A program made the position numbers and the translations under genes. 64,000 nt of DNA, taken from contig OY727094.1 of NCBI GenBank assembly GCA_963402885.1, positions 30,816,501-30,880,500 of the forward strand. The letters run 5' to 3'. Below the pieces are notes generated by a model, which saw only the letters and a program-made list of their open reading frames with translations, had not been told where the DNA came from and did no database searches. Of this stretch, positions 1 to 64,000 are shown piece by piece. The number at the start of each line of letters is the position of its first letter. The stretch's first letter is position 1. The DNA comes from Antedon bifida (Eukaryota; Echinodermata; Crinoidea; Comatulida; Antedonidae).

Positions 1-290
1 ATAGGCCTAGTTCTCAAAAACCTTGACAGAGATGGTCTATATGAAAAGCAATTGTTATAAAAAAACTTAGACTACTAAAACAGGGCCGTAGCCAGCATGA
101 GGAAATTTTCAATTTTCACCACCCACCCCAATTCTCCAGCACTGATCGTCATATTTTATATCAAAAATTATATTTAAAGCATCTTTACCTCGTCTGTTTT
201 TAACCTCTCGCTACCACCGTCGAAGAACCCACGTTACTATTACAGACAAGTTCCGATATTACTTTTTGTGTTCTTCCTTTTATTTTGTAG
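1..290. other. Intron of gene 1 (window edge)
   Basis: No coding signal is visible before the acceptor ending at 290 (pyrimidine-rich, TTTTGTAG). Positions 78-222 hold an interspersed repeat, described separately. The earlier part of gene 1, including TM1, lies to the left of the window. Confidence 0.6.
78..222 (+). repeat. Interspersed repeat D, copy 1
   Basis: This stretch starts CAGGGCCGTAGCC and ends near AACCTCTCGCTAC. It is clearly similar to 57299-57413, which has the same start, an internal ATCATATTTTATAT and the same end. The class is unknown; it is probably a short non-autonomous element. Confidence 0.55.
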
Positions 291-1925
291 CGCCGTCTTT
301 ATGCGGAGATACTGAATTTCAGTGTGATGGCAATAGATGTATATACCACACATGGCGATGCGACAATTACGTAGATTGTTCTGATGGAACGGATGAACAA
401 AACTGTGGAGATGCAAGCGGCATCGGTTCAGGTATGTAGGGAAAATGTCTTATGAAAGTTATATGATTAAAGACAATGTGCATGACGTTTAAATACGGCT
501 CTTTAACTGCGGTACTTATTTGGCAAATTATAATGTTCAAATTAAACCTAATTTGACGCTTTTAAAAGTATATTCCGGGGACTGCAATTAATCATTGACC
601 GGCTGAATAACGTCTGTAAAGCTTGGTTCCCACTATGACGTAACGCAAGGACGTAAACGCAACGCATGCGTGTTAACCAATAACAGGCGACAGTTTGAAT
701 AATCCATCGCTTGTGATTGGTCAATTCACTTACGTGCGTTACGTCCTTGTGTTGCGTCTCTAGTTAAGCTTGGTTCCCACTAGAACGTAACGCAAGGACG
801 TAAACGCAACGCAAGCGTGTTGATCAATGACAAGCGAAGTTATAGACAGTTAGCAATCACAAGCGAATAAGCCATCGCTTGTGATTGGTCAATTCACTTG
901 CGTTGCGTTACGTCCTTGCGTTGCGTCGCTAGTGGGAACCACGCTTTAATAACGTTCGACTGCGGCGATTATTTTATCCTTTGAAATGAGATATATTTTC
1001 ACCAGATGTATCGTTCTACTTTTGATACAAAGTAGAATTTCGTCATAGGTGTACCTACCTACATCTAATAGTAATTTCATTTATCCTCAGACACATGCAA
1101 TACCAATCAGTTCCAATGTCAATATACGTTTGGATGTGTAAATATCAATTACAAGTGCGATGGCAATATTGATTGCATTGATGGATCCGATGAAGAAAAT
1201 TGTGGTAAGTTTATAATATTCACCTCACCTTAGGTGAAGTTACATTCTGTTTCGTCTTTTTGACGTAAACGTAACGCAAATACTTAACGTTAACGCAAGG
1301 ACGTAAATTTACGCAATGTTGAAAACGTAACGGAATGTCGTAAACGTAACGCAAGGACATAAACGGAACGTCGAAGGACGTAAACGGCACGTCGAAGGAC
1401 GTAAACGTAACGCAATGATGTAAGCGTAAAAGTAACTGGACAAATCACAAGCGTAAACTTGGTATTCGTGTACGCCCTTGCGTTTCATCCTAGTGGGAAC
1501 TAAGTTCAACTAGTAGGCCTACCTACGAATTTTCAATGTGCAGGTATACTGACGGGGAATCAATGGTAACTACGATCATGTACAGTCACCACATCAGATA
1601 ATCGTTTCTCATGCATTACGCATAAATAATTCAACATTTATTAGTTTCTATCAATGGTAATACAATAAAAAGGGTGGTAATTTATAATGACACAATACAA
1701 AAATACCATTAATAGAGGATCTTGCAAGAAGAGATTAATTCTTGTCACGCAAACGACAGTCATAATGATAACAATTAGGACTACCGTTACAATATTGTCA
1801 TTCTTTTTGTATTACAGATTGCGAGGGATTTCAGTGTGTTTCGGATTCAACTTGTATTTATACATACTGGGAGTGTGACAATTACGTGGATTGTGCCGAC
1901 GGATCAGATGAGTCAAATTGCGCTA
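291..1925 (+). CDS. Gene 1 exons for LDLa repeats 1-3
   Basis: Three exons (291-431, 1091-1204, 1818-1925), each one LDL-receptor class A module with six cysteines and the calcium-box signature (for example [36 protein letters not shown]). LDLa modules bind calcium and usually mediate protein-protein contact. All are phase 1 on both sides. The introns are about 660 and 610 bp and hold family-2 MITE copies. Confidence is high because cysteine spacing and the acidic box are intact in all three. Confidence 0.88.
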
Positions 1926-4900
1926 GTACGTTTTCCTATTACAACATAACCGTACCATATTAACTCATCATTCTTCAATATTTTTGTCACGTGATTGCTG
2001 AATTTTGTTAAAAATTAAAACATTATTATTTATGTTATTAATGTAGTCATTTTAAACAATGAATTAAACCCTGTCACGCGAGGGCTGTGCATTGTTAAAA
2101 ATTAAATTACAAAATAAAGCATTATTTATGTTATTAATAAAGTCTTTTTAACAATTTAGCTAAACCCTGCTACACTAGTCCGTGTGGAAACAATGGGTAT
2201 TGCGTGGAAGACTCGAGTAATGACAATGGATACACGTGCTGTTGTTATGATACGTGGTGGTATGGAACCAATTGTGAAGGTAAGAGATATTGAGAACACT
2301 CACTTCTTATGCCCCACACATCTAGGCCAGGTCATCGATCGTCTAGATCCCTCTATCCTGGGCTTTAGCTACCAGTTCTTCCCATCTGTGTCTTTTCCGG
2401 TCTTTTTTGTGTCAGTTTGAGGGTCTCCTCTATTTATTGGTCGGCCTCTTTTCCTCTCCCTCGAGGGTTCCAGGGCTATCGACATGCCGTGTTACCAAAG
2501 AAAGGACTCTCAACCGATACACATAGAGTATGGTTGGACCGCCACCAGAAACGACACTACAAAATACTATTACCACTAGACATAATATCGTAGAGGAATC
2601 GGCTGGTTTGATAATGCATCCAAGCACATACAACTGCTTTTTTCATTTCTATGAAGGAAGACCTACATACAAGTTCTTTGATAGTTCCACGGCCCGTAAC
2701 AGTCACCGCGCGTCACGGAGAATGTTGGTATTTATCGCAGCCAGACACAATATCAAAGGACTGTTACGAGTTTCTATCTTGGCAAAGTGAGCTCAGTGTT
2801 AAATTGACTTGATTAAATAAGGTACAAGTAATAAAGTATACTTTTAACCCACTTTTTTATTTTTGTCGACAGAGTGTAATGGAACCTTGTGCATGGATAC
2901 ATATAATGAATCTCAATCATGTATTACTGATCTGAAGCAATGCAACGGAATTCATGATTGCTTTGATGGCTGGGACGAGTCAATAGATAATTGTTCAGAA
3001 TGTGAGTATTCGTCTTGTACCGCGTTCCCGGCATTATAGTTCCTGCTCCGCCCTGAAAGTCTTGCTAGACTTACGCCTTGGTTCTGAGAATCCGTCGTCT
3101 TTTGCTCTTGCAACTCTTCGGATTGGGTAGGTGCCATTGTGCTGTTACATGAAGTTGAAGTGGTCCAAATCTCGTCTGATAGGCTTACAATTTTAATCTT
3201 TCTTGGTCTTGGCTATACTATCCTATCCTTATATCTGTCAACCTCTCCTGATATCCAATCCTCTTCTTGTGCATCTTATAATCTCCTTCCTACTCGCCTC
3301 AATAATTCAGCCTTCTTCCTACTGTACAGTCAACTCGTCATGGTGACGACTTCACATCTAGTTTACCGTACATGTTTCAGACAGCAAAAGTTCAGTCGAA
3401 AATTCCACAATTCCAAAAAATAATATATGTTTTTTAGTATACACAGAATGCTACGTACGTGATAACGGTCTAGACTATTCTGGAACCGTTGCTGTCACTA
3501 ACGATGGACGGACTTGTGGCGATTGGGAAAACACAAATTACAACGGACAGCAGTCGAACTATTGTCGCAACCCGGATGGCAGAACCGATGGACCTTTTTG
3601 TGTAGTCATCAGTGGCACCGTTCATTTGGAAGTGTTATGCGACGTTCCACCACCGATTGACCCATCGTCTGCTACTTGCACGACGGGTATGTCTTTAAAG
3701 CTCTGTCTACACTATCAAACTTTATGTGACAAAAAATGTGATGTTCCCATATATAGACATGATGATGTCATATCACTACCATCTTTGGGCATATCACTAC
3801 CATATTTGAGCACATCACACTTTTGTGTTATCACATACATTTTAGTCGGCAAAATAGAAAAATCAGAGAAATACTACTATAGTACACACATTTCTAAATT
3901 TTGTTACAGTTCCAGAAGTACGATTGGTTGATGGTCCAGCTACGTACATGGGTCGAGTTGAGATATATTACAAAGGTACATGGGGCACTGTTTGCGACGA
4001 CGGTTGGGACATTCAAGATGCTACGGTTATATGTAAAATGCTTGGATATTCTAGTGCAGTTGAATCTCATAGTTCGTAAGTATACACTCATAGTTCGTAA
4101 GTATACACGCAGCTAGGTGGTTCATAGTTCGTAAGTATACACGCAGCTAGGTGGTTCATAGTTCGTAAGTATACACGCAGCTAGGTGGTTCATAGTTCGT
4201 AAGTATACACGCAGCTAGGTGGTTCATAGTTCGTAAGTATACACGCAGCTAGGTGGTTCATAGTTCGTAAGTCACGCATCTAGGGGGTTCATAGTTCATA
4301 GGTATACGAAGCTAGGGGTTAGTTCCATAGTTATTATTTTATTATTTAATTACGCTGCTGTTCGTAATTTTTTTTATTTATGACGATAATGTTTTTAGGG
4401 CTTATTTTGGAAGTGGAACTGGAGAAATACTTCTCGACGATGTTGACTGTCTGGGCACAGAGATTAACATAGCAGACTGTCTATTTCCTGGATGGAATTC
4501 CCATAACTGCGATCACGTCGAAGATGCCGGCGTCACTTGCTACGAGGAAGGCATGTTAAAATTCATTAATAATAGATCTGTGTATCGAGCAGTTCACATT
4601 TCAGCTAATACATTTCATATTTATGGAGATTTGAAACTAATTACTTTATTTTCCAATTTTACAGGGTCGGTAATTCCTGATTATACGCCGCCTTCTTCTA
4701 ATGATAATAATAGTCAGACATCATCAACAGGCGTATGCGGTGGGGGATCTACCGATGGTAGCGGCAGCGGCAGCGGCAGCGGCAGCGGCAGCAGTAGTAG
4801 TTCAGGATATGGTACTGATAGTATCGGCGGTAATAGTGACGAAAGTACCAGTATTGCGGGCACTCGTAGGGGAGGTATTACCAATACCGAAAGTGGTGAG

Positions 4901-7900
4901 AGTGGGAACGAGGATGCATATACTTCAGATATGACGCCAGATTCCTTTACATCAGACAATGTAGTCACATCAGACGGTGAATTGAATGATTCTGACAATG
5001 GAATGGATGGATCAGAAGCGCCTACTTCGGAATATACAATTATATCAGATGACCAGACAGATTCAACAACAGATGGTTCATATATCTCAACTGGACTTGA
5101 TACTTCAACTGGTGAAGTTTCCTTAACTGGACAAGATTCTTTAACTGGACAAGATACTTCAATCGGACCAGATATCTCAACTGGACCAGATACCTCAACT
5201 GAACCAGATACCTCAGATCCCACATTTTCATTTACGTTCAACGACATTCCCAGTGAAACCAGTTCAATGGTTCCAACGGCCAACACTTTTGCATCCAGCA
5301 TCAATTGGCAGAGGTCAACGGGGTCAATGGAAACGACCAAGGCGATCGACTCTAGCGTTGCAACAGACGCAGATACATCTAGTGGATATACAACTGCAGG
5401 AAATTGGTTGTTGACAGACATCACAAATTCAACAAGTGAGCCAAATGTACGCAAAAGAAGGGATGTACTCAATGAAACGATTTCAAATAGTAAGATATAT
5501 TAAGCTATGTCTACACTATCAAACTAGATTAACAAAAGTGTTATGTACCCAAATATGGTAGTGATATGACATCATCATATCCATATATGGGCACATCACA
5601 TGTTTTGGTCACATAAACTTTGATAGTGTAGACAGAGCTTTAGAATGCTTCTAATGGAAAAAGAAACATAAATAATAATATTGGTATGATACCAAACGAA
5701 TATGAATAATATTATATATAGCTTAATTGAAACTTGACGTGTTTTAAAATATTGTTTTTTTCAGTCACCAAAATTGACTGTGTCGAAAAAGGGTTTAAGT
5801 GTTCCTCCGGCGAGTGTCTTCCGGAATGGATGACATGCAATAACTTTCCTGATTGTGAAAACGGGGATGATGAATTTGTGTGTGGACCTGCAGCTCAGGG
5901 TGAGTTATAATGTTTTAAAAGTTATAGGCCTACAAGCTGTCCACAATAAACCTTCAGGGAACTATAACGGTTAATCGCGTACATCGCGTTGAAAACAATG
6001 TCTGAGTAGACTTGCTTAGCTTAGCTCTAGTTTGTTTACTAGCTCGAATGCAGGTTTGACACATATGCCTTGTTTTAACAATGTTATATACATGGCTGCA
6101 GTTGCGTGCTCAAGTTAGTGTTTACCGACCAACCGACCGACCGACCAACCGACATAGTGAGCTGTAGAGAAAAATGTGTTCGAGAGTTTCATTTCCGGAC
6201 GTTTTAAAAACACTGAACAGTTAGTACTAGTAGGCCTATAAACAGTATTTTAAAATGAAAAAAAATGAAGTAAATTCTATTATGCCTACTGTACATATTG
6301 ATATTTGCAATGCATTTTGAATTTCCTTAGATTGTGGACCTGGAGAAGTGAAATGCGTAAAAGGTGAGGAGAGGTGCATATCGGCTGTGAAGGAGTGTGA
6401 CGGCGTTGAAGACTGCAGTGACGGTGAAGACGAAACAAGACCCTATTGTCCTTCGCTCGAACAAACACTACCCGATGGTTTAGGTGAGCAAAACCTTTTG
6501 TATAAATACTAATGTACACTATGATACTTTATAATTATAAATCATACTGTAAAATTATAGAAACAGTGCAGTATTCGAAACATGATCTTATAATCGCGTA
6601 GAGCCTAGCTCATCGGCGAAATGTCCGTATATTTAGTTGTATGAATAAATGTCTCTGACGGGATTCGAACCTGCGACCTCTCGCTTACAGGGCGAGTATC
6701 ATACCACTAGACCACAGAGCCATATATGGTATTATCACAGATTCACCCACCAAGAACATGAGCACTGTTTCTATAATTTGACAGTATGATTTATATATAA
6801 TTTACACAGTGCTACGCAACACAATTGATTTACATATACTTTATAATTATATGCATGACAACCAGTTAAATTCATTCGTACTTTATTGGATAACACGCAT
6901 GGCTTGCCTTAGCATAACGTACACGGTCACGCATACCCGCAATAAACTCAGAGTACTAATCTGTCTCCGTAGTTATGCCCTTTTTGCATTACGTCATTAA
7001 ATTATTCATGCTTTACGCAGTGTAACTAGCGCCATCACAATATATTAAAAAGCACACTCACTGTCCACAAATTCTTTGTATGTTTGTGCATATATATGTC
7101 TGTATGATCCTCCATGATGTAAGAATGTAACGTATATTTGTTGCGTTTACAAAGGAATTATAATCTCGAGTTATTTGTATCTTTAATATTGGCAGAAATA
7201 ATTATTAGCGCGCCATCTATCGGTCATTTTTCAAAGTATTTCTCTCATTCTATTTTTCAGAAAACTTTACATGCCCAGATGGATATTTCTTTTGTAAGTC
7301 AGGATTGTGTATACATAATTATTACCGTTGCAATTCTGTCTTTGATTGCTTTAATATGAAGGACGAAGAAGATTGCACTGGTCAAGGTAATTATAAGACT
7401 CTGTCAACACTCCTATCAAACTTTATGTGACAAAAAACAAAATGTTGTACCATGGTAGTGATATGCCCAAATATGGTAGTGATATGCTTAAATATGGTAG
7501 TGATATGACATCATCATAGTGTAGACAGAACTTTAGAATTAAACTGTTTTTTCCAAATAGAGACCACTCTCTGACATAGAACGATGTTAAATAGAGATTA
7601 AATCATAGCAATAATAAAAGGATAATAAGAAGCAAATAATATTTGAGTAACTTTCTAGAAGAATTTTTTAATTTCTTACGAATTAAATAAAAAGTATATA
7701 TATATATATTTGCATTTTTTTTTAGAATTAAACGAAGAAGAAACGTTTCCCGAAGATTGGTACGAACCATACACAAGCTACACCAGTAACCCTGTATTGT
7801 ATACAGATTTCGAAGAGAACTTTTACAATGAACGTGGATTCGACAGGGTCAAAGGTGAAGACCCACCGGATTGGAACAGTTTTATTACTTTCAGCTCAAA

Positions 7901-10900
7901 TCCGGATTACAGTGACTTGGAAGATGTATTGAAGCTTGGAGATGAGGAGATTGAGGAACTTGGTCACCAAGCTGAGGACTTTATTTTACAGTGTACTTAC
8001 GACCAAAGGTCTTGTAGTCCCAGGTATGGCTTGGTCCCACTTGGATACGTCATCTAAGCCGCTTAGGCGTAACGCAAATGAGTTCACAAGCGACACGTCG
8101 CGATGGTTGGTTAAATTGCCTGCGGTGCGCTTACGTCCTTGCGTTGCGTCCTAGAGAAGCTCGCTCAGCCCGCCTTCCGCTAACAACGGTAGAACTGTAC
8201 ATTGTCAATTGTATGCGTGGTGAAAGTCAACTCAGTAGGCATACAATATATATCAGGATCAGTATACTGTATTGGTTTTTGCCACCTGCCCTAGATGTCT
8301 CCAAATACACTTCCAAACACATTTACTAATGTTTTAAAATCTCTCTAAACACACACCTGCCACAGAGTGTTGCGGCTATCACCGGCAAGATATTGTATTA
8401 AAGAGTATTAATGTTGTGACACGTGAATTACAATTTTTCAGTGACTTCGGCAAATTTCAAGACGATAGGTATGGTAACTGCTACATATTTAACCACGGCA
8501 GAGATGGAAGTAGCTTAGTAAACTCTACAAGGACGGGCGCAAAATACGGTAACTTTAGTCACTAAACACCGAAATACCACCCGATTCTTCAGCTGTCATT
8601 AGATAGATATTAACTGACTATTGCACGTCATTGAGATACAAGCCTAGGTTATCTTAATGAAAGCTGCAGAATCGGGTGGAAATATACCCGTTCCAAAATA
8701 CAGTTTTTAAGCAATATTAATTTTCCTGACTTACTGAATTACTTCCAAGGTTTTTCTCACGTCATTGTGAATGTTTTGTTTTTACTATGTTTTTACTTTG
8801 TTTATTTTAGGCCTGAAGCTCACACTTTTTCTTGAGCAAAAAGAGTACATAAGCATTTATGGGCGAGATGCTGGCGTGAAGGTAATTTTTGACACACACG
8901 ATCGACTCAAGTTCCCACAAGACGAAGGGATTATTATCAAACCTGGTGCTATAACGTTTGTCAGTCTCCGATACGTAAGTAAAAAATGTGTACATTTACG
9001 TATTAGTACTATAAGAAACGCTTTGCTTTTGGTATCACACAATTTGTTTTCACGACGCAGCAACCAACTACGCAGCTATTTAGTCAACAATAACAGTCAA
9101 CAGTCATTCTGCGTACGCTCGTGTTGAAAGAATGACTTTTCGACACGATAGACACGTCAATATAGTGGTGCTTTATGAAAACGAAAGTTTTCTTAATTTC
9201 AATCACCGATACTGTTGCGTATATACTATTGCGTATGGCTAGAAACGAAGAGGTTACTATAAAGCTTAAGTATAATATCAGATAAAAAATAGTCTTCCTT
9301 TGTTATTCTAACGTGAGCTTTTCAATTTAAATGTGAAAGTAACACAATGATTTTTTTTTTTTTTATTCTTTTTATTATCGGATATAGAACGTAGTTTCGA
9401 AACTTGGAGGCAGATATGGCGATTGTATCTCGGAGTCGGAAGACTTTCAGGAAAATATGTACAACGCTTTTGGGGTTAAAGGAGTGGATTTAAGTTACGA
9501 TGCAGTGGTAGGTTATGAATACATTGTTTGTACGAGCACATTATTCATAAATCTCATAAAAGAACAATTCACTTTTTCAAGTGCAGTAATCTTATATCGT
9601 GATTACCACAACCCATTGACGTTATCAAACAGAATATGACATCATCAGTTTTTTTGTCGAACACAATGAGTTTGACAATTCTCCCGGTTCAAAGAGGTTG
9701 CCCTTAGGGTGTTCACGTATCATTTTAAATACTATACTTAATATCATATTTTGACTGAAGTTGGCCAACAGGAATTATCATTATCTTTCATTGGTGCCTC
9801 TAGGAAAGCGTCACAGCTATTCTGTAGTTCTTGTACATTTTAGTAAAAAAAAAACCTTGGTTCCCACTTGGATGCAGGCCCACCGTAAGAAATCTGACCA
9901 ATCACAACGCGACGGATCATCCAAACTGTCGCTTTTGATTGGTCAACTTCCTTGCGTTGCTCCTACGTTGTGCGTTGCGTCCAAGTGAGAACGAAGCTTA
10001 ACAACGTGTGTTTATACGTATAGGGTTGTGATAAAAGTTGTGCAATAAATAAAATCAAATCTGAATGCGGCTGTACGGATACAGTTACTGCCGACCCAAG
10101 TGAGCGATGTGAAATCTTAAACAAAACGCAAGGTAAATTACATTTTGTTTGCATTTTCTTCTTCGCACTGTTTTCGCACAAAATTATAACAAAGTTCTAG
10201 GACTGCCTATATCATATAACGTTAGCTATGTAATATTACTTTAGCTTGGAAAAAGGAACGTGCCTATTATTCATCGTGTTCATTCGAAGAGAACAAATGT
10301 TTAAAAACTTTGATTTGAAGGTTTCATAAAGACATGTCCTATTTTCCATTTCTATGATTTGTGATAAATAATATAGGCCTACAAATAATGAATGTTTATG
10401 AGTGGAATGGTACAAATAATTTCCAGAGGTTAAAAATGAAATTCTATTTCTTTCCATCGACAAAAATAGAATACACCACCGCACTCGCGAGCGTAAAAAT
10501 AGGGCACTATTTTGTATCATGTGACCCACAATTGTCCACTCAAATGGTGACAGGGATCTATTTAGGTGTTATCTAAACCGTGCTAATGTATACTATTTAT
10601 TCTTTCAGATGTGTGCAGACAGTTAATGTACTATTTCTACAATCAGAAGTTATTAGATTGCAATTGTCTTCAACAATGCGAGTTAGTATCAGTAGTCTTA
10701 CATTATTGAAAAGCTTAATTTAATTTACGACATGAGCGCAGACATTCACTATAATTCCTATCGTAAAGTATAATTTCATGAGTATTTTAAACGCTATAGG
10801 CTATGTTGCAATGAAACAATGATGGTTTACTATAAACAAGTGAACATACTGTAGTACTGACATTTGATTCTTTTTGTTTTGATTCTAGCAAGGAATATTA

Positions 10901-12941
10901 CAGTAAAACAATATCCCAGTCAACTTGGCCATCCGACATCTATTTGGTAAGAAATGCACTGTCATTACGCTACATATAAGTACTAAAGCGTGGTTCCCAC
11001 TAGCGACGCAACGCAAGGACGCAACGCAAGTGAATTGACCAATCACAAGCGATGGCTTATTCGCTTGTGATTGCTAACTGTCTATAACTTCGCTTGTCAT
11101 TGGTTAAAACGCTTGCGTTGCGTTTACGTCCTTGCGTTACGTTCTAGTGGGAACCAAGCTTACAGCGGCTTTCTACTCGGCAGAAAGTATTGTAAGCTTG
11201 GTTTCCACTAGAGACGCAACGTAACGCAACCTACGAAACGTACGAAATGCCCTTCCAATAATTGTGTTTGCCCCCGCCTGCGTGAAAACAAACCTGTGAT
11301 GTTTGCAACACTGTTTCGTCGTCGGTTCCCACTTGTGATTACGCAATACAGCACTTTGCGTCGTTAGTGGGAACCACGCTTAAGCGATTTGACCAATCAC
11401 AGGCGACGGGTTATTCGAACTGTCGCTTGTCATTTGTCAACTCTCTTGCGTTGCTTTTACGTCTTTGAGTTTCGTTTCTAGTGAGAACGAATCTTGGCCA
11501 AGTTTTCATAGACCCATTTCATGTATAATAAAAAGAGACTTCTTTTGGAAATGTATATAAAGTTAACAAATGAGCACTTACATTTTGTTTTGAAATTTTG
11601 TCGTCGTGACTTCACTCGTCTCTGTAGCCTGGCGACGGGATTTTATACACTGCAGGAGTTATTAAATCACCTTCGTCAATCTCTCTTTGCCTTGTTCAAT
11701 CTTGTATGCTATCTACAATTTAAAAACAAACATTTTTTCACTTACGTTAATTTGTAACTAAAAACATCTTTCACAAAAAAATATATACACAACTTCTAGA
11801 GCTCTGTCTATGTCTAGGCCTATTTACAATAATACATTAATTGTAATTTAATTGAATTTTTCCCCAGAACCAATTACTACGAAGCATACACAGTATAAAT
11901 GACAAAACACGGTACATCAATGATAAGACTGCTGTGAGGTAAGGCACACATATATACAGATACATTTATATATAAACCCAAAGGCAAATTAATGACAAAA
12001 TGCTATATCAGTGGATGAATCTCAATGGACATACACTTAAAATAAGTAAAAAGCTAAATCAAAACGATTAATTAAAACAGCCAGAAGAAAATTACAGATG
12101 TCTTCAGTGAAATGCATACCGTATATTCACAACATCACCTTAAACACTTAAGGTGTTAATCAAGGACTTACGAAAGTAATTAAAAAATATATACATATAG
12201 ATTATGAATTTAAAATTGATAAAGTATAGAGACTCACATGTTAATACGAATCCACGTGAAAACAAATTAATATTGCAATTTCTTTACCAATTTTGTAGCA
12301 AGGACATAGCAAGATTAGAAGTATTTTTTGAGGAACTAAATTACCAAAGCACAACAGAGGAACCGGCGTATCTTGTAAGTATATATTTTTAACAAGCCAT
12401 GTTAGCCGATTATGATCGATACAGTATCTACATTTACCCAGTATAGGAAAATTCCGTGATAGAGCATCACATGTGATAACATAATATGAAGCCTGTATTA
12501 TAGACCATACCCTTAACCTACTTCCATGATACAGGCATCATGTGAAACATATACGATGCTGTATTTAGGAATTGACACAAGACATTATTGTTATATGTGT
12601 CAAAATCGGATATAGTAATTTTTAGGTCTAGACCTCTATTTTTGTGTATATAACATTTTTGAGCAAGTGTTTTAACGAAAAATGTAAGATTTGTATGATT
12701 AGTATTCAATTGTTGTTATTATATTTCGGTATTTTAAAAAATTTTAATTTTTTTTAATAATAATTATTATTAATACTAATGTGATCTCTCTTTTTAGTTG
12801 GAGAATCTAATTAGCGATATTGGCGGTACAGCTGGGTTATACATCGGCATCTCAATCATTAGCTTTTGTGAATTCGTTGAGTTGATGTTCCAGGTTTTAA
12901 AGTATACCCGGCAGTGGTTGATGGGTATTGGAACATATTAA
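291..12941 (+). CDS. Gene 1: chimeric DEG/ENaC channel with LDLa, EGF, kringle and SRCR modules (5' partial)
   Basis: Predicted trimeric cation-channel subunit at the plasma membrane. Exons (all +): 291-431, 1091-1204, 1818-1925, 2160-2279, 2873-3001, 3438-3686, 3910-4075, 4399-4550, 4665-5489, 5765-5899, 6331-6483, 7261-7386, 7726-8023, 8442-8548, 8811-8974, 9388-9507, 10024-10132, 10609-10681, 10889-10946, 11868-11938, 12299-12374, 12798-12941 (TAA). The frame closes over about 1,211 codons. The C-terminal third is clear ASC: DFILQC...CS, YGNCY.FN, GLKLTL, PGAITF, a cysteine-rich thumb, NCLQQC, WPSDIYL and the TM2 signature [14 protein letters not shown]. The N-terminus, TM1 and first palm strand must lie upstream, as in genes 2 and 3. 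Nearly all introns between modules are phase 1, the usual mark of shuffled extracellular domains. Ligand and gating are unknown. Family assignment is firm; exact splice sites are manual. Confidence 0.88.
618..763. mobile_element. MITE family 2, copy 1 (truncated)
   Basis: The left end AAGCTTGGTTCCCACTA is followed by GTAACGCAAGGACGTAAACG. The second half is its inverted complement (ACGTCCTTG...GTTGCGTC). The outer right inverted end is missing; another copy follows directly. Confidence 0.65.
766..946. mobile_element. MITE family 2, copy 2 (full fold-back)
   Basis: A nearly perfect palindrome of about 180 bp, opening AAGCTTGGTTCCCACTAG and closing CTAGTGGGAACCACGCTT. Inner arms are GACAAGCG and CGCTTGTGATTGGTCA. 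It has no coding capacity, so it fits a MITE or fold-back element. It lies in the intron between the LDLa1 and LDLa2 exons. Confidence 0.75.
1262..1506. mobile_element. MITE family 2, degenerate copy
   Basis: Repeated GACGTAAACG and AACGCAA units, ending CTAGTGGGAACTAAG, match family 2. The centre has expanded into short degenerate repeats (GGACGTAAACGGCACGTCGA). The minus-strand frame here is a by-product of this periodicity. Confidence 0.5.
2160..2279 (+). CDS. Gene 1 exon for an EGF-like module
   Basis: The exon encodes an EGF-like pattern: [16 protein letters not shown], a short loop, then [16 protein letters not shown]. Six-cysteine EGF spacing is recognisable with one extra Cys (CCC). 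Phase 1 on both sides. Gene 3 has an EGF-like exon in the equivalent LDLa-rich region (42356-42481). Confidence 0.75.
2690..2805 (+). repeat. Interspersed repeat F, copy 1
   Basis: Shares CGCAGCCAGACA, TACGAGTTTCTATCTTGGCAA and CAGTGTTAAATT with 55860-55935, which indicates a dispersed repeat. It lies in the intron before the LDLa4 exon. The surrounding intron (2280-2872) shows nothing else recognisable. Confidence 0.5.
2873..3001 (+). CDS. Gene 1 exon for LDLa repeat 4 (divergent)
   Basis: Encodes [17 protein letters not shown], then [16 protein letters not shown] and DNCSE. Six cysteines and an acidic DCFDGWDE box are present, but the first half is longer than usual. Two N-x-S/T sequons are visible (NGT, NES). 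Flanked by phase-1 introns. Confidence 0.72.
3438..3686 (+). CDS. Gene 1 exon for a kringle module
   Basis: One 249-nt exon encodes a kringle fold: [20 protein letters not shown], then [21 protein letters not shown] and a final LCDVPPP...TC. The hallmark YxGT, CxxW and NYCRNPDG blocks are all present. Two features are atypical. The canonical PWC reads PFC, and the spacing between the fifth and sixth cysteines is stretched. Kringles bind proteins and lysine-like ligands in clotting and receptor proteins. I know of no established kringle inside a DEG/ENaC loop. Confidence 0.85.
3697..3844. mobile_element. MITE family 1, copy 1 (right end lost)
   Basis: Begins AAAGCTCTGTCTACACTATC, followed by the internal blocks GTGACAAAAAATGTGATG and ATGATGTCATATCACTACCA. 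The right inverted end is missing. It lies in the intron between the kringle and SRCR exons. Confidence 0.7.
3910..4550 (+). CDS. Gene 1 exon pair for a group A SRCR domain
   Basis: Exons 3910-4075 and 4399-4550 together encode one scavenger-receptor cysteine-rich domain: [36 protein letters not shown], then [29 protein letters not shown] and AGVTCYE. Six cysteines split over two exons is the classical group A arrangement. The first exon's 5' splice site is the founder unit of a minisatellite. The second exon seems to end at a GC donor (GAAG|GCATGT). If that donor is not used, the frame stays open for 38 codons into the Ser/Thr exon. Confidence 0.88.
4065..4312 (+). repeat. 34-bp minisatellite carrying a copied 5' splice site
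   Basis: A unit of CATAGTTCGTAAGTATACAC plus GCAGCTAGGTGGTT recurs. The GT dinucleotides of TTC|GTAAGT stand at 4076, 4097, 4131, 4165, 4199, 4233 and 4267, and an eighth unit is degenerate. The first copy is the genuine donor of the SRCR exon. Spacing is 21 nt, then 34 nt each time. Confidence 0.9.
4665..5489 (+). CDS. Gene 1 Ser/Thr-rich spacer exon with furin-like site
   Basis: An 825-nt exon encodes about 274 residues of disordered Ser/Thr/Asp/Gly-rich sequence. It includes an (SG)n run near 4753-4800 ([18 protein letters not shown]), TSTGxD-type short repeats near 5096-5215, and VRKRRD near its end (about 5447-5465), a basic site fitting furin-type convertases. Such spacers are usually O-glycosylated; Ser-Gly runs can carry glycosaminoglycans. 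Genes 2 and 3 have a spacer plus basic site at the same place, just before the last LDLa modules. Confidence 0.82.
5502..5643. mobile_element. MITE family 1, copy 2
   Basis: Left end TAAGCTATGTCTACACTATC, right end TTTGATAGTGTAGACAGAGC. Inner blocks CATATATGGGCACATCACAT and GTAGTGATATGACATCATCA. Full fold-back, about 140 bp, directly after the Ser/Thr exon. Confidence 0.8.
5765..7386 (+). CDS. Gene 1 exons for LDLa repeats 5-7
   Basis: Exons 5765-5899, 6331-6483 and 7261-7386. Repeat 5 reads [20 protein letters not shown] and matches gene 2 exon 27532-27651 and gene 3 exon 41785-41904. Repeat 6 begins DCGPGEVKC and matches gene 2 27875-28006. Repeat 7 has a weakened calcium box ([12 protein letters not shown]). 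These last three LDLa modules before the ASC core are positional counterparts in all three genes, so they were probably present in the common ancestor. Confidence 0.85.
6650..6721 (-). tRNA. tRNA-like sequence, anticodon UGU (Thr) but position 33 is C; probable pseudogene or SINE head
   Basis: On the minus strand there is a cloverleaf-like sequence: acceptor GGCTCTG pairing with CAGAGAC (one mismatch), D-arm GGTCTAGTGGTATGAT, a perfect anticodon stem CTCGC/GCGAG around loop CCTGTAA, and T-arm GGTTCGAATCC with one mismatch. The anticodon would be TGT (complement at 6687-6689). The invariant U33 is C, and the body resembles tRNA-Pro-type genes. It lies in an intron of gene 1, antisense. A functional tRNA is unlikely. 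Confidence 0.5.
7394..7535. mobile_element. MITE family 1, copy 3 (degenerate)
   Basis: Left end AAGACTCTGTCAACACTCC, right end GTGTAGACAGAACTTTAG. The internal GTAGTGATATG unit is repeated three times. It directly follows the LDLa7 exon donor. Confidence 0.65.
7726..12941 (+). CDS. Gene 1 ASC core: finger remnant, thumb, knuckle and TM2
   Basis: Ten exons from 7726-8023 to the terminal exon 12798-12941. The first encodes an acidic linker, [12 protein letters not shown], then DFILQC, the start of the conserved DEG/ENaC extracellular core. [25 protein letters not shown], a thumb [16 protein letters not shown] and CNCLQQC follow. The last exon carries [17 protein letters not shown] (pre-TM2 plus selectivity-filter GxS, here GIS) and TM2, with only a short cytoplasmic tail ([13 protein letters not shown]). 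Ser occupies the degenerin position before DIGG. Stop TAA at 12939-12941. Confidence 0.92.
8028..8160. mobile_element. MITE family 2, degenerate copy
   Basis: GGCTTGGTCCCACTTGGATAC at the left and ACGTCCTTGCGTTGCGTCCT at the right, with GTTCACAAGCGACA in the middle. It begins five bases after an exon end, so it lies close to the donor of exon 7726-8023. Confidence 0.55.
9854..9999. mobile_element. MITE family 2 copy
   Basis: Left CCTTGGTTCCCACTTGGATG, right GTTGCGTCCAAGTGAGAACG followed by AAGCTT. The inner arms GACCAATCACAACGCGAC and TGTCGCTTTTGATTGGTCAA are complementary. It lies 24 bp before an exon. Confidence 0.65.
10985..11161. mobile_element. MITE family 2, full copy
   Basis: Opens AAGCGTGGTTCCCACTAGCG and closes GTTCTAGTGGGAACCAAGCT. 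The centre TGACCAATCACAAGCGAT faces CGCTTGTCATTGGTTA. Nearly the reverse complement of copy 766-946. Confidence 0.75.
11193..11496. mobile_element. Composite or nested MITE family 2 copies
   Basis: Starts AAGCTTGGTTTCCACTAGAG. A second end, GTTAGTGGGAACCACGCTT, occurs at about 11363-11381, then another half copy runs to TTTCTAGTGAGAACGAATC. This looks like a tandem or nested insertion in the intron before exon 11868-11938. Confidence 0.55.
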
Positions 12942-13099
12942 TCAAGTTTAAACTTAACGTTTATTGTGAACTTATTTTAATACAAATATTTTTATACGCT
13001 TTCGTTGAGAAATTTAATTTACTCTATACTAAACATCAATCGATCAATAATGACGAATTGAACGTTCCTGAGTTTTGAATGGTTGCACATTTTTCGTGT

Positions 13100-13249
13100 A
13101 AAGCTCTGTCTACACTAGTTTGACAAAACAAGTGTGCCCAAATATGGTGGTGATATATCAAAATATGGCGGTAATATGACATCATCATGTCCATATATGG
13201 GCACATCACATTTGTTGTCACATAGTTTGATAGTGTAGACAGAGCTTTA
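13100..13249. mobile_element. MITE family 1, copy 4
   Basis: AAAGCTCTGTCTACACTAGT ... ATAGTGTAGACAGAGCTTTA. Internal ATATGACATCATCATGTCCA and CATATATGGGCACATCACAT. About 150 bp, 160 bp beyond the stop codon of gene 1. Confidence 0.8.
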
Positions 13250-13369
13250 CAAAAAGGAGAGAACACATTTTATTGTACTGTATATTATACTAAATATGTT
13301 ATGAATATTTTAAATATATATATATATATAAATTACTACTCATTATGAATATATATTTTATATAATTAT

Positions 13370-13565
13370 TAAACTGTCGCTTGTTATTAGTCAACTCTCA
13401 AATGCTTAGTTAACATTAGAGACGTAACGCAACACAAGGACGTAGCGCAACGTAAGTGTATTTGGCCAATCGCAAGCAATAGATTATTCGAACTGTCGCT
13501 TGTTATTGGTCACTTGCTTGCGTTGCGTATACGGCTTATCCTTTCGTTAGTTGGAAACCAAGCAA
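13370..13565. mobile_element. MITE family 2 copy (left side damaged)
   Basis: CTGTCGCTTGTTATTAGTCA precedes GAGACGTAACGCAACACAAG. The right part contains AACTGTCGCTTGTTATTGGT and ends TTAGTTGGAAACCAAGC. Confidence 0.5.
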
Positions 13566-14516
13566 TATGCAATATTATCTTCAGTAAACACTTCCGTCCG
13601 AAGTATAGGCCTAGATAGGTTTTCTGTACTGCTAGAACAATATAAAGACGCCGTTAGCATACGCAACGAATTATACTACGTCATTAACAAAATTACATCA
13701 CCTTGAATTGTTATGTATAGCCATAGATTTCATATTTCTGTAAATATATATATATATACATTTTACATGCATTAAAAGAAATTCTACACTGCCTGGTGAT
13801 ATACTATTATAATGTAAATTCCACAAGAGAGTGTGTGGACCTAGTTTAGTTAAGTAATATTATTATTATTGAGGATATCTTAGCCAAGGATTTTTCTTTA
13901 ACATATAATTTTTAGGCGAAATTTTTATTTTTGGTTCCGATCTTCTTTCGAATTGTGAAAATGCTTTAGGCCTATTATTTTATTATGTACAACAATTTCT
14001 TGTTAATTCTGGAATATTTGATTGATGTTTCTGTTAGTTTTTTGTTTTAAAATGTTGTATTTGTTAATCTGAGGCGCCTTGAAGCTAAGGTGGTTCCATC
14101 TTGTAAGGCGCCTCTGTGTAAAAATACTGAATAAAAAAAAAAAATTATTATTAATAATAATTAATAATATTAATATTGACAAAATGCCTTTTTAAATTCC
14201 TTCCAATAATATTAATATAGTAAATATATGGATTTATTGTATTATTAATAACCTCTAACGCAATTCATTTACTAGCAGCACAATTTTTTCGTCAGTGGAA
14301 CACATTCCTCACAATTGGCTATTACCACCGCGTGTTTTTTTTAACAAGCCGCAAATTACAATACAATCTATCTAAATGAACAATCTATCTAAATGAACAA
14401 TCTATAAACCATGCTTTATACACTTCATTCATAAATAAGCCCAATTAGAAGAGCCTGAATGACCCTACAATTTGCAGGCAAGCATGCTAACTACTAAGTA
14501 ACGTTCTACTACACTA

Positions 14517-14624
14517 TGGAACGCCTCCTCTGCCTTCAGTTCACATTTATCTTGCAGTACACACCAATCGTCATGCAGTACACACCAATGGTAAATGTGA
14601 ACTGAAGGCAGAGGAGGCGTTCCA
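14517..14624. repeat. Perfect inverted repeat, 33-bp arms, 42-bp loop
   Basis: The left arm 14517-14549 (starting TGGAACGCCTCCTC) is exactly the reverse complement of 14592-14624. The loop holds two copies of TGCAGTACACACCAAT. If transcribed it would form a long perfect hairpin. A tRNA-like GCAGGCAAGCATGCTAACTA stretch lies just upstream. It could be a young fold-back element or a source of small RNA. Confidence 0.85.
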
Positions 14625-15010
14625 CACTACACTGCGCGGCCTAACTGCCTAGATGCTTGCCGAATGTGTATAGATACCTGTAATTTTGATACTGTTTGCA
14701 CGATATGGTTGATAAAGTATCCATTTACCACTTACAACAATGCATTTATATTCTATATATACATAGGCCTATGCTTCTTTGGAACACGTTTAAAATCCTG
14801 TAGCAACCTATTTCTAATGGAGTCACTCTTTACTAAACGATGTCATTGTGTTTGGGAATTTACATTGAAAAATCAGAGTAAATATAAAACAGGTTTACGT
14901 ATACTTTAATAAATATAATTGGTATTTTTGTAACAATTGTTTTGTTATATTAAAAATCGAATATATTAAGTTTAAACTCATTGTAACTAGCCTAATATTG
15001 TCAATGTAAT

Positions 15011-15715
15011 CTAAATTACGATTCTTTTCGATTCATCCACCTTTGGTTTAGAAGTTGAATCTTTGCAACAATTTAGTTCTTCGTTAGGTCTTTTAATTAT
15101 ACTTAATTGAGATTTACCAATGGTAGTAACTGGCTTAAAGTTGCTCTTATCAAAGTCTATATGAAAAACACTTTGTCCGGTCCGCGCATATTCGACAGTT
15201 TCAGGTGCGGTTATTTTAAAGGTGTCTCCTTTAGGTTCAAGCCTCGAAAAAATACTTTGACCAGGTCGCGTACAATCGACAGCTATTTCTATTTCAGGTT
15301 GTTCAATCGGAGTTGTTGGTTTAATATTGATATCAACTTCACTGTCGAGTGTAGGTTCAAGTTTATTCCTAGCAATGCTCTGTCTGTGTTTTGACGAATC
15401 AACATTCTTCATTTCAGACTGAGTCGACGGCATAAAGTTGCTCTTATCTTCACCTTTTTCTATCGACCGTTCGATCCTAGCAAAATGACATTCCACAGGC
15501 ACCGTCGAGGTTGAATCTAGGCCTACCACACAATTATCATTCGTAATGTTTGTTTTACTCTCTTTCTTCATAATGTCCGTATTCATCATCACATTACCAT
15601 TCTTCCGCCATGATCGTTTGAGTCGGATGGGACTTTTCAGGCAAGATGTGACCTTTGACTCCGTCTCTGACTTTCGCCATTTTCGCTTTCTTTCTACTAC
15701 GGCCCGTTGTTCCAT
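15011..15715 (-). CDS. Possible intronless gene, unknown function, about 234 aa
   Basis: I do not recognise this protein. The open frame starts with ATG at 15715 and stops with TAG at 15011-15013. The N-terminus is basic (VVERKRKWRKSETESK). Four weak internal repeats follow, the last two clearest: TRPGQSIFSRLEPKGDTFK and ARTGQSVFHIDFDKSNFKP. Low-complexity bias is absent and codon use looks like protein. No good splice acceptor is visible before the ATG. It lies between genes 1 and 2, opposite to both. It could be a single-exon gene, the last exon of a longer gene, or a chance frame. Confidence 0.5.
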   Translation of the reverse strand: MEQRAVVERKRKWRKSETESKVTSCLKSPIRLKRSWRKNGNVMMNTDIMKKESKTNITNDNCVVGLDSTSTVPVECHFARIERSIEKGEDKSNFMPSTQSEMKNVDSSKHRQSIARNKLEPTLDSEVDINIKPTTPIEQPEIEIAVDCTRPGQSIFSRLEPKGDTFKITAPETVEYARTGQSVFHIDFDKSNFKPVTTIGKSQLSIIKRPNEELNCCKDSTSKPKVDESKRIVI

Positions 15716-17692
15716 ATTATACAAAAATATCCCAATATTTGTAATTATTTAAATCAATATATTGTTTTTCTTCCTGTCAAGTTTTAAACAAATTGGTCCT
15801 CATTGACATGATGTTGTGTTGTTGTATTTATTAACATTCTTTGTTTCTACTGCTGCTATGGAGAGAATATACGCGATTCCAAATTGTGATGATGAAAACT
15901 ACCCGTGTATTTTTTATGGCACAAAATGCTTGTAGCTTGTAGTAACAGCGTGTTCGGTCTTTGGTGGAGAAAAATATCGATACCTTTTTTAAAATAAAAG
16001 GAATTATGTCAATATTTATATACTGTACTTAAGCCACAACCTGATTTGATTTATTTTATAACACATTATTACCAAAAACCTTAAGTATGAGAAATTGAAA
16101 GCCTACCATAGGCATGTTCCATGTTAATAATAGTAGGCCTACAAAAAAATGTTTTGCTGAAAACTCGCCAAATTATAAGAACGTCTCTGCGCATGTCTCA
16201 AACATCCTGATATACACGACGCATTTACATTCCTGTAGCAATTACTGTTTGAGACAGGTTGGTGGCGTTGTTTTATAAGAAACTGTTGTAAGTTAGGCCT
16301 GGTATTGGAGCAATTGTGTAATGTAAAACTACACACATAAGATGTAATCGATTCTTACCTGCAGTTGCTCCGGAGACACAATACGAATTTTAACAATTCA
16401 TTTTCTTTGAGTTTACTGCAATACTGTGAAACAATTGGTGTATTATAAGGCCTAGTTTAAGGGACTGATTACGTATTGTAGTAAAGAGGTAAGTTGTATT
16501 CTAACTTTTGTAAATGATACCGTGATAAATTATGATAATTGTTAAATTAATTATTAAATTGAAAATCCTTAGTTATAGACAATTAATTTTAAAATTGTTT
16601 AGACATTGTGTTGGTATTTATGAATCATTTTGTTTAGTCTTTTGCTATCAAACAAAGTTAAGTAAAACTGCAAAATAAAAAAAAACTTTCTCCTATGGGA
16701 AATACTTTTTTTTTTTTTTTTATCTTTTATGGGTCTCTCCCATCTTTATTCATTCAATCTTTATTCATTCAATAATGTATATACAAAATTCATTATTATA
16801 CAATATAATAAAATAGTATCATAGGGAAATACTTCCTCATTGTCAATCCGGTTTATATTGAATGAAGTCGGTGGAATGATTTTGCAGAATACAAATTTGC
16901 ATTTTAAACTCATACGAAACGAACCGAGAGGTAGAGAAAGACATCTCGGAAAATAATCTAGCGACCGGGTGCTTGCCGGCAGAGATGCGCTTATCAAACC
17001 GTTTTTAGCAACCTAATAATCTTATTTTACTTATGTATTACTTTTAAAATGGGCCTATGTCTTCTAAATTCTCAATTCTTTTAACGATTTTCTGAATTTT
17101 GATCAAAGGAAAGCCGTGAGCGATAATTTAACTTCCAACGTCACACGTTTATTTATGATATAAAAATCAATGTTTTCGGCGATTATTCTACTTGTTGCGT
17201 GTAAAGGTTCGTAAAGAAAACATTATGAGACCAGACATAGAGTTGTTAAGAGATGTAGGTAAAGACCGTAAGCGATGGTATGACCTCTATTAAAGGATCC
17301 TTTTGACATTCGTGTCGGACAGACGATGTCTGTACATACAGAATCTGTATCCATATAATATAATAATATGGATTTACAGCGTTTGGGAAGTTTATATATA
17401 AAGCTCTATCTACACTATCAAACTAGTTTGTGATGTTGTATGCCGAAATATGGTAGTGATATGACATCATCATGTCCATATTTGATATATTGACCTAATT
17501 CAATTTTTTTTATGTACAGCATAACTATTGCTTAGTGACAATATCAAAATGATTCTCCTGGAGTAACTACATTTTGTTTTTACAGCAATGCGCGTCAGAT
17601 CAAATGACTTTTATATGAAACCGTAACTTTTGTGCAAAAATATCAATAATATAATATAAGCGAAATCCAATTAATTACCAATATATTAAACT
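15716..17692. other. Intergenic region upstream of gene 2
   Basis: AT-rich, no recognisable exon. It contains a partial MITE family 1 copy (17399-17486) and a poly-T run at 16708-16722. The promoter of gene 2 should lie here. TTTGTTGTGTAG at 17697-17708 resembles a splice acceptor, so a non-coding first exon of gene 2 may also be here. Confidence 0.4.
17399..17486. mobile_element. MITE family 1, partial copy
   Basis: AAAGCTCTATCTACACTATC followed by GTAGTGATATGACATCATCA and TGTCCATATTTG. The right half is missing. Confidence 0.6.
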
Positions 17693-19209
17693 ATGTTTTG
17701 TTGTGTAGAACTTTTCGTCATGGATGACAACTCAGACAGTATTTTTTGGGTTAGGACACCAACTCCTGCCAGCATGACAGACTTGAAACTAAAGGAAAAG
17801 TTTATCAAGTCCGAATCAACTAACATTCCGATGATGCTACCGCTGCCGGAACCCGAAGAAGAGTTGTATGACCGGGAATCGGTTGGCGCACTTTTTGGAT
17901 CGTTCGCTAAAAATGTTAGCAGTACCCATGGTTTACCCCATGTTTTCAAATCTACAACTTTGTTCAGTCGTGCAATTTGGGCAACTCTATTCTTGATTGG
18001 CGTTAGTATGTTTATATGGCAGGTTGCAACATTAGCCGTTCTTTACTTCGGTTATCCAGTCAACGTGAAGGTATGTGGTATCGTAGGCCTACAATATTAT
18101 TAAGTTGACTTACATACAAATCACAAGATATTCATATAAATTATGATTATAATAATTATTATGAATTCAACTGCCTTGTCGATTCATTATCAAAACAACA
18201 GAAAGACAACCAAACGATGCATGCATCATGTACTTCTTGACAACTAAATTTACTGTTGAACGTGTGATGAATTAGAAAAAGTAATTAAACATTAGTATTA
18301 TACGAATATTTTTAACGATTATGGACATAAATAAATATAATCTAACAAATATACAAAAGTTGGTATTCAAGTCACGTCTCTAAACAATAAAATGAAACAA
18401 AAAGCAACGTATAGAGAGGAGTGAGGAAGAGAGAGGGAGGAGGGGATGGAGAGAGGGGGAAGATGAGGAAAGAAGGAAAATAAGTATATACACATGGGCA
18501 TATTCATGAAAAACATTTAATATAATGAAAGACAATTTGGTGGAAATTTAAAATACAAATAGCAAAACGTTTGATCACAACACAGTAAAAGAAAATGCAG
18601 CTGTCGACGTCATCAGCTGTGAGACGAACATTTCGGAGGTAAACATTTATCTTTTTAGTGTGCTGTGCTCAAAATGTTTACTATTTATTTGATATACACC
18701 AACACAGATGAATCTTAACGCTTATATGGTGGAAAGGTATAGCAGTGGAGTGGTGGAATTTGAAGTTAGAGGATTGGAAACAGTTAACGGAGCAACGTTG
18801 TTTCTAAGAAAATGGTAGAAAGTGACTCCAGTGTTCATTCTTCTTAACGTAGGAGAATGAATGAGCTGCTCATTGTACTGAGCCTCAGTATTCTGTGCTA
18901 GGGTGGCCAGTTCCTTTCCACGCCACCTTCCACGTTCCTATAGGTACTCATTTGCAGCTTGGTGACTGGGAATTGTTCTTATCGGGAATTGAACATGGGT
19001 TTTCTGTATAAGGCAACCATTCAGAACATATAGACTTGATTGTTGTTATTGTTATTTATTAATACAGATTGAAGTAATATCAAGATCTGAGCAGCGCTTT
19101 CCAAGTGTGACAATATGCAACAACAACAAAGTTCGCAAATCATCAATAGCAAATTCAGAACACAGGCAGTTGTTGATTGTTGATAAAGACACAATTTTGC
19201 CTTACTATG
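17693..19209 (+). CDS. Gene 2 N-tail, TM1 and first palm strand
   Basis: Exon 17693-18070 encodes a 90-residue cytoplasmic tail, STHGLPHVF (the conserved His-Gly gating motif of the DEG/ENaC family), then a hydrophobic TM1 ([18 protein letters not shown]). Exon 19068-19209 (142 nt, the same length as in gene 3) encodes [20 protein letters not shown], the family's post-TM1 signature. The loop then enters the LDLa array. The joining intron (18071-19067) holds a SINE and a purine-rich tract. Confidence 0.92.
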
Positions 19210-22200
19210 GTACGTACATTTTATTAATCCATTATATTAATCAAAAGGAAAATTACTGAAAAAAGATAATTATGTGGGTATCGGTGACTGGATCTCAATG
19301 AAGTTGCAAATAAAATACGCTACAAGTTAAATCAAAACGATAAAGTAAAACAGCCAGAACGAAATTGCAGAGCTTTTTAACACTAACCCTTCCTCATCTT
19401 CATAAAGGCAATATATTAATAAACTTATTAATATCCCAGAATAATAAAATACATGTACAATAAATTACAACAGAAAAATGACGTAAAATTGCGGATTGTA
19501 ATTCAAGCAAATTTAAAAAGCTCGGGCAAAAGTGAGTAATTGTTTACACTATGTAATTGTATGATAGTTCATTAATCCAGGTCTAATTATCCAACTGATT
19601 CTACTGTGGTATCATGTTTAGCGACGATAAACAGCCACGCAGTTTCGTGTCTACTGACGGCAAACAACCTCCCACATAGGTTACTGTTTATGCATCCTCA
19701 AACGTACATCCACAATATATATATTCGGAATTCTACTTAAAGTTTCTTTTTTAAATACTAAATATTCCTACTTTGATTTGCACTTGTTTTCAATATCGTA
19801 CCGACTATTATATATAACTTATTTATTGTATGTAATTTGTACAGCTCTGTATAATAGTTTATCACGTTGGCTAACATTATTCTTGAATAAAGTGTGATAT
19901 AAATACTATTTATCAACTAGTATATATATTGTATAGCTGGTGAGACAATATGGTCACATGTTTAATAATGTTGGCTCACGTCATGCAATAAAGTGTGATA
20001 TTAATACTATTTATCAACTAGTATAAACATTGTAACCAATTGAACAATTTTTACTAAAGTTGGCCTTTGTCGCGATTTTGTAATTAAATATGGAAACACA
20101 ATAATCAATTATATTATTAGTTAAATTATGTCGTATAGAACAGAAGGCAGTTACATAACCGTATTAATAAATGTTAATATAGAAAAAGAACCACTTAACC
20201 TAAACTATAGTTCGTTGCTGATCAATACATATCGTGCAAATAAAGAGCAAATTGTCACCCAAAAGATGTAATCGATCCTCAACCGTAGTGCAGACTACAA
20301 ATAAAGAAATGTGGCCCAAATAAATATTTGATATTGTTTTCATATTCTTAAAAGCATAAATAATAAGATCGAAAGTTCTTGTTCAAACATTAAGTTACAG
20401 AATGGGACATGCTTTTTGTTTTTGTATTCTATCGATCTTGTTTAATTGAAGTTAAGACACCTGACTGAAAAGGAAAACAAAAAACACCGGTAAAATGAAT
20501 ATTGATGTGCATCGAATTTCATTGCTTTAGTATAATGTACCTGTACATTCGATAATGGAGATTACAATGTTAAAGTATACATTCTTTAAGTTAATTAAGT
20601 GCATGTCCAGAAAATAAAAGGAAGCACTGTTATAGATATTCTACCGATATCTGTTGACCATTAAATATATTGATCTCATGGAACAATATTTAAATTTCGA
20701 TCATTAATAAATTGTGGAATGTTGAACATAAATACTCCAAAAATAAATATAAATCTATAGCAGAATGAATACGTAATATTAATAGAACCTCTATTATGTG
20801 GAAACTTTACTGTTAAAAGAACGAGGATCAATATTGTGATATTTTATCATATCTTTTTGATCTTTGTATTTTTAACCGTGACAGGCAAGACACATTTTGA
20901 GTGTTTGAGGAAATAAATTGGATTGAAGGAAAAAATGAATAGAATTGAACTGTATGTTTTAACACTATAACGGCAAACCTAACTTTGTTGAGTGTCCTCT
21001 GAAGCTTGACGTAGGCAAAACACAAGCGTGTTGACCAATCAAAAGCGACAGTTCGGATGATCCATCGCTTGTGATTGGTCAAATAACTTGTTACGCTTAT
21101 GTCCTTACGTTGCGTCTCCAGTGGAAACCAAGCTTTAATAGGAATTAAACTGTATGAATAAATATCGTATACTTCAACATTTTAATTATTTTTTTTTGTC
21201 TTTTCCATAGCACCTTGTCTACAAAACGATTTTCCATGTGGGTCTGGGGAAATTTGTATCAAGCCGTATTTACGCTGCGATGGAATCAACCACTGCCGGG
21301 ACTTCAGTGATGAGGCGGGGTGTGTTTACGGTAAGTGTTAATACGTGTAGGTTTATGCCAGAATAATTCTGTTCATCATTAAATTTCATACAATGATATC
21401 AGTGTACATATACCAGACTACGCAATGCGTTTGTTTTCCCATCGTGACTGAGTTATTCACATTCTATTGAAATTTTAAAAGTTTGTAATGACGAAAAAAT
21501 AATTACTTCCCCAATTCCAATTTGCCGGCGTCATTCGTAACTGATACAACAGATAATCTATAACCATTAAGAATTTATAATTAATGTATTAGTCGTATTT
21601 AATTAAAATCAACAATCACAGAATACATAATTTGTTTTAATAACGGGTAGATAAAAGGACTTAATCGTTTGGTCTTTATTTAGAGGAGTTGAAAATGGCT
21701 TTAATTGCCCGAAGACTATTTCTATTGGTCAATATTAGTGTCTGAGTGCAATGTATACAGTTAAAATAGCACACACACGTGACCATGTGCCACATGCAGC
21801 TGACAGACGAAATATAATGCTATATCAACACAAAGTGTACAATAGTGTCCATTGAATTAACCTGGTCAATGGCCAATCGTCCAGAAATAAAGTTAAGTTG
21901 ACTTTTACTCATATTAAATGGACACTGTGGCAACTAATTTAACATTGATTTTCTTTTAAAGGAGACTGCCGTAGCGACGTCTTATACAAATGTTCAAATG
22001 GAAGTGCTAGTGGAGTTTGTATTGATATTTTACGTAAATGTGATCGACAGAAAGATTGTTATGATGGCGAAGACGAGGACGATTGTGGTGAGATAAATGC
22101 GTTTATTTCAAAGAAGCACGCGTTGCCTGTCAATTTGTTATTATATTGAACTATTCTATTGTATAACGATCTTTGTTTTGTAAGATGACCAGTATAGATC

Positions 22201-25200
22201 ATATTTTTAAAAACATCACTTTTCATTTTCGTATAATTTTGATAATTTTAATTAGTGAAATATTTTCTCATTATATGAAGTCATCATCGACAAACATCTC
22301 TTGATATTCATTATCAGGTCCTTTATGTTCATCACGAACACATCTGTTGTAACCAATAGCAACATAATGTAATATCTAATGTCACATTCGGTTGCTTGTT
22401 TGCTCCTTTGAACATTTATTCTTTTATTTCTTGCCTCAGGCAAAAAAAAAGGAATTTTAAATAAGTTAGAGAGTAAGAACACGTAGAATAAAGACATTTA
22501 CAACGAACTACTAATTTGTTTTAGAAAAGCTTCTGACACCCAAAAGAATATTTAATGAAATTACCGAAAAACTGTGCCCTGGTTTAATTATAATTAATAA
22601 ATATAATAAAATAAATCATAACATTCTGAATTTTATAATGACCATTTTCTTTGCAGAATGTAAAATAAAGGAATTTAAATGTGTGGAGCATGGCGGATGT
22701 ATTGACAAGAAACTTGTGTGTGACAACACGACGGATTGCACCGACGGTAGCGATGAGGTTGGATGCGGTAAGGAACTTTTTGATCCGCGACGATGCACCA
22801 AACAAAAGCAATAATAGAGCGCGTAAAGAATATCTGCGCATGCGTTAAAACTACGGATATTTTAAGCACTGTCTACACTACGAAACTAGTTTGACAAAAA
22901 AAGTGTGATGTGTCCAAATATGGTAGTGATATTCCCAAATATGGTACCGATATGACACCATCATCATGTCCATAAACACATCACATTTTTTTGTCACATA
23001 AAGTTTGATAGTGTAGAGCTTTAGCATTATCATTTTGATTTGATAATGATTATTTGAAATCTTTCTTCAGATCAGGCAACTTTCAACTGATCGGTGGCGC
23101 GTTAAATCAACCGGTTTTTTACAGTATGTTTTGTACAGTATTTTTTTCTTTGCAGATGGCGATTGTACGGACGGTTGGGAGTGTCCAGAAGACGGGGCTT
23201 GTATTCCAAATAGCTACCGATGCGACGGATACAAAGACTGCAAAAAAGGCGAAGACGAGTTGGATGAAAACTGTATTGTAATAACAACGCTGGCACCAGG
23301 TTAAATATTATTTTAATAATATTTTTAAATACGTTACTATAAGATTCTGGGAATAAAAATGTAAATAATTCCTCAATGGTTAAATAGTGATAGGGCCTAA
23401 TATGTATAGGCCTATATATTGTTTCTTTCATCTATATATCAGTATGTTGCATATTTTGCAGATGAGACGGTAAAATTATTAGTAACATTGTAAAACGAAG
23501 TCATAAGTGATAATACTGATGATGGTGGTGATGATGATGATGGTGGTGGTGTGTGAGAGAGTGAAAAGAGGAGAAGGAAAACGGAGAAAATTATGTTGAT
23601 GAAAAGAATGTGATGAACATGATATTTTCACTTTCATTCCTTGAGGCAATTAAGGCCAATTTAAAATACTTTAAATTAAGTTAATGAATAATATGATCTT
23701 TCCTAAATAACTAATAAAGTTAGTAGATAACAGCCCAGTTTGGATGGATTAACAATGAAATATCTAAAGCTGTGTCTACACTATCAAACGTTATGTGACA
23801 AAAAATATGATGTGCCCATACATGGACACGATGATATTACTACATATTACTACCATATTTGGGCACATCACATTAGTTTGATAGTGTAGACAGAACATAA
23901 GTTATACAGTATATAACAATATGAATTCTCACTTCTTCAACAGCGTGTTCCGCTGGAGAATTCCAGTGTTTGAACTACCAGTGTATCATAGGGTCTTGGG
24001 TATGCGACTTTGAACCTGACTGCTCAGATGGTAGCGACGAGCAAGACTGTTGGGGATCCTGTAAGTGTTCATTGTAATATTTCTTAAGCCCCGTCTACAC
24101 TCGCATACTTTTGTATGCGAGTGCGAGTTTTTCAATAAAAGCTTCAACAGTTTGCTAGTTGACGAGTTGTATTGACAAACTTCGGAAAACTATCAGGAAA
24201 AAAGTTTGTAGAAGTTTACACTGACAAAAGTTTGATTGCAAACTTGAGAAAACTCCAAGTTTTTCCAGACACGTTTTTCAAAGTTTGTGTAGACCAGTTG
24301 ACAAACTTCAAAAAGAAAAGTTTTCCAAGAAAAGTTTTCCAAGAAAAGTTTTCCAAGAAAAGTTTTCCAAGAAAAGTTTTCCAAGAAAAGTTTTCCAAGA
24401 AAAGTTTTCCAAGAAAAGTTTTCCAAGAAAAGTTTTCCAAGAAAAGTTTTCCAAGAAAAGTTAGTGTAGACCAGTTGGAAAACTTTGGAAAACTACCAGA
24501 AAACAAGTTGGATGGTCTACACTAGCAAACCTTAGTTTGCAAACTCGATTCCAATTTTGCAAACAAACATTTGGTAACATTTGCCAAGTGAAACTGGGCT
24601 TTAGTTTGTACTTTGGGAAAATCAAATTAACATTTAGTATCAGTCTTAAAGTTTTTACATATAAATACAAGTAATAAAAAGTAAAACTAGTATTTGTACA
24701 AGGAACGTAGAATAAAAAACACATTAAGGGAATGACAAGTTCTACTAAACAAAAATTACTAATCATAGTTGAAATAAATGCAAAAGAAAATGTCATAATA
24801 ACTGGTTTTAAATAGATATTATGAAAGGTGTAGATAGTGCTGTTTGGGACGTTTTTGTGACTTATTAATGCAATTGTTATTCTTTTTCGAAAAGATTCAT
24901 ATGGGCTAGGAGGCCTCTTTGATTCGTGTCAACCTTATCAATTTTCTTGTGCGAACGGTTGGCAATGTATCCCTCAAAACTGGGAATGTGATGCATACTC
25001 GGATTGCAGTGACAATTCTGACGAGGTTGACTGTGGTAAGTTTTCTTTTAGGTTCTTTAAGGTTTCTCAAATTTAACTAATCTTACTAAGCTACTGTACA
25101 CTCCTGACACTACGTTAATAATACTGATAATTTAAGAAAGAATGATCCAGTAAAGAGCGCTTGGAATTTAGAAGTTGGAGAGAAAGAGGACAGCCAAAGG

Positions 25201-28200
25201 TAACGTGGAAAGATAAGCAGGAAATTTGGTTTGTAGGAACATGATGCGCAAGACAGGAAGAAGTATAGAGATAGAGTAGCAGCCTGGAACGAGTCAGTAA
25301 CCCCTTGTAAGAGAGAGAGAGCTGATGATAATGATTTTAGTATAATTACGAATTGTAACATTAAAAATTCAATTCCAGAGTGTAGGGGTTTTATCTGCGT
25401 TAGTGACCAAGTGTGTCTTCCGCGAGGGTGGAAATGCGACCGCTACGACGATTGCGACGACGCGTCAGACGAAGCCGATTGTAACGGAGATTACTGTAAG
25501 TTATTTTACTTGTTATTCGTTTTAAATATTTTACGAACGACGTAGCGAAGTAATTACTAATTTAAAACTTTCTAAACTGAGTTATACCTACCTTAAAATG
25601 GTTGTTGATAATAATCTCTATTTCTGTAGCAAATACAATGCTGATTCTGCGAAAAAAAATACAATATTTTTGTTTTTCAGACACGTGACGAAAATAAAAT
25701 AACACAATTATTTATCTTAACAATACAATCTTTCTTTCATTGCTGAAATACAAAAGTCTTGATTTAAAGTGGATGAATGCTGAGTAATATAAATATGTAT
25801 ACTGTCTTTATTCTTTTCTATTTTTTGGTACTGTATCAATTAATATATTATACCAAGATATTGTTTAGACTAAAGAGTATTTGTTTATATTTAAATACTG
25901 TATGAAACCTTCTGGGATACCCATACTAAGGGGACAATTTCTCGTGAAATGAACAAGAGGTAATACAGTCTGTGTATAACCCCTCCATCGTGACACCCCT
26001 ATTCAAGGGACACTCCTAAAAATAGAAACTAGGTCTTGTCCCGTTAATGGGTTTCTACAATTATCAGAAACGACCGTATAAGCTGGACAGTTAAAAACAC
26101 TAACCACAGTCAGATTAACAGTTAGTTTAACATTTTTAACAGATATCTACTCGTCATCATATTATAATGACTACTACAACTACAACTACTACAACTACTA
26201 CGGTTATCATCATTCATCTTCGTCTTCGTCGGAGCAAGAGAGTTCCTCCAACAGTAATTCGCAAACAGGGTCAGATGAACCATCTGATGGCGAATCTCAA
26301 TCGGAGCAAGAGAGTTCCTCTAACAATAATTCGCAAACAGAGCCAGATGAACCATCTGATGGCGAATCGCAATCGCAGCAAGGGAGTCCCTCCAACAATG
26401 ATTCGCAAACAGAGCCAGACGAACCATCTGATGACGATTCGGCACCTGAATCTGTTGATACATCAACTGAGACGGGTGACCAGTCGAACGCATCTGAGCA
26501 AGACGAACCATCTGATGGTGAATCTCAATCGGAGCAAGAAAATCCATCTGAAATAGATTCAGCAACTGACTCGGCATCTGAACAAGAAGATTCCGTAACA
26601 GAGCCACCTGAATCTTCTGACAGCGACCCAATAACTGAACCAGGTAATACATCTGAAATAGATTCAGCAACTGACTCGGCATCTGAACAAGAAGATTCCG
26701 TAACAGAGCCAGCTGAACCTTCTAACACCGATTCGGTAACTGAACCGGGTAATACATCTGAAATAGATTCAGCAACTGACTCGGCATCTGAGCAAGAAGG
26801 TTCGGCAACAGAGCCAGCTGATTCGTCTGATAACGATTTAGTATCTGAACCAGGTAATACATCTGAAATAGATTCAGCAACTGACTCGGCATCTGAGCAA
26901 GAAGCTTCCGCAACAGAGCCAACTGAATCTTCTGACAACGATTCAGTAACTGAACCAGGTATTACATCTGAAATAGATTCAGCAACTGACTCGGCATCTG
27001 AGCAAGAAGATTCCGTAACAGAGCCAGCTGAATCTTCTGACAATGAGTCAGGTAATACACCTGATGTAGAGATCACAACTGAGTCAGTTGACACCTCTAC
27101 AGACGAGTCGATTTCTGAATCAGAGTCTGCAACAGATTTACCGGGCTCGGACAACGAATCCGAATCCAGTACCGACTTTGATTCAGCTCCAGTAAGACGC
27201 AGGCGATTTGCCGACGACAGCTATGGTAATGGAAGTATTGACTATTATACCTCTACTGACTTTGGAGGTGCTAATGAGTCATCCAATGCAACAACAGATG
27301 TACCAACATCAGTTAGCACGGTATCACCAAGTGAGTATTATAGCATATAATCATTTCATACATCATATTATGTATAAATCACAAGAGAGTAAAACGTTGT
27401 TGTGTTTAAAATTTGATTACAAATTGCAGTATAATATGCACTGAAGTAGAAACCTTTGAAGGGGCACTATTCAAATAAATAATTTCGGCAGTGAACATAT
27501 TGTAATCATCACGTAACATATATCTTTATAGCATGTACGTCTGGGTTTAGCTGCGAGTCTGGGGAATGCATTGAACATTGGATGAAATGTAACAACTTTC
27601 CAGATTGCTCAGACGGTAGCGATGAGTACCTGTGCGGAACAGTCGAAACCAGTATGTAACTATATTATTATTACTTTGTAATAACGTAATCCGGCCTTGC
27701 AATAACTAGTCTGAGTTACTTATTTCTATCTTCATTTTACGTTAGTATCGTTAAATCTTGGTTTCCACTTGAGACTCAACTCATTGGTCAATTCACTTGC
27801 ATTGCATTTACGTTCTTGCGTTCTTTACGAACCACGCTTTATGTTCATTGAATTTACATTTTCCTTCATTACAGTGTGTGATCCCGGAGAGATAAAGTGT
27901 CACTTAGAAGATCGGTGCATTGATGCTCTACTTGAGTGTGACGGCAACAGCGATTGTAGTTTAAACTCTGACGAAACACCCTCTTACTGCACATCAAACA
28001 TTACAGGTACATTAGTACTAGTATCTAAGACTAACGCCCTAATCTATGTGAAGTCGGTCCCGTTCTAATAAGTGACATAATCCTCATTTTGTAGATCCTT
28101 GTCCAGAGCGATATTTTAGGTGCGGATCTGGTAAATGTATACATGAATACAGCAGATGTAACTCGATATTTGACTGCTTTGATCAAAGTGACGAAGAGGA

Positions 28201-31200
28201 CTGCATAAACTCAGGTAAGAATAACTAACTAATTTCACTTAAGGTAATGCTAGTGTTTAAGATATACCACCTCGGCAATACGTTACATAAACTTAGGGAA
28301 GAGCAACGAATTTTACCTAAGGTGATGCATTTATCAGCTGAATCTACTGTATATGACGTCAACAGTATGCATCAAACGTTGCATTAACTCGGGTAAGGTT
28401 GACTAATGTCATCTCAGGTGTGCCGTTTCAGACGACAGAAGTGTCAACGTATTAACGTATTAAACGAATGCGTTATAATTGTATTTCGAACACCAATCTG
28501 TCAATGTTTGTCGCCAAATTGTTCTATACAGCAATTCAATGTCTACTCTTGTAAATGTTGTTTCCCTCTTCAACTAATCAACAAATTACTATTTTTCACC
28601 AGAAAACGTAAGCACAGACACATTTCCGGAGGGTTGGCACACAAAGTACGAACATATAACAGATGATGAAAGGATTTACGATGAATTTATCGAAGCTTTC
28701 TACAAGAAACGTGACTTTGAGAGGGTCAAAGGTGAACTTCCACCAGATTGGTACGGGTTCATGTCATTCAGTTCGACCCCGGATTACAGTGACTTAGAAG
28801 ATGTTCTTAAACTAACGAAAGAGGATATTGATGAACATGGGCACCAGGCGAATGATTTTATCTTGCAGTGTACCTTTGATCAGAACCAGTGTTCGATAAG
28901 GTAATGCTGCTTGGTTCTTGCTGGCTATTTGGTTACTACTATAAAGGACGTCCTTCGCGAGGACGCAAGAACAACGTGCATCATCCTTGCGCTGCGTCAT
29001 AAAGGGAATATTTAATCTGAAGCGGAGATTTGGGAGGACTTCTCGTCTGAACCGCATTAAGTAACTCAGTATTCACACGTACCACGGTATATATTTAAAT
29101 ATATCATTCTCAAACTAGTCAACAATTGTTGTCTTTTCCAGAGATTTTAGTCATTTTGAAAATGATGCATACGGAAATTGTTTTGTCTTCAATCATGGAC
29201 AGAATGGAGAATCAGTCAGAAACTCAACACGGACTGGAGCAAAATTTGGTAAAAGAAAAACAATGCAGATCATAAAAATAAACAGTTTCTAAAGAACAAA
29301 ATTAGCTGTTGATAAATAATGTCAGCATTTGCTCCCTATTACTTAATCTCTTAATTACAATCTACAGGAGCAAAAGCTTGGAATAAGATCCCTGTAAAAA
29401 TAGTTTGTCTGTAAATAGTTTTAAATTAATTATAAAAAGCATTTCTTTAAAAAATAATTGTATTTCCACACGTATTATTTTTAACGTTCAATATTCAATG
29501 ATTGTTATTTTTTTTCTATTTTTCTTGTGTTTTTTTTAAAGTTGTTTCATTGCAGGACCATATTGAAAAACAGAAATGTTGTGATCTTTTCTTTTCTGAA
29601 TTATGTTATCCTGCCTAAATATGTTTTAATAAAATTTTTAAAAAAATAAAATAAAAATCTCGTAGGTCTTAAGCTGACTCTGTTCACGGAACAAGAGGAG
29701 TACATCAGCATATATGGCGGCGAAGCGGGTGTACGTGTTGTTGTCGATAACAGTGATAGGCTGAAGTTTCCAGAAGACGAAGGCATCACTATCAGGCCAG
29801 GCGTTATTACATCCCTAAGCTTGAGATATGTAAGTATACAAGCATACATACAATTAACATGCATAAAGGTGAAAGAGCAGTGGCGAGGGTTTGGTTCAAA
29901 TATAGGCCTAATCAGAATGTTAGAGGACAGACGAGTTTTCCAATTAAGAATTCTTTTTCTTTTTCTAGAATGTCGTCACTAAACTTGGTAAACCGTACGG
30001 AAACTGCTCGTCAGAGGGTAATGAAAGGTACCATGATATGATCAACCAAGCATATGGTGTTAACAAGTATGTGTATGGCTATGACAGAAAGGCAAGTCTA
30101 AATATAGGCCCTATATGTATTATTAGAACTGTCAAATGTTATTTAGAGTTTCAAAAATTCCACTTTTAAGTTTAATTTGAACTGTATATATAAGGTTTAA
30201 CCTTTGTGCAGAAATCCTACTAGTCGTTTTTTATCAGTAATTATCAGATATAACTTTATCGTCCTCAAAAAGTTAGAACGACAGAATTTCACTCAAGCTC
30301 CGCCCACTTTGCCAAAGTGCATACATTATTCATGCGCACAAACAGTCTTCTGGCTTCCCCGGCCGTCCTGTTATCTGAAGAACATCATTTTTTGGATTTT
30401 TGTAGACATGTGAAAAAAGTTGCGTACTTGTAAAAATTGCTGAAGAGTGTGGGTGTTCCGATGCCGTTTCGTTGAAAGGTGAAAGATGCCGTGTTTTAAA
30501 CAAAGAACAAGGTACAGTTTCGAGACAGACTTTCTTTCTTTTATTAGCCTATTAAGTTTCTAAAATGCTTCTACTAACTGATGTGTTTAACCATTTCAGA
30601 TGTTTGCAAACAACTAATGTATTTCTTTTACCAACGACAGCTCCTTGGATGCGATTGTAAACAGCAGTGCAGGTAAATGTATTAATGGCAATGATTGTAT
30701 TGAGTAAAAATCTCCTAATCATAAAATCCATACGATATTTTGGGTCGTTAAGATTAAAGAATGCCACGGTCTAGTAGCAGAAATAATCGTCGTATTTAGC
30801 AGACCGATAGACTATGTAGCCTAACAGTAAGTTGATATAATACGCGAACTATTATACAGATGGCTTATGATATGGTTAATGACTAAGGCTAACTTATTTA
30901 TATTTCGATTTCAGTGAAGAATACTATTCAAAGACAGTATCACAATCTCTTTGGCCTTCGGAGGTTTATCTGGTATGTCGACTGTAATTACTGATATGGT
31001 CCTTTTTTGCGATTCTTTGTAATATTGGCAATACTGTACTGATGTTTGTATTACCTCTAAATTGTTAAAAATGGTATGATTTATTTTCCATAGAAACACT
31101 TACTGAAAAGTATCCATAACATTAACAAAAAGACGAACGGTCTCAATGATATGGCATCCGTCAGGTAATGAAATAATAGCTCTATATATTATTAAACATA

Positions 31201-32879
31201 AACATTTTCAAATCGTTCGTTCAACATATTAACGACATTAGTATAGTTACGATATCGTAAAATCTGTCTACTCTATCAAACTTAATGTGATAAAAAAAGT
31301 GTGATGTGCCGCCCATATATATATAGACACGATGACGTCATATCACAACCATATTTTTGTCAAACTAGTTTGATAGTGTAGACAGAGCATACGTTATAAT
31401 AAGTGAAAATAAACGTACCTTCCTACTGACAATTATCTACCAAGCTTCGGAAACGCATTCTCATTCAGTGGGTAGATACCACGACGGGAACATGGCCATC
31501 TCGGACTTTTTGATTCTAAGGAACAAATACATGACAAACATTTAAACGTGGGTGGTGTAAATGTAAAGTTTTTTTATAATTATGTACTGTTCTATACAAA
31601 CGAATCTGAAGTAACGCAGAAGACTTTAAAGTATAGAAACAATTGACTTACTTAAAAATTATCTTTACAATCATGTATATAGCATCTAAGAGTTTTTTTT
31701 CTATCTTGTTTTCGGTGATGGACGCACCACCACCAGTCACTTGAATTACTGCCAGCAGTTATTGGTCCTCTGCTCCCGTAGTCTATTCAAATTAGATCCA
31801 GATCCAACCTCCCCCCCCCCCCCCCCCCACTTTAATTTGATTCGGATTCCACAGTAGGTCAGACACAGGTGTCACCATACAGAATCATTAAACATCATAT
31901 TATAATAACTTTTTTTTCATGTTCTTATAATTTCAGAGAGAATATTGCTAGACTGTCGATATACTTTGAGGAATTAAACTTCGAAAGTACCGTACAAGAA
32001 CCAGCATATCAGGTATAGCAATTATAATTACCGATGACAATTGTAACTAAAAGCTTGGTTCCCACTAGGACGCAACACAAGGACGTAGACGCAACGCAAG
32101 CGAGTTGACCAATCACACGCGACTGTTCAAATAATAATAATAAGAGATTGGTCGAATCACTTTGCGTTGCGTTACGTCCTCGTGGGAACCAAGCTTTAAT
32201 GATAATCACGTATGTGTACGTAAATACTAATCGACACATCTAACGACACATTGATATTGACAATGTGAATCAATGTTAACAATATTAAGCTCTGTCTACA
32301 CTATCAAACTTTATGTGACAACAAATGTGATATGCCCATATATGGACATGGTGATGTCATATCACTATATGTATGTATGTATGGAGCAGTTACCAGCAAC
32401 AGTTAAATGCTCCACTATTCTGAACAGTTTCAAGACCAACATGAAGACGTCGCTATTCGCTGATGTACTCGCACGCTGCCAATGCACAAAGCCTCACATG
32501 GGTGGGAGGGACACCGGCGCTATACTATATTTGGGCATATCACTACCATACTTGGCCACATCACACTGTTTTTGTCAAACTAGTTTGATAGTGTAGACAG
32601 AGCTTTACGATTATTTTTAAATGCGTTAATGCGCCAATGTGGAGATGGTGACAATTTCATTATGGTTTTGCTTATTCTGTATTTTCTTCACATTGTAATT
32701 ATTGTTTTAAGGTTGAAAGTTTATTCAGTGACATCGGTGGCACGGCTGGTTTGTACATTGGAATTTCATTCATCAGCTTTTGTGAATTTCTCGAACTACT
32801 TTTTCAACTTGTGAAGCAACTGAAGCGATACCACAGTGTAGGCGCTAAAAACAGTCGATGTGATGATCTTACAGTATGA
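17693..32879 (+). CDS. Gene 2: chimeric DEG/ENaC channel with ten LDLa modules and acidic repeat spacer (complete)
   Basis: Predicted cation-channel subunit. 23 exons (+): 17693-18070, 19068-19209, 21211-21330, 21962-22087, 22657-22767, 23156-23299, 23944-24060, 24895-25035, 25379-25495, 26143-27330, 27532-27651, 27875-28006, 28095-28214, 28603-28900, 29142-29248, 29666-29829, 29969-30091, 30406-30511, 30600-30672, 30915-30972, 31094-31164, 31937-32012, 32712-32879. They sum to 4,200 nt (1,399 aa plus TGA). Order: cytoplasmic N-tail, HG motif (residues about 79-80), TM1 (about 93-115), palm [10 protein letters not shown], LDLa 1-7, Ser/acidic spacer with VRRRR, LDLa 8-10, ASC core, TM2. An in-frame ATG at 17720 has the better start context (G at -3 and +4) and may be the real start. 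The exon after 29969 uses a GC donor. The gene ends in DDLTV, which could be a PDZ ligand (inference). Confidence 0.9.
18405..18482 (+). repeat. Polypurine GA-rich tract
   Basis: About 75 bases almost purely A and G (GAGGAAGAGAGAGGGAGGAG and similar) within intron 1 of gene 2. It is simple sequence; a triplex-forming or GAGA-type role is possible but not shown. Confidence 0.6.
18838..19022 (-). mobile_element. tRNA-derived SINE family B, copy 1
   Basis: Shares CATTGTACTGAGCCTC, TAGGGTGGCC.GTTCCTTTCC and GTACTCATTTGCAG with 43225-43440, in the same order. The better-preserved second copy has a tRNA-like promoter on the minus strand. It lies just upstream of exon 2 of gene 2. Confidence 0.6.
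19210..21210 (+). other. Large intron of gene 2 without recognisable exon
   Basis: About 2 kb, very AT-rich. Two diverged copies of an AAAGTGTGATATxAATACTA block with a neighbouring ATTTATCAACTAGTATA lie at about 19890-20030. A family-2 MITE copy lies at 20995-21135, close to the next exon. I saw no LDLa-like exon on either strand. Confidence 0.5.
20995..21135. mobile_element. MITE family 2 copy
   Basis: GTGTTGACCAATCAAAAGCG faces CATCGCTTGTGATTGGTCAA. The right end is GTCTCCAGTGGAAACCAAGC. The outer left end is damaged. Confidence 0.65.
21211..25495 (+). CDS. Gene 2 exons for LDLa repeats 1-7
   Basis: Seven exons (21211-21330, 21962-22087, 22657-22767, 23156-23299, 23944-24060, 24895-25035, 25379-25495), one LDLa each, all phase 1. 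Calcium boxes include [45 protein letters not shown] and DDCDDASDE. Repeat 4 is weaker (KDCKKGEDE). Exon lengths 120 and 111 recur at the equivalent positions in gene 3 (57938-58057, 56851-56961), supporting a shared ancestral array. Repeat 6 begins with a short Gly-rich extension ([10 protein letters not shown]). Confidence 0.9.
22863..23023. mobile_element. MITE family 1 copy
   Basis: TTAAGCACTGTCTACACTAC ... AAGTTTGATAGTGTAGAGCT, with TGTGTCCAAATATGGTAGTG inside. It lies in a gene 2 intron. Confidence 0.75.
23766..23896. mobile_element. MITE family 1 copy
   Basis: AAAGCTGTGTCTACACTATC ... TAGTTTGATAGTGTAGACAG. It lies in a gene 2 intron, 47 bp before an exon. Confidence 0.75.
24088..24605. 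mobile_element. Fold-back element with internal 14-bp tandem array
   Basis: Flanked by AAGCCCCGTCTACACTCGCA at the left and GTGAAACTGGGCTTTAG at the right. The inner sequence has repeated GTTTGCAAACTCG and TGGTCTACACTAG motifs. The core 24311-24462 is about 11 perfect or near-perfect copies of AAGAAAAGTTTTCC. Each unit contains the palindrome GAAAAGTTTTC. Long frames on both strands here are repeat artefacts. Confidence 0.7.
26143..27330 (+). CDS. Gene 2 Tyr-rich, Ser/acidic repeat spacer exon with furin-like site
   Basis: A 1,188-nt exon. It opens with a Tyr/Asn run ([18 protein letters not shown]). About three 24-residue units follow ([20 protein letters not shown]), then about 4.6 copies of a 35-residue unit at about 26645-27055, containing [17 protein letters not shown] and TEPAESSDN. 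Each full unit offers an NTS sequon. The exon then has [11 protein letters not shown] (about 27187-27216), a strong basic convertase-like site, and a Thr/Ser tail. The protein is highly acidic and probably disordered, extracellular and glycosylated. It is the positional equivalent of 4665-5489 and of the giant exon in gene 3. Confidence 0.88.
27532..28214 (+). CDS. Gene 2 exons for LDLa repeats 8-10
   Basis: Exons 27532-27651, 27875-28006 and 28095-28214. Repeat 8 ([20 protein letters not shown]) closely matches gene 1 LDLa5. Repeat 9 ([17 protein letters not shown]) matches gene 1 LDLa6. Repeat 10 ([20 protein letters not shown]) matches gene 1 LDLa7. This three-module block directly precedes the ASC core in every gene of the cluster. 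Confidence 0.88.
27757..27842. mobile_element. MITE family 2, short remnant
   Basis: TTGGTTTCCACTTGAGACTC, CATTGGTCAATTCACTTGCA and ACGAACCACGCTTTA. It ends about 30 bp before an exon. Confidence 0.5.
28603..32879 (+). CDS. Gene 2 ASC core and TM2
   Basis: Ten exons from 28603-28900 to 32712-32879. Landmarks: [53 protein letters not shown]...[58 protein letters not shown]. Compared with gene 1, exon lengths are identical except 123 versus 120 and 106 versus 109. The intron at 30092 starts with GC (AAG|GCAAGT). The cytoplasmic C-tail is about 25 residues. Serine is at the degenerin position. Confidence 0.93.
31259..31390. mobile_element. MITE family 1 copy
   Basis: AATCTGTCTACTCTATCAAA ... 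TAGTTTGATAGTGTAGACAG. The core holds GATGACGTCATATCAC. Between the last exons of gene 2. Confidence 0.7.
31810..31828 (+). repeat. Poly-C run
   Basis: A run of about 18 C bases in a gene 2 intron, about 110 bp before the acceptor of exon 31937-32012. Confidence 0.8.
32049..32198. mobile_element. MITE family 2 copy
   Basis: AAAGCTTGGTTCCCACTAGG ... CGTCCTCGTGGGAACCAAGC. The central palindrome is partly replaced by AATAATAATAATAAG. It starts 37 bp after an exon donor. Confidence 0.75.
32287..32607. mobile_element. MITE family 1 copy split by a LINE-like fragment
   Basis: Left half AAGCTCTGTCTACACTATCA to about 32362; right half from about 32525 to ATAGTGTAGACAGAGCTTTA. The roughly 160-bp interruption translates in one frame to [20 protein letters not shown], resembling the WNxLP...FK C-terminal motif of non-LTR reverse transcriptases. 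This is inferred from pattern only. Confidence 0.65.
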
Positions 32880-32938
32880 AATTGGCTACATTAAGTAGAA
32901 ACTAAAACCAAAACGTCTGGATGACGCCGACCCGTCCG

Positions 32939-32944
32939 AATAAA
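32939..32944 (+). terminator. Candidate poly(A) signal of gene 2
   Basis: AATAAA 60 bases after the TGA stop of gene 2. It is the first canonical hexamer downstream. Cleavage would give a very short 3' UTR. Confidence 0.5.
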
Positions 32945-34150
32945 TTATTGCAAAACAAGTATTTTTTATAGTTAATTATTCATACCTGGGGTATATCTGC
33001 TCCCGACGCAATTCCGCATTTTTTTTATCTTGACAGGAAGCGATATTTCTTTTCGTACATAAGTTGGGGACTCCCTCATGAAACGTCACAAAATAAACAT
33101 GAATATTCATTAGTCATATCCATAAGTTGTGACGTAAGAATTGAGTTAACTACGGGAATCAACATATGGTATTTATAAGTCATAAGTTATCATAACTCAT
33201 TAGCAAAAATCAAACAATATCATATTATATCTGCAAGGCAAAATGATCGATTTGTACGCATGTACTGTACCAATCAATATAAACTAGTTAGGCTATTTAT
33301 ACTGCTATTTACCAAAGCTATGTATATATTCGATGTGTATATGACTACCTGTATATATAGCACAACATAAATGCAATTTCTATCCAAAAAATATAGGCGG
33401 ATCGCAATGCAAATTAGACTGTGACGTCATTTGTAATTCAATAGGGGGTGCACTCTGTTACGGGGGTACCTGACATTTTAGAACAACGTATCGTAAATTT
33501 AGCAATTTAACTGTTATTTTTTAATCACGTTATACTGTATACAGTATAGTTCTAACTATACTAAAAGATTCTTTCTATTTCCATATCGTTAGCATCGTAA
33601 ATGGTAAAACCAGGAAGTTGTAACTGTTCATCGCATTTGGCAATAACTATAATTATTAAAACGTTATATTTATAATACATCACTGTAGGCCTAAGTAATT
33701 TTATAATTAAAAACTCTTAAATTGTTTTATTTCTCGTAACCCTCACGACCCAATAGCTTGTGATTTTTTTTAAATAGAGGCTTTGTGTGAAATAGTGAAC
33801 GCGGTGAAATTGTATTAATATTAATTTAAATTTGATAATTTGTCTTTATTTGTATTTCATTTTAAATATTTTTATGTTCACTTTTCTTTTATGCAAATTT
33901 AAAAGAGAACTCGACAAAATAGATTAAAATATATTTTTATTTTAAAATATCATATAATATAGTCTATAATTATTATTACTATAATGTACATATGTATATA
34001 ATAACGGTAAATATCGCTAGATTTTATAAATAGTTGTACTTTAATTCTCATTATTTAGACCTAGGCTGTTGTCAAATAGATTGTCACCCACGTTCTAAGT
34101 TCGATCAATAACTACCTTTTGACGTCAGAAACCGTAAACGCGCTAATACT

Positions 34151-34314
34151 AAAGCTCTGTCCACACTATCAAACTAGTTTGACAAAAAAGTGTGATGTGC
34201 CCAAATATAGTGATAGGTAGTGGTTGCTCAAATATGGAAGTAATATGACATCATCATGTCCATATATGGGACATTTTTTTGTCACATAAAGTTTGATAGT
34301 GTAGACAGAGCTTA
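34151..34314. mobile_element. MITE family 1 copy
   Basis: AAAGCTCTGTCCACACTATC ... TTTGATAGTGTAGACAGAGC, with the usual core. It has a short internal duplication (GTAGTGGTTGCTCAAATATG). Confidence 0.8.
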
Positions 34315-35018
34315 ATAGTGGTAAAAAAGTGTATTGTAAGCGGGTTTCTGTAAAAGCATGGTTCGCTATATATTATGTTATTCACCAGTAAGTTAAGTAG
34401 AATCTTTTCCTACCGTAATCATGATTATATAAGTAAACTTTATTCAATAATTGCCTTACCTATTTTGAATACATTGTAAACTATTTTGGCGATATAAAAT
34501 CAATTGTACGTAGATATTTTACTTAATAATTTACGTTTCTATTTTTAAATATATGCCATTTATTATTATTCCTTGAAAATTATTGTCCTAAATGCGGTAT
34601 ATTCTGTCCAACAATTACGCTAATAAATCCTAAATAATGTGTTAGACTCTTTAGAAATCGTGTTTTCGCGGCTGGTAATGAACAAACGTCAAGAAAAATA
34701 TGTAAGTTTCATCTAGTTATAGAAATTAATTATAAAATTGCGCAGTAGGTAAAAATTATAGTTTTTTCATTATGTATATATATGCAAATGGCAGTTATTA
34801 TTATTTCTATTTTAATTTAATATCAGTTCTATTTATTAATGTATCTATATTGTATAGAATAAATCTATAAATAGTTTACGTAAATACATTTTTGCCGAAA
34901 TATTTTATTGTGGCTGTCAATATTAGGCCTACTCAAGTATATTATAGAGAGCTGTCTAAGGTACGTTTACATGACTGCGGCGAAATTTGAATATGCAAAT
35001 ATATGTTAATAGCAATCT

Positions 35019-35024
35019 TTTATT
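35019..35024 (-). terminator. Candidate poly(A) signal of gene 3
   Basis: AATAAA on the minus strand about 260 bases past the TAA stop of gene 3. Other A/T-rich hexamers are nearby, so the choice is uncertain. Confidence 0.3.
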
Positions 35025-35282
35025 CTAACTAATGTAAACGCATTTAATCTTTTCGTAAGAGTGAAACCGACAAAATTAATAATTGTATAAACATTACTAT
35101 TTTTTTTCTTGTAAATCTTTTAACATCGGTCAATCAATTAATAATAATTAAACGCTATCTAACCGCAGTTTTAGATTATTTATGGAATGTTTAATTCCTA
35201 CACTATTTTATGTAATGCCTTTCGAAATAGTTTAACCTACCCAACTGGTTATATTTTTTTCATAAGACTCTTTTTAATTATT

Positions 35283-38200
35283 TTATCTGAATTTAGACTT
35301 ATAATTATAATAACAATGCGGTGGTTCCTGAGGTCGCTTATATGGTCGCTGGCTTTCCATTTTCTCGTGATCCATTTTATTCGCCGCTTCTATTCGCTTC
35401 TGCACGCCGGTTTTAAGTCGTCGACACATGTATTGAATGATAACGTAGGCTAGCTCAAAGAACTCGAGAATGCTGATGACAGAGAGGCCGAGATATAACC
35501 CGGCGGTTCCTCCTAAATCGCTAAAAAGGTCTGGAGCCTAAAAACGCAAGATGTTAATAACATTAGAAGGTAGCAAGTAGTAACAGTAGGACCCCTCCTT
35601 TGGTACACTCCTATTCAGGGATCATCCTCATTTATAGGGGGACACACCTTTTTAAGGAACACCCATATTAAGTTGACAATTTTTCATGAAACTAACGACA
35701 TGAAATATATATATCATAATGCTAAACCCAACCGCTATAATTGAGAGGACACCATTATTAAGGGCACACTTTTCTGTGAAACTAACAAGAGACAATGATT
35801 GGGTCCCGAAGGTGTCTCATTAATAGGGGTTCTACTGTACTTAATGCATACAGTACTTTAACTATCAGTGTGTAAAATTGGTTAATAAATAAGTGTCCTA
35901 CCCCATAAGCTGATGATTCTACAGTACTCTCATAGTTCAGTTCTTCATAGTAAATTTCAAGTCTAACCAGGTTTTCTCTGATAAGATAGAAAATACATTG
36001 ACCATCATTATTTAAAAAATGTTTACTCAACTAAAAGCATTTTGAAAAGTATAAAACGTCCCTATCTCTTCTAAAGGTCACAAATGTCAGAGTTTCTAAT
36101 TTATAGGAATTTTAGAGTGGTAACAGAGGTGTGACTTTCATTTAGAGAACATACGATTTGCGATTATCTAGGAACCAGTTGATGCATGATGTGTCCTGAC
36201 ACTCACTATTGGGGTGTGCTTCCTCAGTCTTTTCCTTTTGGCAGGTTCTAGGCCTAGACGACAACCAACGACACAATATGCAAAGGTCCCAGTATAGACA
36301 ACATATGAATTTAGTAGGGTAATTTTGAGTCAAAGAAAGAACTTAGATACACCTCACTCACATACTCACCTAATATCTTCCTTGGTCTGTAAGACTTTAG
36401 TCTTGCTGTTTTCTGTATGGATGATCCTCTTCAATGAGTCCTACAATAAAGAAAGATTACTTATACACATGCTTGCTCAAAAACGTACCTCTTAAATTAG
36501 CGGATGATGATGACTTTGAATTGTGTCAGTAGGGAGGAAAAATGTGTATCTAATAAGTTACCTTTTGCACAGACATAAACATGGTTTCTTATTCCCTTCT
36601 AACATTTGTTAAGCTTGTCTACACTATCAAACTTTATGTGACAAAAGAATGTGATGTGCCCATATATGGACACGATGACATCATATCACTACCATAATTG
36701 GGCACATCACACTTTTTTTGTCAAACTAGTTTAATAGTGTAGACAGAGCTTGGTGTAATAACTACATTAGGCGACCTCTATCCTCTATCAAGGAAAAATT
36801 CATCAATATAAATAAAAACAAAAATCCATAATGTATTCATGTATTTGGTTTTGCAATCAACATTTTATTTGTGAAAACCCAAAGTAAAAAAAACAAACTA
36901 AATATAGATAGTTCTTACCAAGTATATATTTGAAGGCCACAATGATTGCGATTGAGTTATTGAATAGTAAACCTCACTGAAAAAAACAACTTAGCTGGTA
37001 ACTAATAAATATCTGAGAAAAATAAGTATCTCAAGTTTGAAAATTACAATGAAGCAACTATGTATGTATGTATTATAGGCCAACATAGGCAAAGTAATCA
37101 TTTAATTTAATTTATTAGTCTAAAAAGGTACAAAAACCAATTTTTTTAATTTCAATGATAAAACTGATTATGTACAGATTAAAATATATTACGATTTGAA
37201 ATATAACACAGTCCCCTTTCATGATGTAATACAAATAAAAACACACTTACTCGCAAGACTGCGGACAATCACAACCAAGAGCATTTTTCTGGTAGAAATG
37301 ATTCATGAGTTGTCTGCAAACATCTGAAGATTAAAAAAACCCATTTAAGTTTGCTTTTATAGAATACAATTCATATATTGTACATGTATGGGTAAGGTAA
37401 ACTTGCTGAACTAGACAGTAAATCTGTTACCTGTACCCATGGTGTGTTTGTACACCATGATATACGTGTACCACCCCAAGGATGTTGTTGTACACCATAA
37501 AATGTGTACCACCCTATGGTGTGTTTGCACACCATGACATACTGTACATGTACCACCCCAGGTTGTGGTTGTACACCATAAAATGTGTACCACCCCATGG
37601 TGTGTTTGCACACCATGACATACTGTACATGTACCACCACAGGTTTGTACACCATGATATACATGTACCACCCTATAGTGTGTTTGTACACCATGATATA
37701 CGTGTACCACCCTATAGTGTGTTTGTACACCATGATATACGTGTACCACCCCAGGTTGTGGTTGTATCTAGGAGTTTGCAAGTTCAGTATGGTATTTACC
37801 TTGGTCCTTTTTCAGTAGGTTGCATGGTGTTCCTTCAACCACCAATGTATCCGTACAGTTGCATATGTCATTAATGTACTGATTTATGCATCTCTTTTGG
37901 CAAGTCTATAGAAGGAAACATAAGTGAACTTGAAATGTTATGCACATGATGTACAGCAGGAACTGTGTAGGCCTACTCTTATGCTCAGAATACATTGAAT
38001 GTGTATAATGTAATAGCAGTCAACATTTTGTTGCACAGACTTTAGAGCACAAACATCTTTTTAAACCATGCATTATAATATGATTATGTCTTTTGTGTGT
38101 GTTCTTGTTTTATCTGAATGTCCATCCTCAAAGAACCTTCTCTTTTGTTAATGGGTTGAGAGCTTTATAAAAATCTTTTTTTCGTATTACTGTTTTTTCT

Positions 38201-39954
38201 TAATGAGCTCTCTGATTAATAATAATAATAATGATGATTCTTTACCCGTTCATCGTACGTGTCATAGCCCTCAAAGAAGGGATCGTTGTTTTCCTTAAGT
38301 TCGGCAATTTCATCAAGTCCAGTGGTACAACTGCCAGTTTTTGTCCAGAGTCTTGAAATATAATTCTAAGATAGAGTAAGAAAGACATATTAAGCTGAAA
38401 GTTTATGTGACAAAAAAAATGTGATGTGCCCATATATGGACACGATGATGTCATATCACTCCCATATTTGGGCACATCACACATTTTTTGTCAAACTAGT
38501 TTGATAGTGTAAACAGAGCTTTATTAGGGTAAAAATCACAAGAAAAAAAGCAATACTTTAATAATTGAATTTAAACATAGAATTAACTTATATAGAATAA
38601 ATTAATTTTTATAGCCAGCTATGGCCAGCTGTAAGTACAATATTCCAACTCAATTACTTACGTAACGTAGACCTATTGACGTAATGACCCCAGGTCGTAC
38701 GGTTATGCCATCTTCATATGGATATTCAGGTTTAGTTGATGGATTAATTGCTACTCGAACTCCTGCATCTTTTCCAAATAAACTTATATACTCTGACTGC
38801 TCAATATTCAAAGTTAGCTTCAATCCTATAACACATAATTTATTGTTTTAATCAAAGTAACAAGATAATATGTACAATTATTCTTGAATGGTTGTTGATT
38901 CATTTTAACAACGTGACATCCGAATACACAGGTATTATTCTAATAGTCATTCTGCGAATGTTCAGTTTGTTTGTTTGTTTTTATTTTGAATCCATACATT
39001 ACACATAATAATAAAAGAGGTCGATACATAAGAACATGATAAAATATCAGAAAAAAAACAAAGGAGAAACATATTAAGATGAATAGATTCAGGACAATCC
39101 AATTAATCCTAAAAAAAAAGATGTTTCTGAGAGTGGGCAGAATGACTTTTTGACTCGACAGCTGTGTAGTCACACAACACGTCTATTTCAAAATTCATAC
39201 CTTCCCATTATTATAATGTGCTAATGTGTAATGTGTTTATTGTGCATTTATGCACATGTGTTAAAAGACCAAGGATGGTACAAATTAAGCGACTGTCATT
39301 ACAATTCTTACCGTTACTAGCTCCAGTTCTTGTGGACGAAAATGTTTCATTGTACTTTCTTGGATCATTGAATGTAAAACAATTTCCATATTTGTCATCC
39401 TGTGTTTCGTAAAATCTTAAAGGCAAAATAATAATAATTATATAATGGCGTTGTAGTTGACCCATTATAAAAAAACAGTAAATGAACACGATTCAGCATC
39501 TTCATCTACAAATTCCATTAGAAAAATGGTTTAAAAAATGACATTCAGTGTCGTAAGATTTAGTACTCCAACGCTGGGTAGCATTGGACTCCACATGGGT
39601 TTAGCCAGTGAACGCTCATAGCCATTACGATGATGAAATTTATATCTACTTACGCATCTCTGCTACAATCAACTTTATCATAAGTGCACTGTAAAATAAA
39701 GTCATCGATTTGGTGGCCAAGCTCAGATATCTCTTCCTTGGTTAGCTTCAATACATCCTCTGCATCACTGTAATCGGCAGTTGAACTGTAGGCAAAGAAC
39801 CCGTTCCAGTCCGGTGGATCAAACCCTTTTACTCTATCAAATTTTAGATCTGTATAGAAGTCATTGACAAAACTCTCATAGATTGAACTTTCTGTTGTAA
39901 TGTCTTGGTACGGATCCATCCATCCAGGTGTAAAAGGGTCGACAATGCTTCCAC
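35283..39954 (-). CDS. Gene 3 ASC core and TM2
   Basis: Ten exons from 39954-39654 to 35537-35283. Landmarks: FDRVKGFDPPDWNGFFAYSS, DDFILQC, YGNCFTFN, GLKLTLNIEQ, GITVRPGVITS, TCQKRC...CNCTD, CDCPQSC, SLWPSNIYL, RENLVRLEIYYEELNYESTV, SDLGGTAGLYLGLSVIS. The exon 38365-38246 has drifted most (NYISRLWTKTGSCTTG), but the reading frame is kept. The C-tail is longer than in genes 1 and 2 (about 55 residues, basic, with Pro/Tyr). Intron positions match genes 1 and 2. Confidence 0.93.
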
Positions 39955-42900
39955 CTTACAAAAAAATGCATTGTATTATTATGACTTAAAAATAATTGCT
40001 TAGAGTGGCACCAGATATTAGATTAAGGGAAGAACTAAGTAGAATATATTTTTGGCAATACAGTATAGTATTAAAATAAAGCTAAAACAATGTAGCAGTA
40101 GAAACGACAAAAGTGATCAGGCGATTGGCCGAGTGGTTAAGGCAGGGCGCTGCAAACCATAGCTATACACAATCGGCACAGGTACAAGTCACTGATCGGT
40201 CATTGTTCTGTTAGTAGAACAAGTCTTCCTGAAAGTACTTAAAACTGGAGGTTCAGTGTACACATCTGGCTCATGAGCATTTTAAAGAACCCAGTTCATT
40301 TTTCAAGAGAGTAGGGCATTACCAGTGTACTGGTCCATCTCTGTTGTTTTAGACAGAAGAATGAGTGTCGTTTAGTGGCAGCTGTACAACACCAAGGGAC
40401 CCTTAGGGAAGAGAAAGCTGTGTTGTTCACACCTGTGCGCAACTTCTACTCACACATACATTGTACTTACCAACTCCATAACAATCATCTTCATCACTCT
40501 GATCAAAACAATCATAGGCTGTATCACACATATGGTATTTGTGGATACATCCACCAGATGGACACGCAACATAGTCATTTGGACAAGAATCTAGAAAGTT
40601 CAATAGAAAAATCAATCATAAAAAATTTTAGAAACTGTCTTTACAAAGTAGTCTGCAAATTCCCAAAATAGTTGAGGCCTGGAAGAGCTTTTACACACAC
40701 AAGATGAACAGAAATGGTAGGCATATAGGAAATAAATTATGCAAGGTACAAATAATTCAAATAATACAGCCATGTCTTGTCAAATCACATTGCTACTGTG
40801 TCTTTTCTCCAGCAGTATATCTTATACAATATCTTAATTGTACAATATTACCATATGTTTTAAATTAGTTTATTATATTTACAGAGTGAGCCGTTGACAC
40901 CAGCCAGAGGACAAAACAACTTGTAGGAATCAGAATCAACTGAGCATGAGCAGACCGTTGACATTGAAATACACACGCTGTCTTCTGGTTTACAACGTAT
41001 TTCACCAGATTGACAAACTAGATGTGAAAAGTAAAAAAAGAAAATACAGTAAATTGTAATTTTACAGACAGTTACTGGTTATAGAAGCAACCTCAATAAG
41101 TAGCCAGTTACTCAGTTACTAGTCTTTACTCAACCAGTCAAGAAAACTTAAAATCAACCAGTTACTTAGTTAGTCAAGAAACTTCAGTCAGCCAGGTTAG
41201 TTAACAAGTCACTCAGTGTGTTAATTGGTCAAGCAGCCACATTAAAGCCAGTTAACTCAGTCAAGAAACCTCAGTCAAGAAACCTCAGTCAACTAGTTAC
41301 TCAGTGAGTCAGTAATTTCCAAGCAGCCTGTCAGTCAGCCAGTTAGTTAGTTAGTCAGTCAGTCAGTCAAGCAACCTCAGTCAGGCAGTTAGTTAGTCCT
41401 GAAGTCAGTCAAGCAACCTCAGTAAGCCAGTTAGTCTGCCAGTTAGTTAGTCAGTTAGTCAAGCAGTTGCAGTCTGCCAGTTAGTTAGTCAGTTAGTCAA
41501 GCAGTCTCAGTCAGCCAGTTAGTCTGCCAGTTAATTATTAGTCAGTTAGTCAAGCAGCCTCAGTCAGCCAGTTAGTTAGTCAGTCAGTTATGCATCCTCA
41601 GTCAGCCAGTTAGTTAGTCAGTCAGTCAAGCAGCCTCAGTCAGCCAGTTAGTTAGTCAGTCAGTCAGTCAGTTAAGCATCCTCAGTCAGCCAGTTAGTCT
41701 GCCAGTTAGTTAGTCAGTCAGTCATGTAGCCTCAGTCAGCCAGTTAGTCTGTCAGTTACTCATTTAGTCTTCACCATCACTCACTTGTAGATGGATCACC
41801 GCAACCAATCTCATCAGTGCCATCCTCACAGTCAGGAAAGTTGTTACAAATTAAAAACTCGGCAACGCATTCATTAGTGCTTTCACATTTGTGATGACAA
41901 CTTTCTAAAAATGCAACATGAAACTTTTTTTGAATAAAACATTATACTAAATCGAAATAATGCATCACTAAAACTAATATTTTAATGTTGTATTTGGATG
42001 GTATGAAATGCTAACCTGAACAATTAAGCTCATCAGATGCATCGGTACAATCTGGAATACCGTCACAAACCCAGTGATCGTACAAAACACATTCGTCTCC
42101 GCTTTCACATACGAATCCGCTGCAATCTGAATGTAAATAAAATAAATTTATATACACACCACAGTTCACTGGCTTGATATCTTACAAACATAAAGACATA
42201 CAGATTGGTGTAATGCAGAGGCCTAACCCAAGGATGCTAAGTGGCCCTCCAATGCTGGAGGGTTGGACGTTTTTAGGCTTTTCACCATATTTTAATGCCT
42301 TTCTTTCCTCTGAATTGACAGCTGTAAAGCAATATAAAACATTTTGTACACCTACCTAAACAGCCTTCTCCCAGCCATGGATCAACGCATTGGCACGTGT
42401 AGTTCAAATTGAGACCAATGTCAGATAGGCACACTGACCTGATTGGATCACATGGGTTGCTATAGCAAGCGTAATATTCAGCTGGAGGTGAAAATTAATT
42501 GAATTAGAATACAGACACTTGCATTGAGATATTATGTTGATTCATTGCCTGAAATAAAAAAGATGAGCCTACTCTTTTCATCTTTAGATTCGTATGTATG
42601 TTTTCTAACTATAGGCCTATAAGTTTTATATTGTAATGAATTTTTAACTGGATTTCTATCTATTTCTTCATGATCTAAGTTTGTTAGATAAGTTTAGTTA
42701 AATAAGCTGACATAGTTTGTTTCATAATAATACATGTCAAAAGTAAGTATTTTTTTTCCCAGATTTATGATTTGGTGAAACATCAATAAAAACAAAGAAA
42801 GACGACATGTTGTTAAAAGGAAGCTTTTGTTTGCGACGACCTAGGGACAAGTTATGTAATTTTATTTCAGTTCCAGATGAAGACCATCGACACATGAAAT

Positions 42901-45900
42901 ATATAGATCATATAGGTCTTCCGTAATATTAAAAGCATAATTACCATTGCAGTATTCTTCATCGGAGCCATCATCACAGTCAGGTTCATCATCACAAACT
43001 AGACTTACATCATGTAAGCAAAGACTGTAATCTATGCATTGGAATCCTTCACAACCTATAAAGAAAAATAGAAATTATTTTCTTTATATTAACATATGTT
43101 TTATTTAAATCACATTATTAGTATTTATACAGTAAAACTCCCATAAAGTGTTCACTAGTGTTATTCTTGCCATTAAGTATTGTTATATGAAATTAAATAC
43201 AGTAAAGGTAAGGTAAGTGTGGTATTCATTTATGAACGTAATGAGCTGTTAGGAGATCATTGTACTAAGCCTCTGCATTATGTGGTAGGGTGGCCCGTTC
43301 CTTTCCATGCCACCTTTCCTCCCTAGTATTTTCAACCAAGTACTCATTTGCAGATGAGTAGACTGGGAGTTGAGCCCGGATTTCTTTGTATGACAGTGAC
43401 GAGACATAACCACTCAGCTACCCAAATCCTTACAGTGAAGGAGGGTAAATCAATAAAATCCTTTTTAAACTCACTATCAAAATGAAGCCAAAATCATTAC
43501 CATTTCAAGGTGGTGCAAAGTTGTGTCGTTATATCTCCTCATTTCATCCTAGTATCATTCCACATAATAAAAATAAACTAAATTTATTGATCACTTACTG
43601 CAAAAAACCTCATCTGAGTTATCGTCACAGTCCCCTTCACCATCACAGACCCAATCGGCTTGTATACAACCCGGCACAGTTATACACTCAAACAATCCAT
43701 TCTCCTCTGTGCACTCATCAATAACTAAAAATAAAATTACATACATATATGCAGACATCATAACTTGGAAAAATTAAATATTAGAAGGTTTTATGAAAGC
43801 ATGTCCAAACTAAAATAGCGCTACAACATTTTGAAAAATATATCAAACCATATAGGATGCTAATAACAATTTAAATGTATTAAACATGGGTATGTCAGGC
43901 ATGCCATAGTAAAAAAAAATCTCTATCTAGAGCCTAGTAGTAGCAAAAAGGTGTATATACAAACAAATTGAGAAAATTACATTTTAGCTGAAGAGACAGA
44001 TGACATAAAATATCAGGAGATTTTTTTTTGTACTCCTTTGCTTTTATCGTCTTATTTGGTAGTGGTAGTGGTTATACACAACACAAGATGGTGGTTCTTG
44101 TATCCTCTGTTATCTTCATCATCATTATTATATTGTTTGAAGGTTTGCATGGCGAAATCAAATGTTGATATAAGTTTGTGGTACACCACGTATATTAGTT
44201 CTGAAAATAACTGTTGAGTTTCTCGACGTTTCGATCAATATGCTTTGATCGTCCTCAGGACTAATATACGTGGTGTACCGCAAACATCATCATTATTTTT
44301 GTTTATTACCATCATCAAAACCCTATCAATCAATACAGTACAAACAAAAATGTATCTATATGTAAATGTAGTATTTATATTTACCACCACAGACTTCTTC
44401 TGACTCATCACTGCCGTCAGCACAGTCTTCTTCATAATTACAAACTTGTCCAGAATAAATACAGGTGCCATCTGACTCACAAACAAAACCATCACATTCT
44501 AAAAAATATGAAAGCATGATAAATCAAAAAATGGCAGTTAAAGTTTTAATTTTTTGTTGTTGAATATGCCATTTTAATGTTACATAATAGTTAGCCACTT
44601 TGACAAAAAACTGGATGTAAAAAAAAAATCCTTGAAAAAAATGTCATCTAAAGCAAAACATACCTAAATTGTCTGTCGGACAATGATTTTTGGTTAAAAT
44701 TATTTTTTGTTAAATTTATTTGTTTTGTCATTTTATAAGTGAAATATTTATTTTTGTTGATTTTTTTCTACAGAAGTGTGAATAACTTTATTAAAACTGC
44801 AAAATGGTCTATTCAAAGTCTGATTGTATTGACCTTTATTTTTTTAGGTTTTTGGGGGACAATACATCTTTAATCATGGATATGTTGTTTGACTGCTATT
44901 GTTGTCCACTTTGTCCTTTTGAGAGAGCGGTGGTAACATATGTTCTGCTAATAGTTATGAATGTATGTATACATAGAATGTATATAATTATCTTGTGTTT
45001 TGAGTTGGAGAGCAGGTTTAATTTGATTTCAAGTTAATTCCTCATGAGGTGGTTATTAATTGAACCAGTTCTCAGTTGTCATGCCTCTACTTACCACAGT
45101 CCTCCTCATCACTACCATCTTGACAATCGAGTGTGCCATCACATTGAAAGTCTTGTGGAATACACTGTGATCCAACAAAACAAGAAAACAGCCCTTCACC
45201 ACAGTCACCAGCTGCCATAACAAATTAAATTGGAATACCGTAAAACAAATCTTAGACTTATGGTTCATAATGCAGATCCACATATCAAAGTGATAAAAAT
45301 ACTATAAATTTACATTGACAAAAAAAGCTAGGTTAATAGCTATGAATTGAGTATTAATTCTACAAAACTTGAAGGAAAAATTGATTAAATGGTTGCAGAC
45401 CTTCATTTGTCTGGCGTTTCTTACGCCGTTGTGATCCACCTTCTTCTGCCTCACTTGGTAGATCTAATTCACTTTCCCCCTCTGGTACATCTGTACTTGG
45501 TATAATGTCTGGTTCACCTTCTTCCTCTGGTACATCAGTACCTGGTATAATGTCTGATTCACCTTCTCCTTCTGGTACATCAGTACTTGATATAATGTCT
45601 GATTCACCTCCTTCCTCTGGTACATCAGTACCTGGTATAATGTCTGATTCACCTCCTTCCTCTGGTACATCAGTACTTGGTATGATGTCTGATTCACCTT
45701 CTTCCTCTGGTACATCTGTACTTGGTATAATGTCTGGTTCACCTTCTTCCTCTGGTACATCAGTACCTGGTATAATGTCTGATTCACCTTCTCCTTCTGG
45801 TACATCAGTACTTGATATAATGTCTGATTCACCTCCTTCCTCTGGTACATCAGTACCTGGTATAATGTCTGATTCACCTCCTTCCTCTGGTGCATCAGTA

Positions 45901-48900
45901 CTTGGTATAATGTCTGATTCACCTCCTTCCTCTGGTACATCAGTACTTGGTATAATGTCTGATTCACCTTCTTCCTCTGGTACATCAGTACTTGGTATAA
46001 TGTCTGATTCACCTCCTTCCTCTGGTACATCAGTATTTGGTATAATGCCTGATTCACCTTCTTCCTCTGGTGCATCAGTACTTAGTATAATGTCTGATTC
46101 ACCTCCTTCCTCTGGTACATCAGTACTTGGTATAATGTCTGATTCACCTCCTTCCTCTGGTGCATCAGTACTTGGTATAATGTCTGATTCACCTCCTTCC
46201 TCTGGTACATCAGTACCTGGTATAATGTCTGATTCACCTCCTTCCTCTGGTACATCAGTACTTGGTATGATGTCTGATTCACCTTCTTCCTCTGGTACAT
46301 CTGTACTTGGTATAATGTCTGGTTCACCTTCTTCCTCTGGTACATCAGTACCTGGTATAATGTCTGATTCACCTTCTCCTTCTGGTACATCAGTACTTGA
46401 TATAATGTCTGATTCACCTCCTTCCTCTGGTACATCAGTACCTGGTATAATGTCTGATTCACCTCCTTCCTCTGGTGCATCAGTACTTGGTATAATGTCT
46501 GATTCACCTCCTTCCTCTGGTACATCAGTACTTGGTATAATGTCTGATTCACCTTCTTCCTCTGGTACATCAGTACTTGGTATAATGTCTGATTCACCTC
46601 CTTCCTCTGGTACATCAGTATTTGGTATAATGCCTGATTCACCTTCTTCCTCTGGTGCATCAGTACTTAGTATAATGTCTGATTCACCTCCTTCCTCTGG
46701 TACATCAGTACTTGGTATAATGTCTGATTCACCTCCTTCCTCTGGTGCATCAGTACTTGGTATAATGTCTGATTCACCTCCTTCCTCTGGTACATCAGTA
46801 CCTGGTATAATGTCTGATTCACCTTCTCCTGGTACATCAGTACTTGGTATAATGTCTGATTCACCTCCTTCCTCTGGTGCATCAGTACTTGGTATAATGT
46901 CTGATTCACCTCCTTCCTCTGGTACATCAGTACTTGGTATAATGTCTGATTCACCTTCTTCCTCTGGTACATCAGTACTTGGTATAATGTCTGATTCACC
47001 TCCTTCCTCTGGTACATCAGTATTTGGTATAATGCCTGATTCACCTTCTTCCTCTGGTGCATCAGTACTTAGTATAATGTCTGATTCACCTCCTTCCTCT
47101 GGTACATCAGTACTTGGTATAATGTCTGATTCACCTCCTTCCTCTGGTGCATCAGTACTTGGTATAATGTCTGATTCACCTTCTTCCTCTGGTACATCAG
47201 TACTTGGTATAATGTCTGATTCACCTCCTTCCTCTGGTGCATCAGTACTTGGTATAATGTCTGATTCACCTCCTTCCTCTGGTACATCAGTACTTGGTAT
47301 AATGTCTGATTCACCTTCTTCCTCTGGTACATCAGTACCTGGTATAATGTCTGATTCACCTTCTTCCTCTGGTACATCAGTACCTGGTATAATGTCTGAT
47401 TCACCTTCTTCCTCTGGTACATCAGTACTTGGTATAATGTCCGATTCACCTTCTTCCTCTGGTATAATGTCTGAATCACTTTCTTCCTCTGGCACATCTG
47501 TAATTGGTAGCTCTGATTCGCTTTCTTCCTCTGGTACATCAGTACTTGGTAGCTCTGATTCGCTTCCTTCCCATGGTATATCAGTACCTTCTGGCTGTGA
47601 TTCACTTCCTTCCCATGGTACATCAGTACCTTCTGGTTGTGATTCACTTCCTTCCCATGGTACATCAGTATTTTGCAATTGTGATTCACTTCCTTCCCAT
47701 GGTACATCAGTACCTTCTGGTTGTGATTCGTTTCCTTCCCATGGTACATCAGTACCTTCTGGCTGTGATTCACTTCCTTCCCATGGTACATCAGTACCTT
47801 CTAGCTGTGATTCGCTTCCTTCCCATGGTACATCAGTACCTTTACCTTCTGGCTGTGATTCACTTCCTTCCAATGGTACATCAGTACCTTCTGGTTGTGA
47901 TTCACTTCCTTCCCATGGTACATCAGTACCTTCTGGCTGCAATTCACTTCCTTCCCATGGTACATCGGTACCTTCTGGCTGTGATTCACTTCCTTCCCAT
48001 GGTACATCAGTACCTTCTGGTTGTGTATCACTTCCTTCCCATGGTACATCAGTATTTTGCAGTTGTGATTCACTTCCTTCCCATGGTACATCAGTACCTT
48101 CTGGTTGTGATTTGCTTTCTTCCCATGGTACATCAGTACCTTCTGGCTGTGATTCACTTCCTTCCCATGGTACATCAGTACCTTCTGGCTGTGATTCACC
48201 TCCTTCCCATGGTACATCAGTACCTTCTGGTTGTGATTCACTTCCTTCCAATGGTACATCAGTACCTTCTGGTTGTAATTCACTTCCTTCCCATGGTACA
48301 TCGGTACCTTCTGGTTGTGTATCACTTCCTTCCCATGGTACATCAGTAACTTCTGGTTGTGATTCACTTCCTTCCAATGGTACATCAGTACCTTCTGGCT
48401 GTGATTCACTTCCTTCCCATGGTGCATCAGTACCTTCTGGCTGTGATTCACTTCCTTCCCATGGTACATTAGTACCTTCTGGTTGTGATTCACTTCCTTC
48501 CCATGGTACATCAGTACCTTCTGGCTGTGAATCGCTTCCTTCCCATGGTACATCAGTACCTACTGGCTGTGATTCACTTCCTTCCCATGGTACATCAGTA
48601 CCTTCTGGTTGTGATTCACTTCCTTTCCATGGTACATCAGTACCTTCTGGTTGTGATTCACTTCCTCCCCATGGTGCATCAGTACCTTCTGGCTGTGATT
48701 CACTTCCTTCCCATGGTACATCAGTACCTTCTGGTTGTGATTCGCTTCCTTCCCATGGTACATCAGTATTTTGCAGTTGTGATTCACTTCCTTCCCATGG
48801 TACATCAGTACCTTCTGGTTGTGATTCGCTTCCTTCCCATGGTACATCAGTACCTTCTGGTTGTGATTCGCTTCCTTCCCATGGTACATCAGTAGCTTCT

Positions 48901-51900
48901 GGCTGTGATTCACTTCCTTCCCATGGTACATCAGTACCTTCTGGTTGTGATTCGCTTCCTTCCCATGGTACATCAGTACCTTCTGGTTGTGATTCGCTTC
49001 CTTCCCATGGTACATCAGTATTTTGCAGTTGTGATTCACTTCCTTCCCATGGTACATCAGTACCTTCTGGTTGTGATTCACTTCCTTCCCATGGTACATC
49101 AGTAACTTCTGGTTGTGATTCACTTCCTTCCCATGGTACATCAGTACCTTCTGGCTGTGATTCACTTCCTTCCCATGGTACATCAGTACCTTCTGGTTGT
49201 GATTCACTTCCTTTCCATGGTACATCAGTACCTTCGGGCTGTGATTCACTTCTTTCCCATGGTACATCAGTACCTTCTGGTTGTGATTCACTTCCTTCCC
49301 ATGGTATATCAGTACCTTTTGGCTGTGATTCGCTTCTTTCCCATGGTACATCAGTATTTTGGAGTTGTGATTCACTTCCTTCCCATGGTGTATCAGTACC
49401 TTGATAAGAAGAATCTGAGCCACTATTTATTTCAATAATGTTAATTGATGAGTTAAACGAAACACTTCCTGAACCGGATGTTAAAGTAGAGAAACCTGTT
49501 TCTGGCTCAACTTCTACTGAGTGTAATATCGTTTCAGTAATATCAAATTCTGTCACATTTTCTGCATTATTCAGTTCCACTTGAAACTCAAAAACAATAT
49601 CTTCTTGTAGGTATTGGTAGAAATTGGTAACATACATATCTTCAACTTGATAATGTATAGCAAGAGTTTCTTGTAGCTAGAAAAGAAAAAGATGTTACAA
49701 CAAATGGAATTATGCATGTGTCTTTCATAAAGAAGTGGACACCTTGTATAGTTTCAATGTGAATCACCCTTTGCTGTTTTGGTTGTTCTTTCATCAGGCT
49801 TGTTACTTAACTATTCCACAGAGTATGGCTGCTGCATACCAAAGTAATCAATAACACTTGTAACTTGACATGATGTCACATAAACTAAGTGTAGATGAGC
49901 TTTATGGTATAACACCAATAGTTACTGCATATATTACTTTATAGAGTGTTATTCAATAACACCAAGCAAGCAGTATCAATCCATGCGCAATGCATGTTGG
50001 GATTTATAGCGGGCAGCTTAAATTATTAAAATCTACTTATTTTTCACATTTTTAACCATTTAAAGATGAAAAAATCAATAGGACCATATAGTATTTATTT
50101 GTTACATTAAATGTAGCTTATGACCTTAAATTAGATTTAAAAAACGTAGGGAATGGGACTTTAATTGGTACAACAACTTACTGCATCTATAACTTTTGTT
50201 GAATATTCATAAAACAGTTGTGAATCTGGGTCATACAAGTCTTCACTGAATGACACTCTAGTATGATCTATTTCTATTAGCTGCCATTGACCTGCAAACA
50301 CTTTGGTCAACTCTTGTCCACACATTGCTTCATCTTTACCATCTAAGCAATCTGGAATCGAGTCACAAACCCAGCTGGCTGATATACATCTACCATCATC
50401 ACACATTAAATCATATTCTTGACATTGCTCTGTAAATATAGAAAAAGGGTTATAGAAATAATACCTGTATCAATACAAAATTGAATAGGCCAAATATATT
50501 GTCAAGAAAAAAAAAGTTTTGCGAAAAAAAATGTGTGTGTATTCTATTTTTTTATATTTTATATATATATCTGTTTTTAATTGTACTAATATACACTTGC
50601 CAATCTTTAAGAAGAATTTCTATTATTTTATATGATAATGGACAAATAAAGCTATTCAGTATTCAGTATTCAGTAAGTGCTGAAAACAGTACAGAAATTA
50701 TTGAAAAAGGAAAAGAAGGGAAGTTTTTTACATAAACATTATGAATGTTTTGTTCATATAACACTTTTTCTATTTTCTATGGACCAGAAATCCCGAAATA
50801 AAAGAATTAAAATTTATATATTACCTTCTACAGATACGCTTTCCGGATTGAACAATATAACAAAATCATTGTTTTGAAATAATCCATCTTCAGTGTTTTC
50901 TGTGAAAGCGTTTGTCAACTGATCACCTGCAACTGCTGTATCATCAGTTTTGACCAAAACATGAAAATCAACAATCAAACTTCCAGAGCTAAACCCATCA
51001 ACCGTTACATTCACAAAACCTGGTGTAGTGTTAAACACACCTTCCAACTGAAAATAAAAGTTTACTTGTAGTGTTCTATATGTGGTGTACCTGCCAGAGT
51101 ATGTACAATTTCCTGTGTACATTACAGACATGAAATTTCTGGCAGGAAATCCCATGAAGGCATGATATAAAGAACAGCTTCACAACAATTATTAATATAG
51201 AACCTCTCTATCAGAATGGACACTCAAACTTCAGATAACTATATTGTCATTGCATTACTATATTGATGAGTACCTCACACAAAACCTAAATGTAATTTAG
51301 GTGAAGTTTCATTTTATTCTGAAATGTCCTTTATATAACATACACATTATATTAATAATAATATTAACATAAAACATTATATTCTAAATTATGCGGCAGT
51401 GTATGTTCTACATTTTTTGTTATCTAGTCCTGAAACCAATAATTCTTCAAAAAGTCTTTAGCAAATTTTATTTTTTAGTAGTATTATTTCGCACAATCTT
51501 CAAACTAATATATGTTTTATGGTAGCAGGCATAATGCAAAATAAAGTCTCCTCCTACCATAGTTGTAAAAAGTCCTCGGGTTTGTCGGAATGTTTCAGAT
51601 GTTGTGTCGTTCAAAGCAGGGTCATACTGAAGAGGTTCACCATCTAGTTCATTAGCAGTGAAGGAACCTGAATAAGTTCTATCAACCTGTCTGCTCTCTG
51701 CAGATAAACCTACAATTTAGATAAGATTGTACATTTTTACTTTGTAGTAACATTACTATACTAGGGGAATAAATTGTGACTTGCAGCCAGAGCTGAATTG
51801 TGCATAACAACTTCCCTAAAGCTCTGTCTACACTCAAACTTTTATGTGACAAAAAAATGTGATGTGGCCATATATGGACATGATGATGTCATATCACTAC

Positions 51901-54900
51901 CATATTTGGGCATGTTGCTACCATATTTGGGCAGACAGAGTTAAGACAGGGCTTAAGGGTCTTTCAGTATTTCATCTGTCCATAGGGACCAGACAACTAT
52001 TCTCTAATAGTGTTTTGACAGCTACACTGGGTTCTATAAGATGCACATGATCCAGATATGTACACAGACCTATCTGAGAAGGTCTCTATCTACCACACCA
52101 TAATTATGACCGTGGAGAGCCTTGAACCTGTGCCAATATTATTTATATATTATAGGTTGCGGCAACTTGAATCGATAATTGCTGAAAAGGGAAGTTATAG
52201 TCTCTAAGCAAACTGTACAACAATATTTAAAAGTTTACATAATAGACTACCTGTTGTTTCTGATACTGGAGGTGTAAAAAATGACTCCCTGTCAGCGGGC
52301 CATGTACTGCTCAGTTCTATGTTTGTTGTTTCTATGCTAGGTTGGTTGGTTGTTTGTTCTATGGTGGATATTTTCTCTGTTGTCTGTACCATGGTTGTAG
52401 GTATTCTTTCAGTTGTTGGTTGAACAGTACTTGGTGCTATGGTGGTTGGCAATTCTGTGGTTGGCATGACAGTTGTTGGCAATTCTGTAGTTAGGACCAT
52501 AGTAGTTGCATCGAGGGTTGTTGGTGTTTCTGTAGTTGGCAGCTCAGTAGTTGGCAATTCTGTAGTTGGTACTGTAGTTGTTGGTTTCGCTGTAGTTGGT
52601 AACTCGGTAGTTGGTATTTCTGTCATTAGTTTCATAGTTGTTGGTATTTCTGTAGTTAGTACCTTGGTAGTTTCCAATACTGTAGTTGGTACAATGGTTG
52701 TTGGTTTTTCTGTAGTTGGTATTTCTGTAGTTGGTACTATGGTTGTTGGTATCTCTGTAGTTGGTACCATGGTTGTTGGTACCTCTGTAGTTGGTACCAT
52801 GGTCGTTGGTATTTCTGTTGTTGGTACCACAGTTGTTGGCAATTCTGTAGTTAGTGACTCAGTCGTTGGTATAACTGTTGTTGGTAAATTAGTTGTTTGT
52901 GCTACTATTGTTGGTCCTGTGTAAACTGCTTCTGTTGGAGGTAGTGTTGTTGGAACCCAAATGGGGCAATCAACAGCATCATGACAGTCAAGCTCATCTG
53001 ACCCATCCCTACAGTCACATACACCATCACACCTAAAATCAAAAGGCAAACAGGTACCTCCATTGTACTCGCCATCACAGGCGAAATCACCATTTTGGCA
53101 TCGAGCTGAAAAATAAAATTTGCTAGAGAACAGTACTTTTAAAAATCATTGTATCACATCTTACATTTGTTCATCCATTTAAAAATAGGAAAATATACAC
53201 TCAAATGACTAAAAAAATGTTTAAACAAATCAAGAGCAAGCGCATGACTCACAAATTACACAATAGAAGACCCATTATTTGTAGACCAAATCTTAAATGA
53301 GACTTAAAGGATGCTCAGGGTGTGAACCAAAGAACCTGGGATTGATAAGCAAGCATGTTAACTACAATGCCACAGTGCCACTATAGGATATAGGTAAAGT
53401 AAATTTATATTATCTGCATACTTTGTACCACTCTTGCATCAACTTAAGCAATGCAATGGTTTATTTTGTGCATTTTAAAAAAATACTTACAATAAATATT
53501 TGTTGATGACTGTCTATATTCAAATGTCCTACCGTCGTTGTTGATTGTAGCTGTCGTTTCCGAGGGCGCAAACGAAAATACATCAGACAATTCATAGACA
53601 GTCACATGTGAAGATTTATCAAACAATAGAGTGTAATGAACGATAATGCTTCCAGGGCTGAAACCATTGACCATAACAGTTGTAGGTGATAATTGTGAAT
53701 ACTCAGCTTGCAACTAGAAAAAAAAAAGAAATTTGTGATTGGAAACTTCCCTTTTACAGTATCTCAGTATCTCAAACTTGTTTTCTTTGCAGTGTAAGTA
53801 CTGCTAATCTTGAAAGATTGGTGAAAGGTACTATACTGAACATTCTGCCTTTATACACAATTCCCACATACAACAAAAATGTATTAACAAATTATCCCTT
53901 CAGAGTGTAACTCTTCTTTGTGAATCAATATTACAAAGATGAGGGTATAGTTAATTTGATCTTTGTTGCATGTGAGTACAATTAAGAACTAGTGTTATTC
54001 AACTGTACCATTACAAGGACATTAACGAGTTGCTATCCAATCAATTGGGACCATTCAATAGAAGTCCAAGTGGTAGGATGGCTGCATATCAAGCAGAAAA
54101 TTACGGATTTGGATCTTTTTTTTTCTTATTCCCATTTTCATTGTTTATAATTAATTGATTAATTTTCAGTATACCACTGGGAACTTAAAGAGTTTATGTA
54201 AAGGTGTTAATTACAATACTAAGTATTACCAAGGATCTATAAATTAGATTTATAGGTCCATATTACAATGAAATATGATCTTACCAAATTATTGAAAAGT
54301 AACTCATACTGTACATATGCAATATTTCCTGGGATAGATAATGCTGTTGAGTATGAAATATCTTCATTGTTTATTTTGTTGACAGCCAGTGTTCCATCGA
54401 AAACCCGAACTGAAAAATAATTAGTAAGGAGACGGTTGTAGTACAAGAATCGAAACATCGAGACACTCTAAATTATACGTTATTTCCTTTTGGAAATACA
54501 GGGTGTACCGCCAACTTTACTAGTGTTTTAATATCTATCATGCTAGTAGCTTTTACACATAAATATGCAACTTGTATGGTATGGAATGGCAATGTAAAAA
54601 TATCGCCTTTAAATGATGTCAACACATAACTTGCAGTACAAGAGGACAATTTGTTGGGTCCTAAAACTGTCCCCTTAATAAAGATTATACTGTATACTAA
54701 AACTAAAATATAATTATATTGTATAGAGATTTAGTACCGAAACTTACAGTTTTCTAACCCTAGTGTCGTTGATGGTGGAGCAGCTGTAGGAGCATTTGTA
54801 GTGATGGGTAATGTGGTCATGCGTGGTGTTGTCACCGGCAGCTGATTGGTCACAATAGGTCCTGAACCTGAACCACTAACTGGAAGAATATTTACAGGTG

Positions 54901-57900
54901 TTGTTGTTGGTGACACAGTTGTTGGGTTGCAGCCAGCCTCATCTGTGTAATCTTGACAGTCTATTTCACCATCACACACCCAGGAGATCGGGATGCAGTA
55001 ACCATAATCGCACTCAAATTCAGTTGTTGAACAGCCATCATCTGTAATAAATACCATAATATAATACCTTATAAATAAAGTATTATCTGTGTCTGAATCT
55101 TACTGTTAACAAAATGTTCCTATCCTTTTCCTCCCCGCGAGTCATACTATACTGCAAACTGCATAAAAAGTCTTACTGTTAAGAAAGACTTTCTATGCCT
55201 TATTCTTAGTAACTCCTATCCAACCATAAAAGTGTTCCCATATTTTACTGCTTAATAAAGACGTGTATTAAAATCTTACCGATAACTGCTGGAGCTTCAG
55301 TTACTTCATTAAGTGTATCTTGGCAATTCTGTTCATCTTTTCCGTCTAGACAATCTGGTACATCGTCACATACCCAGTAGGATGGGAAGCAATTAAGACC
55401 ATCACACTGTAACTCATCAGCCGAACAGACAAGTGGATACACTGCCATTTGAGAATGTTAAAAAAGTACAAAGTTAATACTGAATAATATAGTACAGTAT
55501 CCACACAAATAAACTAAGTATAATAATTCAATTCAACTTCTTTTCCAACTTCTTCTCTAAGAACATATAAACTACTTCCCTATCTCTAATACATTTTGGA
55601 GTCAACAAGCATATTATTTACAAACACAGGAAACAAAAACAATGCTACTAAACATGTGTTGTATACTGTAAATAGATTTTCGTATACCCATTAAAAAAAG
55701 TCATGTCTGATAAACATCATACCAAGGAAATCTAACAGGATGATGAGCTCAGGAGATCAAAGGGTTTATCTGTGGGTGCGACAAGATCAGTCCCACGCCC
55801 TTAACGGACACCGTGTGCAGCGGAGAATATGTACATAGTACAGTACTGTAGGTTTTTTTCGCAGCCAGACATAAGATCAAAGGATCAAAGTTACGAGTTC
55901 CTATCTTGGCAAGGCTCAGTGTCCTGGTGTTAAATTAGAACTACTGCTTCAATGTAGTAGAGAGAATAGAAACCAAAAATCAATCATATGCAATGTTGAT
56001 TCTTTTGATCAATCAGGCATCTTTCATGCATAACAGAACTCATTGACTGTGGGCTTGATGGGGATAGCTAAGAGAGACCGAGAACGAAAAGCAAACCTAA
56101 CTTACACGTTGGTGTAGGTGCAACCGTTGATGGAACAAAACAGACCTCAGTGGGATCCTCATCCGATCCATCTTTACAGTCATAGTAACCATCACAAAGG
56201 AATTGACGGTTAATGCATTCGTCAACGTCCCAGCACTGAAATGCATCATCACCGCATTCAGTGCTATCATCACCTACATCTATAATTACCGATTAAATAT
56301 TGATGTGAATTATACCATGAATAGTATATCAAATACCTATCTTTTCAAAGGATTGTAATAGCATGTTGGGAACAGACATAACTAAATCCATTGGTTATCC
56401 CAGGCTAATTTAGAATAAGAGGTTACCAAAACTGCATTAAATTAAGAACTGTTTCTGGGATTTTAAAAAAGAAGTAAAAGAACTTAATTAATTTATACAT
56501 ATTTTGTTTATAATAGTGAGTGGCCGAGCGGTTAAGACATTGGAACCGTAATTACGTATAGTCATAACATCGGCAAGGGTTTGAGACTCACTCGCTCCAT
56601 GGTTTTGGTGGTAGAACGAGTCTTCTCAGATAAGACCTATAAACCATAGGTCCAGTGTACACATCTAGCTCATGTGCACTTTAAAGAACCTAGTACATCT
56701 TTCAAGACGAGTAGGGGGTTACCCCGGTGTACTAGTACACACACAGCCACTGATTATAACTAAGCCCTCACGGAGACCAGTCTTTGACTGAAGAGGCCGC
56801 TCAGTATAAATAAATAATAATAATGGAAGTACACTACATATAATGCTTACCACAGTCTTTTTCATCACTTTTATCCGCACAGTCATCAATACCGTTACAG
56901 ACCTTTGATTTATCAATACAACCGCCTCTTGAGACACATTTATATTCAGTTCCTTTACATACTACAATAAACATGAACATCAATAATTTGATGAGACTAT
57001 TGACTTGATTACTTAAACTACAGTAATCTACAGTATTTGATTTAGATTTCATGAACTGAGTCCATATACTTATTGTAGTTTCTGTGGAGTATTTAAGAGA
57101 CACAAAGGATTTAATTGAAAATTGAACCAAATGAAATAACATGAACAAATGATTTCATTTTGGAAATTAATAAAAGTTCTGCCCGCCGATATAAATCTTT
57201 AAATTGTTTTTACCCTAGGTTTACAATAGTTTATAATAGTATTCAGAGTGGTTCTTCTGATACTATTCTGGCAAATATACACTTTACTTCATACACATCA
57301 GGGCCGTAACTTTCACTACCCACCCAAATTCACCAGCAGAGATCATCATATTTTATATTAATAATGATATTTAAAGCATCTATGCCTCATCTCTTGTTAA
57401 CCTCTCGCTACAAACAGCCTTGCACAGCAGAGAGTTAACTTGCAAATTACAGCATTGATAAACTATATCTGCTCATTTGAAGCTTATGGAGTGGAATGAA
57501 AACAGTTCCACTGGATTTGAACCCTTGGATTGGAAAGCAAGAATGTTTTAACCACCATGCTACAGCTCCACTATATGAAAACTTACCACATTCATTTTCA
57601 TCAGCCCCGTCATAACAGTCTATCACTCTGTCACATTCCCTGCTTGATGCGATACATACGCCATCATTACTCCCGTTACTGCATCGGAAAAATCCTTCTT
57701 TACATGATGCTGAAAAACAAAAATCACAAGTTTATTTCCAGTCATTCTTTTTCTCTTTGGTGCATTTTTTTTCCAGTTTATTCCCAGTCATATGCTTTTA
57801 CAAGTCATACAGTGCAACAATACCAGATAAAATATGGAACACGCTATACTGCAATCGTATGTTAAACCAATTTATGCAACAGTTTTCTTAATGTAATTTA

Positions 57901-60900
57901 ATTAAATTTAATCTAACCTAATAAAATTTAGACTTACGGTAAGTACAGTCATATTCATCACTGAAGTCGCGACACTGGTTAACTCCATCGCAGATTAGAT
58001 ACGGTTTGACGCAAATCAATTCATTGACACATTGGAAGTCGTCCTCTATACAAGGTGCTGTACATATATAAAAGAATACATTTTCTAAATCAACAATGCA
58101 TTCTAATAATACGAGGGGTAGCTGGCTCATTTGAGTTTAACATATTTGTTGTATTGTATGTTATTGTATATTGTTGATATAATGCTGGTCTAATAAATAA
58201 AATCTTTATGATGCACTTATAGATTTTAAATACTGAAGTTTAAATGCTATAAACTCAAATGAAATTACTAATATACATATATTTAAAAAAATAATATATG
58301 ACCAAAGATAAGATATACTTGAAACTCTATGTTTTTCATGAAATCATTCATTTTAATTGTATTAGTTGTGTCTCTTTTTGTATAGTTTTTTAATCATGTA
58401 CTGTAAATAATAACTTAACTTAACGGCCTTGTGAAAAACACCAATCTGGTGATTCAAGTGTTGCATCCATTTTTAAATAAAGTTAATTGTTATTATTATT
58501 ATTATAGTTTAGTAGATTGTGTGTAAAGATTTTTTTGGTTACCATAATAAGGAAGTGATTTCAGTTCATCCACAATCAAAACCTGACGATATTTTGAGTT
58601 AGCGACAGCAGACCGACGTAGTTTATTTGTGTTGCAAATTGTAACTTTTGGAAATTCAAGCGATGATTTGGTTACGACTTCCAGCTGGAATGGTGATAAA
58701 ATTGATTGTATTTAAAAAAATATAAAAGAAAACAGTAACCAAAATACACATGCATATTGTAAACTGTATAATCTTTGTATTGCTGTGAATTGATGAAAGT
58801 TCTGAAGCTTTAAACAAAATACTGTAAAACTTGGAAAAGAAATCCATCACAAAAAGAAGCACACCCAAGAAACCTAAAAAAGAAGCCCATGGGATTCTTT
58901 TGTGGTTTTACAGTGTGAATAATATACTGTACCAAGCCTGTAGTGATTTTCCTCTGAAGTAGCCTTCATGACCAACAACAAAGTGATTAGACCAAGCTGC
59001 TCATGACAATAAATTTAGCCCCAATCCTGCTGAGTCAGCAGGCAAATTCCATCTACTTGGCTAGGCCTAAAACAATACTTTCTTCAGAAGCTTTGGACCC
59101 TACAGTCCACAGCCCTTGCTTTATGCTCACATGCCCCTTTATGTGGAAAAAAGAATCTTAAGTACTGTACTTACGTTAACTTGGATTGGTCCATCACGAT
59201 ACTTATTGATGACGAATGATGCTTGAAACAAAAACAAAAACACTCCCGTCATAAAAACGATAGCCCACAAGCTTTTCGCAAGTAGCGTACACGACTTGAA
59301 CACGTTTGGCAACGCATGCAAAGTGGTGACATCAGTGGCAAAGTATTCCACAATGTCATGAACACATTCGCCGTGGTAGGACGCATCTGCATTCACCGAA
59401 CTAGCATCGTCATCTGTAGTATTCTGCTTTACTGACTTTTTCCCTGTTGAGGACTTCTGTTTATTGCCTTTCAATGATTCAGTACCAATTGACTCTATCT
59501 TTAGGCGGCTGCCGTCGATCCTAGGACGATCCAGTACAAATGCCATCTGCGTACCAACACCTCTTTGAGCAGATGGGTGGTCGGTTTTCCAATGAATATC
59601 ACTCTCTTTTTTAACACCACTGAAACACAAAATTTCAAGTCTGTTTTCAACTAGAAGTTGCTACAAATGAAAAATGTCTAATTGATTGTGGAAATATATC
59701 TTACGAAAATATTAAAAATACGTTTTTCTATTTTTTAATAGGTTATTTTAATTTCTTTGTCTATTTCATTACTTCTGATTGGTTGAACTGCTGTTGCCGT
59801 GAGCACTATTTGGACTGAACACAACATTGGCACGATTATCTACTTCGTCTCCACCATTCCTGTTTGTAAATCAAGAAATATATATATAACAACATCATCA
59901 TATTCAGCTATTGTTGCTCCATTGCTGATCTCAATCTCGCACCCTCTCCCTGATACCAGTTGGTACCAAAACATCATATTCAGCTATTGTTGCTCCATTG
60001 CTGCTCTCAATCTCGCACCCTCTCCCTGATACCAGTTGGTACCAAAACACAATACATACACAAATACATGTCAGCTAGAAGAAGCAAAGATTATTTTTAA
60101 TTCTTTTTTATTTAAAAGTTTGAACTAGCTATTTTAAGCTTGAACAAAAATTCCCTTACTTTACAATGGAAGTGCCTGGAGAAGTTCCATAGTTACTTTT
60201 AGGACTAAAAGCTAAAATACCCTGACTGCCTCTTTCATCTCCACTATCTCTGAAATTTTAAAGAAAACTTGAAGTTAAAATTTCCTGTGAGTTATGTACT
60301 GGCTGGTCTATGCACCTTAAATTGCCGGTAAACGGAAGCAGTGATGTGGGTTCGATTTGGTTTTGTTTTTTATTCAGTTTTTGTCAAATTTATCAATAGT
60401 ATTTAGGTTTAAGGGGAATATGTTTCATGGTTTTCACAAGCCTTGAGCACTTTAGTGGATATGTGCACTGTATAAATTTTATTATTATTACCTTTAAAAA
60501 ATAATTGTCATATTTCAATGATGATTGAAGTAGAACAATGTATATGTATAGCTTTACACAATTTTACACTTAAAAGCAATTTGCAAGTTGGTGACAAAAT
60601 TTTGACCAGTCTTATCTTTTATTGTAACACAATTTGGGGAGTTGTATTTGACTGGGTATAATTCCCCATCCTCCACCACACCTTGGATCCACCTGAGGTG
60701 CATCTATAAATGTAATACCAGTTCTGTGTGTCATACAGTACCTCCATCTTTCTTGATCATCTTTACTTACTTTGGATGTTTGGAACCATTTTGTTTGTAC
60801 TTCCTCTTTGACATTTTACTGCCGGCACTCCCCTCGTCTCCACTGTTTCTGATTAAAAATAAAAATATATATATTTGTCAAATAACTCTAAACTTAATAA

Positions 60901-62031
60901 CATAAATGTTTACAAATCAGCTGTACGTATACATTAATAATAGAGATTTGTATTGCCTGAGGCAGTAAAAAACCAATCAATTTTAGACTGTTTTATATAT
61001 CGATGTTATGCAAATTTAACTAAGTCTTAATAATACCATATTACAAACATGATTGTATAGAAATGTTAATGATAATTATCACACATGATTGTATTGAAAT
61101 GTTAATGATAATTATCACACATGATTGTATTGAAATGTTAATGATAATTATAATGAATGTTTTGTAACCATTGAAACAATTGAAAATATTTTCATGAGTT
61201 GCAATATTGACTTCCACCTTGTTGGATGGGACAGTAAAGTTGGATGAATCTACATTTTACTCAAGATGGAAATCGAATAAAAGTTTACATTAAGTGTATT
61301 AATGCTCTGTCTACACTATCAAACTAGTTTGACAAAAAAAGTGTGATGCCAAATATAGTAGTGATATGACCTCTTCATGTCCATATATGGGCACATCAAA
61401 TTGTGTTGTCACATAAAGTTTGATAGTGTACACAGAGCTTAACAAAACAAATAAATTGAATTTGGATATTTTTACAAGTTGAAATGGTTCGTTTCAACTG
61501 AAATGATTTTTCCCTCATTAAAACTTTTATAACATTTATTATCCTAAAGTAAACTTTTATTTAGGTTTCCTTTTTTAACAGTTCATAGACTTGCGGCAAA
61601 GTGAGCCATCTCGCTGGAACATGATCAAATAAAAATAGTATAACATAGTTTGCTTACTTTACAATGGAAGTTCCTGAACTAGTTCCATGGTTACTTTGCG
61701 GACTAAACACCAACATTCCACGGCTGTTCCTCTTCTCCCCACTCTCTCTAAAATTAAAAAAAAACGAAAAATTATGAATACTATTTTCCATTTTTCCATT
61801 TCACAGTTAAAACATTTTTTTGTTCATGTTATCTGTCTTTTTTTTTAATTAAGATTATTTAATATCATTCTGCTTTTTAGCCTGTTGAACCACAAATGTA
61901 CAAAAAGATGCGTTTGTATATTTTAAAAAGTTGTACCTAACGGCATGGTTCTCATCTTCAAACTTCTTCTCCTGAACATTGGAGTTGTAAGGTACGAGTG
62001 CTTTACTGTCCACGTCATTGTAATTCTCCAT
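35283..62031 (-). CDS. Gene 3: giant chimeric DEG/ENaC channel with LDLa, SEA, EGF, mucin and acidic-repeat regions (complete)
   Basis: 39 minus-strand exons: 62031-61937, 61747-61658, 60848-60771, 60249-60160, 59859-59773, 59619-59175, 58684-58543, 58057-57938, 57709-57587, 56961-56851, 56273-56106, 55441-55280, 55041-54748, 54409-54285, 53713-53491, 53105-52251, 51709-51558, 51047-50825, 50429-50182, 49676-45401, 45211-45095, 44498-44385, 43724-43599, 43055-42945, 42481-42356, 42126-42016, 41904-41785, 41017-40883, 40590-40471, 39954-39654, 39415-39312, 38825-38662, 38365-38246, 37905-37800, 37323-37251, 36976-36919, 36440-36370, 35977-35902, 35537-35283. The total is 10,515 nt, exactly 3,505 codons including TAA. 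TM1 is near residues 262-283 and TM2 near 3440-3462, so the extracellular loop would exceed 3,100 residues against about 400 in ordinary family members. Channel assignment is firm; a few splice sites are less certain (weak donor at 45401). Confidence 0.9.
36611..36752. mobile_element. MITE family 1 copy
   Basis: AAGCTTGTCTACACTATCAA ... AGTTTAATAGTGTAGACAGA. Gene 3 intron. Confidence 0.8.
37431..37757. repeat. Palindromic minisatellite in gene 3 intron
   Basis: Repeated GTGTGTTTGTACACCATGAT and ATACGTGTACCACCC blocks, in 36-nt and longer alternating units. Each contains GTACAC/GTGTAC palindromes. It lies between exons 37905-37800 and 37323-37251. Frames on both strands here are repeat artefacts. 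Confidence 0.8.
38391..38523. mobile_element. MITE family 1 copy (left end truncated)
   Basis: Starts inside the element (AAAGTTTATGTGACAAAAAA) and ends TTTGATAGTGTAAACAGAGC. Its inner end is 26 bp upstream of the acceptor of exon 38365-38246. Confidence 0.75.
39540..39635 (+). repeat. Interspersed repeat E, 3' part
   Basis: GTTTAGCCAGTGAACGCTCATAGCCATTACG is shared with 63630-63660. Immediately beyond the donor of exon 39954-39654. Confidence 0.5.
40117..40372 (+). mobile_element. tRNA-derived SINE family A, copy 1
   Basis: A tRNA-like head GGCCGAGTGGTTAAGGCAG (box A) and GGTACAAGTCACT (box B region). The body GTTCAGTGTACACATCTGGC, TTTAAAGAACCCAGT and TTTCAAGAGAGTAGGG is shared with the copy at 56514-56825. 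Confidence 0.75.
40471..42126 (-). CDS. Gene 3 exons for LDLa repeats 13-16
   Basis: Exons 42126-42016, 41904-41785, 41017-40883 and 40590-40471. Repeat 14 ([16 protein letters not shown]) and repeat 16 ([16 protein letters not shown]) are normal. Repeat 15 (ICQSGEIRCKPEDSVCIS) keeps six cysteines but has lost the Asp/Glu calcium box, replaced by CSCSVDSDSYKLFC. It is the counterpart of the intact LDLa6 in gene 1 and LDLa9 in gene 2, so it has decayed or changed role here. Confidence 0.82.
41095..41770. repeat. TCAG-rich minisatellite in gene 3 intron
   Basis: About 670 bp of variants of CCTCAGTCAGCCAGTTAGTT followed by AGTCAGTCAGTCAAGCAG. A 4-bp (A/T)GTC periodicity is nested in units of roughly 45-60 bp. 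It nearly fills the intron between exons 41904-41785 and 41017-40883. Confidence 0.85.
42202..42318 (+). repeat. Interspersed repeat E, copy
   Basis: AAGTGGCCCTCCAATGCTGG, GTTTTTAGGC and CATATTTTAATGCCT are shared with 63520-63605. In the gene 3 intron between the EGF exon and LDLa13. Confidence 0.6.
42356..42481 (-). CDS. Gene 3 exon for an EGF-like module
   Basis: Encodes AEYYACYSNPCDPIRSVC, then NYTCQCVDPWLGEGC. Six cysteines with EGF spacing and a CxC pair. It lies within the downstream LDLa block, comparable to the EGF exon of gene 1 (2160-2279). Phase 1 both sides. Confidence 0.75.
42945..45211 (-). CDS. Gene 3 exons for LDLa repeats 9-12
   Basis: Exons 45211-45095, 44498-44385, 43724-43599 and 43055-42945. 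Calcium boxes: [50 protein letters not shown]. They follow directly after the furin-like site of the giant exon, so they would stay attached to the pore half after cleavage. Confidence 0.87.
43205..43440 (-). mobile_element. tRNA-derived SINE family B, copy 2
   Basis: Minus-strand head GGGTAGCTGAGTGGTTATGT (box A) and CCGGGCTCAACTCCCAGTC (box B). The body matches 18838-19022. Gene 3 intron. Confidence 0.65.
44157..44287. repeat. Inverted repeat with about 26-bp arms
   Basis: Left arm GTGGTACACCACGTATATTA and right arm TAATATACGTGGTGTACCGC. Between them on the minus strand lies GATCAAAGCATATTGATC with a nested stem. Gene 3 intron. It resembles the end of a dispersed element. Confidence 0.7.
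45401..49676 (-). CDS. Gene 3 giant exon: SEA3 second half, SG motif, ~1,330-residue acidic repeat region, furin-like site
   Basis: A single 4,276-nt exon in one open frame. It starts LQETLAIHYQVEDMYVTNFY, which completes a divergent third SEA domain begun in exon 50429-50182. TSGSGSVSFNSS follows, then two repeat blocks: about 44 copies of a 14-residue unit (GSESQPEGTDVPWE), then about 44 copies of a 15-residue unit (GESDIIPSTDVPEEE). The exon ends GGSQRRKKRQTNEG, with RRKKR as a strong furin-type motif. The region is extremely acidic and must be extended or disordered; Trp recurs every 14 residues in the first block. The donor (GAAG|GTCTGC) is weak. Without splicing, the frame stops 13 codons later. 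Confidence 0.9.
45490..47480 (-). repeat. 45-bp coding tandem array (15-residue units)
   Basis: About 44 units reading GESDIIPxTD(V/A)PEE(E/G) on the minus strand. Rare variants (GESGIIPNTD with ILSTDAP) recur three times at about 46034-46083, 46619-46668 and 47021-47070. They mark higher-order duplications of 585 and about 402 bp. One unit in the last segment is 3 bp short. Confidence 0.92.
47560..49404 (-). repeat. 42-bp coding tandem array (14-residue units)
   Basis: About 44 units reading TDVPWEGSESQPEG. Recurrent variants include ESQLQNTDVPWE (about six times) and VPLEG (Trp lost, four times). One unit has a two-codon insertion (PEGKGTDV). All indels are multiples of three, so the frame is preserved. 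Confidence 0.92.
50182..50429 (-). CDS. Gene 3 exon for LDLa repeat 8 plus first half of SEA3
   Basis: LDLa: QCQEYDLMCDDGRCISASWV then PDCLDGKDEAMC. After it comes FAGQWQLIEIDHTRVSFSED and YEYSTKVIDA, a SEA-like first half. The exon ends phase 0, as do the other SEA first-half exons, and the giant exon supplies the second half. Confidence 0.78.
50825..51709 (-). CDS. Gene 3 exon pair for SEA domain 2
   Basis: Exons 51709-51558 and 51047-50825. The second contains VNVTVDGFSSGSLIVDFHVL, the SEA core with a G-S-L-I-V sequence at the known autoproteolysis position (family motif G|SVVV). The 223-nt second exon has exactly the length of the SEA1 second exon, which indicates exon-pair duplication. 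SEA domains occur in mucins and membrane receptors. Confidence 0.82.
51818..51955. mobile_element. MITE family 1 copy (right half damaged)
   Basis: AAAGCTCTGTCTACACTCAA, then GATGATGTCATATCACTACC. The right end is reduced to GCAGACAGAGTTAAG. Confidence 0.65.
52251..53105 (-). CDS. Gene 3 exon for LDLa repeat 7 plus Thr-rich mucin-like region
   Basis: The first ~50 residues are an LDLa with a longer first loop (CQNGDFACDGEYNGGTCLPF then CDCRDGSDELDC). About 230 residues follow, dominated by TTEIPTTMVP-type pentapeptide pairs: a classic O-glycosylation (mucin-like) spacer. The long plus-strand frame across it is a shadow of the repeat. It sits between SEA1 and SEA2. Confidence 0.87.
53491..54409 (-). 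CDS. Gene 3 exon pair for SEA domain 1
   Basis: Exons 54409-54285 and 53713-53491. The first encodes FRVFDGTLAVNKINNEDISY and ends phase 0. The second has TTVMVNGFSPGSIIVHYTLL, with G-S-I-I-V at the SEA autocleavage position. Placed after LDLa1-6 and before the mucin spacer. Confidence 0.82.
54748..58057 (-). CDS. Gene 3 exons for LDLa repeats 1-6
   Basis: Exons 58057-57938, 57709-57587, 56961-56851, 56273-56106, 55441-55280 and 55041-54748. Boxes: NQCRDFSDEYDC, IDCYDGADENEC, DDCADKSDEKDC, YDCKDGSDEDPTEVC, PDCLDGKDEQNC, IDCQDYTDEAGC. The last exon adds about 50 residues of Thr/Pro spacer with an SGSGSG run. The first exon (120 nt, CRDFSDE) matches the first LDLa of gene 2 (21211-21330) in length and sequence. 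Confidence 0.88.
55745..55940 (+). repeat. Interspersed repeat F, copy 2
   Basis: GCAGCCAGACATAAGATCAA and TACGAGTTCCTATCTTGGCA match 2735-2785. A few hundred bases from LDLa exons. No other structure was recognised in this intron. Confidence 0.5.
56514..56825 (+). mobile_element. tRNA-derived SINE family A, copy 2
   Basis: Head GAGTGGCCGAGCGGTTAAGA and GGGTTTGAGACTCAC. Body GTCCAGTGTACACATCTAGC and TTTAAAGAACCTAGTACATC. The tail ends in ATAAATAAATAATAATAATG, a simple repeat typical of SINE 3' ends. It ends 26 bp from exon 56961-56851. Confidence 0.8.
57299..57413 (+). repeat. Interspersed repeat D, copy 2
   Basis: CAGGGCCGTAACTTTCACTA ... TTGTTAACCTCTCGCTAC, matching 78-222. A tRNA-like minus-strand sequence (GGTGGTTAAAACATTCTTG ... 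GGGTTCAAATCCAGTGG) follows at about 57485-57575. Confidence 0.55.
58543..59619 (-). CDS. Gene 3 TM1 exon and first palm strand exon
   Basis: Exon 59619-59175 encodes about 100 cytoplasmic residues, then TTLHALPNVFKS and the hydrophobic TM1 (LWAIVFMTGVFLFLFQASFV). Exon 58684-58543 (142 nt, identical in size to gene 2) encodes LEFPKVTICNTNKLRRSAVA. The conserved His-Gly motif is His-Ala here (GCG codon). TM1 and post-TM1 signatures are otherwise intact. Confidence 0.9.
59773..62031 (-). CDS. Gene 3 start exon and four repeated cytoplasmic N-tail exons
   Basis: Exon 1 (62031-61937) starts MENYNDVDSKALVPYNSN; its ATG has A at -3. Exons 2-5 (61747-61658, 60848-60771, 60249-60160, 59859-59773) are 90, 78, 90 and 87 nt, all with phase 2 on both sides. 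They encode related peptides: FSPQSNHGTSSGTSIV, FSPKSNYGTSPGTSIV and FSPNSAHGNSSSTN, plus a shorter basic one (KMSKRKYKQNGSKHPK). Each begins K-(N/D)-(S/G)-G-(D/E)-like. They are cytoplasmic, before TM1, and unrelated to any domain I know. Confidence 0.8.
59895..60046 (+). repeat. 76-bp direct duplication
   Basis: Two nearly identical 76-bp copies (each with TATTCAGCTATTGTTGCTCC and CTGATACCAGTTGGTACC) in the gene 3 intron between N-tail exons. One clear base difference was seen. Confidence 0.85.
61045..61152 (+). repeat. 36-bp tandem repeat, three copies
   Basis: A unit of ACATGATTGTATTGAAATGT plus TAATGATAATTATCAC, repeated three times. Gene 3 intron. Confidence 0.85.
61302..61441. mobile_element. 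MITE family 1 copy
   Basis: AATGCTCTGTCTACACTATC ... GTTTGATAGTGTACACAGAG. Intron 1-2 side of gene 3. Confidence 0.8.
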
Positions 62032-63074
62032 TTTTAGAAATTATTGTAAACAACCTGACAAGCAAACAAAATAAGCTGTTCAAGAAGTATTTCGTAATAT
62101 CAGGAAAAAATAAATGTGAATTATTTTACTAAATTGTTTAAAGAAGCTAAGAGCAGAAAAAACTAACATTACAGTTAACAATGACAGAAAATGTAAGTAA
62201 AATATGACAACTATGCATATTTATAAACATAATATTAATAGTTAAATACAGAATCTAAAAAATTCATTCATCTCATTTTATGAAAACAGAAAAGCTAATA
62301 AGATAATATATGTTGCTTTTCTTGTAGTAGTGGAGTAGTATCCTCCTTAATGGTTGAAACACTAATTATAAACTTAAGTACAACAACATAGCAAGGTTGA
62401 ACTTACAATTTTCAGCATTGTAAAATGTAGAATTTCAATCCCATATGTTTATAATAAATTCATACGTTTATCCAAGGTGATAATATACGTTCCTATGACG
62501 AAAATGTAGGGTCTCTGTCCAATAAAGGGTGTATTCATCTAAACTTCAATATCTTTGTTTATTTTCACAAACGATTAGACAACTCGTCCGCATGGATAAT
62601 GCTATTTAATCATAAATTGTGTCAAAGGTCGTAAATTGCTTAAAATCACAGTTACATGATACGCAATTTCGCTTTTAATTAAAGATGACAAAACGTGTAT
62701 ATAATACTTATATTACGTGTCAAAACAAAGTATCAGATATACCATAACTTTAAAAGATGGGCCAGTTTGATTATCGGTATTAACTTACTGTAAATCGGCA
62801 ATGATTTGGCATTTATGGAAATGTTGTTATAAGTAATTGAGCATTACAGGTTTTGAAATAGGATTATTTTAGGTAAACTGTGACTATTGTTCAACCTATT
62901 TTGGAACTGTCTGATTGTCAAAGCAGAGTTAATGAAGCAATATTTCTTTCTTCAGAAGAAAATGTCTATGTACACTCAACAATATTGCGCAAGAGGTAAT
63001 AGTATCTGAAAATAAATGTCTAATTATTATTGATTTCTGTTATTTGTGTGTGATGTTTAAAAAAATCTAAGACT

Positions 63075-63185
63075 AAAGCTCTGTCTACACATGATGTGCC
63101 CAAATATGGTAGAGGTATCACCAAATATGGTAGAGATATGACATCATCATGTCCATTTATGGACACATCACATTAGACAGGGCTT
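63075..63185. mobile_element. MITE family 1 copy (shortened)
   Basis: AAAGCTCTGTCTACACATGA, then GATATGACATCATCATGTCC and a short right end AGACAGGGCTTAAC. Confidence 0.7.
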
Positions 63186-63483
63186 AACAAAGCAATCTGT
63201 ATATAATTATTATTGACTTCTGTAATTTTTGTTTGAAGATAAAAAAAAATACGATACTAATGTCTACAAAGTGTATTGATTTATTAAAGTTAAAACATCA
63301 ATTACAATTTAATCTGTAAACAACAAAAACATTTCTATCCTTCTTCTCGTTTAATAACATTATTAAACAACATTTTAAAATGCAGCGATAGTTCTACATT
63401 AGTGCAAAACAGGCTTGTCGTGGGTTACTAGGCCTACATACGATAAGAAACATGAGCTCATTAAAAATATATATTATCTAGCC

Positions 63484-63663
63484 ACAGTGGCATAATGTAG
63501 AGGCCTGAGGCCCCTGGCTTAGGAACACCAAGTGGCCCTCCAATGCTGGAAGCCTCGGGTGTTTTTAGCCCTTTTCGACATATTTTAATGCCTGTTTTTT
63601 CCTCTAGACAATGCTCAGGGGCCCAGGGTTTAGCCAGTGAGCGCTCATAGCCGTTACGCCACT
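63484..63663 (+). repeat. Interspersed repeat E, fullest copy
   Basis: ATAATGTAGAGGCCTGAGGC, AAGTGGCCCTCCAATGCTGG and GTTTAGCCAGTGAGCGCTCA. Shared with 42202-42318 (5' part) and 39540-39635 (3' part). Confidence 0.65.
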
Positions 63664-64000
63664 ATACATAGCAAAACATTAATTGTAAACTGGGGGTAAA
63701 ATTGAAATGGTAAAATATTTGTTTAACCATCGAGATAAGAAGTGTTCTCTCGAAGCAGGTTTGCCAACAAAATTTACCAAAATAAATTTTCTTAGACCAG
63801 TACTAAAAATGGTGTAAGAACATTGTACATAAATAAACAATTTAAGTTAGGCCATTAAATGCATTGACCAACACCAATCGGAGGCTAAACTTTGTCAATT
63901 GGATCATTAAAGTAAAATATATTTGACCTTTTTTGCTTGTAGATTGAATACATCTTATATACTATATCACAGTATTCAATACCTGTCACTTAATTATCCA

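Follow-up and report, generated by a model that had tools for sequence, protein, structure and literature searches.

For touch and salt sensing, channels of the DEG/ENaC family are prime candidates, and there is continuing debate on how extracellular events move their finger and thumb. The locus described here raises the question of whether subunits of this family can carry a whole array of adhesion-receptor modules inside the extracellular loop, and whether array and pore belong to one protein. The original prediction proposed a cluster of three such genes in a stretch of 64 kb, which is called the window throughout this paper (G+C 35.4%, zero N by base counts). Three neighbouring genes were obtained from it by hand splicing, genes 1 and 2 on the + strand and gene 3 on the - strand. 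Their family, their modules and their intron structure point to an animal. As far as the sequence tells, they are three tandem paralogues, each encoding a predicted two-transmembrane DEG/ENaC-family subunit with an in-frame modular cassette.

Gene models and features of the locus

Cysteine-rich open segments were listed, exons were then joined by hand, and splice sites were scored against a generic metazoan consensus. Gene 1 comprises 22 exons on the + strand (291-12941; 1191 aa in the window), its 5' part and TM1 lying outside the window. Gene 2 comprises 23 exons on the + strand (17720-32879) and runs from ATG to stop (1390 aa). Gene 3 comprises 34 exons on the - strand (59546-35286; 3323 aa); its start, at 59546 or upstream, is uncertain, and a stop codon immediately follows its last exon. 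The cluster had been expected to end with gene 3 at 62031, but the ATG ORF there is without a splice donor scoring > 4, and this end was not retained. In the final models (22, 23 and 34 exons), phases agree throughout and internal stops number zero, which bears out the claim that LDLa and other modules are joined in frame to the channel. A chance control for all segments being open in one frame gave log10 P of about -20.5 (gene 1), -21.3 (gene 2) and -31.1 (gene 3); these values come from near-final models with the giant gene 3 exon omitted, and are indicative only, the exons having been picked for openness.

The weakest points of the models are two chosen junction corrections (3438 and 24895), two acceptors of gene 2 (25379, score -0.6; 29666, score -0.7) and two GC donors (4550 in gene 1 and 30091 in gene 2). 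Acceptor 3438 of gene 1 was picked because the stronger acceptor 3447 (score 5.5) gives a stop codon at the junction. Acceptor 24910 of gene 2 (score 1.7), also with a stop codon at the junction, was replaced by 24895 (score 3.3). Donor 2995 of gene 1 was tried and failed.

Gene 1
291-431, 1091-1204, 1818-1925 (+): LDLa modules 1-3 of the window; gene cut by the window start
2160-2279 (+): EGF-like exon; Pfam EGF 0.035, below cut-off
2873-3001 (+): LDLa module 4
3438-3686 (+): kringle exon; Pfam 4.3e-12; acceptor 3438 scores 0.9
3916-4075, 4399-4550 (+): SRCR domain in two exons; Pfam 1.3e-30; GC donor 4550
4665-5435 (+): Ser/Thr/Gly/Asp-rich stalk of 257 aa, net charge -36, without a furin-type site
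5765-5899, 6331-6483, 7261-7386 (+): membrane-proximal LDLa trio
7726-12941 (+): ASC part and TM2 in 10 exons (7726-8023, 8442-8548, 8811-8974, 9388-9507, 10024-10132, 10609-10681, 10889-10946, 11868-11938, 12299-12374, 12798-12941)

Gene 2
17720-18070 (+): first coding exon; cytosolic N terminus, HG motif, TM1
19068-19209 (+): exon 2, ending in phase 1, with the FPSVTICN strand after TM1
21211-21330, 21962-22087, 22657-22767, 23156-23299, 23944-24060, 24895-25035, 25379-25495 (+): LDLa modules 1-7
26143-27330 (+): acidic Ser/Glu/Asp-rich stalk exon; coding tandem repeats; furin-type RRRR|F at residue 808
27532-27651, 27875-28006, 28095-28214 (+): membrane-proximal LDLa trio
28603-32879 (+): ASC part and TM2 in 10 exons (28603-28900, 29142-29248, 29666-29829, 29969-30091, 30406-30511, 30600-30672, 30915-30972, 31094-31164, 31937-32012, 32712-32879); GC donor 30091

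Gene 3
59175-59546 (-): modelled first coding exon, with HA in the N terminus and TM1; the real 5' end is uncertain
58543-58684 (-): exon 2, ending in phase 1, with the FPKVTICN strand after TM1
54748-58057 (-): LDLa modules 1-6; exon starts 58057, 57709, 56961, 56273, 55441, 55041; the sixth with a Thr/Pro-rich tail
54409-54285, 53713-53491 (-): SEA-like module 1, phase-0 intron between; Pfam SEA 0.058, below cut-off
53105-52251 (-): irregular LDLa with seven cysteines and Pro/Thr-rich mucin-like repeat
51697-51558, 51047-50825 (-): SEA module 2; Pfam SEA 2.6e-9
50429-50182 (-): LDLa and N half of SEA-like module 3; Pfam SEA 0.0076, below cut-off
49676-45401 (-): giant exon; C half of SEA-like module 3, 1324-aa acidic repeat, furin-type RRKKR|Q
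45211-40471 region (-): distal array of four LDLa modules, exon starts 45211, 44498, 43724, 43055
42481-42356 (-): EGF-like exon, recognised by eye
42126 (exon start) to 40471 (-): LDLa exon, then the membrane-proximal trio with exon starts 41904, 41017 (degenerate) and 40590
39954-35286 (-): ASC part and TM2 in 10 exons (39954-39654, 39415-39312, 38825-38662, 38365-38246, 37905-37800, 37323-37251, 36976-36919, 36440-36370, 35977-35902, 35537-35286)

Several other elements were observed in the window. The 21-base motif ATATCACTACCATATTTGGGC has 19 sites at <=3 mismatches (e.g. 3770, 7465, 51891) against 0 expected; 10 of the 19 are arranged as five adjacent pairs, and the sites lie outside modelled exons, as a dispersed repeat family. 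A gene 1 intron includes, on the opposite strand at 6649-6722 (-), either a gene for tRNA-Thr (TGT) or an element derived from a tRNA, and the SRCR intron of gene 1 carries a 34-bp tandem repeat. A perfect 14-bp tandem repeat (24313-24462, +; 10.7 copies, 100% matches) lies in a gene 2 intron. Between genes 1 and 2, a stop-to-stop ORF of 245 aa rich in charged residues is present at 15014-15748 (-); Pfam returned nothing above cut-off for this ORF or for those at 24464-24928 (-), 60606-60902 (+) and near 62 kb.

Channel part and extracellular array

The DEG/ENaC motifs of the original prediction were found by sequence search at the claimed places in all three genes. DFILQC is located at 7977 (gene 1, +), 28854 (gene 2, +) and 39686 (gene 3, -), and YGNC at 8470, 29170 and 39379 (-), respectively. 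The CxCxxxC motif reads CNCLQQC in gene 1 (10659), CDCKQQC in gene 2 (30650) and CDCPQSC in gene 3 (37253, -). The TM2 motif reads GLYIGIS in genes 1 and 2 (12834 and 32748) and GLYLGLS in gene 3 (35481, -), so that GxS, the selectivity-filter motif in DEG/ENaC TM2, is GIS, GIS and GLS. The post-TM1 motif FPxVTICN is likewise present in the two genes for which it was claimed, as FPSVTICN in gene 2 (19098) and FPKVTICN in gene 3 (58631, -); the site in gene 1 is outside the window, as is the region ahead of TM1. The usual DEG/ENaC motif before TM1 is HG, and work on ENaC indicates that changing this glycine might lower opening; gene 2 has HG and gene 3 has HA. Judged by sequence, the DEG/ENaC features tested here are present, except for HA instead of the usual HG in gene 3. 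A further DFVLQC at 23485 (-) was taken as chance because its short frame is without ASC features and 0 of 88 tblastn hits of ASC and TM exons in the window fell outside modelled exons.

The spliced proteins were scanned with Pfam at E <= 0.001, gene 3 being submitted as two pieces with the body of the repeat exon omitted, and ASC and LDLa domains were recovered in all three genes, as anticipated. The ASC match (PF00858, cut-off 23.6 bits) has values of 5.6e-58 (197.5 bits) in gene 1 and 7.9e-74 (249.8 bits) in gene 2. It is split by the array in gene 3, with profile positions 4-88 before it (2.1e-16, 60.4 bits) and 127-455 after it (6.7e-63, 213.7 bits). TM-like segments (19-residue hydropathy > 1.6) number two in gene 2 and two in gene 3, where they flank the array with none within it, and one in gene 1, which the window truncates on the 5' side. 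From this topology, the cassette is almost certainly extracellular.

By eye, LDLa modules number 7, 10 and 16 in genes 1, 2 and 3 (33 in total), in agreement with the range of 7-16 given beforehand; Pfam delimits 6, 10 and 8+6 stretches (30 in total), each of the four scanned pieces matching LDLa at 3e-41 or better. The six-cysteine pattern is kept in 31 of the 33, the exceptions both being in gene 3 (53105-52251, with seven cysteines, and the degenerate 41017-40901), and a calcium-site-like acidic pattern is found in 31 of the 31 modules with six cysteines. From the first to the last LDLa, the array spans about 780 (gene 1, incomplete), 810 (gene 2) and 2700 (gene 3) residues. The common plan, mostly of phase-1 exons, combines LDLa modules with an acidic low-complexity stalk and a trio of LDLa close to the membrane; a kringle and SRCR are added in gene 1, and SEA-like modules and the 1324-residue repeat in gene 3. 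Each gene had been expected to carry EGF, kringle, SRCR or SEA domains as well; this held for gene 1 (kringle, SRCR and a sub-threshold EGF-like exon) and gene 3 (SEA, and EGF-like by eye) and failed for gene 2, which has only LDLa modules and the acidic stalk. In the EGF-like exon of gene 3, Pfam gave no EGF match and only DUF7949 (0.0044, below cut-off). One of the three SEA-like modules of gene 3 is above the Pfam cut-off (37.6 vs 26.4 bits), the other two scoring 14.0 and 16.8; comparison of this SEA module 2 with solved structures gave no match up to 0.1.

The stalk of gene 2 has 327 residues with a net charge of -96, and the gene 3 repeat consists mostly of 14/15-residue acidic units with a net charge of -409. 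The gene 3 repeat exon is built of 42-bp and 45-bp tandem units, both multiples of three, and is open on both strands (45360-49676, -, 1438 aa; 45385-49404, +, 1339 aa); its length may vary between individuals.

Candidate cleavage sites occur near the end of the acidic stalk, ahead of the LDLa modules leading to the membrane. Genes 2 and 3 each have a single R-X-[KR]-R, at residue 808 (RRRR|F) and residue 2520 (RRKKR|Q) respectively, with 0.10 and 0.03 expected in 500 shuffles; none was found in the gene 1 product (0.014 expected). Cutting of the gene 2 and gene 3 cassettes by furin-like enzymes is somewhat favoured. G-S-[VIL]-[VIL]-V is the cleavage turn of self-cleaving SEA modules. It is present as GSIIV in SEA-like module 1 (residue 560) and as GSLIV in SEA module 2 (residue 967) of gene 3, which possibly self-cleave, and module 3 is without it.

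In the four pieces scanned at E <= 0.001, only LDLa, ASC, SRCR and SEA were reported, with neither a trypsin-like domain nor a YWTD beta-propeller. Type II transmembrane serine proteases (matriptase, TMPRSS) resemble the predicted proteins in having a membrane anchor and a SEA/LDLa/scavenger-receptor stem, according to a review (PMC8199346), whereas here the protease domain is absent and a second TM and a channel core are found instead. The LDL-receptor family shares tandem LDLa modules with the calcium-site-like pattern, but the present proteins are without the YWTD beta-propeller and are predicted to be two-TM channels, not single-pass receptors. The three products are thus judged to be neither type II transmembrane serine proteases nor LDL-receptor members.

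Inheritance of array and pore as one protein

Comparison of the paralogues bears directly on whether array and channel belong together. Genes 2 and 3 share 20 reciprocal-best exon pairs (23 vs 33 exons, giant gene 3 exon omitted), all collinear in the order TM1, LDLa, TM2. Exons 1-7 of gene 2 pair with exons 1-7 of gene 3, exons 8, 11 and 13 with 16, 22 and 24, and then all ten ASC exons pair; two of the ASC pairs score low (23 and 26), and exons 9, 10 and 12 of gene 2 have no reciprocal partner in gene 3. Genes 1 and 3 share 16 pairs, all collinear, and genes 1 and 2 share 17, one of them out of order. All three genes share the phases of the nine introns within the ASC part, and array introns are in phase 1 except inside the SRCR and SEA-like modules. 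Eight comparisons by region and gene pair, covering ASC, TM1 and the N- and C-terminal LDLa, all gave a pN of 0.24-0.38 against a pS of 0.77-0.95, which is saturated, so no Ka/Ks ratio is given. Array and channel both look constrained. Because the exons are collinear, the ASC phases identical and both parts apparently constrained, we conclude that array and pore have been inherited and maintained as one protein from before the duplications onward. Phase continuity, the split ASC match and exon collinearity give good support to the proposal that a DEG/ENaC pore carries an array of adhesion-receptor modules in its extracellular loop.

Three other readings of the locus were weighed. The main product could be a plain DEG/ENaC channel from which the whole array is skipped, array-containing forms being minor. 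The introns flanking the array are in phase 1 on both sides in genes 2 and 3, so skipping keeps the frame, and gene 2 would then encode 578 aa. This is nevertheless improbable: five N-terminal array modules correspond one-to-one between genes 2 and 3, and the array is constrained about as much as the channel part, which together suggest that the array-containing proteins matter.

Separate interleaved genes, with array and channel exons on different transcripts, are highly improbable. In gene 3, an open frame that begins with ATG and includes a hydrophobic run continues into the first LDLa exon (58057) and might encode a weak signal peptide, although T-rich acceptor tracts often look hydrophobic when translated. 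The frame that leads into the first LDLa exon of gene 2, by contrast, contains a stop and lacks an ATG. In gene 3, exon 2 and the first LDLa are just 485 bp apart. Since the array sits between the TM1 and TM2 exons, an ASC-only transcript of gene 2 or gene 3 would be without TM1, and array and channel exons are collinear between the paralogues, all of which argues that separate transcripts are unlikely. Decayed gene copies with chance open exons, which a few weak splice scores and the HA of gene 3 might suggest, are the least probable reading in view of zero internal stops over 22, 23 and 34 exons, the constraint seen and the intact family motifs.

Place of the array in the finger and its possible role

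With array and pore taken as one protein, the channel part was compared with solved structures. The gene 2 channel with the array removed matched ENaC alpha best (2.1e-52), followed by ENaC gamma and ASIC1 (30 distinct sequences), and a three-row ASC profile matched ENaC alpha (5e-60) and then ASIC1 (32 sequences). The ENaC-alpha alignment halts at residue 145 with the three-row profile (173 with the gene 2 query) and restarts at 276 (275), and ASIC1 (7cfs_A) is aligned with the profile over 28-116 and 167-472, the array falling in the gap. Because both alignments break there, the array falls in the finger, in the region that is occupied in ENaC by the protease-sensitive GRIP domain. The cassette is predicted to be placed after the first extracellular strand and before the last finger helix. 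In ENaC, the GRIP domain lies between helices alpha1 and alpha2, and these stretches are described as unique to ENaC in the structure paper (PMC6197857); for the present array, we infer a position exactly between alpha1 and alpha2. The low-confidence predicted structure of the exon after the array (pLDDT 47.7) has helices at 22-34, 49-56, 64-67 and 72-91, of which 22-34 and 72-91 could be alpha2 and alpha3 in this model; that of the exon before the array, of equally low confidence (pLDDT 46.8), has strands and no helix.

The three products resemble ENaC alpha and gamma in the ASC domain, in extra finger sequence and, for genes 2 and 3, in furin-type sites there. In ENaC alpha, however, the skipped stretch is about 100-130 residues, against arrays of about 780, 810 and 2700 here. 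According to a review (PMC8199346), ENaC alpha has two furin cleavage sites, which flank an inhibitory tract in the finger, and gamma has one, whereas genes 2 and 3 have one site each and gene 1 has none. A further difference concerns the last 80 residues of the three products, in which PPxY was not found. C-terminal PPxY is a motif of the ENaC subfamily, to which the three products, being without PPxY and without alignment to GRIP, are not assigned. ASIC and FaNaC have the same two-TM fold and cysteine motifs, but the matched solved chains are of 421-679 residues and none has such an array.

Modular proteins in the DEG/ENaC family have a precedent in the EGAS proteins of C. elegans, whose ASC domain is joined to EGF modules outside the cell; to our knowledge, these have no LDLa, SEA, kringle or SRCR. 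A limited literature search had no title on such a channel among those listed, the titles that combined ENaC, LDLa and degenerin being on proteases, and is too small to call the architecture undescribed; the novelty of the ASC and LDLa combination is provisional. Scans with the three-row ASC alignment gave 53 pattern matches in prokaryotic contigs and 131 in viral contigs with no confirmed relative, and tblastn of the N-terminal part of gene 2 against phages gave no match; the scans have no bearing on animals.

The reading that we favour, as a reasonably probable one, is that these are DEG/ENaC subunits whose finger bears an extracellular loop that is processed and binds ligand or matrix, and by which gating would be influenced. 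The cassette would project from the finger of each subunit in a trimer, and its LDLa modules, calcium-binding by their pattern, would bind ligand, matrix or particle; that the cassette binds something through these modules is likely. During maturation it would be cut by furin and possibly, in gene 3, by SEA self-cleavage. Binding, pulling or removal of the cassette would then shift the finger and thumb and alter the opening of the cation pore, much as cutting of the GRIP region activates ENaC, an analogy that serves as a lead rather than as a test; an effect of binding, cutting or pulling on gating has somewhat less than an even chance. A role in mechano- or chemosensing, immunity or adhesion for a stalk coupled to the pore can reasonably be inferred, as the original prediction had suggested.

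Other accounts assign the array different work. It might be a scavenger- or lipoprotein-type binding surface, with the channel half mainly reporting or anchoring and with no role for force or cutting. The 31 of 33 LDLa modules that keep six cysteines, all calcium-site-like, are consistent with this, as are the matches of the gene 1 SRCR, which among the best 60 of 69 are scavenger-type SRCR proteins with CD163/M130 first. The furin-type sites at the stalk end in two of the three genes and the SEA cleavage-like motifs in gene 3 suggest processing instead, and this account is rather doubtful. Still less likely is a gating device in the GRIP slot, in which furin and self-cleaving SEA modules would leave two membrane-anchored, non-covalently paired strands, whose separation by force or a bound particle would open the pore; it would be the channel counterpart of adhesion-GPCR or Notch-type activation.

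Very unlikely is a protease-recruiting stem, by which the array would dock or mimic proteases whose stems likewise contain SEA, LDLa, SRCR and kringle modules, some of these proteases being ENaC activators. SRCR occurs in TMPRSS proteases and kringles in plasminogen, both being ENaC activators, and the best matches of the gene 1 kringle are HGF and plasminogen. The domains of matriptase comprise one SEA, two CUB and four LDLa, and ENaC is activated by proteases, as stated in a review (PMC8199346). Against this stand the absence of a protease domain from the Pfam results for the three genes and the wide use of these modules, which makes their sharing a weak argument.

If the favoured reading of a processed, binding loop in the finger is correct, the three paralogues, with a conserved pore beside a receptor of very different length, would allow a direct test of finger-pore coupling. 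They would also be a case of exon shuffling by which a channel loop gained whole receptors, near the site at which vertebrate ENaC is controlled by proteases.
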